DNA of 64,000 nt from Tribonema minus (Eukaryota > Sar > Xanthophyceae > Tribonematales > Tribonemataceae). Under the pieces are notes generated by a model. The model ran no database searches. It worked only from the letters and a program-made list of their open reading frames with translations, and was not told the origin of the DNA. Below, piece after piece: positions 1 through 64,000 of this stretch. Where the stretch lies: the NCBI GenBank assembly GCA_017506865.1, contig JAFCMP010000061.1, positions 248,001-312,000 on the forward strand, in the 5' to 3' direction. The position numbers were made by a program, and so were the translations under genes. The first letter of the stretch is position 1. Each line of letters starts with the position of its first letter.

Positions 1-296
1 AGGCAAGTATTCACAACAGTGGCATGAATGATGTGCCACCGCCACAAGTGCTTCATACCCGTGACATTCTTTTCATCAAACTAGTCTGGTGGTCCTTGGC
101 TGATGTCCACCTGAACCATGACCTGACAGCCTGTCTTGTCATGTTTTATGAAGGCAGTGCAGCTTGACACGTTGGTTCACTGAGCACACAATGGTGGGTA
201 ACTTCGGCACTGTTGAACTTGTTGCCGGCTTAGTATTTTCATTTGGTAACAAGTACCGACCTGCATTAATATTGTTTGCCGCGGGCTGCGTTGCAG

Positions 297-3200
297 ATTC
301 CCCAGCTTCGCAAGGACTTTGCGACCCCCGACTACTGCTCTCTGCTGTGCGAAGACGAGGTAGGCGGCTTCTGCCCACTAGCTACTATTTTGTGCTTCTC
401 CTGTGTGACAATGCTCGAGGCATCTGCTGTCAGGGCTAGATATTGAAGTTGCCACCATGAGTTTTTGAAAAGGGGCTGCGGCAACACTCAGCTGAAAATA
501 ATGCCGAGTGCATGTGTTTGTGCTTCAATAGCATACTTGTATGTGGCACGCAGCTTCTTGTAGTCATTTGCCAGCCTCGGAGATAAGGCATGGTGCTGTA
601 GCACCGGGTGTCACATATTAATGTTACGGCAATAGCAAGAATTGTAGTTGTTGCACACCCATGATGCAGTTCGTACACTCACGCAATTTAAAGATGCATG
701 CAGCTAAATCAGTTGCAAGCCAATGACTCCAATGTCCTCAAGACAGATCCTATGGGCAGGTGCAGCTGTTGCCCTGCATATGTGTGAAAAAAACCAACAA
801 TCTGCTGCAAATGCATTATTACACAAAAAGCAATCTGAGAGGCTTGCACCCTTGCCAAGTGAAAATGCCTGACGTCTGCATGAACATCGCCAGCAGTCTT
901 GTCCACTATGCTGTTATAATCCCTAGCTACCTTGTTTTCTTTTTGCCATACAAAGCACATGATCCATGTACTACTGTAGATGCATACACATGCTGCAGGA
1001 ACACTCGACTTCAACACCGTTCAATCTTGGCCTGCATGCACGTGTACAATACTTCACTGTTCTTCGATCGTGACTGTGCCACACTGACCAGGAGGAGGAC
1101 CCCGAGGCTGGCAGTGATGTGGTGGCAAACGCTTGGCTAGGGCCCAAGGGCACGTGCTCACCGTGTCACACCGACCCCACACATAACCTGCTCTGCCAGG
1201 TACCTACTTCTGAAGTACATATTTTGCCATGACGTGCATTGTACAACGACATTATTTTTCCGTACGGAAGCGTTTCGTGTGTGCGAAGCGTGGGTTCCAA
1301 AGCTCGGGTGATGTTGTGCATGTTTGCTGGCGGTGAGCTGCCGACAGCCGTATTGTCAATGTCAACAACCTACATGTACATGGTAGCTCATGCACTGCTG
1401 CCATTTTTGTCCCCAGAATCAAGTGCCACTTCGCCACGCAATCAGCAGATTCACAGATGAGACGCTGCCTGCACAGCAGTATGTTGCAACGGCACACTGA
1501 CGATGGGCAGGCGGCAGAAGTGCTGGGGTGATGAGTGCATCAGGACCAGCAAAAGTACATCTTTCCCTCTGCAGTGTGAAGAGCTGCTGATAGAGCTTCA
1601 AGCAATGAAGCCTGGGGGGTACTTCCGCAGGCGTAACATGAGCAAGTACACCATGGAATGATTTGGTGTCTTTTGCAACCCCTTGAACTTACCACCCTAA
1701 TTTGTGAACTCTGCCGCAGTCATCCCGGTATTAAACTGGGTGGGGGTTTCATTCGGCTACCTGGTTGGCAGCAGCGATTCTCCCCCTTGGCATGCTACGT
1801 AAATTATAGGAATACAACTCAAAGCCGTGCATGGGCACTTCAAGAATGTGATGCCCACTTGTGAAGCACGTGCTGGGATGAGGGCGCAGCAGCCAGTGCT
1901 GCCAGCACCAATCAATCTGCATATGTACGCGAGCCCGGCAACATCACCTGTGCAACTGGCCCGCACCCCCATCCCTGCAGGTGGTTGGCAGCAAGGAGGT
2001 TACGCTGTTTGCGCCGCAGCACTCCGCTGGCCTGTACCCCAACGAAGGCATCATGAGCAACACGAGCAGAGTCGACGTGGGCGCTGGCGCCGTAGACAGC
2101 GAAGGTGATGCTGCGGCATGTGACTTGCTGAAGTGCGCACTGCGCACTGATGCTGTGATGATGCAGTTAGTGCTCCAGTGACGTTGCTGTGCTGGACTGG
2201 TTAACATGGCCTCCTTCGCTCGTGCCGTGCAGGATTGGGTATGGTGCGCAGTCGGCGACACTAGAATTGGTGTATGGGTATGCTGCATGTACTGTTTCTT
2301 TGATTTTTGCCCCATTGAGCTCCCCCAAGCCCTCATCCAGCTAGCCGCAGAGGACAGCCCATACTGGTCCGGTTTATTATGCCGCCGTTGGGTACCTCAT
2401 ACTACATCGGCATCTCCAACTCGCACACATATTGCAACATAAGAATATGTGCTGTGACGCACTCACTGTTCTGTCCAAATCTGCAGTCAACTTAAATGCA
2501 GTTTTGGTGCTGGCTGTCTCGTCATCGCAGCAGAGTACCCCCTCTTTGCACGCACACCGCGGCACACATGCGTGCTGCACGCAGGCGAGGCGCTGTACAT
2601 ACCCCCCCTCTGGTGGCACTACATCAGGTCAGTCTGCCACACTCCGTGAGGGCATGCACGCCCAGAGAAAAGTAAAACAAATACCACTTCAGATGCAATA
2701 AAAAAATCTTGTTCCCAAACGTAAACCTTTTTGTACACGTTCAGTATGGTGTCCTTCAGAGGTTATTGTTCAGTGTAAGAAAGGCCTGAAGTGCCATTGT
2801 GTGTGTGATGGTCATTGTATTTGCGGCCTTGGCCTTGACACGAGGCCATCTTCCTTTGAGGGGTTGTAACAACTCCACAAGATTCGTTAGTCCCCGACAC
2901 CGCTCGGCGGAGCTGGCACCAGGCAACATCGCGCTCCGACTCTGCGCAGCAGTGAGATGGCCCCATTGCGTTTGCACTGATTGTCGCAAACGATTCATCA
3001 AGTCAACTAGAGTGGTCGTCACCGAGCTTTGAGACACTTTGTTGCAAGCTATTATAGACTCATGTGCAGCAAGCTCGACATCAATCATTCGGGGTTCTGC
3101 GCGCCCTCGGCGAGAAATAATAACAAGTACTCTGTCCTTGCACCTTTAAAAGGATTGTAAAGGTCTTGATTCAGTGTCGCCGCGTTGTGTGTATTACCAC

Positions 3201-3518
3201 GAATGCCCCTGAACGTATAGACGGCGATGGCACACTTTCATCGCAGGCATGCAGCACACACATGTGTCGACGCCATCATCAGAGATGCGTGCTGCATCGT
3301 CAGCAGGGCCATTGAACTTGCACATCTCCTACTCACCGCGTTGTTGGCGCAAGTGTCCATTCTACGTACCCTGACACAAAATACATACCTTGACACATTT
3401 TTGCGCCCATCCATTCTGTCATTGGTGCAGGTCCCTCGAAACCAGTTTCAGCGTGAGCTTGTGGTGGGGCAAGAAGCGCCAGTTGGTGCACGACGGTGGC
3501 ACATATGCAGTAACCTAA
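297..3518 (+). CDS. JMJD5/KDM8-like JmjC 2OG-Fe(II) oxygenase, 3' part
   Basis: Five exons can be joined in phase: 297-359, 1092-1199, 1981-2104, 2534-2627 and 3431-3518 (TAA), giving 158 C-terminal residues. The gene begins left of the window. The read-through matches JMJD5 landmarks in order: IPQLRKDFATPDYC, NAWLGPKGTCSPCHTDP (first two iron ligands, H and D of HTD), VVGSKEVTLFAPQHSAGLYP, ALYIPPLWWHYIR (third iron ligand H) and SFSVSLWW. Known family members hydroxylate arginine/lysine residues of proteins using 2-oxoglutarate, O2 and Fe(II), in nucleus and cytoplasm. The last exon is easy to miss: without it the frame stops at 2647, just past a good AG|GTCAGT donor, and the SFSVSxWW strand would be lost. 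The 2628-3430 intron carries a retroelement tail copy. Family assignment is firm; substrate is unknown. Confidence 0.85.
3073..3135 (+). repeat. Non-LTR retroelement 3' tail copy in the JMJD5 intron
   Basis: About 60 bp centred on GACATCAATCAT and a CGCGCCCTCGGCGAGAAATAA-like stretch. It closely resembles the end of the retroelement at 60960-61022 and a third copy at 44739-44800. All three are followed by TAATAA-like or AGTACTC/AGTACGG sequence. Seen directly by comparing the three sites; that it is a truncated retrotransposon insertion is inferred. Confidence 0.5.
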
Positions 3519-4805
3519 ATGCATTATGCAGTAACGTAAATGAAGCACACGGTCTACCACACAAATTATTGCGCCAGCATGGGCTGCATGCTGCGTATGG
3601 CCCGCACATGCAAGCATGCTGCACATCGGCAACAACGACACCGGTTGTGAAGGGACCCCCATACCAGCGTCGTCAAAGAGCTGAGCTCAACGTTGCCATG
3701 AGATATTTGATATCATCATCAATGCGCGGCATGTTCCACGCATGCACTGGACAGCTGCGAGCAAGGCAGATGCTGCCGCCATCAGCCAAGGCACCGTCTC
3801 CACTCCGCCATCGCTGGCCTTGAATCACCTTACGATTCAACGGAAGATGAATGCACATGAAACACAGATGACACTACATAGTGTCTGTGCATGCTCGCTT
3901 GGCTCAATCTTTGGGAATTGCTGCAAGCATGTTTTTTGCCATAGTACCTGATGTACGATCTGTGCAATGGCTGCACAAATGCGGCAGCTGGCTGCGTCAA
4001 GTAGCACCAGTCAGGTTATTGTTTGAGCGCTTGGATGTGTTTGTGTGTGCCACCGGAGAAGATGGGGACAGATATTTGGTGCGCGAATCGAAGGTTTTAT
4101 ACTTCTATAAGTTCTTCTATTATGTCCTGGGCCGTATGGGCTGAGCACACAATAAAATGGGCTTTGCGATAACTATATCTACAGGGGGGCCGGCGGTTCG
4201 GCGCTGGCCGGCGACGTCCGTGGCACCTGCAACAGTGCGATGCCGCGATAGGCGCCATCAGGGGCTATGACGTGTTCCAGTTGTCAATCACAACGCGTGT
4301 GAGCGCGCGCTGTAGCGCGAGGGAGTTGCGGCGGTGTCAGAAGGCAACACGCTGCGCAAGTTTGTAGCCGCCCTGCGAGCTCTGCTCGGCGAGTGCGTGT
4401 AGCTGCGCCTGGGTGTCGAGTGACATGGGCCAAAGCGGTCCAAGGCTGCGGAGACCGCGGAGGTGGGCCACCTGCTTGAGCAGCTGATAGAGCCTATGCG
4501 CGAGCAAATTGTGTCGCGTGATATAAGCTCATGTGTGCAGCAGCACAGGTGCACGCCTGAGTCCATTGGCCACTGGCACTTGGGTGGGGCACCGCGCGGC
4601 AGCGGCGGCCGGGCGCTCCACGCCAGTGGGCGCCGCAGGTCTCTGGCGGCCACATGGTCTGGGCTTGGCAATCGCGCCATGAAACCCATGCTCTCCTTGA
4701 GGTCCTAAAGGGCACCGCTGCGTCACGCCGCGCCAGCGTCGGCTTACGCGTATTGAAGTTTCGCATGAAGTTGAAGTCTTGGGAAAGAAAGAACACACGG
4801 GAGTC
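3519..4805. other. Intergenic stretch, JMJD5 to aminotransferase
   Basis: No gene model is supported. An 87-codon frame at 3881-4144 (+) ends just before CACAATAAAATGGG but matches no family I know. A GC-richer block at 4180-4700 has short open stretches in several frames interrupted by stops (for example around LRKFVAALRALLGECV) and could be a decayed coding or gag-like remnant. The promoter of the aminotransferase should lie in the right part. Confidence 0.4.
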
Positions 4806-7800
4806 ATGTCTGACGGCAGCAGCGATGCAGTGACCACCAATTCTCTTGTCGATCTGAGGCGCGGCACACCAGATAACACACTGCTGCCCCATGCACTGGT
4901 GTCGGCTGCCTGTCAACAACTCCTGGAGCAGGAAGCCACAGCATATCATGACGAGTACCAGGCTCTTCAGTATGGCGACGATCCCAAGCCTTTCACTGGG
5001 CCTCTGGCGACGTTTCTCAGCCGGCATTATGCGCACGAAGTGAGGCCAGAGCAACTGTACGCGGCCTGTGGGGTCAGCCACGCCTTGGACCTCGTAGCAG
5101 GCATGATCCTCAATCCTTTGCTTCGAATCACCTGCTGCTCGCTGCTCTGTGTGTGGTGCTTGCCAACTTGCCAACCTGCGCTGGCAAGGCAAAGCAGGTT
5201 GAAGCCTGTGTCAACCCTCTCAGCAATGCTGTATCTTGAACCTGGAGCTGTCAATGCTCAAAACAGGTGCATGCTGCCACCAGCGCTACTCGTGTGCACC
5301 TTTCCTTTGTTGCCTGGCACTTAACATGCCTGCTCGGCTTCTGTCTACAGGCGCGTTGTGCAGCGAGCCCGGCGACGTGGCGCTCTGTCAGGACCCGTCC
5401 TACTTCCTTTCCTTCGGTATACTGGCAGACAGAGGGCTGGACGTAGTGCCTGTCAGCACTGACGAGGACTCGGGCCTGACGGCGCACAAGTTGGAGGAGG
5501 CGTTTGAGGCAGTGGCAGCGAAGGGAAAGAAAGCGGTCATGGTGTACTTTGTGCCAACGCACTGCAATCCCACTGGCTTCACCATCGGCGCGGAAGAACG
5601 GGAGAAGCTCGTGCGGGTAAGTTCGGGCACTGCTGCTGCACTGTGTTCAGATCACGTTGCAGAGTCTCGCGTCATGTAAATCACTGGTGATGATGATGCT
5701 TAGGGCAGAGGATGCATCACGAGGTCGAGGCTGTCCTGGTAGTCCATTCCACAGTGTTGTGAGCACGTTGGCACTTGGAAAGTGTCGGTTGATGCCATGA
5801 GGAAGGCGTTGCCACTGCCACACTGTGTTTTCTGGCAGTCGTCATGCCATCAGCTGCGTACCTCCTGTAGTGAGCAGGCGTGCTCGCGTACAGCACTCCG
5901 AATGTGTGCAAGACCATGTACGCACACGCTCGGAGCTGCCTCAACACCAAATCATGCTGCAGGCATGGTTTCAGGTGTCTGCTGGTTGCAATCAAGTACA
6001 AGCGCATTTCAAATGGAGCTGCGCACCTGACACAATAACCGCTGCATATGCAATCATGTGTCATGGCCAGGTGGCAGAAAAATGGAGAGTCACACTTGTG
6101 GCAGACGAGGTGTACCACCTGCTGCACTACTTCCCGGAAGAGCCGCTGCCGCCGGTTATGGCATGCGTATCTGGCGGCTCTCAACGCGTCGTCTCCATCA
6201 GCTCCTTCTCCAAGGTCTTGTGCCCAGGCATCAGGTGCGCACGCCAGAGGCCATGGTTTTAAGCTGAATTCCGGGCTGCTTACCATGATTTCGCGGCCTA
6301 TGGAAACCCTAGGCCACTTCATATCACCACTAGCTGCGAGTGGATTGAAGTACCGTAAAGCACCGGGTAAACAGCCCCCTAGCGGTAAACACCCCCTGCG
6401 CTGTAAAAGACCCGCGGGTCTTATAGCACCAGGGGGTCACTGCCACCTTGAGCTCCCCCTACATAGTAAAAGACCCGGGGGTCGTTTTATGGTATTGTAC
6501 GCCTACGGACATACATTCTGTAGACTGACAGCCCTGCTTTGGCATGCATCAAAATGTTGAGCGCAAGGTTTATACTATAGTACAAGGCCAATGCGCGCAG
6601 CTTGTGCCTTCCTTTTACTATGGTATTATCGGCTAGCCACACCTTGTCACCTACAGCTCTTACGATATTTGATTCATTTCCATTTGTAGTGGTGTAAACT
6701 AATCAAACACAAGGTTCTCCCAGGTTTCACATGCTGCAACGTCGTGCCAACTAAAACCTACTTCGAAGTATGTAAGAGCTCAACATTGCACAGCCACTCA
6801 CAGCGCAGCGTGGGCACAGGACTTGCTCTCTTAGGCTGTAGCGGTTTGCTTACAGCTTGCCCGCGGTAGGTTCCCTGCGAGGTCACAGCAGAACTTGTGT
6901 GCAGCGCTGGGGTGGGCGGATGCAGCTGCGCTGGTCCCCACTGCCTCAGCAGCTGTGACAGCGCTCCTGCAACTGCGTGAATTGCTGCGATCGCCGACTT
7001 TTGTTGTTTCGTCAACGCCTTATGCGCTGTTTGCGCCGTATGCCCCCCGGCAGAGCACTGCTGCTCAGACAAGCACATACTCATCGTGGCACATTGATCT
7101 GTAAGCACACTTTAATCTTGACGGTGACAGCCCCAGATCTTTCTTGCAGCGCGATGCATGAATGTGCTTAGCGTGGATGCTGCTGCGCCTGTCCATCGGC
7201 AGGGTCGGGTGGATACACTCAGCGAATGTGGATCTAGTGTCCCGCATCCGCGGCAGCGGCGTGTTTGTCAGCGGCGGCGTCAGTTGCCAGTTCACCAGCC
7301 GCATGGTGGCCCATGCCATGCAGACGGGAGCCCTTGAAGAGCATCTCGCGCAGGTGACTTGGAACATTCTTAGACGTCACTATGGATGGTCAGCAGTGCA
7401 GGAAGAACTGCTGCTAATGAGTGTTTGTTTATGTGAATGCGCTTTGATGCAGCAGGATACTCTTGTACTGATAGAGTCGGGTTTTTCTAAGTCCTCGTGC
7501 TGGATGTGCCATGTTGTACTGAAATAGAAGTTTACTGTTGAAACACGAGAAATGCATTGAAGCATGGCTTTATATGGGCATCGAGAAGTGCTGTTATCTC
7601 CTGGTTTCTCTGACGTCATGTGCTAATTTTTGACTGACCGGACAATCATAGGCATCGTCAGAAGAAGCACTCGGACACTGAATTAAGATCACTCTAAAAA
7701 GCACGAGGCCAATACAGTACTGGGCGTCAGGAACACCACAAATCAGCACACAATGACTATCCATGAGACTGGCGATCCTCGTGGTCATCTTGTGTATGTG

Positions 7801-8803
7801 TCTGAAGACTTCAACCGTTGCAGCGTCGCACTTGGTGAAGTTTGAGCGAAGCCACGCTGAAACACACACTGCAAACAACACATTATGCTCTTCATCCGCG
7901 CCCCGAAATCGCTGCCACAGAACTGCACGCAGCTGGGCGCAAAGGCGCGTGCGCTGAGCTCAGCGCTCAGCAAGTACCTCCCCCCGGGCTGCACCTTCGC
8001 CCCCCCCCGCGGCGGCTACTTCCTGTGGCTGGGCTTGCCGTGTGGCCTCACCGCATCTGAACTGCTTGACACGTGTCGTACCAGCGTCACGTTCTTGCCT
8101 GGACCAGCAAGCACGGTGAGCGTACGACTGGGAGTAGCCTGGTGATGCCCGGAGCAGGTTCTGATGTGCAGCATAAAATACTGCGTTGATATCACTGACA
8201 GGTGGGGGCTGGTTGGTATATAGAGCACAAACACCACACTCCTGTGTGAAAGCAGACCAGCTCCAGTGGCACGAAGAAATTGTCACTTGTCAGTTGCAAA
8301 TGGATACCACGAGTTTGGAGTTTTGGTATATGGGCCTGCCACTTGATTCGGGGAGCACACCTGGAGGCATGCATGAATGGGTCGGGAATCCTTCGATGTG
8401 TATACATTCTTTTTGTGGTTCCTCACAATATGCAACAGGCATTCGCAGTGTGCAAGGCCTGTCAGTGAGCTCAGGTGCATGTTGACACATGACCAACTTG
8501 AAGGAAGCTTGGCGTGTTGTCGTCAAATAGACTGTGTCAATACTTGAAAGTACACCTTCTCGAGCTGCACCATCCCGAATTAATCATTCACGTTGCCCCT
8601 TTCTGCTGCTTGTACAGGTGGCCGGGTGGCGCGCTTCTCGGGCAGGGCCTGAGGGGGACCCATGGGCAGGGGATTGGGGTATCGGCGGGGGGGTACCAGG
8701 GCACATGCGCCTGTGCTTTGCTAAGGCTAGCATCGATGATCTGAATGAGGGTGCTCGGCGACTTGGGGACGCTATCAAGGCTGCACTGGCTGCAAAGTCA
8801 TGA
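4806..8803 (+). CDS. Class I/II PLP aminotransferase (aminoadipate/kynurenine type, tentative)
   Basis: Six exons join in phase: 4806-5100, 5351-5616, 6071-6234, 7203-7353, 7921-8115 and 8618-8803, giving 418 residues. Fold-type I landmarks are all present: PTHCNPTG (Asn171), ADEVYHLL (Asp199 under the pyridine ring, Tyr202), SISSFSKVLCPGIR (Schiff-base Lys235, Arg242) and C-terminal HMRLCFA (Arg388, substrate carboxylate). Length is normal for the family. Sequence style resembles the 2-aminoadipate/MocR-like branch, which includes kynurenine aminotransferase II; the substrate is inferred only. Intron 1 has a GC donor (CAG|GCATGA). The segment at 8618-8690, before HMRLCFA, is Gly/Trp-rich and poorly conserved, so its acceptor is the least certain. 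It lies 612 bp upstream of the KMO-like gene, same strand. Confidence 0.82.
5101..5350 (+). other. GC-AG intron in the aminotransferase gene
   Basis: Exon 1 reads LDLVAG and exon 2 reads ALCSEPGDV only when the join is GTAGCAG|GCATGA ... TCTACAG|GCGCG. The GT at 5093 would break frame. The donor therefore begins GC rather than GT. Confidence 0.7.
6346..6497. repeat. Structured GTAAA/CCCC-rich module with palindromes in aminotransferase intron 3
   Basis: The stretch repeats short GTAAA-N-CCCC/CCGGG phrases. It contains a perfect 16-bp palindrome AAGACCCGCGGGTCTT (6407-6422) and a near-palindrome AAAAGACCCGGGGGTCGTTTT about 60 bp on. It may be a small mobile element or an RNA stem-loop module. 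No coding content is seen. Confidence 0.45.
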
Positions 8804-9415
8804 TATGTCTGCCACATGTGTACTTTCTGTTGCGTATTCGCACTTCAAGCGAACTGAAAAGCAGTACATGTATTTGTATTCATCATGAGATGTTTCACAT
8901 ATAGAGCTTTACAGTCAACGGCAATTTCCTAGTCATTGACATGGAAGCATCCGAGAAACATGCTGAGGTTTTCTTCTACACAGGTTAAGGCCATACAGTG
9001 TGTAGTAATAAAACTCTAGTCTACTGCAGTGCATGAAAGTGTGCAACCTGTTTATCATTTGTCGCCATGGTTGCTCTGAACCCTCTTGCAATTGAAAAGG
9101 AAACTCACTGGCAGGTGCCCCGATTGATGCAAGCAACTCGACTGGATAGCGCAATTGCTCATGTGATCCTTGTGCTCTTCATATATTTCGTCCACTCCAA
9201 CTGCCACTTTTGAGGGTATGTACCTTGCATCGGTGATTTTTCATAAATCCCGCAGCGCAGGTAGCAAAGGCTGACGGAAGCAAGCCTGCCCTCAAACTCT
9301 CACAACCAGTTTATCGCTGCAGCCCACTGTTTGCTGCGTGAGCAGCAAGCTCTGCGTCGCCAACATAAGGCGCCTTCACCCAAGCTGGCTTCAGGCCAGC
9401 CTGGTGCTGTTGGTC
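8804..9415. other. Intergenic, aminotransferase 3' end to KMO start
   Basis: AT-richer than the flanks, no supported ORF. It should hold the aminotransferase 3' UTR and the KMO-like promoter/5' UTR. An alternative, longer KMO N-terminus could begin within 9338-9415 only from a non-ATG codon. Confidence 0.5.
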
Positions 9416-12400
9416 ATGGTGCAGGCTCTTGCGATGCCTTCGCCTCTGCTGCGAGTCTGCGTCGTCGGAGGCGGGCCTGCAGGAGCGTTGGCGGCGATAA
9501 CATTGGCACAGCGAGGGACGTGCGAAGTCAATGTCTACGAGTGCCGGAGTGCCAAGGAGACTGTGGAACCTGCAAGCCGGGCGCGCAGGTGTGTGCATAC
9601 TTCACGACTTGGTATCATTCTCTCGTATCCATATTGCTGTCTCAATCGATGGCAAAGTCAGCAAGGATTCTGTGTAATGAATGTGAGACAGTCGGTCATC
9701 ACGACGTGATCTTCAAAATATTGCTCATCACATGTGCAAGCAATGGAACTTCAATGTGCATTTTGTACTATAGCTGATTTTTCTCACCTCACATGACGTG
9801 TGCTTGCTTGCGTGATTGCATCGCAGCTACCACAACGTGCTTGTACCCAGGGGCCTGGCGGCATTGAACAGTGCTGGCATAGACATGTACGCCCCAGAGC
9901 ACAACAATGTGGCCGTGAAAATTGCGGGGTCAGTGACACATGACAAGGACAAGGAGCCGAGGACATGGAAGGGCTTTGTACAGGTATGTTGGCCAATCAG
10001 CACTCTATGTAAAAATGCTGCCTGTCGTGTCCTGTTCAGTTCACCTGGTCCGCAGAGATTCACCTGCTGCAGCAGCCACACAAGAGCCTCTGGTGTGGTA
10101 ACCTGCTGGTGCAGCATCTGCTCTCAGGCTGTGTTTGAAGGCTTGTAAGCACTTCCCAAGTCAAGTTCTATCAGACACTGTGTTGTTTGCTGCCGTTTAG
10201 GCTTCGACGAAACTTGATTTCTGGATCAAATGTTTTGTACAGTGGTACTTGTGCTCCTGCAGATTGGTCATACTTGGCACTTCGCTTGTAAATTTTCCAT
10301 AGGATGCACATTGCGTACGTGCTTGGCACTGAACAATCATGAAAATGAGCATGCCCACATTGCATCACCAAATGCACGCCGATGTGCTGTTGTACGTGGC
10401 CAGCTTCCTGCACTGTGGATGAACAGCGGCACTGCATGTCGCGCAACATAAATCATACACCTTCATGGCCCTACATGAGTGCAAAGGCAGCAATGCTCAT
10501 GTATCTATTGCACTATACACTTTGGTGAGCAGGAGACACCTGTAAGGGACGCCGCCGCCTGTGCCTCTCTATGCACACTGCCGTTGCCACCATGACGTGA
10601 TTTCTTGTGGCGCGGTCATCACGTACGCAGGGGTACATTTCCATAGACAGGGGCGATCTGGCGCAGCTCCTGCTCGACAAGGCCGCTGCGCTGCCAAACG
10701 TCCGCGTGCACTACCTGCACTCGCTGGAGGGCGTGGATGTTGCAGCCAACGTCGCCACCTTCAACTTGGTGGGCAAGGAGGGGACGCAGGTGCTGCAGGT
10801 GAGGTACGGTAGCGCGGCAGTGCTCTGCTGCTGCGCGACTCAGTGTAGGGGCCACGAGACATGCTGAGCACATGCGTGCTCAACGTGTGTTGATCGAGGA
10901 CATTGACAACTGCCAGTACATGACGTGGATTCAACTCACAGACACTGGCGACATTGTTTGACTCAAGGTTTTCTGAGTGGTGTGCTAGTAGACATGCAAG
11001 CTTGGCCGCTGATATGGCACGAGGATGTGGCCGTACAGCTTCCGATTTGTTTGACCTGTAAGCTCTTGCTCCACGTGCAGTCCACGTGCAGTATATTGCC
11101 CTCAAAGGCACGTTAAGTGCACCAGAACCCGTGCATCGAGGGAGACGTGCTCGTTGTGCAGTTAGCCCTAGCAGAGCCGTACTGGCAGATATGGAGCAGA
11201 GCACGCATTCACAAGGCAGACAGTATGAGCGTGTTGTCTTGCATTCCAACGTTCAAGACTTTTGAAGGAACAGCCGTTCACATGCAAAGTTTCCAGTCTC
11301 ATCGCACTTGTATTCATAGGCTCACTTTGCCGTCGTCGCCCCCTGTGGTGCGCAGGAATTTGATCTGCTCGTGGGAGCAGATGGCGTGAGAAGCGGCGTT
11401 AGAGCCGCCATGCAGGACCAAGTACCCGGCTTCAGCGTGAAAATCGTGGAGGTGAGAGGGCTTGCCCACTGGCGCCACCACTCTGCGTTTCTTTAGTTGC
11501 TTGTCAGACCACTGAACTCATTTGCGCGCCAGCGCACTGCATATGATGCCATTTTACGTATTGTCACCATGTACATCTCATAGAGAGCTGCATAAAACGA
11601 CATGTACCGGCAGTGGAGCATCTGCGCTTGCGGCCACCACCCCGGTAGCCATTGAACACGTTGTTGCCATAGTCGAGTGGCGGACAGCGTCACCACACTT
11701 GCGAGCAGACGTGTGCGCCATCACTAGTGGCTGCTTCGAGCCGAGTGCCAGTGTCAGTACCATGAGGTTCTCATGTTGAAGTTGTTGTCACGTGCCTCGT
11801 GCTATTCTGCCTCTGCCCAACTTTGCACAGGAGAACTCAGAGTACAAGACGCTCAACCTGGGGCACGCCCGTACACTGCGGGGATATGAGCCTAGCCTAG
11901 ACTGGGAGCACAGGTGACGCAACTTCAAACCCACACTACCTTCGAAAATTCGCGTTGCATGTCGCTACGCATACAGAATGAGAGGTTGCGGCCTTGCAGG
12001 CTGGGCGTACCACAACCACTGTATGGAACAGGTATTGTAGTGGAGTGCTATCATATGCAGCTGGGGAACTAGTGATTGTTGAATTGTTTGAAACACTTTC
12101 CGTGATAAGTCTTGGCACCTTATCCACATTGGCGCTTGCTGCCCCCACGCCCCGCTGCGCCATTGCCAACTCTCTCACCCCCCCTTGCGCCGGTACCTCC
12201 CTCACAGGGTGCACTCATGGAGATCGGTGTCCAAGAAAGGCCTGTTCCTACTCTGTCCGCCACGTCTGGATAGCACGATCGCCGGCGCTCTGGTGCAGCC
12301 GCGCTCGGGCCCGCACTCATTTGAGAGCGCTGGCACGACCGTTGAATCCGTTGGAACGTTCCTGGCGGAAACCTTTCCTCAGCTGCGTGAGGGGCGCACG

Positions 12401-15400
12401 GATGAGGAGTGGCGCGGCATTGCCGAGCAGCTGCTGAGTAAGCGGCCGGCCTTCAACAGGACGGTGTACTGCAGCGCGCTTGCACATGCGCGCGTTGTTC
12501 TGGTGAGTCACGCAGCATTCCTGAGGTTATCACTTCACAGTAAGATGATTTACAACTTCAACAGTATTGCTTCAAGTACAATTGAGACTACAATCATGGT
12601 GAGTAAGTGGTCGGCCTTCAACAGGACGGTGTACTGCAGCGCGCTGGCGCACGCGCGTGTGGTTCTGGTGAGGCTTGCAAACGCTCTGATGATGTGACGA
12701 TTTGCAAGTTCAACAGTAGGAGCGTTGCAAGTGCAGTTGTGTCTGGTGAGCCAAGCAACGAATCCACTCATAAGACTTGAAGTATATACTTCTACTACTG
12801 TACTCAGTAGGTGCTGTTAGCTCAGAGTGTGTGATGCGCCATGGCAGTCGCGGCTCAGGCCACCCGCATCTCAAGTGCTTTCCTGTCACATGGTTGCGCC
12901 GCTGCTTGACTCAACACACGTCGCGCCACATGGAGTGCTCCTTCTGTCGACACATGCGGTGCCAGCCACATGCAGCTACGCGCCCATAGAGGTCATCGTT
13001 CACAACAAATGCCCATTGGCCCACATTCGCGTGGGTGTGCCTTGTGATTACGCTGCGCATTTTTAGAGCCCATTACTTGTACAGGCGCTGCTTGCAGTGC
13101 ACCTAGGCCACTCACATGCGTACCATCCCTTCAAAGGTGCGATCTGCCACTGCTGGTGCTCGTGACAATGCAATCACACATAACATTGCAACAGGGAGGC
13201 AGTGCCATTACTAAAGATCTTAACCATGGCGCTGCAACCGCTGTCGCCTGCTGAACTTCCAGGTAGGGGATGCAGCACATGCCATGTCCCCTTCGCTGGG
13301 GCAGGGCGTCAACTCCGCATTGGAAACGGTCGTCATGCTGGCTGAGGAGCTGGGGTGCACAGGGACCGCTGAGACGGTTAAGGTGAGCAGAGGCAATGAC
13401 ACCACTTCTGCTTTCACAGCACGATGCTCGCAACATTGTGATACTGGTTCTGACGTCCTTTCTTAGGCTCAGGTATGGCTGAGGTCTACTGCTTGTCGCT
13501 TGCCGCAAGCTCATGAGCAAGGCACTGCAATTGGGAGCCGCTGACTACTGCGGTTCGTCACGGATGAAGTTCAACTAGTCTACTAGTCAAATCAGGGGTC
13601 GGATGTTTTGCAGGAACTACTGGTCTGACAGAGCAAGTGCTCGATGCAACGCGGGCTGTTTGCCAATTCATGTCAATGAGTGATTGGGTGCCCTTCACTT
13701 AGAGACAAACGTGTGATGAAATGTAAGTACTGGTCGCCTGCATTGGCCTACATTTGCGCATCATACACAGACTTCAAAGCCCATGCTGCATGTGAATGCA
13801 GAATTGATATCGCTGTGGTATCACATGAAATCTCAGATTGGGTATCAAATCAAAATGCCAGGTTGATAACTTCCGCTCATACTGCTGGCGATAGCAAACT
13901 CTATCCTCTGGTTGCCATCACATGTTCTCTGGTACCTGCCGGCAACACCAGCACTTGCCTGCCACTCAATAGGGAATCAACATCCCAATTGCGCGTTTTC
14001 TTTGACCTCTGCTGCTTGTAATATATGACAGACAGAGGATAATGCGTGTTCTCCTTAGCCTCAGCTGCTTGTAATGTATGACAGACAGAGGATAATGCGT
14101 GTTTTCCTCAGCCCCTGCTGCTGGTGCTGTATGACAGACGGAGGATGTGCCTGCAACACTGCAGCGTGTCCTCTGGTATCGGCAAAACCAGCATTTGTCT
14201 GCCACTCGACAGGGATTCAACATCATGAATAATGCGTGTTTCCTCCGGCCTCTGCTGCTTGCACTCCATGACAGACGGAGGATGTGCCGGCAGCACTGCA
14301 GCGCTTCAATGCAAGGCGGCTGCCCGATGCACACGCCGTGTGCCGCATCAGCCAGAACAGCACTGGCAAGACGGCGCTCGCACGGACCGTATTTGGGATG
14401 CAGGTCAGCAAGTGTCGCCTGACGGAACGTGTGCTGGGTTGGCGACAGCTGTTGCGCACTGTGGTGTCTTTCTTTGCATCGATGTGGTTTCTTTGAAGGT
14501 GTTTTTGTGTTTCGAACATTGTGATGGCTGTAAAAGTGTACGCGCGGCGGCTGCCCGATGCACACGCCGTGTGCCGCATCAGCCAGAACAGCACTGGCAA
14601 GACGGCGCTTGCACGGAACGTATTCGGAATGCAGATCAGCAAGTGGTGGTCGTCGGAAATCATGTGCTGGGATAGCGACCACTGCTGTGCCCCTGTTTTG
14701 TCATTTCTTTGCATCAATGTGGATTCTTTGGAGGTGGTTGTGTTCCGAACATTGTGATGACTGTAAGAGCGTACCTGTTATTGTTCTTGTTGACTGATTG
14801 GCTCTGTGGCTTTGTAGTTTGCAGCTGAGGCTCTCAGCAGGACTGCTGCAAGGCGCATTCATGTACAGTTATGCGTTGAAGCAAATTTTGAGCAGGCTCA
14901 CCTGCATGATTCACATGATTGAGATGTTTGCATCTTCACTTGTCAGGATGGCCAACAGCTGTAGGTCAGAAAAGCAGCATGACGATACAGTCCTGTCAAC
15001 TACCATGCAATGTTGCATGGGAGTTGTGCGTACGCTTATGGTGGGCAATCCAGGGCCTTGCAGTGCCCCCTTGGCACACCACAGAGGGCCGTACCATGCC
15101 TCAAACACAGCAAACAAGCTTAAAAGTGTGAAAGCATGGCCTGAGACGCCACATGCACCAAACGTATGCTCTGCACATCCGGCACAGTGCAAAGGTGTTA
15201 CTGCTTGGCACTGGCAGTGGGCCGTTGCTATGACTCCTCAGCAATACCCACATTGTCACAGCCTTGTCACTTGCCCATCGCGCAATATCTAGCCAGATTG
15301 CTCTGACATTCCGCACCCCTGCATGCCAAATTGGCGTCTGCGGCAGATCGCGTGCACGCTGCTGCTGGGCAAGCTGGGCCTCGCCGCTCCGCCCGCCATG

Positions 15401-15637
15401 ATGCAAGTCGCCAAGCCGCACCTCACGTACAGCGCGCTGGCAGCGCAGATGCGCCGGCAAGCGCGCTTCGCCAACGCCTTCCTGCTCGCAACCGTGAGCT
15501 CGATCGCGGCGGCGGTGACGCTGCGAAGCCTGCAGCCGCCGCTGGCGCTGTGTGGAGCGCTGATGGGGATGGCAGTGCTTCGTCGGAGTGCCGCTGCTGT
15601 CGCGGGGTCCAAACGCAAGTCCGCAGCAGCTGCATGA
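9416..15637 (+). CDS. Kynurenine 3-monooxygenase-like FAD monooxygenase
   Basis: Nine exons join in phase: 9416-9588, 9827-9983, 10631-10798, 11356-11451, 11831-11913, 12208-12502, 13263-13382, 14302-14403 and 15347-15637, giving 494 residues (KMO is usually near 490). Class A flavoprotein hydroxylase motifs are complete: VVGGGPAG (GxGxxG, 18-23), GADGVRSGVR (DG motif, Asp175), and GDAAHAMSPSLGQGVNSALE (GD motif, Asp327). The C-terminus has two hydrophobic segments (about 440-457 and 463-476) followed by a basic tail, as in the membrane-anchored mitochondrial KMO. Known KMO makes 3-hydroxykynurenine from kynurenine with NADPH and O2; substrate here is inferred. ATG 9416 was chosen; Met7 (9434) is an alternative. 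Exons 6 and 8 have duplicated partial copies in the following introns. Confidence 0.82.
12448..12669 (+). repeat. Duplicated 3' edge of KMO exon 6 (decoy donor)
   Basis: The end of exon 6 (AFNRTVYCSALAHARVVL, donor GT at 12503) recurs at 12608-12668 with only a few changes and its own GT at 12669. The step is 166 bp. The copy lacks an acceptor, so it is a donor-only relict that could compete with or extend exon 6. Confidence 0.8.
13920..14642 (+). repeat. Tandem copies around KMO exon 8
   Basis: Two things overlap here. Upstream of exon 8, a block with GACAGACAGAGGATAATGCG and an ACTGCAG acceptor-like end is repeated at about 14030, 14083, 14131 and 14270; a second block (CTCTGGTA..GCCACTC..CAACATC) recurs at 13926 and 14170. 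Downstream, exon 8 (LPDAHAVCRISQNSTGKTAL, 14302-14403) is copied at 14543-14634, 231 bp on. In the copy the donor has changed from CAG|GTCAGC to CAG|ATCAGC, so it is dead as a 5' splice site. Confidence 0.75.
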
Positions 15638-17328
15638 CTGCTCACACTGGCACCTACGTGTTGGCAGTGGGGAGCGCAGCGACGCAATCACTCATTTCCA
15701 ACTCGTTGTGAAGTATTGCGAGTTCTCGTGCGAAATGCAGCATGCAGTGAGGGTCACAATTGTGAGGTCATCATTGCTGGCTCAGAGTGCTTTGGCTAGC
15801 AATGGCAGGGAAATTCCACATTACACAATGTGTGGCGCCCGCCAACTGACATGCAAGCAGGCAGACATTGAATTATGCATCAACTCCGCTCCTGGTGCTC
15901 TGCTGCAGCTCCTGAGCTGCAGACGCCATCTGCCTGCTGTGGTGGCTGCACTGCATGGCCATGGCCTGCTGCCAGCTGCAGCTCGCTGATTACAGGGCCA
16001 TTATGTTTATCTATGGAACACCGTCACTGACGATGGTTAGCGTGTCACCGTGACCCCTAAATCTTGATTTTGTGCCTGTACGTGGCATGGTTCTCATGGG
16101 CTTCCTCCTTCGTGGAAGGTAACTTTGCTGCCACCTCCCAGCCACCTGAGCTACCCCACACCAATCACTCAATAAAACTTGAAAGAATGCGACCAATGTA
16201 CACGCATTTGTGAGGCTTGTGTTTGCATTGATGTGCTTTTTGTTCACGTGCTGTACTTTGAATCAACAGTTTTATATTTGCAAAGTCCTCAGTGCTCCAC
16301 AGTCAGAGACGATTGTCCAAGGGGGGGGGGGGGGGTCTGGAGTGTACGGCATCAGATCACCCATGCTATCGCTTCACGACCAATAGTTGCTGCATTAAAC
16401 TATGCACGCATCCTGTCACATCACCATGAATTAACGCAGCGCACACGAGATGGATTTGCCCCAGTTTTCGGCGTGCGTCCCTGGTGTATGACCCGCATAA
16501 GCATCTTGCATATTGATCGCCTGAATGCGATGCTGGTACATGCGCGAAGTGCACATGCAGCACACTTTGAAAGGCGCCATGAACAAAACGAAAACTGTTG
16601 ATGGCACAAGTGAAAATGTGTGTACTTCGAGTGCTTCTGCAGATGTGTGCGCTATCGTCTTGAAACTGGCATACTTTGAACTATGTAGCTTTACATTCTC
16701 ATGCGGGCGCTGCATGTCCGTCAAGTGGTGAACGCAGAAATGCAGACACAATGAGTACTCGGATAAATGACAAATGGCAATGCACATGAAGCCAAAAGAA
16801 TCCGATGTGGGGCGCTGTCAGTTGGCATTTAATTGCCACGGCGCAGCAGGCAGTTTATTCCTCCCAGACACAGAACATGCATCCTCTCTCTAGGCACTGA
16901 GTGCAGCAGCCAGGACTACTCACAATGACAAAACATGCAGCGGCCGTGCCAGGAAGTGGCACCGCCCTTCTAGCAACAGGAGCGCCTGCACACCGGGGGG
17001 GGGCGCTGGTGCGAGTCAGGACTGCCGAGCAGCGCAGTCTCAAAAGCTGCGCCGCTTGCACTGCAGAGACCGTCAGACAGGGAGGGTGAGAGAGCTCTCA
17101 GGCTGGTGGGCAGGCACTGAGTTACTCGATCCACATGCAGTGCAGATCAGAAAGGAGCTTCCCTTGAGTTGCAAGGTGAAGGTGACCAGTCCCAGGAGCG
17201 ACCGCCGCAATTTAACGTGCAATCATCACCCGTCTGGCTGTTGTGCGCCGCTGCGCCCCCCGCCAGCTCTGTGCGGCATTGCAGTTGCAAGCGAGCCGCA
17301 GCCTGCGTCTGCTGTGCGCGGATGCGCC
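15638..17328. other. Convergent intergenic region, KMO to SSADH
   Basis: Lies between the 3' ends of two convergent genes. It includes a run of 16 G at 16321-16336 and no ORF that I can support. AATAAA-like signals are present (AATAAAAC near 16172). Confidence 0.5.
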
Positions 17329-20300
17329 TCAGATTCCCAGGCAGATGTGCTTGAGCTCCATGAAGTCGTCCATGCCATACACGCTGCCCTCGCGCCCGAG
17401 ACCAGCCTCCTTCACGCCGCCAAATGGTATCGTCTGCGGGAGGTTTTGGAGAAGGCAACGCAGGCTTCAACAGTGCTCAGCCAACTTGCAGGTTGGGTAG
17501 GTACCACATGCATGTCGTTTACATAGTGTGAAATCAGACTTGATCGTAGCTCAGTGTGAGCGAGATGGGTGCTAAGCTTGCGGGCAGATGATCGCAGGCA
17601 TAAACTGCCCTACGAGCTGTGCGCTGCCAAATCGCACTGGTGCGTGCTCGTGCCATGTCATCGATCCAAAAGCACGTTTGGATAAAGCTTCATAGCACCA
17701 CATGTCGGCCAGGTTCTAATTGGGCACTTGTCGCTGTTGGTGTAGGGTTAAGGGGTTTAGGCTGACACCCTATACGCCATATTCTGCGGAAGCTCTCTGC
17801 CCTGACTACCTGAATGCAAGCTGCACAGACCACAATCATACCCGAGCGATAGAGCAATTTGGCTCAACACAAGTTGCATCAATCGCTTTTTGCCGTCAGC
17901 TGCTCATACGCAATCCCTCCCAGACAGATTTCTGCACAGCTCAGCGTCACTTCTCAATTTCTTGCCACAAGCACACACAGTGCACAAATCTTAAAGTTGA
18001 AGTCTACTCACCTCCTTGCTGATGACGGTCTCGTTCACTCCGACCATGCCCACCTCCAGGCGCTCCGCAACCCTGAATATGCGCCCCACATTCTGCGAGT
18101 AGAAATATCCTGCCAGACCTCCTGGCACGTCATTGGCTATGCGAACGGCTTCGTCTTCTGTTTCAAAACTCATGAGGGGGACGACGGGCCCGAAAATCTG
18201 AGGGCAAGGGCATGAGCGGTCGTCGTAAGTCATGAGGGGAGCACTTGCAGCTACCAATATGCGTTGACACAGCTTCGGCAACTCTGCCTTTCGATTGCTC
18301 GAGATGGAGCGATATGGTGTAAAAGCAGTCAAGATATTCATCACGTTCTACATCTTCCCTCTAGGCAGGTGAAACTGACCTGCATGCCATTTAGGCAGCA
18401 ACAGTGACTCAAAACCTCCCATGCATGCTTAAGTACATTCGAGTGGTCTTCCCCGAGCCGTGAACATCCAGCAACTGCCAGTGCCCCAGCCTTCATGCTG
18501 ACACATGTGCATACACTGGTGCGTTCCTCAATCACATTGTTTAGCACTTTTAAATTTAAAAGTCTTGTGCTTTGTCAAGGCTGCTCACTCGCCAATTGGG
18601 ATGGTTGGGTGGGCGTGGCTGATGAGATGCGATGCAATCCGAGGGCGAGGGGCGATACCAATTGAAGTACATAGAGCAATGCTGGCGCAAGCTTCGTCTG
18701 GCGCGCTCCTTTGCCAATGGTGGTCAAATCATAGTATCAGCATTGAGTTGGACTTGCCTCCTGCGAGCATACGCTCATGCTCATGTCGCAGTTGCCCAGC
18801 AGCACAGGCTTGACAAAGCAGGACCCTGGCTCCCCGTCTTCCCCCTGATCCCCGCCAACAAGCGCTTGCGCCCCCTTCGACAGCGCGTCCTTCACCATTC
18901 CCCGCACCTGGTATTGAAGTGAGGGAGGGTGAGTGGAGTATTGCATGCATTGCAGATGTAGGAATTGTTGACAAGCGGGCTTGAGACGGTGCTATGGGTA
19001 TATTCGCGCAAATGGGGACATGCAGGTGTGCTTGGCAGGATGTTAGTGAAAAAGGCTTTGTGATGAAATAAATGAACAAGAGGGTCCAATGACTATTGGG
19101 TCCTCTGCACGCAGTGATCAAGTGTTTCTGCGCCGTACAGCATCAGCCGAGAACGCCACAGAATGCAAAGGCTTGACTGAAGAGGGCTTCGGAAGCAGCA
19201 AGAGTGGACGACTGGAATGCTTGTGATGCACCAGATGGAGAGGAGAGTGCAGACGGCAATCAAGAGGAAGTTGTAAAAGAGGAGGTTGCGTCAGGCTGGG
19301 GCAAAAGCTGTTGGCATCACTGCCCTAAAGAAAGAGTGAATGCATGCATCTACGGAGCGCTGGCAAGCTGTGCGAGTTATCAGTGTAATACAAGCGCCTA
19401 CAGAATCAAAGTTGCATGCACGAGAATCACATCCAGTATTGCGCGTTGAACGCTTGGACATGAAAACGTCAGAAAGTTGTGTGACAAAGTGAGGCCAAAT
19501 CAATAACTCTGAAGCAACAACTACTTATCCTTCGGAAGTGGTCATTACGTGTGTGCGTGTGGTAATCCTCATCCAGATATATGCTGATCATGGGTTACTT
19601 GCCTTTGTCACTGCAGCGGCGTTGATGAGAGGCCCCAGATTAGTGCCCGACACCAGGGGGTCCCCCACCTTGAGAGCCTCGACGCGAGCGCGCACTTTCT
19701 CAGTGAAGGCCTCCATGACCCCCGACTGCACCATCACCCGGTTGGTGCATACGCACGTCTGCCCCCTGCAGTAAGCAGGAGACGGTGGGCGTTATGTGCC
19801 TATCAAACAACCCCGATTTGCGAGTGAACATTGTGGCATATTGAGATCGCTTTACACGGCGGTGCGTCCACCGTGAAGGGAGCGCTTAATTAAGGCACTT
19901 CTATACAGCAGTCACTTGTGTAAGGCGTGATTTCGTATAAGAAGTGACGCGTGTCTGAGAACTGCACTGACTGCAAATGTTCAATGCTGCAGCCACAGAG
20001 TACAAGACAAGGGGTTACTGATGCAACGTTGCCGGACGTCATAGAGACTTCCAGCAGAGTGCGAGGTAATGGCTATTGCCAAGCTCAAACAGCATGGAGA
20101 TATTTTCAAAGAGGACTAGATTACTTGAGATGTAGGCTTGGACTACATTCAACATTTGCATAGCTGCCCGGCTGAGGCACCAAGCATGCCTGCTGAAGCC
20201 TGTGCAAGCTACTCACCAGTGGCTCCCTCCTTTCATCAACAGTGCAGAATCGTGAATAGTCATTTGCAACACACGTTTCGATTCTGCAACCAGCTCTTTT

Positions 20301-23300
20301 AATTACACCTTGCTAATTATCATCACCAGGCAGTGCGCACTCAATGCAAGGGCTCCGCTTGGCAGCCAGCAGTTGATCACTTGACAAGCTGGTGAAATGC
20401 GGCTGAGGAGTTCACACCACATATAGTTTGTTGTCTACTTCACCATATTTCACAAGTCGTTGGCAGCCTATCGGCAATCACATTCGTTAATCACTTGAGA
20501 GACGTGGTAAAATGCAGCTGAGAACTTCAAACCAACAAGTTTGGTGCCTGCTGCACAATACTCTGATACTCTGCAAGCGCCAGTATGTAGTCTCTTGCGG
20601 GGTATCTGGTTGCACCGCTCACCCAAATCTGAACTTGCTTGCCATGAGCCCATCTGCCGCTTTGTCCAAGTCAGCATCGTCAAACACGATGAATGGAGCG
20701 TTGCCGCCCAGTTCCATTGACACCTGACGCCACAGCAACCACAGCAATGAACGCAACCTCATGAGATAAATGGGCAGAAGCATATCACAGTGTTGTCACA
20801 TTTAATGCGCAGGAGCGCATCGTGTAAAAGCAGGAAGCACATGAAATTGAAGCAATTTTCATGTGTTGTGACCAGATCAGATCTGGCAAGTGCAGTGAAC
20901 TGGGCAATACCACCCAGCCCCAGCGTACACTATGCTGAGAAATATGCTACAGAAATATGACAAAGTGCAGCATGGTCATTTGTAGGCAGAAGCAGTGTCC
21001 AGTACTCTATGAAGTGATGCCCCATGGGACGCAAAGGAGGTGACGGTGCCATGGCTACACACGAAACAGTTGCATTTGGTGCAGTATGGCCGCGGGCATG
21101 TTGAAGTTACTGCGCGGAGTCACTCCACACGGGCATGTTGCAGTACTTCAAGTAGAATGGACTACCAGTGCGCCAGTTTGCAGAAGCGGGGTCGTGCCTG
21201 CAGTTGCATGTCAAGCCTCACAGGCGCTAAGTGGCATCGCTGTTGCTCTGGCTTCAACAGTCCATGGGACCCCAAACCCCTTGCAAACAAGACCATGACC
21301 GCCGCAGTGCAAGCTGCTCAACTTTTCACCTGACACGTTCTTTCCGATTTCAATTGCATAAAACGTGGCGACTATCACGTGGGCGCTACATGGTCCTTGA
21401 AGCTGGCGAGGGGTTGCAACACTGGGGGTAGGTGCTACACTGTACCTGGTAAATCTGGTGTAAGGGTTCATCAGGCCTTGAGGCTGAATCGAGCATCCTG
21501 CTGATTTTGCTAGATCACGTTCAATGCCCCTTCGCAGCGCAGCGTCAGCGACAGTCCTCAGAGTTGAACTCATTAAACCCTTGCATACATAGCACCAACA
21601 AAGGTATATGTTGAAGCTGTCAAATCTGTACAGGCATAGGAGCAACAACGATTTTTTTAGAAGTATTTGGAGAGCTGTGCTGACCTTCTTGACACCCTTG
21701 GCGGCATGCGTAAGCAGAATCTTGCCAACAGCGGTGGAGCCAGTGAAGCTCACTTTGGCCACATCAGGGTGCGTACACATTGCTTCCCCCACAGATGCCA
21801 CCTGTGAAAAGATGATGAGGTGCACGCAGAATGAGATGTGCATACAAAATGACCGCCTTTTCTCTCCGAGTTCATGGTGCAGCTGCCTACATGCTCAAAA
21901 TTGCAAGTTTATGCATGAGAGGGCTACAGTGCACAGATAGCAATGGCATCAGCAAGCATAGCGGTAGTTTCAACGCAGGCCACGGACCAAACTATATGGA
22001 ATGATTGCATGGCTAAACTGAAGCGTACTGCAGCGAAGAAACATGACGGGACCGTCCAGACTGCGTGTCATCGGCTATGGCCGCATCAAGTTCAAGTTTA
22101 GACTTATGCAAAAGTATGCGCAAGTATAACCCATGACGTGGCGGCAGACATCACCCACCTCAGCTCTTGGCGTGGTGACAATGTTGATCACGCCGGGAGG
22201 GAAGCCTGCCTGCACCGATGACAGCGTAAGCGCATTTCGTCAGCTGACTCGTGCGGAAAGCCGGTCGTGTCTCAGGCAACATTAGCGTCACAACCGGCAT
22301 GGGCATCTACATCACCATCGCCGCTAGTCATGCAACAGGTGTTCTAGTTTGTATGCTGCCATTGTGCGCCAGCAGCATTCAACAGTGTTCTCTGCGCCCC
22401 GCAGCACAATGTGTGTCCGCTGCCACTTCTTATTGTGCTGAAGGTCTGTTCAAAAGCGCAATGCCACTAACCAGTGTCGCCAATCGTGCGACGTGCAGCA
22501 AGAAGCGAAGTTCCCGGTACGTGTGTGTTCATTGTTAGCAGCGTCTCCACACAGCAACAACAACTGAGTGCAGTTGCATGTAGATCCATCGTGATACAAA
22601 CCAGAAAAATGAACACGAGCAGTCGCAGGTACAGAGATGCATCTAAGAGTTCATGTTGAGGGTATTCGAGGTATTCTCACACCTGTTCTGCAAGAGCCGC
22701 GAGCGCCAGCGCGGTGAGCGGTGTGTCTTCCGCAGGTTTGATGACCACCGTGCAACCAGCGGCCAATGCTGGTGCCGCCTGCGAGGAACACAGCACGGAC
22801 AGGAAGTGAATAAATCAGCTGTTGGTACTGTGCCTTTCTTGCGAGCAAGAGAGTCCGTCAGAATGCAACCTATAGCTGCTTCAGCACAAATGGCCTCATG
22901 ATATGATATCACATACATCTCCAGCCGCTGTTAAGACTGCAGTAATCTTGAGACTGATGCAACATTGCAATCAAAAGGCCTGCTGGGGGACACTGCATGA
23001 CGCTTGTCAATGCGGCTTGAAACAGACACCAGACCAACAGGATTCAACCACTTGAAACGTGATAACATCAACAGTCAGCTACAGTGTGGTGGCTTTTTAC
23101 ATGAACATTTGTCTGGATTGTTCGAGATGCTCAGATGTAAGCAGCTACATTGCGCTCAGATCAGACTTCAACTTCAAGTGCACTGCTCAGCCCAAAGTGC
23201 TGCAAAACTGCATCGAGAATCACCGAGTACAACACCAAGTCAGCTGCACGGCTTCTTGCTGGACACTCCTAGTCTCGTCAACTGTATCACGAATGCCGTT

Positions 23301-26132
23301 GTGTGATCATTCACCATCGACATGAACGCACCTTTCGAGTGATCATAGCGGCAGGGAAGTTCCAGGGCGTTAGCAGGCTGCACACGCCTATGGCCTGCTT
23401 GATGACCAGCAGGCGCTGCGACGGTGTCGGTGGCGGAATCACAGCGCCGTTCACACGCTTTGTCTCCTCAGCAAAGAAGTCCAGGAAGGACAGCGCGTAT
23501 GCGACTTCGCCCCTGCGCAGCATCGATGATGACATCAGTCAGTATGTTGTCAAAATGCTAGCAAGTTAACATGCGAGCTTTTACTTGAAGTACATGCGTT
23601 GCAGAACTACCATGCATTACGAAAATGACTCCGCAAGTACCAGTAACCGGATGAAATTTGATTTTTCGATTGTGGAACAGATCATCACCTTATTAAGCAG
23701 TGGCATGTATTCCAGCAGTTTTAAAGAAAAAATTCAGTGGCCGCAGCATGGCCGTCGGAAAGCATGGGTATGTGCATCCAACAGCACAGAAAACCGCAAC
23801 GGTTTATTGGAAAAAACTTTTGGCAGACAAACGGTCAACGGAGGGGTGACGAAGAGGTTTAAGGCAACTAGTGCCACAGAGCTCTACTTAGACATCTTTT
23901 TCTTTCCAACTGCCAGAGGCTTGCATGTGCCATGTGCTGGTGGAAGGAAATGCAACTGATGCTTGTCCCCTTGAGAGGCCGCAGCAAATCTATTCTGATG
24001 GATGGTACACTGACCAATGTGTTAACCGTGATTATGTGCACACACTTGTTGCATTCGCATGAATCAATAACTCGCACTCCATTAGTATGTAAAATAAGAT
24101 TACGCAGCCTCAATGGTCGTACATGTCAGATGAAAAAAAATCAAAACGCAGTTGAGCCCGACCAAAAAAGTGTGTGCCTCAACCAAAACGAGACTCACCA
24201 ACCATTACATGCACATTGTGGCACTTGGACTAGGTCCAGCTAGACGTACCTATATGATGTATACTTGCATTGCATCTGGTGGGTGCACAAATCATCGTAT
24301 ATGTGCATGCGCCCCGGAATCAGAGGCCCAGTATGCTGTGCACTCACCACAGAGTCTTCAAGCGCACAGTGAGGAATGATGCAGTAATCCAAGCGTCATT
24401 AAATTGATTAAAAGTTGCCGCATCGTTCCTGCCAGTACTGGCAACCGCATTGGTTCCGCGCTCTCACTGCCCTCCGGCAACATGATTATGTCATTTGCCA
24501 TCATGATCCTAGGCAGCCCCTCCACAGCGGATCACCTTTGACACTCACGAGCAATAGTCTCGCTGTGTTTGTGCAGAGAAATTATCAGGTGCCCAAGTAC
24601 TTGTAAGTATACAACAACAATACTTGATCTTAGGCTTTTCGAAAACGTACTGTGCTTGCACTTTGCAGCATACATTGCACAGTACTAGCAAAACAAATGA
24701 GTGCAGGAAAACTACCAGGTGCCCGAGTACTTGCGCGTGTACACCAACAACACCAGAGCATTTTGCACTTTCAACTACTTCAAGTCCATGTTGCAAAGTA
24801 CTAGCACATTATGAGCGGCCAGATATGACGGCAATGCAAGCTTATGGGCGGCAGAATACGACAGCAAGCTTATGGGCGGCAAGATACGACAGCATTATTT
24901 TAGCGACACGGCTCAGCGTCCTCACCGGCTCTCCGCCAGCGGCTTCCCGCTCTCCAGCGTCATGATCCTGGCCAGGTCCTCCATGTTTGAGCGCATCAGT
25001 CCCGCCCACTTGTGCAGCGCGCCCTCCCGCTTCTTGTAACTGCCGTCGCGCCACTCCGGCAGCGCCGCCTTCGCCGCCGCAATCGCCTCGTTGACATCGC
25101 TCGCTGCGCTCATGAAAAGGGCCAGCGCGTGGTGGGAATGAGGTGCGGCACTGAGATCGTTTGAAGTCTGTTGTGACAAGTGGACTCTGGTTACGTCAGT
25201 GATCACGGCAGCAAGCACTGTTTGCGTACAGTGCTCGTGCGTCAAAGCGAGCTTGATCGCGCGTATTTCGCAGGCCAACACACAAGGTGACATGACAAGT
25301 GAACATTGATAGCCTCTGTAGTATTTGAAGTCCTGCTGAAATGACCTGCCGGTAACTGCACAGTAGAAAGGGTCCAGCGATGATGTGTTGTACCGTAGTC
25401 TGTGCGCTTTGCCCACTTTAAGCTCGCAGACATGCATGGTAGCCTGACGTCCTTGAATTGCCATTCTTACTTTCAAGAACTGCACAAATAGCGGCAGCAC
25501 CTGATGCAGTCCACCTCAGGCAATTGGCAGTGGCGATGAATGCAATTCGTCCAGAAAAAGCAAAGATCAATACACGACTCAAGAAGCATCAAATCTTGAC
25601 TTGATGATTTTTTTACCGCAACGAAGTGTGGCGCCCACTGCTACTCGTCTATCTCTTCTTTGTGACCAAAGCAGAAGCAGATCAGAGAAGTGTTGAAGTT
25701 GAAGCTTGGAGCTAATTGTGTTACCTGCCATGGTCGGCACGCTGGTGAGCATCTCTCCGGTGGCAGGATTGCTGATTTCAAATGTCTTGCCTGCAGCCGC
25801 AAGAAAAGACAGCGAACTCAGCTGCCAACAGGGGATGGAACTGTCGCAACGACTTCAACTTGAAATGAAAGCTCACGATTGATGTGACCAATGGCAGGCA
25901 TATGAATGAGCTCTACAGGCTATATATCGCATGCTCGTTCGCGATGCGTACCTGATTCAGCTGCCACCCACTGGCCGTTGACGTAGGCCTTGTCCCGGCT
26001 CAGAGCAGAATCTTTCAGTCCGGAAATGCTCATGATCGCCACTCGCGAGTGCGCCCCCGTCGTCGCCCGCAGCAAGCTGTGACAACGTGCCTGTCTGAGA
26101 GCGATGCCAAGGAGCAGAGCCCTTGTTGCCAT
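17329..26132 (-). CDS. Succinate-semialdehyde dehydrogenase (ALDH5 family)
   Basis: Twelve minus-strand exons join in phase: 26132-25952, 25790-25725, 25103-24926, 23512-23332, 22778-22683, 22209-22159, 21801-21685, 20723-20623, 19765-19612, 18907-18758, 18197-18012 and 17433-17329, giving 521 residues. Landmarks: [46 protein letters not shown] (NAD-binding), MELGGNAP (general base Glu294), [10 protein letters not shown] (nucleophile Cys328, second Cys330), [23 protein letters not shown]. It oxidises succinate semialdehyde to succinate with NAD(P)+ in the GABA shunt. The first ~35 residues are Arg/Ala/Leu-rich without acids, fitting a mitochondrial presequence. The Cys-X-Cys pair matches the redox-switch pair known in human SSADH. 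Intron 10 uses a GC donor (GAG|GCAAGT). Confidence 0.92.
18198..18757 (-). other. GC-AG intron in SSADH
   Basis: Minus-strand exon 10 ends SMSVCSQE with donor GAG|GCAAGT (a perfect GC-type donor), and exon 11 begins IFGPVVPL. Using the nearby GT inside AGC|GTATGC would delete the residues that match the family position just before (E)IFGPV. Confidence 0.7.
24577..24893 (+). repeat. Tandem repeats with a protein-like remnant inside SSADH intron 3
   Basis: Antisense to SSADH. The phrase [16 protein letters not shown] (24696-24750) continues open as [13 protein letters not shown], and a decayed upstream copy at about 24577-24620 reads RNYQVPKYL then a stop. It is followed by about 28-bp repeats (AAGCTTATGGGCGGC..ATACGACAGC, 24838-24893). 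It looks like an exon fragment of some other gene, copied here. I do not recognise the protein. Confidence 0.4.
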
Positions 26133-27239
26133 GCTGCTAACGCTGATAATACTCGATCAGAACACATTTTAGTTCAAGATCTACTTGAAGTTTGACCTCG
26201 CGCGCGAAAAACCCTGAGAGAGTTGACCTCGCGTGAGTTGGAGAACCGCCGCTGGTACTAGCAGTGGCAGCGGTGATAGGAGCTGGGGAACGGACACCGC
26301 ACAGGATCCATCTGCTTTGTCGAAGGTCAGTCAAAGTGCAACACATGACGTGATGAAAGTTGTGCCTTGGATGGCAGGATTTGGCTGTGACCAGCGCCCA
26401 GCGTTGTTTGTGAAGCACCTCAAACACTGGTGCGAAGTGAAATGACTGCAATCATGTGAGGCAGGCTGCGATCAGCGCGACTGATGAGTGAAATCTGGAT
26501 CTGATGCATGTCGCATACCATAGTCGGTGGTGTATGATCCTTCATAGACGAGCGCAAAACACGTGGACCTCAGGCATTGTTTCTGTCAGGCTCCCGGTAA
26601 AGCATCGTGAGCAATCCTTCGTAAGTTTGTTGTATTTACAAAGCATTTCACGTTGATCCAGGGTGTGGTTGAGGATGCAGAAGTAACATATGACAGGGCG
26701 CCGTCTGGTGGTCAGTGGCCTAGCATTGGAAAGCTTCACTGTGAGCATATTCAAATCTGAAGAAACTTATGCAGCAGACTTTGTACAAGGCTGCACATTT
26801 GTGCTGTCCAAGGACATGCAGATCATTGATGTACAGTTCGCCATTTTCATACAAACTTCAGCCCTGCTTTGTAGTGAGCAGAGCGTGGACATAATATCCG
26901 TGGCAGCATAAGGACCTGGCATATCCTGAGGCCGGTTTTGACGGAAGTGTCATCTGCTGCGCATTGGTATTTGCAGCACACAGTGACGATGTGCTGCAGC
27001 AATGAACTGCAGCACACCCCTGCCGCGCTCATGCACCTTCTGTCGCCAAGCCTTATCAAAGTTTCAACAAGCATCCGTACCCTGCCGCCCGCTTCCCTGC
27101 AGTGCGCCTGGCGCACGACAAATCAGCCCTCTCGCTCTCCCAGCAATTTTTACACTCACCCCAGACTGCAACCCTCCTTGCTGATGAGACAACTGCACCC
27201 CTCTCATGCTCCCTGCTTCCACCGACAGTCGAATTCTCC
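26133..27239. promoter_or_regulatory. Divergent promoter region, SSADH / ERI1
   Basis: 1.1 kb between divergent start codons. It contains a repeated GTTGACCTCGCG (about 26194 and 26222), with a CGCGCGCGAAAAACC stretch reminiscent of an E2F site (TTTSSCGC on the other strand). No ORF is supported. Function is inferred from position only. Confidence 0.4.
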
Positions 27240-30200
27240 ATGGCGCCCAATGGCATCGCAAACGCGTCAGCCGCCGCTGCCAGCGCCAAGAAGCGCCAGC
27301 TGGGGGGGGCGTGGTCATTCATGCAGGCCCCCAGCAAGCGCGACATAGCGGGGCCGGGGGGCAAGCGGCGCAAGGCGCTCGACGCGCCGCCGCAGGAGTT
27401 TGACTACCTGCTGGTGATGGACTTTGAATGGAGTAAGTCACTGAGTGGGTTTGGTGCAGGAGTAAGTCACTGAGTGGGTTTGGTGCAAGTTGAAGGTGTG
27501 TGCGAGGTATACTGAAAGTATGCCACTGAGTGGATCTGGTGAAATTTGAAGTTATGTGCGGGGTTCTGAAAGTATATAGGAAGGTGCGGTTACAAGGTGA
27601 CTGTGCAGGAGTTTGACTACCTGCTGGTGATGAATTTCAAATGGCTACATCGTGCGGGGTACAAAAGGTATGCGAGAAGGTGTGGCTACAAGGTGTGCAG
27701 GAGTTTGCCTACCAGGTGGTGGTGGAGTTTGGACGGAGTGAGTCAGCGATGATGTGTCTGTTAGAATGCACGTAATTCAGCTACTAGCTCTTAGAAGTAT
27801 GTGTCACAAGGTCTGCATAAGAGGCAGACCCTTGGAGCCATTGATGGAAGTCGGGTGTTTGGGGGGGGTCAAGCACTGCTAGCTACCTCATGTTTAAGTG
27901 GTCGGCACCGCCAGTGGAAGTTGGTGGGCAACGCCTACATTGCTTGCAGATCGCAAGGTCTAGCAGTGACGACGTCGGAAGTGAGAAGTCTGTGTAAACC
28001 TTGGCCTCTGCCGTGATTGGCTCATGTGGTAAAATCACCATTTTTTGATGGCTAGTCGCCCACGCACGGTGATAGAGCTCTGTGTCAGTGCGCAATAGCC
28101 AAATGAATTCCTTGCTCTGTTGCGCTCCAAGCAGATCTTGCATGGGGCGATGCTTTTCTTGAAATGATAAGATCAACTAGGCTCCCGCTGCAGGAGATTG
28201 GCCCCATCGATGTTTGCTGGTGATACACCCATCTTCCACATGTGATTGCATGCATCATTTCAGCGTCCTTCCACGCTGCCGCATTTGCCGGCTGTGCGTG
28301 CTGTTCTTCTGCTGCAGCTGTCAGTGGTACCAAGGTCCAAATACCACTGGAGATCATCGAGTTCCCTGCAGTGCTATACAGGCAGGTGAGATCCATGGCG
28401 CCACCAGATACATCGCCTTCCAAGTTGTTCTGCAAGCTGTGAGAAGCTGACAGTAAACCGCTATGGCTACAGTACCTGCAAGCCATTTGCCTAATAAAAG
28501 GAGAAATAATGCACGACACCTATCACATGGCAGCTATCGGGATCAGCTGACGCTTCAGGCGCTGCTCTGAAGTCTGATACCTCTGGTTTGCTGTTGTTAA
28601 GCTACCCAGCCCAAGGTACTGCGTCATAGTTTCGTGCGCTCCCCTGCGCAGTGTCATTGTCGGGGCACTCTTTATTCGAGAACAATGCCGATGCAAGCAC
28701 AGCAACGAGGCGGCCATGCCAGTACAACCATATTGTTTGAGCCACCTGGTTGACAAGCGTGTGTCGCAGCTGCAATTGCACGGGGAGCGGGCACATGGCA
28801 GCAGTTTGCAGGGCAGAGGTGCTTGTATGGGGGTACGCAGCTTGCCTTGCCGTCTTTCATTGTGTGAAGCAGTCCGCAGTATGACTCATGAAGTGCCTCA
28901 TTCGCCTGCAGTAAGTCTTCACAGATCCATGCCTGCGCCTCTGCATGGTCGCTGTGCGCCACTCTGTGGCTGCGCATCTTCAGGTTTTGCCCTGCAGCAC
29001 ATACATCATGCAGTATCTCAAGCATGCCCCTTGGCGGGCACCTACATACACCTGATTTGTTCAGTGGAGCAAAACTTTTGGCTGTGGGCAGAGTAATGCA
29101 ATGCTGGCTTCCGAAGGCCGCATTTTGGGCAGTTTGCTTGATGACAGTGCCGTTTGCGCCACACGCAAAACTGTACATGTTGGCAAATCAAAGAGAGGTT
29201 TTTGCTGTGCGGCGAGTTTATCGCGAAGCACTTGAACAACTTGGTGCATCTGACACATGCTCTGCGCCGCGTGTCAACGCAACCGTGCTGCCTTGTGTGC
29301 AGCGGCCGCGGAATCCGAAGCTGGAGCTCGTCGCTGAGTTTCAGCGCTACTGCCGCCCCGTGAAGACGCCGCTGCTGTCTCCATTTTCCATGGAGCTGAC
29401 TGGCATCAAGCAGGTGCGTCCACTTCTAAGCAGACCAGAGAGCTGAGGCCCATCGCAAAGAACTCAAAAAGGGTACATGTGAAAGAGCTGACTCTAGGGC
29501 GGGGCCCATCACTACTACATCACAGGAATCTGATCAGGGCTTCGATATATCACATGTCGTGCTGAGGCACTCAGCCTTCGTTGACCATCTGCGGCTGGCG
29601 GGCATATCGTGTTTCATAGTGGGGCCCTAGCGGCCATGACAGCCCCCTGCTGATGACGCACGACATAGACACTGTTGCAGTCAGCTGCAAACACCGACCA
29701 ACGGCCAAAACGGCAGGCGCACTACTCTGCGGCTTTCAGATCATGTGTTGTGGTGCTGATCGCTCGCCGCCTCTGTGCAAGCATTGGCCAAAGCGCAGAT
29801 ACAAATGCTACAGCTATCGTTTGCGAGTGTGCGGTCAAACTGCATGTGCCCCATGTGGAACCAGTGGTCCTTTACAGTGCGTCGGGCGTCTGACAAGTTG
29901 TTGTTTGCATGATGTGGTTACGCTGCGCTGACACCACAAACAGCACAGAGGCCACTGTCCAGTGCCATGCTGTGAGAGCATAGCAGCTGTGCAGCTGGGG
30001 TTTATCCTGGGTTCATATCTGCAACTTGTGTGTCTTGCATCACTGATTACGCTGCCGATCATACTGTGGTCTTCTCATTGACGATTTGACAGCAACACGT
30101 TAAAATCACCAGTGACTGTGAATACATGCAATCGTGCTTTACCAATTCCATCAGTGTCCCAAACGGTGTGTGTTTGCAGGAGCAATGACAATACTAGTGA

Positions 30201-33200
30201 AAGCAGCTGGAAGACGTACTCAGAACGACTTGTAATACTACTGAAGTATCATTTACATACCGAGGTACTTTTTATGGTACCTGTTCACGGAATCTAAACA
30301 TATGTGTGGCTTCTGCATGTCAATCTGTTGACCGCCTTCAGGAGCAAGTCAGCGCTGCAGAGACACTACCTGTGGTGCTGCAAGAGTTTGAAGTGTGGCT
30401 GGGGGAGCAAGGGCTCTTGCAAGAGGGCATGCGTTTTGCCATTGTCACCTGGTGAGACTAAGCCCCCGATTTAAACTCATATACAGCCCACTGTGTTGTA
30501 CACAGATCTGCACTGCCACAATGCGCTAACGATGCATGATGATGCTGTACACCTGGATGGTCTGCTGTGCTCTCATGTACTCCAAAATAGCTTATGCATA
30601 CTGCTCAAATGTCATTTTCTACTACATGCCTACTCTGGTATGAGTTCATGGTCCAGAGTTTCATGACTGGACAGCAAGTGCTGTGTCTGACGTTGCACAG
30701 CTTTGAGCCACCAAGCTGCAGTACATTGGAAGCAGTGACTAAGGGGATGGGGTTGATATAGGATAACTTCTGACAATGAGGGAGATGGCTCCTAACATTA
30801 TGTGGACTGGAATCCCCTCATTGAGAGGTAGGATAGTTAACAGCATGTCCGACTTCAGCCGACTTTAGTCGACAATAGTCGCAAAAAATCACAGAAAACC
30901 GGTCATCACTGGCTATTTATCGACTGACACCGACTACAATCGGCTATAACCGCCCAAATCAGCGAAAACGGAAATTTGCCGACGTGATCAGCAGGCTTCG
31001 AAGCACGCTCCGCCTGCACGTGTGCACCTGTCGCTACCACGCTGCTGGTCATATGTGTGTAGTAGGGCAAGCAGCATCAATCATCCACAGCTACTGCTGC
31101 TGCTGCATCAGCAGCAGCGACCACACACGCATTTGCAGGCGAGGCTGCGAGTACCACGTGTTCTCTGCGTTCTAACGAGGTGCTTGACATGTCTACACGG
31201 CTGGGTGCCACACCAGCGGCCGCAAGGCTGCAGTGGCCGACTGCCCATTTGAGCTCTCTCAGCAGCACGCTTGCCTGAAACAAACACCGGAGACCCCGGA
31301 TTTCAGGAAAATTTGATTGCACCGCTGGAAAGCCCCACGTGTCAGGCATCGATTAGCCACCTCCTTGAGCCCCCTCGAGTCGATGGGGCTGAGCAAGGCC
31401 AAACCCTAGGCCAAACCCTAGTTACTTCAAGCACCGATTGAGTCACCAAATCCCTTGTAACTCTCAAAGTTTGGAGCCTGGGGACTTGAAAATAGGTGCA
31501 TTTGACAGGGCTCGTCAAGCCCGACCATTTGAGCTACTAAACACATTCAGGGAAGCGGGGTCTCCAGAGATACTTTCATGGAGGTGTGCTCATCCCCCTT
31601 GTCACTGCTTCCACTGTACACAATCATGGCAAAATACGGCACATCGTGGCATTCAGCAGCCTGGTTAAGTTTAGGTGGCAGGGGCTCCAAGAACTGTGAT
31701 CATACAGAAGCACTAATAAATATGCTTCCCGAAGAATTGCTCTGAAATTTGACTTGTGGAATGGGCATGAATTTTATGCATGTACTTTGTTGTTCGCCAG
31801 CATATGCTCACGATACTCTCCTGCTCTTGGTTGGGCACAGGTCTGACGCTGACTGCTTTGCCGTGCGGAGCAACTGCGAGGTCATTGGCATGGAAGTGCC
31901 ACTACACTTCAAGCAGTGGATCAACCTGAAGGTCAGTCTTACGCTTGTGTTCTGCTGAAGAAGATGCTGCTGCCGTCGCCGCCGCTGCTGCTGCTGCCGG
32001 CACTGCTGCTGCTGCTGCTGGCATTGCTGTTGCGGTTGCTGCTGTGGGCGCCAACGTCCTTTGGATGAGCGCAAAAGCAACCAAGTGCTGTTGAGGTTCT
32101 TCAGTGCACTTCACAGACGTCTTGTTGCGTATGACGTCTTGTTGCGTATGTTCTCTGTTGGCGATGCGGGTGCTTGAATTCAAAGTTTTCTGAAGGGGGA
32201 ATACAAAGGAGAGAAGTAGCCGTATCGGTTTCAACAATGTGAGCCTTTACAAGTTGTGACATGGAAGTGGCAAATAACAGTTTGAGTTTTGCATGCACAC
32301 TGTTTTAATTGTTACCCCCAGGCCAGCTACAAGCAGCACTTTAAGCGCGAGCCAACTGGCGGCCTCAAGTCGGTCGTTGAAGGGCTAGGCTTCCAATTCG
32401 ACGGACGGCCGCATTGTGGTCTGGATGATGCACGCAACACAGGTGCGCATGTCGAAGGCTCAGAATATACTAGCGCACAACGCATTGCAGTATCCTCTAG
32501 GTGAAACGAATGCAACAGCCCTGTGTGCTGAAACAGCTGCTTCCAAGCTGAATCTGAGGCAGTCGTCAACTGTAGTGCGGCCTACAAACGCAACACATGT
32601 GCACACGTGAGCGAGGTGTTGTTCATTCACAGGCTTCACTGCCATGACCCAGGTGTGGTGATGAAATGTGCTACTGGCTGTCTGAAGCTCAGATGGGCAT
32701 GTAGTGCTCTACTCTGAAGCTGCTTCACTGTATACATGCCAACTGCCGATGATTGCTTTGCAGTTTCTATGACTCAAAATTGTGCTTCGCCTGTGACAAT
32801 CCTGCTGAGTCACCTGGACGTTGCCAACTTCTTTGGCAGTTGCTTGGCGCGGTGCGTGAGTTGGTGCACGTTGGTGCGTGAGTTGGTGCACGTTGTCAGC
32901 TGAATTCAGGAGCAAACCGTATAGAAGTAATTTTGTTCAACTTGCAGGTGGCCACTTTGCGGGGCGGACTATGGGCATGTCACTGGCGCGCGCACTTAAA
33001 CCTCAAGTGCACGGAAAGTGTTTGAAGATGCTTGTTGCGCCAGTGCAGATTGAATGTGCAATGAGCCTGTTTATAAGCGCAGCCCGTGGCACACCTGAAA
33101 GACCTGGGTCCCGCTGCCCAAGCCATACTCACTGAAGTCAAGCAGTCATGTCCCCATCAGTTTGGCAACTGCAACTCAAAGTTGCTTGATGTGGAAGAGA

Positions 33201-33552
33201 ACAGAGAAACTCACAAATCAAGTGTGTTGACTGCCACTGTATCTCAGGCAAAATTGCTCAGCGCCTGGTCAAGGAGGGCTACCGGTTCTGGCGCTACACG
33301 CGCATCATGCTCCCGCGCAGCACCTCAAACGCGGACGCTGCAGTAGACGCAGCGGACAAACCTCAAGGCTCCGTTGGGGAGGATGCAAGTCCAGACCCTG
33401 AGCTGGACGAACTAAGCTCTGATCTTGCAACAGACAAGGATTGCAAGCATGCTGGGTCTGCGCATGTGGATTGTGCCAGTGCTGAACAGGACAACATGAG
33501 TTGCGATGCTGCATGCTTGGCTAACCCTGAGCTTGCACTAGGAAGCAGCTAG
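27240..33552 (+). CDS. ERI1-like DEDDh 3'-5' exoribonuclease
   Basis: Seven exons join in phase: 27240-27432, 28318-28385, 29303-29413, 30342-30451, 31841-31931, 32322-32442 and 33248-33552 (TAG), giving 332 residues. DEDDh catalytic set: VMDFEW (Asp61, Glu63), WSDADC (Asp165), RPHCGLDDARN (His222, Asp227). Family signatures LEIIEFPAVL and FSMELTGIKQ are present. ERI1 proteins trim 3' overhangs of siRNA, histone mRNA stem-loops and the 5.8S rRNA end. There is no SAP domain; the basic N-terminal 50 residues (KKRQ, GGKRRK) may be a nuclear signal, and the acidic C-terminal ~75 residues are lineage-specific. Most homologues have a Cys soon after DFE; here the residues are WTV. Exon 1's end is duplicated in intron 1. 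Intron 5 has an imperfect CTG repeat (31970-32045). Confidence 0.88.
27405..27760 (+). repeat. Duplicated 3' edge of ERI1 exon 1
   Basis: QEFDYLLVMDFEW plus donor (GT at 27433) is followed by copies ending at 27643 (reads EFDYLLVMNFKW; donor lost) and at 27737 (reads EFAYQVVVEFGR; GTGAGT at 27738 kept). In addition a 29-bp block starting GAGTAAGTCACTGAGTGGG is tandemly doubled at 27431-27488, duplicating the donor itself. Confidence 0.75.
30835..30975. repeat. CGACT-rich interspersed repeat in ERI1 intron 4
   Basis: About 140 bp made of recurring CCGACT/AGTCG/CGGCTA phrases in both orientations (for example CCGACTTTAGTCGAC), distinct in texture from the surrounding intron. Possibly a short interspersed element; not identified. 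Confidence 0.35.
31401..31421. repeat. Telobox-like AAACCCTAG doublet
   Basis: Two AAACCCTAG units 12 bp apart. These match the plant/algal telomere repeat (TTTAGGG on the other strand). A related TAGGGTTTAGGGTTAG lies at 50173-50188. Confidence 0.5.
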
Positions 33553-33650
33553 CTAGCTGGCATTAGTATGTATGCATGTGCATATGCCAGCCATCCTCAA
33601 ACACGGAGCGCGTGCAGAGCTGCGGCAACATGAGCTACGAGCAGATGTGG

Positions 33651-33941
33651 GAGGCCATCCAGACGCGTCTTGACACCGCTGCCACCCGCGCCGAGGCACT
33701 GTTCGAGATCACCGACATAGTCTGGCGGCCCGAGTGGACCCTGCGCAACGCGCTCGCTGAAGTGGGTCTTTAGCACGGATGCGTCGACGGTGGCGCCCAC
33801 AGGGCCGGCGCGCTCCGCGGCATGAAGAAGCGCGTCCGCGAACTCGCGCGGGGTCCGCTCGGGCCGCCAGACTACGTCGGTGATCTCGAACAGTGCCTCG
33901 GCGCGGGTGGCAGCGTTGTCAAAACGCTTCTGGATGGCCTC
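33651..33941. repeat. Inverted repeat (90-bp arms) of a gag-like coding fragment
   Basis: Left arm 33651-33740 reads on + as EAIQTRLDTAATRAEALFEI.., and right arm 33852-33941 reads the same on -, with five differences in 90 nt and a 111-nt spacer. The minus copy continues through the spacer (REFADALLHAAERAGPVGAT). The style resembles a Ty3/gypsy-type gag region; that assignment is inference. A transcript in either direction would fold into a long near-perfect hairpin. It starts 99 bp after the stop of ERI1. Confidence 0.7.
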
Positions 33942-34775
33942 ACTTTGGCACGTATGCCTTGGCGGATGGACAAGAACGGTGTCACCGATGTATGATGATT
34001 GAATCGTGAAACGAGCTCCGCTTGCAAAAATGGTGTGCTCTGCCCCAACACTTGCTGCATCCGTTGCTTGCAATCCTGTGTGGTGGTCCACATTTGCCAG
34101 CATGTCAGCCTGGCTCTGTTGCCAACGTTCTGCTTGACACAGTGTCGTGTGTTGTCACAATTTGCGCCAACACGTGCTGAACACGGCGTTTGATCAGCTG
34201 CCATTGCTGCCGTCCTGTGTCTACGCGTTGCGCTCATGGCAGCTTGTGTGGTCTACATGGTGTGCATCTTGGATGCTTCTGCGTGTCAGAGAGCGATGAT
34301 CATGCATTACAAGCAGAATGCAAAGAGCCGATGAGCACATTTCAGAAAACGCAATGGCCACAACAGGATTAGGCAGTACGCCTGACTGTTGCATTATACC
34401 TCAAGTAATCCGTTGAGCAGGCCTCGTTTTCAACTCGTGAAGGTGCGTGATGCCTCTGCCTTCTGTGTCACTTGTGTGATCAATGGATCCGATAAATACA
34501 TGCGTACGACATGCCCTAAATAGCTACCAACGCAGCAGCTGACGCTTTCACCGAAGCACAAGCCTGGTGCCGCTCACCCTGCCCTCCTGTCAAGCGTCAG
34601 GTCAATATGAAGCAACCACTTTTCCCCTATCGACGCGCATTGAGTAGGCCAGCATAACCTTGTACGCGTACAACATGCGCACAGCGCAAGCGAGCTTGCC
34701 ACATGATGGCTGTGGTAGGGCAGCAAGTTTGTGCTGCCCGCAGCAGTGCTCTGTTGAGTGCCCGCAAGCACCCGG
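33942..34775. other. Stretch without a supported gene
   Basis: Between the foldback repeat and the last exon of the membrane-protein candidate. Some minus-strand sequence next to the gag-like fragment stays open to 34103 and may be further degraded element. Nothing else is recognised. Confidence 0.4.
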
Positions 34776-37657
34776 TCACCGCCTGCGGTTCCATTCAAAG
34801 TCGGAGTACGCGTGTGGCCTCAGCCATCCGAATGGCGGCACGATCATCATGAGCAACGTCACCGCGACCCACACTGCCAGGACCGCCTGCCATGTTTCCA
34901 TGCGGACGATGAGCACCATCGGTCCTAAGATTGAGACCTGTGACAACAGCCAAGAGGAAAGCGAGCGTGTGCTTGTCAGCTTCAAGTGACCCTAGTTCAA
35001 ATTTCATTATCTGTGGCAGAGGGGCTTCTCAGCGCAGTTGATGCGGCAATTTGATGGCAGCTCATGCAACATTGAATGACAATGTCGGCCAAGTTCATTA
35101 CGTTTGACCATTGTCACACTCCCAAACAAACGGATCCTGATTATACAGTAGAGTCCAGCTACTGGTTTTGCTACCACACCGTCTTTTGGTTCTGAAAATA
35201 CGGGGTATCGGGCTCATTGTCATTGCCATGATAAGTCATTCGTGAAGGCCACAAGCTCTACAGCCATGTGCAGAGTGTTTGATGTGAGCTATAATGTCAA
35301 AGCCACAGCCATTGGCTGCTGCGATGCGATTCACAGTTCTCGACTCCACTTTTCTAACATGCACAGCTCGCTAACCTCTACCCGATATCCATCAAATCGA
35401 TGCACCATGAGGCTGATGTCGTATTGTACATGACCTGGCAATGGCACGTGTTGATGCAATGCGCTCGCAAAGTTATGTAAGCGGTTTACAGTGGATTTTT
35501 TTTGCCTTTTTTTGCAGCATCATCCACGTCAACACGTTTGCGCGCACCACTTGGAGGTGCTGCGACCTGCAACTAGCGACGCAGGCCGAGTTAAGTGCAC
35601 TCATCTTCAGCGATTGCATAGATATGCTTGTGATCTGTCAGCCTACCCAAGGGTTGCGCTGCTTATGCTTCTGTGCACATTAGCCGCACATGCCGTGCAT
35701 GAACGGGGAGCTGTTGTTAATAATCACAGTTGCATGATGTACCACGCACCACCAACTCGCGCACGGGTAAAAAAGTAAACAGACTAGTCTAACACAGTCA
35801 CAGCTATGTAGCCTACACGAAATCGGGACTACAAAAGTCAATTCGTGGTTGGTGGTCTTGGTCAAACGATATTGCAGTTGCCATAAGCACCGCTAAGTCT
35901 GCACGGTAGCTATAGCTGAAAGATGGCGCGAGAGACAATAATGAATGCTTAAAAAGTGGAGTCGGGAATGGACCTCAAAACGATGTTGTTGACACGCCAA
36001 CTTGACGAGCGCATCGCACCGGCAGACACCATTGATAGATCATATACAGAGAAACATAGGCTATACGATGGATCAGGTTCGCCGCAAAACAGCAAAACAG
36101 CCATGAGGTTTGCGAGTTTCATATGCTTCAAAAGTGTGGTTGAAGACTGAGTGAACCGCATATACTAAGAGCGAACACCGGCCAAAAAACTGTAGCAATG
36201 CCTGACAGTCAGGGCCTCCGGTCCGTCTGGATCGTGATGATCTAACCTTGCTGATACTCATCTTTCTTATCTTGTTCATCTAGAGATCACTGTGAGTTTT
36301 ACGACCGATGAAATCACATTGACCTGGGCAGCAACGTAGGTACGTCAGCATGCATGGTCGACACAATCTTTGTGGAATTGGCCAGCACCATAATGGTAGA
36401 TTTCGATTGTTGTGGGTGCGCAGCATTGGGAGCTGGCACGTGGCTTTAGAGCTGTGCACGAGCTCCCCTTTGAAGGCCAAGTTGAACTTGGCGCGCGACA
36501 GCACGAGAGCCAAGAAGGCTGCGATACCATGTGATGTACATCAGGTGTTTTCACGAATCACTCACCAGTGACCAGAGGTTGATCACCATCGATTTCAGCG
36601 TCTGGGGCTTGTCATGTTTCGCCATCCTGCCGCTCTTTAGGCTGCAACGCACCCAAGTGGCCGTAGTCGCGAGAGTTTGCAGTGCTGCACCCAGTGGACG
36701 CTCTCTCACTTCGCGGTCGTGTGCGTGGATGCTGACGTCCTGATTACTAACCTTCCATGTGCCTCGTAAACGCCGCAGTGCCGAGGATGATGCTGTAGGA
36801 ATAGCAACAGACAGTCACCAAGTAGGAAAAAAAGAATGACGCGACACGACCAGGATTCGATCTTGCGCTGAACTTCACACCTCAATGGGGGTTGGAAGGG
36901 GCAGGGACAACGGTTGCAGCTCCGTAGTGCACGCACAGGAGAGCAGCCAGTGCCTGCATCACTTGGTTTTACAGCCAGTTCATCATGCAGTGCATGCATG
37001 GGGAAGTAGGGCAACTCTGAAACCAGACAGCAATATGAATAGCATCCAGGACCAAGACGATGGCACGTCCGCCAGCCACTGATGTTGGCGGCGGCAGGCA
37101 TGAGCACCTTATTGAGGACGGAGCAGTGACAGGCTCTCAGGCGGTATCAAATGTCAAGAGCAATCATTGCATACGCACATGCATCCGTGTTTCAAACCGC
37201 GCATCTGAAGTAAAGGCTGCACAGATGCAATTATTGCCGGCGCATGAGCAACGTACCCGCCCACATGCGCAAGTGTGCAAGGCCTGCTGCGATAGATGAT
37301 GATTGCCGGACCGCCAAGCACGCAGCTCTATACCGCTCGACCACATACTGTACTAACAGCGTTGCAGAAATTGCAATCCGAACAGATCTGGCGGACAGCG
37401 CATCAGTACTAGTCAAGCAGTGGTCCTGGATGAACATGCCGTACAGCAAACTGTAATAATCGCCGGTTTGCAACAGGCAACGACTCAGAACAAGCTGCAG
37501 CATGACAATGCAATTGAACGGCATGCGACCACGACACGAACACGAAGAAGCACGTAAACCACCGCATGTGGGTGATCACAAAGTCGGTCATGGCATTCTT
37601 GGTATTTGGCCAGCATAAGCTCAAGAGCATCACTGGCACCACATGCCGCAAACACAT
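34776..37657 (-). CDS. Candidate polytopic membrane protein (gene model incomplete)
   Basis: Not a family I recognise. Three pieces look real on the minus strand. Exon 37657-37560 begins MCLRHVVPVMLLSLCWP and joins in phase to an exon starting 37450 (LLYGMFIQDHCLTSTDALSA, then a hydrophobic RIAISATLL). A final exon 34937-34776 follows a good acceptor (TTGTCACAG) and encodes a strong membrane segment (VLAVWVAVTLLMMIV) ending SDFEWNRRR. Between them, hydrophobic stretches (for example near 36520 AAFLALVLSR and near 36170 FFGRCSLLVYAVHS) may be further exons, but I could not connect them with confidence. The start may lie further right; an acceptor-like CTCCTAG coincides with the sulfotransferase stop codon. 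Confidence 0.35.
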
Positions 37658-37677
37658 GCCGACTTGGGCCAACAAAC

Positions 37678-38667
37678 CTAGGAGGGCAGCTCCGAACAGT
37701 CAGCGCTGGCCCAATGGTCGGCATGAAACCCCCACTCACGTGCCCACTGCGGCAGCGCGATGCCAAACAACAAATAATCGTCTATGTAGTACTGCACAAC
37801 TGCACATGCCATCGCTGGCGACAGATAGTACTTACGTAAAGCGTCGGCTGCATGCGTCAGGTGCGTTTCATTTGGAACTGCTCCTGCTTTTTGCTTGGCT
37901 CCGAGACCGCTGCCGCCGCCGCCGCCGGTGCCACTGCTGTCTGCCACACTTGAAGCTGGCCGCGGAAAGTGCCGGTGAAAAGCGGGGATGCTTTCAGGCT
38001 GCACACCGAGGGTGTGAAGCAAAGCGGACACTTTCTCATGCGACGTTGCGGGGTCCAACTGCTCTACGGTCTGGAAATGCGACAGCTTTGATGGTAGGCC
38101 GCCGCAAAAGTCGCTCTGCGGCCGCCAATGCGCATCTGTTATCGGCGGCGCCTGTCGTAACCGGTCGATCGCAACTGCAAACGGCGGATCCTTGGAGCCG
38201 AACGTGTCAGTGCAGTGCTCCCTGTCTGTGTCGTGGCCAGGTTCGCACTTTGACCGGAACGCCGAGAGAAATCGCTCCAGTGGTTCCCGAAAGAAGACAG
38301 CCTTGTGCCAGGTTTCGTCCAGTACGAGCCTGTCAACGTCTGCTTCGCTCATGTTGTGTGCCTTCATGTTGTTGAGCCTCCAAGGTTTCCGCCCCTTGGC
38401 CTGCCGGGGATCCCAGCGAGAACGATAGGATCGAAACAGGTCGTTGAATGATTCGCAGCCCACCTTTTCTATGAAGCAGAACAGCAGCTTGATTTCTGGT
38501 ACTATGATCCAGTGCTGGTAGAGATTGTCCATTACTGGTGCCGGAGCTGTCACGTGCGCTGCTGTCGTTACGCCGTCGCCGGTGCATCGCATACCTTTGC
38601 TGATCACCAAAAGCCCGAGCGCTAAGACCACGACGCCTGGGATAGCCAGAGCAGCATTAAGCCGCAT
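37678..38667 (-). CDS. Carbohydrate sulfotransferase (Sulfotransfer_2 type), Golgi type II
   Basis: A single uninterrupted 329-residue frame, the only complete intronless gene here. A signal anchor at about residues 6-24 (AALAIPGVVVLALGLLVIS) predicts a type II Golgi membrane enzyme. PAPS-binding motifs: LLFCFIEKVGCESF (5'-phosphosulfate loop, about 61-74) and FFREPLERFLSAFRSK (3'-phosphate motif, about 125-140). AHWRPQSDFCGG (179-190) and YYIDDYLLFG near the C-terminus are typical of the chondroitin/HNK-1 sulfotransferase group. It transfers sulfate from PAPS to glycans, plausibly cell-wall or mucilage polysaccharide; acceptor unknown. A Gly/Ala-rich insert near 240-255 is low complexity. 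It shares a 167-bp divergent promoter with the NO66 gene. Confidence 0.85.
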   Translation of the reverse strand: MRLNAALAIPGVVVLALGLLVISKGMRCTGDGVTTAAHVTAPAPVMDNLYQHWIIVPEIKLLFCFIEKVGCESFNDLFRSYRSRWDPRQAKGRKPWRLNNMKAHNMSEADVDRLVLDETWHKAVFFREPLERFLSAFRSKCEPGHDTDREHCTDTFGSKDPPFAVAIDRLRQAPPITDAHWRPQSDFCGGLPSKLSHFQTVEQLDPATSHEKVSALLHTLGVQPESIPAFHRHFPRPASSVADSSGTGGGGGSGLGAKQKAGAVPNETHLTHAADALRKYYLSPAMACAVVQYYIDDYLLFGIALPQWAREWGFHADHWASADCSELPS

Positions 38668-38834
38668 GAACTCTCGCCTCGCATCAAGGTCGGCTGCTGC
38701 TGCTGCAAAAAGCTCAGGTATTTGAACTTCAAGTAGAAAAGTTCAAATCAAAGTTGAGTTTCGCTGAAAGTTGACGTGAAAAGTCTCTGAAAGTTGACGT
38801 GAAAAGCTAAGCCCCGCGCCACGAGACGAGCATC
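38668..38834. promoter_or_regulatory. Compact divergent promoter with tandem TGACGT repeat
   Basis: Only 167 bp separate the start codons of the sulfotransferase (-) and the NO66 gene (+). A 20-bp element, CTGAAAGTTGACGTGAAAAG, occurs twice exactly, at 38764-38783 and 38787-38806 (23-bp period). TTGACGTG carries an ACGT core of the kind bound by bZIP factors. Repeat and spacing are seen; shared regulation is inferred. Confidence 0.6.
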
Positions 38835-41800
38835 ATGGAACAAGGAGGGGGGAGCAGGGCAGCGCAGAAGCGCCGGAAGAAGAAAGTCAAGCAGCATCAG
38901 CCGCAGCAGGAGGTTGCAGCCCGAGGTCCTCCTGCCAATGGTATCCAGCGTCCCGACAAGCACAAGTGAGTAGCGGGTTTCGAGTTACTGTGCCGCTGAC
39001 ACAGACTCTGATTGCATCACACGACATTGTGCTCAAGCCACCGCGCCTTGGCGTTCAGCATTCCTGCGTCACCTAACATGCTTGAACGACCCAATTGGCG
39101 ACTTCCTTCTCACTCGCCCTGGACCTGTGGCTTGAAGTTCATCAGCATTGCCAGATGCGAGATACCCAGCAGTAAGGCTGGGTCAGCGTCAAACGATCTG
39201 GAGTAGGCAAGCAAGCGAAGTTAGTTCAGGGTGGCGCAACTTGAAATTGGACTTGCGCTGCTGCCTTGTTTTTTTTTTCTCAAATAGAAGTAAAATGAAT
39301 TATTACATGTTCTCACGCCAGGAACTCCCAGCAGTGGTCTGAGGTGCACTTGTATTGCAGGCAGCAGCTGAATGGGAATGGGAAAGGCAAGCAAAAGGCG
39401 CAACCCAGGGCAGCACAGCAGCAGCAGCAGTACCAGGCTCAGCAGCAGCATGGCACCAAAAAGCGGATGCGAGAGGAAGAAGATACTGATGAAGGTGATG
39501 ACGGGGTGTGCATTCTTGCAACAATGCAGTTTTTGTGCACAGCTGGTTCTTCTGAGTGGCCGCATCAGCAAAGCGGCTCCTTTCGAGAAGTGACAACTAT
39601 TTTACATCACGCTGCAATCGCTGATCGCTGATGCTGCTATGTCTGTGTGTGTGTGTGACGTAGGGGGAGGGGCTGCTTGCTCGCAGAATTTTGAGGGGAT
39701 GGAAGCAAATGCCTACTGTACATTAAAAGCTGATGCCGGTGTCTTGCATTGTGGCATTGGCAGCACAGTTGAACTATGGTGATGAACTGGCTGCTAATGA
39801 CATCTGTGATTTCTGTGCTTACACTTGAAATACACCAGATAGTTTTTTTTTACACACCCTGACCTCATATATCGCAGATCACAGTGTTGTGGGCCACTTC
39901 TCGGCTTCATTCAGCCTTGCCAGCCCCGTGCACTCTGCCCACTCTGAATCTGTCAACGCGCGCTCCTCCCTCCCCTTCATTATGTTGACAGAAGACGATC
40001 CTCTGCTGGAGCACGACGGCAGCTACAGCGACGACGACGACGGCGCACTGCGCGGCGGCAGCGACAGAGGCAGCGAGCACAGCTCAGACGTGCCAGCCGT
40101 GGCGTCGGGGGGAGGGGGGAGCGGGGGGAAACGGGGGGACTCCGGGGGGGGGCGGCGCGGCGGCACGCCTCAGTACATTGTGACTGTGAATCCGGATGAC
40201 GAGCTGGAGCGGACGCTGCTGTCGCTGCCGGCGCGCGACGTGTGCGGCGACGCAGCGCTGGACAGCGGCGTCAAGGCGCGCCAGATGCTGCAGTGGATGG
40301 TCGCGCCCGTGGTGAGCGAAGAAGAAATGAAAAACGTATACTTCTAGAAGCAACTGTTTTATACCGTGCAAAACTTAATTATTCAATGACTTCTGTCCTC
40401 TTATGGGTTGAATTGGTTCTTAGTGTCAGCGGTGGCTCAGCGCCGGGAGGTGCACAGGGGGGGGGGGGGGGGGGGGGGGTCCCAGTGCTGCTGCTGCGGC
40501 ATCGCTGGCGCTTAGAGGGCTGCAGCAGTTGTTGCGTCGAGGGCTGCAGTGGATGGTCGCGGCCGTGTTGAGTGCGCGTCCGCAGTGGCAGCGCCCAGCG
40601 GTGCAAGCGAGCCTTTTAAGATAGGGCGTTTGTTACTGATTGCGGACCCGGGTGATCTCTCCACGGCCAGGAGGAGTGCTCAGCACCGGGAGGTGCAGCA
40701 GGGGCGGCACTGAGGCTGCTGTTGTGGTGTCGCTGGCGCGCTGAGGCTGCAGTTGATGTTGCGCTGAGTCCAGCAGGATGCGCGTAAGATGCTTACTTTA
40801 CGCCCGGGTGCTGGGGCACGTGCTTACCTCAACACTCGCTGCTGCGGCCATGGTGATCGCGGTGTGCGGTTTCCATACTGGTGTCAGCGCGCCACCACCA
40901 TTTAGGCTGTGGCGTGGCGCCGCAGTGGCGTCAGCGGCGTGGCAGTCTGCCGCTATGGTGATGCATGCATTGCCGCCCCCCTGTGCGACGGCAGGATGTG
41001 AGCATGCTCTGCGTGAAGGCACTCTACGCGCGCTGCTGGGAGTCCTGATCGTACCTTCGTCAACCACTATCGAGTACTGCGCTCTGGCTACGCCGGCCGA
41101 ACGTCAACTGCCGACGTCAGTTTACGAAGCGAAGGTCACCGGCACGGCAGCTGATCTCCCCCCCCCCCTCGTGCAACGGGCATGATGTTAACGTGTTCTA
41201 TACACGCTGCTGGGAGTCCTGCGTGAAATCTTCTACAAACAGTTCACGTTCTGCGCTGCTTTTACGTTGCCTGAGCACCAACTGCTGATGTCAGTTGATG
41301 ACGCGAAGGTCACCGCCCATGATCATTCACTGCATTCTAAAAATCACCGCTCGTGATTATTCACTGCATTGCTGCAACACCGGCCGACGCTGACTGCCAA
41401 TGTGAGTCGATGACGCGAAGGTCACCGCACGGCAGCTGATCTCCCCCCCCCACCCCGCGCGCCCCAACCCCCCGCCCGCCTCCCCTCGCGCAACGGGCCA
41501 GGACGTGAGTGTCTTCTACGCGCAGTCCTGCTTGAAATCTTCGTCAACCAGTGGTACTGCGCTCAGGCTACACCGGCCGAGCGCCGACTGCCAATGTCAG
41601 TCGATGAGGCGCAAAGGTCACCGCATCGCAGCTGATCCCTTCCCCCCCCCCCCGCACCCCACCCCCCGCCCCCCCCCCCTCGCGCAACGCGCCAGGACGT
41701 GAACGTGTTCTACGCGCGCTACTGGGAGTCATGCCCGCTGCTCGTCCGCCGCGCCTCCGCCCACTACTATGACGGCTGGATGTGCACCGCCACCAATGTC

Positions 41801-44800
41801 ACCTGATGACGCGAACGCCACCGCACGGCAACTCATACCCCCCCCCCCCGCCCCCCACCCCCTCTCGCGCATCGCGCCAGGACGTGAACGTCTTCTACGC
41901 GCGCTACTGGGAGTCGTGCCCGCTGCTCGTCCGCCGCGCCTCCGCCCGCTTCTACGACGGCTGGATGTCCACCGCCGACGTGCGAGCGTGCATCGCGCAG
42001 CAGGCCCTGCGCTACGGCTCCGACCTCGACGTCACCAACTTTGTCGAGGGGCGGCGCGTGACGCTGAACCCGCCGGCGCCGGAGGGGGAGGAGGGGGGCG
42101 CGGCCGTGGATGAGGGCTTTGTGTGGGGGAGCTTTGAGCGGGGGTGCTCGCTGCGCATGCCGTGCCCGCAGAAGTACTGGTGAGTTGGCAGTGGGGGGTG
42201 ACCATGTGTGCCCTGATAAGGTTATTGGTGCCTCGAGTGAAGTGAATGTTTGTCTCTGGACTCAGCTGTTATATAGCTGCCTGGTCCTGTGCATGTCTCA
42301 CAAGAATAGTAACGCTATTCCGCGTCCAGTGGTGGCAGCACAAGGGCGCTTTGTTATTGTGTAGTCATCATCAGCGACGATGTATACATTTAGCACAGTG
42401 GCAATTCTGGGTGTCAAGCGAAGCGTGAAACAAAGCATCTTCGTCTCTTGACGACTTTGTAATGACTGCTTGCCCAGATCTATGTGATGTAACGGCCATA
42501 AATTGCCAGCAGCAGGGTGACGACTACTTGATGGCCTGATGCACACATTGATGAATCATAGCTGCTCATGATTTACTCGGTGATGCCAGCGACAAGGTGC
42601 ACACTGCGTTGGCGAGCTCCGAGAAGTAGTGGGGTTGAGATCGACTGTGCAACATCAGCATCCTTACTGAAGTATGTACACGTGTTATCTCATGTCATGT
42701 CTTTCGAGGTAGGAATTCATATGCTGCTCATGCCTGTTGCTTGTAATGACAGTGACAAAGTGCACGCCCTACTGGCGAGCCTTGAGGAGGAGTGGGGCTG
42801 TATGGTGGGGGCGAATGTGTACCTGACGCCCCCGGGTCACCAGGGGTTTGCGCCCCACTACGACGACATCGAGGCCTTCCTGCTTCAGATTGAAGGTCGG
42901 TTCAGGCCATGACGATGATGCTGCCATCTGTGAAGCCAAAGACACAGAAGGACTGTGTTTCCAGCATTTTTTTGTGTGTGTGTTACCATTAGACTGTGCT
43001 GGGGGCATTGATCACAGAAATGCTGGCCGTTGAGTTTTGGACGTCGCTGCCTTCATAGACCAGAGCTCAGTTCGCCATGTCTATCATACTGCCGGTGCCA
43101 GGATCTCGAAGCTCGCTGCAGTGGTATGGTGGGCCTTGTCACGCTGCACTGATGAACAGCTGAACACGATGCCCCCTACTGATTTGCTCCTTTTTGTGAC
43201 TGTTTCTAGATTACTATGGCAGCTCATTCTACAGACGTGTGCTTGTCATGAATTGCCGCTTAGGGTGCGAACACGCCCAGATGGTTGATGTGAAGTCGCT
43301 ACCAGAATCTACATGCGCCTTGTGACAAAGTATCTTGTGGCTCATTGACAATCACTCTGAATGACGTCGCCAACAGACATGCACTTTTTCTTTTTTTTCT
43401 CACTGTTCCGCGAGGTTTCTGACACGTAAAGTCAATCACCACGCAGCTTACGCAGCGCACCCCATTGCCACGTCCCCCTAGGGTCAAAGCGCTGGAAAGT
43501 CTACGCGCCAGCGGGAGCAGAAACGAGTCTCCCGCGCACCAGCAGCGAAAACCTGGTGAGCACTGCTGCGTGGCAGCAGCGGCGCAGCGCATCTCAGTAC
43601 CTGTACGACACTATATGTACAACGCACCTCAGCACCTGTACGACACTGGTGCATTCCGCTAGTGTCGTACAGGCACCAATATGCATTGTGGCGACAACAC
43701 CTGGGCGCAGCTGCTGCGCGCATGCGGAGGCAGTGCTCAGGGCAGTGCTGAGCGATGACACACCCCGCAAGCAACAGCACACCACTGGTGACTGCTGTGT
43801 GACGCGCTGTTTGCATCGCTGCGTGGCAGCAGCGGCGCTGAGCACTGTTTGCCAGCTGCGCGCCCAGGCGTTGTCGATACAGTGCATCTCGGTACCTGTA
43901 CGACACTAGGTGTTGTCAATGCAACGCGTCGCGGTACCTGTATGATACTATGACAACGCATCTCGGTACCTGTACGACACTGGCGCATCTCACTACTGTA
44001 GTGTTCTACATATATCGAGATGCGCTATACGACACCAGGTGTCATTGATGCAACGCGTCTCGGTACCTGTATGACACTATACAACACATCTTGGTGCCTG
44101 TGCGATACTACAGCGCATCTCACTAGTGTCGCACAGGTACTGAAATGCGCTGCACGACACCAGGTGTTGTCGATGCAATGCGTCTCGGTAACTGTACGAC
44201 GCTGTACAACGCATCTCGGTACCTGTACGATACTGCTGTAGCGCATCTCACTTACACAGTGTCGTGTCGTACAGGAACCGAGATGCGTTGTATCGGCAAA
44301 ACCTGGGCGCACGCAGCCGCTCTGCGCATGCCGAGGCGGTGCTCAGGGCAGTGCTCAGCAATGACACATCGTTTGTGCAGCAGCAACGACTGACTCGGTG
44401 GCTGCTTTGTGATGCGCTACATAATAACTATGTGGTAGCGCTGAGCACTGATTTTTGTTGCTGAGGGGGCAGAGCTCAGGGCAGTGCTGTCCTTCAGCAA
44501 GAACCCGGCGAGCGCAGCGCGACTTGCTGTTTGGCAGTGCCCAGTGGAGGTTAATATATGAATGATGCTCTTTACTTCAAGAAGTATGAAACAAGTCCCT
44601 CTTCCCTCTTTCTCTATCCGTGCAGAAATGTACATGCGTGACAAGTCGCACAGGATTCGGTAATGGATGGGGGTATGCCGGTACACGTCAATGAGCATTG
44701 AGTCACCTTGTCACAAGGCGACATGTAGACCCTGGTAGCATGCTTGACATCAATCATCTGGGTTTATTCGCGTCCCAACCGAGAATAACATCAGTACGGT

Positions 44801-47800
44801 CCGGGTGTATTCACACCCCAAGCGAGCATAACATCAACACGAAGCACATGTACTCTGCAGCGCTCATCCCGCCCTTCTTGTGCACGCAGCACAGACGCCA
44901 GAGCAAGTGCAAGAGCTCGGTGAACCGGCCATCAAGTGCCATGCTGCAGCCTAACATAGATGCTCCGCATGGCCGCACCTCCTGCTCATCTGATCCTGAG
45001 AACTAATGAAGTACATTGAAGTACCTCACTCGGCAATTGGGGTATGCTAGTGTATCATTCTCTGACCATTTCAGCCGCCGTCCTCCCGCCACACGCATCA
45101 CAGACGCCAGAGCAAGTGCAAGAGCTCGGTGAACCGGTCATCGATGCTGTGCTGCAGCCTATCACAGTTGCTATATGGCCGCAACTCCTATTCATCTTAT
45201 TCCTTACACCAATGCAGTACGTCCAATTACCCGCTCGACGATCAGGTTATGACCAATTGAGCCACCGCCTTGCTGCCGTGTCACAGACGTCAGAGCAAGT
45301 GCAAGAGTCCGGTGAACCACACTTCAACACCGTGCTGGAGCCTATCACGGATGCTCTGCTCACCTGCAAATCCTGGCCATCTTACCCTGTAAACCAATAC
45401 AGTACATCGAAGCACGCCCTTCAGCTGGGGGGCTGCCCTCTTACATGCGCTGCAGAGCACTCGCCCGCCCTTCTTGTGCATGCGTCGCAGACGCCAGAGC
45501 AAGTGCAGGAGCTCGGTGAACCGACCATCAACCCATGCTGCAGCCTATCACAATTGCTCTGTATGGCCGCAACTCCCATTCATCTTATCCTGCACACCAA
45601 TGATGTACATTGAAGTACCCCACTCGACGATTTGTTTTATGACTGATTCAGCCCCCGCCTTGCTGCCACATGTGTCACAGATGCCTTTGATCGCCCCTGC
45701 ACATAGTTACAGTGAACATGCTACGGTATTATTGCTTTACTTCATTCAGCGCTGGGTACACACTCACCCATTCTCACTGTGCACGCGTTGCAGACGCCAG
45801 AGCAAGTGCAAGAGCTCGGCGAACCGGTCATCGACGCCGTGCTGGAGCCGGGTGACCTGCTGTACTTCCCGCGGGGCTGGGTGCACCAGGCAGTTACGGT
45901 TGCTGGGGGCCCCGCCAGCCTGCACTTGACCGTCTCCTGCTATCAGGTACTGCGGCTAAGCACTTGCAACATATATCCATACTGAACACCCATGCCTCAA
46001 ACGCTGAAAGCTTGCACACAGAAGTCGTTTGGCTCCTGCGGATCTGGTGGCACTGTTTGACAGGTGGCCAATAGCTGCAGCAGCGGCAAGTAATGAGCAA
46101 GTATTAAGGTGACCCTGGCTTTACCACTGAGCTGCAAAGCTTGTGTACACTTGGCAGGGTGGCCGTCCCCGTCTGGGGTGCCAGAATACCACATGCGTAT
46201 TCGAGAGCAGTGTTCAGGCACTGCGTATTGTGCACACATTCATGATGGTGAAGATGTCACTCCAAAGTACGTTCATAGAAGTAGTTTACTTTGAGCTACT
46301 GTAAGATCGACGTTGCCATGAATCAAAGTGCTTGACATGTAGAGAAGGTGTGGCGGCGGCAACTGGCGCCGTCACAAGTGCCTTGCAATGGCAGTCCCTG
46401 CCCAAGGACCATTTCGCAATTGATTTTGCAGGCCACAGTCTGCCTTACCGACACAAAGGGTTCTGCCGTCTTTTGCGCACAGAAAACCGGCTCGCTTGTC
46501 CGTGCGCATATCGCCCTTTCCTCATCGCTTCAGGGCAGCTGCTGGGCGTAGTCTACATGCTCGGGCCCCCGTTGACACCTATTACTTTGAAGTACAATGA
46601 ATTGAACGCACCGGCTACATTCTGCCTTGCCGCACCATGCCCCTGTCAAACTTACACTTAGAGAAGCGGCACGTTCGTCCGTGCATTCCGCGCCCCGTGC
46701 TCATCGCTCAGGGCAACGGCTAGGCAATATGCTCAGGCGCCTGATAAAACCTGTCATTGTGGTGAAATGAACTCGCCGGCTACATTTATTATTATTAGTT
46801 TGTTCTGGTTATTATTCTACCGGGGGTTATCTACGTTGATGAATTTATTGTAATTGTCATTGCAACCAGCTTGTGGTCGTTTTTGAGGTGTTACATTCCG
46901 CCATGCCGACACCATGGCTCTGCCAACCCTGCGCACCAAGAAACCAGCATGTTCACTCGCACTCCTGCCGCCGGTTCCTCACCCCTCGGGGCAACTGCTG
47001 GGCTGACATGCTCCACAGAACAACACCACGTTCACTCGTAAACCCGCCGCCATTGTTCCTCACCACTCAGGGCAACTGCTGGGCTGACATGCTCGAGACC
47101 CTGGTTCCCATGGCCCTGGAGGCTGCAGGGCGTCGCCACTTGGCGCTCCGCCAGGGCCTGCCCCGTGACTACCTACAGTATGTGGGGGTGGCCGCGGGGG
47201 AGGGGGACGCCGATGCGCGGCGGCAGGCCTTCGTCGCCGCCGCAAAAGGAAAGGTGGGTCGCGTTTTCATGGAGCTCGCTGGGTTTGTTTCATGTTGGCT
47301 GCATACGTGTTGCACTAATTGGTGATGAATGCCTTGCAGGTCTTTACTTCTGCCTCTGCAGCATCACACGGGGTTGCCGCACACTGTCGCCTGACGCTGA
47401 CCCTCAGGGGTATGCGGGCTACATGTGAAGACTGGCGAACAGGCCTCGAGGGCGCTGCTGCCGAAATAGTGCCTGCATACATGAGCAGTGGCGCTGCTCA
47501 GCGTTCGCTGCTCTGTGTAGTACCTTGCACGACGGCTGGAGTGTTTTTCCAACGTGCAGTGTCTACTGGCCCCAGAGCTTGCAGCGAATGGTGGAAATTG
47601 CGTACAAGCTGGCATGTTGACACCATAAGACTTGCATGTGCACAAACATGCTGCCGCCAAACTAAAGGGCGAGGACATAGAGGTATAACTTGTCCATAAG
47701 CTTATCATCATTGCTGTGTGTTAGACCCTCATAGCAGCAACCGACTGCAGGAAACACGTGTAACGGGCCGCAAGGACGCATTGACCTTACAGCTCTGCGG

Positions 47801-50800
47801 CCATGCTGTAGCAATTGACGCATGTGTTTCTGCATTCACGGTTCACACAGGTGGTAGGCGCGACGGCTGTGGGCGGGAGTTGCATTTGTCGAAATTTAGG
47901 ACGCGGGTCACTGGAGGGCTACATACTAGTGTCAGGGTTTGGCCATTGAATGATGTCAGTGTATCAAACAAGAGGGGATGCTAATGCGCTGCGCCGCATC
48001 GCTCGCGCAACACTGTCCGCAGATGAAGTTGGTCATGGCGGAAGCGATGGAGGCCATCGACGACGCTGCGGACCTGATGGGACGTCGGTTCATCAGCGAC
48101 AGACTCCCGCCGGTGCTTCATGAAGACGAGGCAAGTGAATTCATGAAGTGAACTCGTGTATTCATGTGTAGGACTGTACTGGCCTCGCCAGTGTCTCGTT
48201 GCGGAGGTGCTCACCTGTGCTGCAAGAAGCCAACGCATGCCACACTGATGTACAATGAAGCATCCTGTTGCTCAATTGCAAGCATGGGACGCAGTCGTGC
48301 GGGATCTGGCCAGTCTGCTGCAGCTCGCCACGCCACGTTCCATGGAAATCCATTGATCGCTTGTGACAGCATTCAATGCAGCTGCCACCTTCCCGCCGGA
48401 TGGGGGACTTGTTAACTGCTCTCAGTGTGCACGTGAGCACACTCATCTTATGTCGGTTTCCTCACCGCCTCGCCATGCGCTCGCTGCTTGCATGCCCACC
48501 TTGCGCGTAACACCGCAGGGGAGGCAGGTACTGATGTGCAGAAGTAGTGCATACCTGTCACCTGCATACATACGGTATGCCTACCACCGCATACAAGGTT
48601 GGCATCGCTACAATCTGAAATATATTGCATATCTACCGTCTGCATGTCCCACGTACGCGCATCAGGCAGCTCAACATCATCCACCTGCCTACGTTGCGCT
48701 TCACGAGGCACTCACGCGTGCACTGCCCACGCTGCAAGCTTTCGTGCTGTGCGCTGACTCGTCACGTGCTTGCTGCCGGCGTGCCCACCTTCTTTCTTAT
48801 ACCTGCCTACCCACTATATGCAGGAGGCCGTCAGCGTGCTGCAGCTCCCCACGCCGCGCTGGACGGGGCTGTCGCGCGTGCGCTGCCTGCGCCGCGGCAT
48901 CGCGCGTCTCGTCGTTGAAGACGGCATGGCGGTAAGCTTTCAACGCCGTGCTCAGCGGCAGGTTGTGTATTGGTTGCAATATTTCCATGCTGTAGCTCGC
49001 AAGAAGTACATGAACACTTGGCGTCGCGTTGTTGCATGTAAGGCTGCGCTGCCTGCGCCGCGGCATTGCGCGTCTCGTCGTTGAAGACGGCATGGCGGTA
49101 AGCATGTCAACTGCATGTTGAACAATGGGGTTTGTAACACTATCCATGTTGCAATTGCCTTAATCAACATTGGCGTCGCGCTGCCTGCGCCGCCGCATCG
49201 CGCGTCTCGTCGTGGAAGATGGCATGGCGGTAAGCTTTCACCTTCACACTCAGCGGCAAATTGCGTATCAGTTGTCCATGTTGCAGCTCACAAGAAGTTC
49301 ATCATCATTGGCAATGAGTAGCTGCTGGCAAGGCTGCGCTGCCTGCGCTGCGGCATTGCGCGTCTCGGTGTGGAAAATGGCATGGCGGTAATAAGCATGT
49401 CAATTCAGCGGCAGGTTGTGCATCAGACATGTTGCAATCACTTTATGAACATAGGTGCTGAGTTTTGCGCTGCCTGCGCCGCAGCATCGCGCCTCGTCGT
49501 GGAAGACGGCATGGCGGTAAGCGGTAAACATTAATGTGCCAGCGGTGCATGCAGGGGTGCAAGTGCGACCCCTGCAAGTGCGACAGCACGTGTGCGGTGG
49601 TTGCTGAGAAGCGCGCAGCTCAGCACGTGTTTGTTGAAGTTTCAATCTCAAGTTGAACCTCACAGTGTCATGTATCAGTGGCAGCAGATCCAGGTTGCAT
49701 CTCATACAGGAATTGGCGTCGAGTTGCTGCCTAAAATGGTGAGCTGCCTGCGCCGCGGCATCGCCCGTCTCATTGTGGAAGACGGCATGGCGGTACGCTG
49801 TGACCACGCTGAGCCACAGGGCCGTGTAAATTCATGTTGCAGCTTGTACATGACCATTGGCGTCGAAAGGGTGATTGTTTGTTGACGCACTGGTGTGGGT
49901 CATTCATGTTTACCTATGCTCTTTGCGCCGCAAGAGCTTTGGCCTGGGCAACTTAATTGCGCTGTGGCTTCAAAAGGATCTTCAAATGTCTGCAGCTTAC
50001 TGACATCACAACTTTGCCCCAGAGTTCAATGTTGGCAGCTGAGTCAGTGCTTGCATCTAAAGGATGACCGCAGCAGGAGGTGGCTGCATTGCCACTTACG
50101 GTGGCAGTGGCAAGAACTGGTGGTAAACGCTCCTCCGCAGTAGTGCATGCAAAGTTTGGTTCGGCTTAGCGGTAGGGTTTAGGGTTAGAGCAGGCAACCG
50201 ACGTCCATCATAGGCTGATGGTATTTTCTCTGCATTCAAGCGGCAAATGTGATCAATTTGCCAACTATAAACCACGTCAGGGGCAAGTGCATGCCTTGTG
50301 CCTCTGCAGCTGCGCCAATGTACTGCGCACAGCCAAGAGGCCTGCGTGCTGGCATATAACACCACATGCCTGTGCAGCATTTGCGTACAACAGAGGAGCT
50401 CCTCTTGAAGCATGTGTGGCGCGAGCGCACACTGCAGCTGGTGCCGCCATATGCAGCGCAGGCGCACACCGACTGCAGCCATCACGCCCAGCTAATGCTA
50501 ACGTTGAAATGCGGTTGAAGTTCGAGCTCGGCCGAACTTCAACCGGCTCCAACGCGCAGATCCAGCTCAGGTCCCGCTTCGAACTTGCCCCTCACATACT
50601 CCGCATTTGCTGCAACTTCCACAGGTCGTGTACCACTGCATGGACAACGCGCGCGTGCACCACGGCAACCCGCTGCGGCCGCTGGAGTTCGAACTCGATG
50701 ATGCGCTCGCGATAGAGACGCTCCTCGCAGCGTACCCGCGCGCCGTCGCCATTAAAGACTTGCCCCACCCGCCTGCGGAGGACCTCGATGACAAGCTGGA

Positions 50801-50888
50801 GATTGCGAAGGCGCTGTATGCAGAGGGATTCCTGGCGTTTGAGGGGGACGAGGAGGAGGCTGGGGAGGGCGGCGACGAAGCGGAGTAG
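38835..50888 (+). CDS. NO66/RIOX1-like JmjC ribosomal oxygenase
   Basis: Eleven exons join in phase: 38835-38965, 39361-39494, 39878-40311, 41881-42179, 42753-42895, 43482-43555, 45794-45946, 47071-47253, 48023-48130, 48824-48931 and 50625-50888, giving 676 residues. The first ~200 residues are low complexity: basic ([10 protein letters not shown]), Gln-rich, acidic, then Gly-rich. The catalytic part matches NO66: [50 protein letters not shown] (iron ligands His367, Asp369), [29 protein letters not shown] with GWVHQ (third ligand His436), [11 protein letters not shown] and a C-terminal winged-helix part ending in an acidic tail. The family hydroxylates a histidine of ribosomal protein uL2 (RPL8) in the nucleolus/nucleus. 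Intron 9 is GC-AG (GAG|GCAAGT). Almost every intron contains duplicated exon edges. Confidence 0.9.
40285..40775 (+). repeat. Duplicated 3' edge of NO66 exon 3
   Basis: CTGCAGTGGATGGTCGCG + CCCGTG|GTGAGC (true donor 40312) is copied at 40542-40567 with the donor changed to GTG|TTGAGT, and a weaker third copy lies near 40745. Surrounding blocks (CACCGGGAGGTGCA.., a run of more than 15 G at about 40458) repeat with them. Confidence 0.65.
40985..41880 (+). repeat. Decoy acceptor array before NO66 exon 4
   Basis: The true exon 4 start (GCGCCAG|GACGTGAACGTC, 41881) is preceded by four copies beginning at about 40995, 41184, 41502 and 41696, each running into TTCTACGCGCGCTACTGGG-like sequence. AG is kept in the first, third and fourth, lost (GGCAT|G) in the second. 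The nearest copy extends about 90 nt into the exon with an in-frame-looking match. Long poly-C tracts precede three of the acceptors. Confidence 0.85.
42585..42650 (+). repeat. Decoy of NO66 exon 5 start
   Basis: A roughly 60-nt copy of the exon 5 start (AGYGACAAGGTGCACRCYCTRYTGGCGAGC pattern) lies about 160 bp before the true one at 42753. It contains an in-frame TAG and altered acceptor context. Confidence 0.6.
43596..44300. repeat. Cluster of TCGGTACCTGTACGACACT repeats in both orientations
   Basis: In NO66 intron 6. The 20-odd-bp phrase GCATCTCGGTACCTGTACGA occurs many times between 43590 and 44290, mostly direct, with several inverted copies (for example GTGTCGTACAGG near 43660, GTGTCGCACAGG near 44126, GTGTCGTACAGG near 44268), so short stem-loops form. 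Between them sit larger repeated blocks (GCATGCGGAGGCAGTGCTCAGG at about 43720 and a relative at 44320; a GGGCAGTGCTG relative near 44480) that also echo the exon 6 donor region. Confidence 0.7.
44739..44800 (+). repeat. Retroelement 3' tail copy in NO66 intron 6
   Basis: Related to 3073-3135 and 60960-61022: GACATCAATCATCTGGG followed by TTTATTCGCG and CGAGAATAACAT. Preceded, as at 60930, by ACATGTAGA. Confidence 0.5.
44885..45800 (+). repeat. Decoy acceptor array before NO66 exon 7
   Basis: The true acceptor (GTTGCAG|ACGCCAGAGCAAG, 45794) is preceded by copies at 44895, 45104, 45287, 45491 and a weak one at 45681, at roughly 185-210 bp steps. Copies two to four continue 50-60 nt into the exon ([32 protein letters not shown].., [15 protein letters not shown]) and then diverge into intron. 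AG is kept in all five. Confidence 0.9.
46525..47075 (+). repeat. Decoy acceptor array before NO66 exon 8
   Basis: The true start (ACTCAG|GGCAACTGCTGGGC, 47071) has upstream copies at 46534, 46712 and 46990. The nearest copy reads GNCWADML then diverges, and has lost the AG (CTCGG|GGC). Confidence 0.75.
48131..48823 (+). other. GC-AG intron in the NO66 gene
   Basis: Exon 9 ends [10 protein letters not shown] with GAG|GCAAGT and exon 10 begins [13 protein letters not shown] after TATATGCAG. Frame and family alignment require this GC donor. Confidence 0.75.
48880..49800 (+). repeat. Six-copy decoy donor array after NO66 exon 10
   Basis: The last ~52 nt of exon 10 ([17 protein letters not shown]) with donor GCG|GTAAGC (true, 48932) is repeated five more times, with donors at 49098, 49230, 49388, 49517 and 49793, at 130-275 bp steps. 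Three of the five keep GTAAGC exactly; the others read GTAATA and GTACGC. None has an AG acceptor directly in front. One copy carries a short deletion that shifts frame. Confidence 0.92.
50513..50544. repeat. Perfect 12-bp-arm inverted repeat
   Basis: GGTTGAAGTTCG and CGAACTTCAACC are separated by 8 nt. It lies 80 bp before the last NO66 exon (50625) and could fold in the pre-mRNA close to the acceptor and branch-site region. Confidence 0.75.
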
Positions 50889-52353
50889 GACTGAGCGCTG
50901 TTGCAAATGCGACACGGAGTGCAGCTGCAGTTTTTCTTTTTGTGGATCGTTGCCGCGCTTGACGTTGGAGCATGTGTTGCCATTTGTGTCTGTGAGCAGC
51001 AGCGCCGCTTTATGTATGAGCGCGCTGCCACTCGTGTGTCTGAGCGCTGCTGTAGTTGCACTGAGCGCTGCCACTTCTGACTGAGCGCTGCCACTGCGTC
51101 TCAGCGCTGCCGCTTGTGACTGATCGCTGACACTTGTCATGAGCGCTGCCACTGTCGTCTGAGCGCTGCCGTGCTGATCGTTGTCGCTCGTGCCAGCTGA
51201 TGCGCGTATGTTCAAGGATGTTCATGCGTCGGTCCATGCGGCGGCGCTCGATGCAGTAGGAATCGTTGACGTGTGGCACTCGTCATCGGTGGTGTGTGAG
51301 CGGTGACAAAAGGTGCTGCCCCCTTTGCACATGGCATTTACAGCAATATTGCGTGACTCTATCATGACCGCATGGGCATGCTGCAGTGTCGATGACAGCT
51401 AGGGCTACCTTTGAAGGGAGTGAGGGCCGATGCAAACGGCTGGCATGCATGCGCATTCCCGTGTCACGAGTGATGTTAGCACACTTTGAAAGGCATGCGG
51501 CAGCAGCAGCGGCTAGCACTTGGTGTGCTTACCTTTAAAGCTCACATGCTGTCTGAATCATTTTGATAAATCCGGCAAGGAGTGCGATGCTCAGGCCTCT
51601 GATGAGCACGCTGTGCGATGAACATGGGTACATATGCATGCCTCATGTGCGCAACTCAAAGGTGCTGGCTGTACATCAACGTGTGCACTGGAAGCAGTCA
51701 TGTTGTTGTCCCAAAATTAACCCCAAAGCGCGTGACATAAGCAGGAAGCAACTTAGACGAGATTTGGTCCCCACAACAGTGTCCGCAGAGCTACTTGGCC
51801 ACGGGGCTCAAGTTCTACAATACGCACATCTGCAGCAGTCGTTTTTGGTGCGATGGGCATGCCGCAGCTGCGCGCTCGCCCGGCAAAGAGCGCCAGCAGT
51901 TCGCACGTGGGGTGATTCGGCATTTGGGCCGCACCGCGCGTGCACCTCGTGTCGCTGCAGTCTTGCTGTCGTGACCGCTTCCGCGGTGATTTGGTGGTGG
52001 AGAGACGAGATTGCCCAAGCCAGTGGCCATTTCGCTGCCGTACTGAAAGATGCCTGATCGTCTGTCGATGTATGCGTCTGCGACTGATCGTCTGTCGATG
52101 TATGCGTCTGCGACAGCTGCTCGGCGCTTTGCGCCTCACGCGCACATGTTCTCCGCGCTGCGGGTTACCGCACCCGCCTCCCCGCCGCGAATGCGCGTCG
52201 CGATGACCGAGCCGTCCACTTGTCGCGCCGCCTCCTGCACATTTCACGATTGCCAGCTGCACGCATGCACTTGCGGCCGACCACACTCTGTCAACTAGAG
52301 CGCTGTGATCTTTTGATTCGTTTCCATGTATGTACGTACACTCTGCGCGGCAG
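50889..52353. other. Downstream of NO66: minisatellites, no supported gene
   Basis: Contains a degenerate tandem of TGAGCGCTGCCACT units (about 51010-51175) and a 29-bp exact doublet (TGATCGTCTGTCGATGTATG..., 52060-52117). A minus frame at 51753-52436 is Arg/Ser/Thr-rich and interrupted by these repeats, so I do not call it. Confidence 0.45.
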
Positions 52354-53321
52354 CTGCTGGGCGGCGCGGCGGCGGCGGCAGCGGGCGCGCGCTCCGCCGT
52401 TGTTGTGGTCAACACGGACAACAAACTCGTGGACATGCCCGCCTGCCCACGGCGTGCATCGCCATACCCGTGGCGATGATGCGGTGAGAGCTGCTGCTTT
52501 ACCTTTAAAACACTCCCAAAATCCTTACTGTAACCCTCATTGACCCACGGCGGGCATCACCATACGCGTGGCGATGATGCGGTGAGCGCTGCTGTTAAAT
52601 TTAAACCTACACCCAAAACCCCATACTCTAGCCCTAGTTAAGGCGATGATGCAGTGATCGCTGCTGCATCACCTACACCTAACCCTTATGCCAGCCCCTC
52701 AATGCAACCCCCAGAAGGCGGTGCTGCAGTGAGCGCTGCTGCCTTACCTCACCCTCATCATAACGCTAATTCTCAGCCTCAATCCTCCACAAGAGTCACC
52801 ATCTCCACGAAGGTGATGATCATGATGCGATGAGCGCTGCTGCAGTGTGCCGCTGCCGCGTGTGCAGGGGGGGGGCGGGGTCATGTGTGGTCAGCCTCGC
52901 AACAGCATATCGCATGCGTTCTTCAAGGCGTGCCCAGTGCGCTGTGTGCATCTGGTGGCGCCGACGCTGAGCCTCCGCATGCGCGTTTGCACATTGTCAA
53001 GCACTGCTGCGCGCGCCCGCCGCGCTGCCCACGAAATAGCCCCCCCCTCCTGAATCACCCCGGTCCACACGGACGACCAGCAGGAACCAACCTCGCACAC
53101 AGACCGCCTGCGCCTGCTCCAAGTGCACTGTCGCACTTGAAGTTTGGACTTGAGACGATTTTTTGTTTTTCTGGTGCGCGTCCGTCTGCGCCGTCTGCTG
53201 TAAGGAGGACTCCATCGGGCTTGAGCAGGTGCTGGGCGTCTGCACGGGCCTCTTGGCGCTGCGCGGCGCCGCCGCTGCCGCGGCCGGAGCGCAGCGCCGA
53301 CGGCAAACCCATCCGTCACAG
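52354..53321 (+). pseudogene. PA-domain C-terminal half, fragmentary gene
   Basis: An exon-like piece at 52354-52483 reads AGARSAVVVVNTDNKLVDMPA and then, after a one-base frame change, TACIAIPVAMM before a GTGAG donor. This is the second half of a protease-associated (PA) fold (NTD..L..M....I.IPVVMI pattern). A second piece, 53205-53321, follows TAAG and reads EDSIGLEQVLGVCTGLLALR, as expected after IPVAM. The frame change could be an extra base, an error, or decay. The donor region is copied at about 52582, 52651, 52730 and 52831 with progressive loss of GT. No complete protein can be built. Confidence 0.4.
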
Positions 53322-53404
53322 GTGACTTGAACTTCAAACGTCTTCATACGTGAACTTGCTAGGCCCAGCAGTTGGCAGGGGTATGGGCGGCTTAGGGTGC
53401 GCGC

Positions 53405-53408
<4 letters not shown>

Positions 53409-53452
<44 letters not shown>

Positions 53453-53453
53453 G
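53409..53453 (+). repeat. CTG microsatellite
   Basis: An uninterrupted (CTG)n run of about 14 units. It creates long artificial Ala/Leu/Cys frames on both strands. Confidence 0.9.
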
Positions 53454-54013
53454 GACGCGCGCATGGTGAGCGCTGCTGTTGCTGTGTGGCTACGAGCGCA
53501 GAGCCACTGCTGCAGCATTATTGCGCAAGCTGCAGTGAACTGTTGGGGTACTGTGCCAAAGTTGTGTGCTGTGCCAGCTGCCGAGCGCTGCGCTGATGCC
53601 CGTGCTGATTGCTGCTGCGCCGTTTTCACTGGCGCAAGCGGTCAGATACCCTGACCCGTCGATCGTCAAATGCACGCGCTGACGGCTGCACAACTTATGG
53701 CACGCTCCCACGCATATAGTGTGCTGGTGTCATTTCTGGTGGACCCTGAGGCGGAGCACATGCCCCATAGCAACAGCACACAATGCCCTAGAGCAACGGT
53801 TAAATTGGATGGGTGCGCCTGGAGCATCGACATATTCTTCGTGAAAGCATGGCAGCTGCTGCTGCCGCCATTCTCGGCAGCGGAGCGCTGCGCTCATCCA
53901 CTCGCCGATCACCGCTGCCAGCGCACTGGCACGCGCTCGCGCGTCGACCCTACCTACCTACCCACTGGCGCCAGCTGCTGAGCGCTGCGTTGACCTCCTT
54001 CTCGCCCGCGCAG

Positions 54014-55332
54014 GCCCGCGACAGACGTGGGCGGGCGCCTCGCCGTCGTCTATGCGCACGGCGCGCGCGAGTTCGACTGGCACCTGGCGCTGTACGGTCC
54101 GCATGCCCCCAACGGCACCGTCGTCAACGTCATCGTCGCCAGCCCCAGCAACGCGTGCGATGCCGAGGCGCTCATGCGAGTCTCGCGCATGCACGCTGCC
54201 GCCGCTGCCGCCACACGTTGTCGCTGTGCGAGTGTCGCAGTGGCCAAAGCGCCGCTGTCTGTGGCAAACAGGCGCAGCGCTGAGCACTGTTGCATGGTGC
54301 GCGCTGCCCCCCTGCAGCATCTGCCCGCCTGCTTGCGTACGCCCGCCGCCGCGCTGTCGCGCTCGGACTGCAGTGACAGCTGCGTCGCGGCGTGCATTCC
54401 GTGCGTGCATGCTTCCGCTCGCACACAGCGCCCTCTAGGTATACATATATGTATCGGTGCTCGGGGCGACCCCCGTATGAGCCGGCGTTGCCGCTGCTGC
54501 TCGCTGCTGTCCAGCGCACCTGAACAGTCTGCAGCGCTTCCGCACACGCAGCGGCCACCGCGTGTGCAAGTGTCACCTGTGCTGGCGCCACTGGCATCAG
54601 TGCGCAACGCAGCCCCACATGGCAAAACGGGCGTCTGTGTCACGTGCTGATGTCACCTCGCCGCCGCCACTGACACGCAACTGCTCACGTGTAACTGCCA
54701 CTCATATGCTGATGACGCACATGTGATCGACATGCGCGACCGGCAATCGCGCGCAGTGCCGCCGCCCAGTGTGCGCATGGCGCCTTTGAGCGTCGCACTT
54801 GTCATTGCGGCGCGCGGCGTGTGCCCGTTCGCGTCACCACCGCTATGATGCAACCACCATCGCCAGGCAACTGCCATGCGCACGTGGCTGACTGACGCAA
54901 TCTTCCGCTGCACGCGCCTCTGCCCCCGTGCGTTTTCAGGGTGTGCGTGCGCGACAGCTTTGTGATAGCGCAGCGCGGCGTGTGCTTGTTCATGCAACTG
55001 CCACCATCATGTAACTGCCACTGACTGACGCAATTGCGCTGCGTGTGCCTCCGCCCGTGCGTGTTCAGGGTGCGCGTGCGCAGCAGCTTTGTGATTGCGG
55101 AGCGCGGCGTGTGCTCGTTCATGTAACTGCCACCCTCATGCAACTGCCACTGACTGACGCATTTGTCCGCTGTGCGCGCTTCCGCCACCGTGCGTGTGCA
55201 GGGTGCGCGTGCGGGGCAGCTTTGTGATTGCAGAGCGTGTGCTCGTTCAGCATGAAGACGCTCGCGCTGCAGAAGGCGGGCGCCCTGGGCATGATCCTCA
55301 GCAACAAGCCCACCACGACGCTGCGCATGATA
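54014..55332 (+). CDS. PA-domain protein (N-terminal half of the fold), partial model
   Basis: An exon from 54014 (after CGCGCAG) reads GGRLAVVYAHGAREFDWHLA.. and SPSNACDAEAL. Further on, exon 55069-55122 (VRVRSSFVIAERGVCSF) joins in phase to 55251-55332 (MKTLALQKAGALGMILSN). This is the PA consensus: I(A/V)LVERGxCSF..K...AQ.AGA.G.I..N. PA domains occur in secreted or luminal proteins (sorting receptors, SPPL and subtilisin proteases); no protease motif is seen, so a PA-only protein is possible. The middle exon exists in three tandem copies (about 54943, 55069, 55201), and the model uses the donor of copy two and an acceptor inside copy three. The 3' continuation beyond 55332 is unresolved; a piece near 56420-56520 ending ARFFNEDYYGAYG may be its terminus. 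Confidence 0.45.
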
Positions 55333-55384
55333 GTGCGTCACACTTGCTGCTGTTGCATTCTGTAACAGCCGACTGTTGAAAAGC

Positions 55385-56040
55385 GGTGCGCATGATCCTC
55401 ACCGACAATTGCCGCCGCAACGCTCCGCATGATGGCACGTCACCTGCCGCTGAGTTGGTGTTGCACATTTGAAACAGTCAGAATTGAGGTAATTGGCTTG
55501 ATGAATACGTGGCAGCGACGTTACGCATGATGGTGCGTCACGCGCTGCTTAGATGTCATGGCTGCTTGTGCCAGTCGACTTGAAGCAGTTGGCATGAACT
55601 TCAGCAATAGATTATTGCCAATCATGCCGCCATGTTGATCATCCTGGGGGCTTACGCTGCTTAGATGTCATGGCTGCTTGTGCCAGTCGACTTGAAGCAG
55701 TTGGCATGAACTTCAGCAATTGACTATTGCCAATCATGCCGCCATGTTGATCATCCTGGGGCCTTAACCTTCTTTCTCGTGGACATGGCAAGTCACTCAA
55801 CATCTCATCCACCTCATCCCAGCTGCACATGGTGGTGCGTGACGTGCTGCAACGACGCTGCTGCGACAGTGCAAGAACCCGCAGTCAGCGGTCCAAGCGT
55901 CCGACGCCGTGTGTTGAGGATGCTGTGTCACGGTGACAGCGCGTGTCGCTGCCTTCGTCCTGTGCAAGCCAACTTGAAGCATTCTGCATGACCCTCACCA
56001 GCAGCGCCGCCTCGATGCTGCGTATGATGCTGCGTTGGTA
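55385..56040 (+). repeat. Copies of the PA exon edge and a 112-bp tandem duplication
   Basis: The exon edge GCATGATCCTCAGCAACAAG..CTGCGCATGATAGTGCGTCA is echoed near 55391, 55520, 55825 and 55984. Within this stretch a unit starting TTAGATGTCATGGCTGC (55549) repeats almost exactly at 55661, period 112 bp, and so is recent. Confidence 0.75.
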
Positions 56041-56164
56041 TATGAGTACGTGATACTTCACGCTCGCGAAGCAACGTCTATTTGGCAACAGATGCCGCGC
56101 GCGCGCACACCCTCAACTGCACAACCCCATGTACCACATTGCGCCGCGCAATCGCAGGCCCCAC

Positions 56165-56450
56165 TGGCAGAGGAGGGAAGGCCAAGCAGATTTGTTGAGC
56201 GCTGCAGAGTCTGAGACCTCCGCCGCATGATGAGGTGTGCTGCTTCGTCAACTCTTCACAGAACCCCCCCCCCCCCCCCCCCTCGAAGCCAAGCAGACTT
56301 ATTAAGCGCTGCCGAGCTTGAAACTGCCGCCGCGCGTAATGAGGTCATGCTGCTTCTTCCACTCTTCATGCACGCGCCCCCCGCCCCCCCCTCCCCCCCC
56401 CTGCGTTTCGGTTTTGCAGGCCCCGGAGGAGGAGGCCAAGCAGGCACGCA
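56165..56450 (+). repeat. Decoy starts before the exon at 56421
   Basis: AGGCCAAGCAG plus flanks occurs at about 56174, 56288 (GAAGCCAAGCAG) and in the exon-like piece itself at about 56438. The copies are separated by poly-C tracts (18 C at about 56262). Same pattern as the NO66 acceptor arrays. Confidence 0.5.
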
Positions 56451-56571
56451 TCCCCAGCGCGATGGCCAGCGCGCCTCGGCGGCGTTGCGCTCGCGCGCTT
56501 CTTCAACGAGGACTACTACGGCGCGTACGGCTGAGGTCGCTGCTGCTGCTGCGGGCGGCCGCGCGGCCACT

Positions 56572-56945
56572 GCTGCCGCGCGACCCCCGGTGCCGCCGGC
56601 ACAGGCGCGCCGTGCGCGTGTCTCGGGTATCGCGCGGCGTGCAGGCGCTGCTGCGCGCGGACACGGCACAGCTAGTCGCTCCCAGCACGGCTGCTGGCAG
56701 CGGCGTGCAGGCCTTCGCGAAGACTTCCGCAGAGCGGGCTCCGCTGCTGCTGCAGCTGCGCGTCAGCTGCTGCCGCGCGTCCCACGCCGCCTGCACAGGC
56801 GCGCCATGCACACGTCTCGGTTCCTGCGCGGTGTGCGTGCGCCGCTGCGCGCGGACACGGAACAGCTGGTCGCTGCCGCCGCGACTGCCGGCGGCGGCGC
56901 GCAATCCTTTCGCGGAGACTCGCACAAAGCGGGCTGCGCAGTGCT
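56572..56945. repeat. Two GC-rich tandem copies, about 198 bp period
   Basis: The block from CTGCCGCGCG..CACAGGCGCGCC through GCGCGGACACGG..CAGCT to CTTCGC/CTTTCGCG..GCGGGCT is present twice. It generates long open frames on several strands; no protein family is recognised in any of them. Confidence 0.6.
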
Positions 56946-57208
56946 GGCAAGTGCGCACACGTCGCGTGATGCACTGCTGCTGTGCTGCTGCCGCCGCTGA
57001 CTTGCCTGTCTGTGTTGAGGTTGTGAACACCCATGCGGTGCACGTGTTTCGGTGCCCGACGAGACTACCCGAGCGACATGGCACCGACATCACACCTGCA
57101 GCTGCCCGTGGGCGCCCCACGCTCGACCTGCGAAGGCCACGACGCGTAACGCCATCCGCTGCTCAGCGTCTAGCGCACAGCAGCAGGCAGCCACACTTGC
57201 GTACACCC

Positions 57209-59058
57209 CTATGCACACTGAATGTGGATCCGTGGCATGCAGTTGGCGGGTGGCGCCGCGGCGGCGCCTGCAGCGTGGCCGCCGCTGCGGGAGGCAGCGC
57301 TCAGCGCGGCGTAGCTGTCGGCGGAGGCGTTGCCGCCGTCCGCGTTCTCCGACACGGCGGCGGCGGCTGCGGCGGCGGCGGGGCGCGGGCACGCGCGCAG
57401 TCCCGGCTGGTCGGGGTGGCGGCGCAGCACGTACGTGAGCGTAACGCGGTGGCCCGCCTCCACGGGCGCGATCTCGTGGCGGCAGTGGCCGTAGAAGGCC
57501 GCCCACTGGAGGCGCGGCGCCGCGGCGCGCGTGAGCACGTCGCGGCGGCAGCGGCGGCGCTCCTCCACGTCGCGCGCCGCCGGCGCCAGGCGGTACAGCG
57601 GCGCGTCTCGCGCCGCGTTTGCCGCGTTTGTCTGCGTGATGATGCGGCCCCAGTCGAGCCGCATGGAGGGGACGTCGCTGCCAGGGGCCTTGTTGGTGTC
57701 GGGGCAGGCGGCGGCGGCGGCGGCGGCGGGGCGCATGTTGTTCCAGATGCTGAGCTGGCCGCCGCTGAAGGCGGAGAGTAGGCACACCACCTGCGTGCGA
57801 CACGCCCGTGGCGTTGTGATGACTTGTAGGCAGCAAGTGAAGGCAGGTGTAAATTGGGTTCGGTGACGTGCCATGTTCAGTGACGTGCAGCAAGTGAAGG
57901 TGGATGTAACGTGAGTGCAGTGGCGTTTCACGCTTCGGGGGCTCGAGATCGTGAGCTAGTGTTGGGGAGAATATGAGGGATAAGTAGGTGGAGGGCAGGC
58001 GCGCAGCCTGCCTGCGGCATGGCAATGTTGCACGTATCATCTGCAGCCATTCCAGCAGCGCTCGGCGCTGCGCTACACGGTAGCAAGTACCTACCTGCAT
58101 GCTTTATCATGAAGTTGACTCACCAGCAATTTAGAGGTGGTCAGCTCGTGGCGCGGCATATGTCACAGGTAGCACGCAAAGGCACACTTCAACACGTTGA
58201 ATTGACTCACCAGCGATCCGAAGGCCAGCTCGTCACGCGGCGTGTCGCGGTGGCACGCGCAGAGCACACTGCAAGATGGGTGTAGTTGACGCACTTCAAG
58301 ATGGTGAAGGTGACTCACCAGCGATCCGAAGGCCAGCTCGTCGCGCGGCGTGTCGCGGTGGCACAGAGCGCACTTCAAGATGGGTAAAGTTGACACACTT
58401 CAAGATGACTCACCAGTGATCCGAAGGCCAGCTCGTCGCGCGGCGTGTCGCGGTGGCACGCAAAGAACCCCCCCTCCTCGTACACGTTGACCTTCAGCAG
58501 CTCCGCGGTGATGCCGAGGTGCGCGTCCGGCACGAGCTTTGCGCGCACCGCCTCCAGAATCCCCAGCGCCTCCACGTCCACGCCAGTGCTCAGGATGCGC
58601 TCCGGCGGCACGTGCGCCGCCTTGCGCACGCTGTCGTCGAACACGGTGCGCTGGTTGTGGCCGAAGGGCGACGGGTCGCACGCCGCGAGAAACGCGCTGT
58701 ACTCCGCGCTGACGCTCTGGTGCTCGTCGGCGGAGTGCAGCGCCGCAGGCAGGGACAGCGTTAGAGGAGCGTCACCTTTCGCTGCGTCCTTGGGCAGGAT
58801 CTCCAGTTTCACGCCGTCGGTGGGCACGGAGCCGGCGCACACATATGCGTCCTCTAGGCGCAGGATGGCATCCGCGATCTTGCCAAGCGTGGCTTTCGTC
58901 GTGTCCTCTGGCTCCTCATCTGAAGCGTCCGCGGCTTCGCCGGCAGCAGCCTCTGGCTGGGGCACAGGTGCAGCCTTCGCCTCGGTGCTCAAGGCAGTGG
59001 CGGCGTTGGCGGAGGCAGAGGACTGTGGCGCAGAGGTAAGCACATGCAGCGCCAACAT
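57209..59058 (-). CDS. PKHD-type 2OG-Fe(II) oxygenase (prolyl-hydroxylase-like)
   Basis: Two minus-strand exons, 59058-58414 and 57790-57209, join in phase to 408 residues. Core motifs: NVYEEGGFFACHRDTPRD (iron ligands His202, Asp204), FGSL|VVCLLSAFSGGQLSI, then WAAFYGHCRHEIAPVEAGHR (third ligand His320, Arg330 for 2-oxoglutarate) and VTLTYVLRR. This is the double-stranded beta-helix of large algal/fungal 2OG oxygenases. A poly-Ala loop (about 237-243) and an Ala-rich tail are low complexity. Substrate unknown. The start is uncertain: ATG 59058 is simplest, but a CCACAG acceptor 30 nt inside the frame would allow an upstream exon. The end of exon 1 is copied three times in the intron. Confidence 0.75.
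58118..58470 (-). repeat. Four-copy donor array of the 2OG oxygenase exon 1
   Basis: On the minus strand the end of exon 1 (CHRDTPRDELAFGSL plus CTG|GTGAGTCA, exon end 58414) is repeated with exon ends at 58319, 58211 and 58124, steps of about 87-108 bp. The first two copies are near-identical and keep GTGAGT; the third is diverged but keeps GTGAGT. Confidence 0.9.
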
Positions 59059-59159
59059 CAGCTATGGATTTAATGGAGGGGAACGCAGGATTGTCAGCGC
59101 AGAAGCAGCGCGACGTTGTCATAAACGCTGGACGAGACAAGTCATTTACTCGTTACTCG

Positions 59160-59335
59160 TACTTGTAGAAGCACTCGTACGCAAGTACTCGTACTGTACG
59201 AGTACTCGTACATGATTTCGGAGGCCGTACTCGTACAGGACGAGTACTCGTACATGATTTCGAAGGCAGTTCTCGTACAGGACGAATACTCGTACATGAT
59301 TTCGGAGGCCATACTCGTACAGGACGAGTACTCGT
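59160..59335. repeat. Palindromic GTACGAGTACTCGTAC repeat, left flank
   Basis: Three to four about 41-bp units of TACTCGTACAGGACGAGTAC plus TCGTACATGATTTCGGAGG. The core GTACGAGTACTCGTAC is a perfect 16-bp palindrome. The outer edge GGACGAGACAAGT reads as an inverted match to the outer edge of the right flank (GGGACGAGACGAGT on the other strand, about 61120). Confidence 0.85.
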
Positions 59336-59567
59336 GGCAGCAGCAGCTGCTCCAGCATCAGAGCGGCAGCACATGTTGCACCTCAAGTGGCCTCGGCGGT
59401 ATCACTGACTGCAGCATCAACAGCAGCGGCTGCGGGCATAGGCAACACAGCTGCTCCAGGCCCTACTAGCCTAAGGGCTGCTGCAGCACCTGCAACAGGA
59501 GCAGCGTCGGCAGGCGGCGCCGCAACCGTGCCGGCTGCGAAAGCGGCAATGGCGGTGGCAGCGGCCA

Positions 59568-60911
59568 ATGCGGCAGGTGCTGCACCAACACCTGCGGCAG
59601 CAGCAACACCACTGGCAGCAGCAGCAACGGCAGGCGGCGCAGCTGCAGCACCAGCGCACGCAGCAGCGGCAGCCGTCAATGCAGGCGCTACCAGCAATGC
59701 TACAAGGCGCAGCAGCAGCAGAGGTGGCGCGCCTGCCCCTCATGCGGACGATCGCCACAGCTGCCGCATCTCTACGTGCAGCAACAGGTGACAAGCTGGA
59801 ACATATACTGCCACCAGCGCTAACGCCACTGCAGCAGCAACCACCTACGCAGCAGCCGCCGCTGCGGCCGACAGCAGGTGGTGGCGCTGGTGCGGATGCT
59901 GCTTGCGTACTTGACGCCAGTACTCTGCAGTTGCAGTGTAGCCTGAAGCGCCCCAATCAGAGTGCGCTTGCAGATGCCGTCGCTACCGAGCTTGCAGATA
60001 AGGTGGAGGCGGACCTGCAACAGCTGCCGCAGGGCACGCAACGCACGCAAGCACTTGCTCGATTCCGGTCGCAGCGCCACATGCACTCGATCGGCATGGC
60101 ATTCCTCAACGAGCCCATGTACTCCACAACGGCTTCGTTCGATGGCCTATCCTGGCAGCTGGCCGTCAAACGCGCCATCGGAGTAGAGGAGCAGACGGCA
60201 GGCTGCAAGCTGTGCGGGAAGTCGCCGGGCGGCACCCTGCATGCACGGCTGTGTCAAGCGCCACGCGTCAAGGCGCACGACACCATCGTCCACAATAGCG
60301 TCAAGAGGGCCACGCAGCGCATCCTGCGGCAATACCTCAAAACGGGACTGGTAGACGAGGACTACACGCCGTTTCTGGGGTCCGCCGGGCCGCCGGGGAG
60401 TCGCAGGATGGACATCGTGCTGCCTGCCGACGCCTTCCCGGTGACCGGCTACGACGACCCGACACGCCACCTACCGCTCATGGTGGACGTTACCTGCTTC
60501 GAGGCACAGGTGGCGTCGCGGGCGGCGAAGACTGCAGCAGACCCCGAGCGATGCTGCCGCGACCAAGAGGCCGCCAAGACTACCCACTATTCTGGTCATT
60601 ATGATCAGAATTGCTGCAAACTTGCCACTTTGGCAATAGGGTCATTTGGCAGCATTGGGGAGCAGGGGCGGAAGCTGCTAAAGGCTGTGGCGACGGAGTA
60701 TGCCAGCAGGATGTCAGTGCCCGGAGGAGCGCGCCCTAAAGCTCTCAAGGGCATCGCCCTGGCGCGCTTACGCTCGGCACTGTCGACAGCGCTCCACATG
60801 GCGTACTCTGGCCGTGTCATGACACACATGGCAGAATCCAGGGGGGGGGGGCACATGGAGGAGGACGTAGGGGAGGACCCCGAGATGCCATTTGGCGGCG
60901 GCGGCGTTTGA
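59568..60911 (+). mobile_element. 5'-truncated non-LTR retroelement, C-terminal ORF with PD-(D/E)XK-like domain
   Basis: An open frame of 447 residues. After an Ala/Gln-rich leader it reads GMAFLNEPMYSTTASFDGL and RAIGVEEQTAGCKLCGKS, a CCHC knuckle (CKLCGKSPGGTLHARLC), HDTIVHN, then RRMDIVLP and LMVDVTCF, then an ATLAIGSFGSIGEQGRKLL stretch. This order (post-RT region, zinc knuckle, RPD/DVT nuclease core, FVPF-like segment) is typical of the C-terminus of algal LINE-type elements with a restriction-like endonuclease; I infer that family. No reverse-transcriptase core (no FADD) is present. A frame just upstream (59387-59791) is Ala-rich and in another frame. The 3' tail runs to about 61022. 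Confidence 0.65.
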
Positions 60912-60959
60912 GTGGTTGTCGTTGCGACACTTTCAGACTGTCACACGACATGTAGATTC

Positions 60960-61110
60960 CTTACAGCTAGATGCCAATCATCTGGGCTTTTTCGCGCCCT
61001 GAGCGAGAATTAATAAAAAGTACTCGTACATCATTTCGGAGGCAGTACTCGTACAGGACGAGTACTCGTACATGATTGTCATACCAGTACTCGTACAGTA
61101 CTCGTACTCG
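60960..61110. repeat. Retroelement tail and right-flank palindromic repeat
   Basis: The tail (GATGCCAATCATCTGGG.., GAGCGAGAATTAATAAAAAG) runs directly into AGTACTCGTACATCATTTCG-type units like those on the left flank, ending in ACTCGTACTCGTTTACTCGT. Confidence 0.75.
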
Positions 61111-63253
61111 TTTACTCGTCTCGTCCCAAGTGTGAAACGCTGTGCACTGCGGATACACAATCCCCCAAAACAGTGTTGTAACACACCAACGCATAGTCCG
61201 GTAAGCTCAATCATAGCGACATCACAAAGCGCAGTGGCTTTGCGCGACTGCTCTCGCTGCCACCCCAAACGCCATGGCGCGTTTCCAGCAACATCTCCTG
61301 AATGCCCAAAAAGATATCTGTATCCAGCATCAGGCAAGATCCTGTAGCGCAACATGCGTGATTGCACGTGTTACCACCGCATGAACACCAATCATCAGCA
61401 TCTCATGGATTTGACTCACCCTAAAGGCAGCGCGCCGGCGGTGTGTGTGTGCGTGTGTGTACTTCGCGTTGGCTAAAAAGGAGCGCGCCCAAGTTGACGA
61501 GTTCAAAATTCAAACTTTCAAATCTCCCTCGCCACCATTGTCAAAGCCAGCACAGTCTGAATTGTGTTCGTCACTTGCTGCCATTACAAGGGAATGATCT
61601 TCGACGGCGGGCGTCACGCTCAACTGCAACCCTAATGCAAGTAGGGCAAGCTATGGTGATCACTTGTCAGACTGCCACCATTGTCAAAGCCAGCACAGTC
61701 TGAATTGTGTTCGTCACTTGCTGCCATTATAAATCACCGGCGCACTCCCTAGGCTCCAGCGACAGCACTCACGGTGCGCAACAGTCAATGGCGCGCGCTG
61801 ACAATGTCCAATACAACCACACATTCCTGCTAGCGAAATTTGACATGTTGCACACATGCAAGTACTGGCAAGTCGAATCAAATGTAAGCACATCTTCAAA
61901 ATCATCATCAGGTTCACGAGCGCTGCATGGAGTAACCATGCAGTAACCATGCACAACTTGGAAAGAAGCACGAACAATGCACATCGTTGGAGACTCTGTA
62001 AGTGTTCCTTCTCGCTTGTGCCAAAGAACCTGGATGATTGAATCAGTCGATTTATCAACGCTCGCCACAAGATGTCCATGTCTGGTATTGCCACACATTA
62101 GCACATTGCTCAACTTCAGCTCGACAACATCGCCAGCATCGCTCAACGACATCGCCGTCATCTCCACAACAGGTTCGTCTGCCTGTACCCCCACTCACCC
62201 CCCATCGACTCCGCCAAACGGGTCATGACCTGTAAGAGTATGCCATGTGCAGTGCTGTACACTCCGCCAAATGGATCATGAGCCCACTATGTACGGGCAT
62301 GCCAATTTAGTAGTGCTGCAGACAGAGCCAGCTGGCTATGTGCCTTTTGTGAGCTTGCTCATACCTGTCATAATGGGGCGCTTTCAAGCAGCCGGCATGT
62401 TGGTGTGAGCAGCAAGCATACGAGCGCTGCGGGGCAAGCAGCTCTAACGCAATCCGGCTACTTGCCACTGTCAAGATTGTATGCGTACCTGTCATCATGA
62501 GGCCCTTGTGAGCAGCCGGAATGTTGACATTTCAGATACCGGTGGTATGCACACGTCCGGATGTAAAGGCCGCGCGCGTGCGCTCGATGACTGCACAACA
62601 CATAGTCTCAAACAGACACGATGATGTTGTTGTGGAGTATGCCACACACTCTGTTACAGCAAAATGCTGCACCTCAATCGTGTGTAACATGAAGGATGTT
62701 CGTAGCAGATGCACACAACACATCATGCAGCGACAGTGCAGGGGGGCAACAGCCAGCGCGCATAGGTCTGCAGCATCGCACATGCATGACAGCCATGCGC
62801 ATAGTAGCAAGCAGCGTGCTAAAAAAAACACACTTCAAGAGTCGCAGAGGCAACACAAACTAGGCTGCTCCGTCAATAGTGTATTACACACGTGGATGCA
62901 AGATCAGTCTGAGCCGCGTCCGCTGCACAACGCTCAGTAAACCGCCCCAAACGCATTCGCGCTATCTATGTCTAACAAGGCGCCCCTCCCGTCGCCCGCA
63001 AGAGAAACCTGGCCTATGTCTTAGTGATCTCGGTTTGTACATGCGAGACAGGAAAACGCCCCGCGCGTGAATGACCGTGGTACGCTACGCAGATTGACGT
63101 GGCACCCCGCTATTTCAGATGAACAACGGTGCGCGCCGCTGTGCCGCACGCGCACCCCCCTTCTCCCCCCCCCACATGCATCTCAATGACGAGACGTTGA
63201 CCTGCCGCGGCGGCGGCGCGACCACCCTCCCATACAACTTCAACTCTCACGGC
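61111..63253. other. Gene-poor stretch with local duplications
   Basis: A block of about 57 bp (GCCACCATTGTCAAAGCCAG...) recurs exactly at 61531 and 61673. Looser pairs occur at 62205/62270 (CCGCCAAAYGGRTCATGA) and 62360/62490 (ACCTGTCATMATG..GCAGCCGG). A minus frame of 141 residues (62194-61769, MGVQADEPVVEMTAMSLSDA...) has balanced, coding-like composition but no recognised family. Confidence 0.4.
61769..62194 (-). CDS. Unassigned ORF, possible small protein or exon
   Basis: 141 residues, acidic, with mixed composition unlike the low-complexity shadow frames nearby (VVEMTAMSLSDAGDVVELKL, later REPDDDFEDVLTFDS). It contains several Cys. No motif is recognised and no splice partners were traced. 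It may be part of an element or an exon of an unseen gene. Confidence 0.2.
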   Translation of the reverse strand: MGVQADEPVVEMTAMSLSDAGDVVELKLSNVLMCGNTRHGHLVASVDKSTDSIIQVLWHKREGTLTESPTMCIVRASFQVVHGYCMVTPCSAREPDDDFEDVLTFDSTCQYLHVCNMSNFASRNVWLYWTLSARAIDCCAP

Positions 63254-63889
63254 TCAGGCCATGTCCTCGAGCACGAGGCACGGCGACACGGCGGGGATCA
63301 TGCTGTCGAGGTACGACAGCACGTCGAGGTTGTCGAGCGCGCCGCTGCCGCCATCGCCAGCGCTGCTGCCGCCGCCGCACACCTCAAGCGAGGGCAGGTC
63401 CATGGCGGCGGTGTCGAGCGCCTGGAAGTCGAAGGAGCGGAAGAGCTCGTCCATTGCGACGTCCTCCGCCTCGCTCTCGAACGACGTGTCCGTCAGGTCG
63501 TCGGTTACGTAACCGCCGTAACTGGCGGCGGCCTTGGCGTCGCTGCCGTTGGCGGCTGCGGTGCTGGCGGTGGCGGCGAAGTCGACGGCGTTGGCCTCGG
63601 ACTTGACGGGAGCGTTGCCGGTTGAAGTTGTCATTGAAGTTGCCGCTGCTGCCTCTGCATCTGCGGCTTCGTCCTCGAAGGCCGAGTCGGATGTGTCGTC
63701 TTCCTCAGAGTCGGAAGCGTCGGCGAGGCAGAACGACACGCGCTTGCCTGCGAGGCGCGAGCTGCGGCGCATCACTCCTGTTGAAGGCGGAGCCTGCGCG
63801 GTGACGCTCCGGTGCTGCTGAGCGCTGTTGTGCTGGCGGCGGCGCCCCCGCCCGTTTCCCCCCCTTCCCCTATTGCTGCAGGCGCCCAT
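63254..63889 (-). CDS. Acidic, Ala/Ser-rich hypothetical protein (start uncertain)
   Basis: From ATG 63889 to TGA 63254: 211 residues. An N-terminal basic patch (RGRGGNGRGRRRQH, then RRSSRLAGKRVSF) is followed by clustered acids (DASDSEEDDTSDSAFEDEAAD) and later DELFRSFDFQALD and NLDVLSYLDSMIPAVSPCLV, which have the look of a transactivation or degron-like tail. No folded domain is visible. Acceptor-like sequences (CACCGCGCAG, CTTCAACAG) lie within the first 50 codons, so this could be the last exon of a gene extending past the window's right edge. Function unknown. Confidence 0.4.
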   Translation of the reverse strand: MGACSNRGRGGNGRGRRRQHNSAQQHRSVTAQAPPSTGVMRRSSRLAGKRVSFCLADASDSEEDDTSDSAFEDEAADAEAAAATSMTTSTGNAPVKSEANAVDFAATASTAAANGSDAKAAASYGGYVTDDLTDTSFESEAEDVAMDELFRSFDFQALDTAAMDLPSLEVCGGGSSAGDGGSGALDNLDVLSYLDSMIPAVSPCLVLEDMA

Positions 63890-64000
63890 CTCCACTGCTG
63901 GGAGAGAACTCGACGCGTCGCGTGTGGCGAGTACGTATGTATGAAATACGCACTGCGACGTCGTCTATTTAATGGCACGCGCGCACACACACACGTCGTT

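What the first reader, a model, noticed from the sequence alone, without database searches (positions are those of the whole stretch)
27240..59058. Serial duplication of exon edges creates decoy splice-site arrays in many genes
In NO66, KMO, ERI1, the 2OG oxygenase and the PA gene, the final or initial 40-60 nt of an exon, with its splice site, has been copied one to five times into the adjacent intron at about 95-275 bp spacing. Copies show graded decay, and some keep perfect GTAAGC/GTGAGT donors or CAG acceptors. Donor-edge copies lie downstream of the real exon, acceptor-edge copies upstream. This suggests either a recurrent mutational process (templated local duplication or slippage anchored at exon borders) or a splice-choice system where many equivalent sites compete. 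I know of no standard name for this. It would also be a route of intron growth.
Basis: partly seen in the sequence, partly recalled or inferred. Interest (0 to 1): 0.88.

Follow-up and report, generated by a model that had tools for sequence, protein, structure and literature searches.

The report
Exon-edge copies fill adjoining introns
In this genome, probably an alga's, about a third of the exon ends that were tested have copies of themselves, splice site included, in the neighbouring intron; the copies show no sign of being kept for a use, but their exon-derived half looks refreshed from the real exon, which points to a local copying process that makes introns grow.

Summary
In the window, exon-edge copies with splice sites are confirmed in NO66 (a donor array of 5 copies, an acceptor array of 4, one further acceptor copy), an Fe2OG oxygenase (3), a PA-domain gene (2) and the gene called ERI1 (2, gene name unconfirmed). 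KMO was not found. It is not confined to the window: of 60 exon edges placed by homology in 8 kinesin genes, 19 have a copy in the adjacent intron (wrong side 0 of 55; intron-internal windows 47 of 754 side tests). Copies look neutral: changes private to one copy fall 33/20/23 on codon positions 1/2/3, while the 8 changes separating the real exon from all its copies are all synonymous. A conserved splice-choice system is therefore not supported. Plain tandem duplication with decay does not fit either: exon parts differ by 8%, flanks of the same copies are close to unalignable, and the two divergences are uncorrelated (Spearman +0.14; about -0.6 expected). Best explanation: frequent local tandem duplication across splice sites, then recurrent exchange (conversion-like) between the selected exon edge and its decoys. 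Exchange and splicing are inferred; no RNA, relative or haplotype data were available.

The parts
48823..48931 (+). NO66 exon whose 3' edge is copied; real donor at 48932
   Evidence: reading frame, homology of joined exons, RIOX1_C_WH
49045..49097 (+). donor-edge copy 1 of the NO66 exon
49180..49229 (+). donor-edge copy 2
49335..49387 (+). donor-edge copy 3
   Evidence: the Pfam winged-helix model also touches this stretch weakly (E 0.037)
49466..49516 (+). donor-edge copy 4
49739..49792 (+). donor-edge copy 5
45794..45947 (+). NO66 JmjC exon whose 5' edge is copied upstream
   Evidence: JmjC_2 hit
44895..44951 (+). acceptor-edge copy of the JmjC exon
45104..45159 (+). acceptor-edge copy of the JmjC exon
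45287..45342 (+). acceptor-edge copy of the JmjC exon
45491..45545 (+). acceptor-edge copy of the JmjC exon
47071..47253 (+). NO66 exon with one acceptor-edge copy
46990..47013 (+). acceptor-edge copy of the exon starting 47071
40543..40572 (+). weak copy (30 nt, donor lost) of the NO66 exon-1 edge at 40287-40311; tentative
58414..59061 (-). Fe2OG oxygenase exon (upper limit = open frame) whose 3' edge is copied; real donor follows 58414 on the minus strand
58124..58360 (-). three donor-edge copies of the oxygenase exon, ends at 58319, 58211, 58124
55202..55311 (+). PA-domain exon start (end = end of the Pfam match)
   Evidence: Pfam PA hit below cut-off at 55219-55311
54940..55121 (+). two acceptor-edge copies of the PA exon, starting about 54940 and 55069
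27392..27432 (+). exon edge of the gene called ERI1 (gene name not confirmed)
27605..27745 (+). two donor-edge copies of that edge, ends at 27645 (GT lost) and 27737

Best explanation
Short tandem duplications (copies 81-303 bp apart in the window) are frequent in this genome. When a unit straddles a splice site, the copy that stays contiguous with the exon body keeps working and stays under selection; the other copies become part of the intron as decoys, so the intron grows. SHOWN by computation: arrays on the predicted side only, in about a third of tested edges; decoys free of coding constraint; a step in similarity at the splice site; no correlation between the divergence of the exon part and that of the flank of the same copy. 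INFERRED: the exon-derived part of decoys keeps exchanging sequence with the functional edge (gene conversion, unequal exchange or replication template switching within the short homologous island). The functional edge cannot drift, so exchange keeps that island alike, while flanks outside the constraint boundary drift apart and drop out. INFERRED: the spliceosome joins the outermost sites (first donor, last acceptor), because only that join gives the conserved protein.
For: Frequency and side: 19 of 60 edges (8 donor, 11 acceptor), wrong side 0 of 55, null of 3118 comparisons; 47 of 754 side tests for intron-internal windows after dropping 26 windows that overlap decoys, Fisher p 2e-8. Local repeats in 20 of 20 position-chosen 10-kb regions. 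Neutral decoys: 33/20/23 private changes, 20 of 76 synonymous; 8 of 8 exon-side changes synonymous. Star-like relation to the exon: copy-copy exon divergence 13.2% exceeds real-copy 9.3%. Step: exon side about 0.8-0.95 identity for 40 nt, intron side about 0.65 from about +10 to +80, unrelated about 0.55. Decoupled ages: Spearman +0.14 over 42 copies; shared-age simulations average -0.55 to -0.65, and 0 of 150 runs in each of 8 settings reach the observed value, also with introns mutating 2-4 times faster. Replicated on 22 copies at 9 further edges (r -0.01) and on 36 copy-copy pairs (r 0.04). Mosaic example: at L033 5242 one copy has exon divergence 0.100 with intron-flank score 80, another 0.028 with score 15. 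Outermost joins: joined NO66 and oxygenase exons align with homologues over 97% and 84-88% of the query in their best hits.
Against: No exchange tract was observed directly. Copies were found through their exon part, which favours well-kept exon parts; simulations included this filter but with simple mutation models. In the reverse search, from the intron flank, 5 of 60 edges had a copy and their exon parts were not better kept (82-90% identity). Structural turnover of flanks could also decouple the two halves. In single-copy arrays 30 of 50 differences are at third positions, somewhat more than my estimate of about 47% for a neutral copy plus a constrained exon. Mean similarity alone could be met by introns mutating 2-3 times faster. 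Exon-part gaps are rarer than the neutral simulations give (0.52 per 100 nt against 0.8-2.4).
Confidence: 0.55

Rival explanations
1. Ordinary tandem duplication across splice sites, with neutral decay and no later exchange. Edges are over-represented because one side of each pair, the exon, does not drift.
For: Flanks are detectably homologous in 24 of 30 copies at p<0.05, as tandem units predict; the side rule and neutrality of copies fit.
Against: With detection bias simulated, exon divergence of about 9% predicts about 14-15% flank substitution and a mean flank score of 40-43; observed 26% and 24.5. Ages are uncorrelated. The excess at edges over intron-internal windows is about five-fold per side (0.317 against 0.062), more than the roughly 1.6-fold that I estimate from slower decay alone.
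Confidence: 0.2
2. Exon borders are hot spots where a transcription- or splicing-linked process (R-loop, paused polymerase, templated repair) repeatedly writes copies of the exon edge into the intron.
For: Excess at edges over intron-internal windows; exon parts younger than their flanks; interstitial telomere-like repeats hint at frequent break repair.
Against: The excess can also come from better preservation; most flanks are homologous, so whole units spanning the edge were copied.
Confidence: 0.15
3. Decoys are a functional array of competing splice sites under selection.
For: 12 of 15 donor copies keep GT and 17 of 19 acceptor copies keep AG; exon parts have few gaps.
Against: Private changes in decoys ignore codon position; 3 of 15 donors are GC; decoy spacing is irregular; use of a decoy would normally add intron sequence to the mRNA (inference).
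Confidence: 0.06
4. Assembly artefact or a dispersed intron-making element (introner).
For: None found beyond repetitiveness.
Against: Copies differ from each other by 13% on average in the exon part, so they are not the same bases read twice; the NO66 array has matches at its own locus only.
Confidence: 0.02

Closest known systems
[quoted passage not shown] abstract and outline seen)
   Same: A tandem duplication crosses an intron-exon boundary and splicing signals are inherited with the copy.
   Different: There one gene gains a new intron; here many edges of existing introns carry several copies inside the intron and the protein is apparently unchanged; exon parts seem to keep exchanging with the source.
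Introners (PMC9860276; search listing and start of abstract seen)
   Same: Mobile growth of intron sequence carrying splice sites.
   Different: Introners are dispersed relatives in many genes; here each array is a copy of its own exon edge.
Minisatellites with concerted evolution (recalled, no call)
   Same: Local tandem arrays, copy-number change, sequence exchange between units.
   Different: Homogeneity is confined to the part that is exon in the real copy.
Tandem alternative splice sites such as NAGNAG (recalled, no call)
   Same: Equivalent splice sites near each other.
   Different: Those lie a few nt apart and are used; here copies are 81-303 bp apart in the window, with 20-100 nt of exon.

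Membership tests
[quoted passage not shown]
[quoted passage not shown]
   copies lie inside introns bounded by the homology-defined exons; whether any of these introns is itself new needs relatives
Introners | related copies dispersed in many genes | tested here: not met
   one array tested: matches to the NO66 edge only at its own locus
Mutually exclusive or duplicated exons | whole exon copied with both splice sites | tested here: not met
   self-hits of 16 of 36 kinesin exons involve exon starts or ends, none a whole exon with both edges
Concerted tandem repeats | sequence exchange between units | tested here: inconclusive
   indirect: decoupled ages; no exchange tract seen
Tandem alternative splice sites | alternative use in transcripts | not testable with these tools
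   no RNA data

The most novel reading that the evidence does not exclude
Exon borders in this lineage are active write sites: a transcription- or splicing-linked copying process keeps depositing and refreshing copies of the exon edge in the adjoining intron, so that introns grow as living archives of their neighbouring exons, and the spliceosome copes by an outermost-site rule.
Probability: 0.2. Interest if true: 0.88.

Novelty: new variant of a known kind. Interest (0 to 1): 0.72.

Why it matters
If it holds genome-wide, introns in this lineage lengthen largely by copying their own exon edges, which gives a measurable source of intron growth and thousands of natural tests of how a spliceosome picks one of several near-identical sites. 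The decoys also form a built-in neutral record next to each constrained exon edge, which makes rates of duplication, decay and gene conversion directly measurable.

Tried and rejected
KMO: not found (and one-strand scans 9, 10). ERI1: Pfam gave nothing, name left open. Coding constraint on decoys: suggested by 55 of 109 third-position differences, rejected after polarising. Faster intron mutation alone: meets the mean at 2-3 fold but not the missing correlation. Haplotype test: contigs C90/C179 looked like an allelic pair, but the 8-kb pair L036/L037 holds long open frames and no clear exon-edge array, so it was of no use. Gradient with distance: 6 of 12 arrays, no rule. Literature: 7 searches showed no report of pervasive exon-edge copies; this covers only the open-licence library and those terms; one paper opened (abstract and outline), the rest seen as listings. 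Dropped rows: of 72 edges of 36 kinesin exon hits, 60 could be placed; 4 of 34 copies scoring under 45 were left out. The boundaries of two edges (PA, L026 1896) are 1-2 nt off.

Full report
What is there. The window is G000:C61:248001-312000 of a 158.2-Mb, 554-contig genome. The NO66 protein joined from the window is most like those of Chrysoparadoxa australica (59%) and Phaeothamnion (55%), then oomycetes, so the organism is probably an ochrophyte (inference).

Is it general? A Pfam kinesin search listed 132 exon-level matches in the genome. I fetched 8 of those genes. Of 36 exon hits, 16 have local self-hits, and each of these involves an exon start with copies upstream or an exon end with copies downstream. 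I placed 60 edges by reading frame, consensus and known kinesin motifs (the motifs recalled). With 40 exon nt plus 6 intron nt as query, 19 of 60 edges have a copy within 1 kb of adjacent intron above the 99.9% point of 3118 comparisons with other loci, 18 above the highest of them; wrong side 0 of 55; mid-exon 1 of 16. Intron-internal windows: 57 of 403 have a copy on either side; without the 26 windows that overlap decoys, 47 of 754 side tests (internal targets are somewhat shorter because they stop at the intron ends). Twenty 10-kb regions chosen by position all hold local repeats. In one of them, L020, a Flavodoxin_2 exon (E 1e-16) has 4 acceptor and 3 donor copies; in L026 an array coincides with weak, below cut-off MMACHC matches at two places.

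Are decoys kept by selection? Comparing real exons with copies gives an excess at third positions, 55 of 109. Polarising in arrays with two or more copies shows why: changes private to one copy are 33/20/23 (20 of 76 synonymous), changes where the real exon differs from all copies are 0/0/8, all synonymous; changes shared by some copies are 4/2/8. The decoys drift freely; the exon does not. Single-copy arrays, which cannot be polarised, give 7/13/30, slightly more third-position change than I expect. Splice dinucleotides remain in 12 of 15 donor and 17 of 19 acceptor copies.

Are they simple tandem duplications? Units do include intron flank: 24 of 30 copies have a flank more like the real flank than 95% of unrelated pairs. 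But the two halves do not agree. Substitutions: real-copy exon part 9.3%, flank 26.4%; copy-copy exon part 13.2%, flank 30.2%; unrelated 34.4%. A neutral tandem-duplication model with the same detection filter predicts about 14-15% in the flank when the exon part is at 9%. Identity falls within about 10 nt of the splice site from about 0.9 to about 0.65 and then stays flat to 80 nt (the first 6 intron nt were part of the query). Exon divergence and flank similarity are uncorrelated: +0.14 over 42 copies, +0.25 over the 32 full-length ones, against means of -0.55 to -0.65 in shared-age simulations, none of whose 150 runs in each of 8 settings reached the observed value; introns mutating 2-4 times faster match the mean but not the missing correlation (an earlier score-based version, agrees). 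A further 22 copies at 9 edges, picked because repeats had drawn attention to them, give r -0.01; 36 copy-copy pairs give 0.04. Against this: searching from the flank instead finds copies at 5 of 60 edges, and there the exon part is not better kept.

Reading. The simplest account of all this is duplication across the splice site followed by exchange between the constrained exon edge and its decoys, which resets the exon part but not the drifting flank. The relation is star-like, with copies further from each other than from the exon, as expected if the exon is the hub. Exchange itself is inferred. Flank replacement by other rearrangements is the main alternative for the decoupling, but it should not produce a step at the splice site followed by a flat level.

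Known and new. A duplication across an intron-exon boundary is known from single cases, for example potato RdRp (PMC4974935). I found no report of a genome in which a third of tested edges carry such arrays, within the seven searches named. I therefore call it a new variant of a known kind.

Noticed in passing
326 kb of window and loci L008-L035: Interstitial telomere-like repeats: 52 places with two near (T/G)TAGGG units or their complement, 0 expected from a first-order Markov model, in 15 of 29 sources; possible scars of break repair.
   Followed up: partly
window 59154-59335 and 61019-61111: The same TACTCGTAC-rich 42-bp minisatellite unit occurs at two places 1.7 kb apart.
   Followed up: no
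window 43584-44418: An intron of NO66 holds a different array of about 125-bp units with inverted CTGTACGACAC / GTGTCGTACAG motifs, unrelated to an exon edge as far as seen.
   Followed up: no
window 55202-55260: In the PA-domain gene the exon-contiguous copy differs from both decoys by 5 nt of gap that changes the reading frame, while the decoys read through that part: sequencing error, allele or a broken edge.
   Followed up: no
L036 and L037 (contigs C90, C179): Two contigs about 94% alike with long open frames, some of them kinase-like; haplotigs, viral or other foreign DNA.
   Followed up: partly
C445:424414-424931, C4:335831-336561: tRNA synthetase profile matches overlap the same profile part at two nearby places in one gene, as exon-edge decoys would; not examined.
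   Followed up: no
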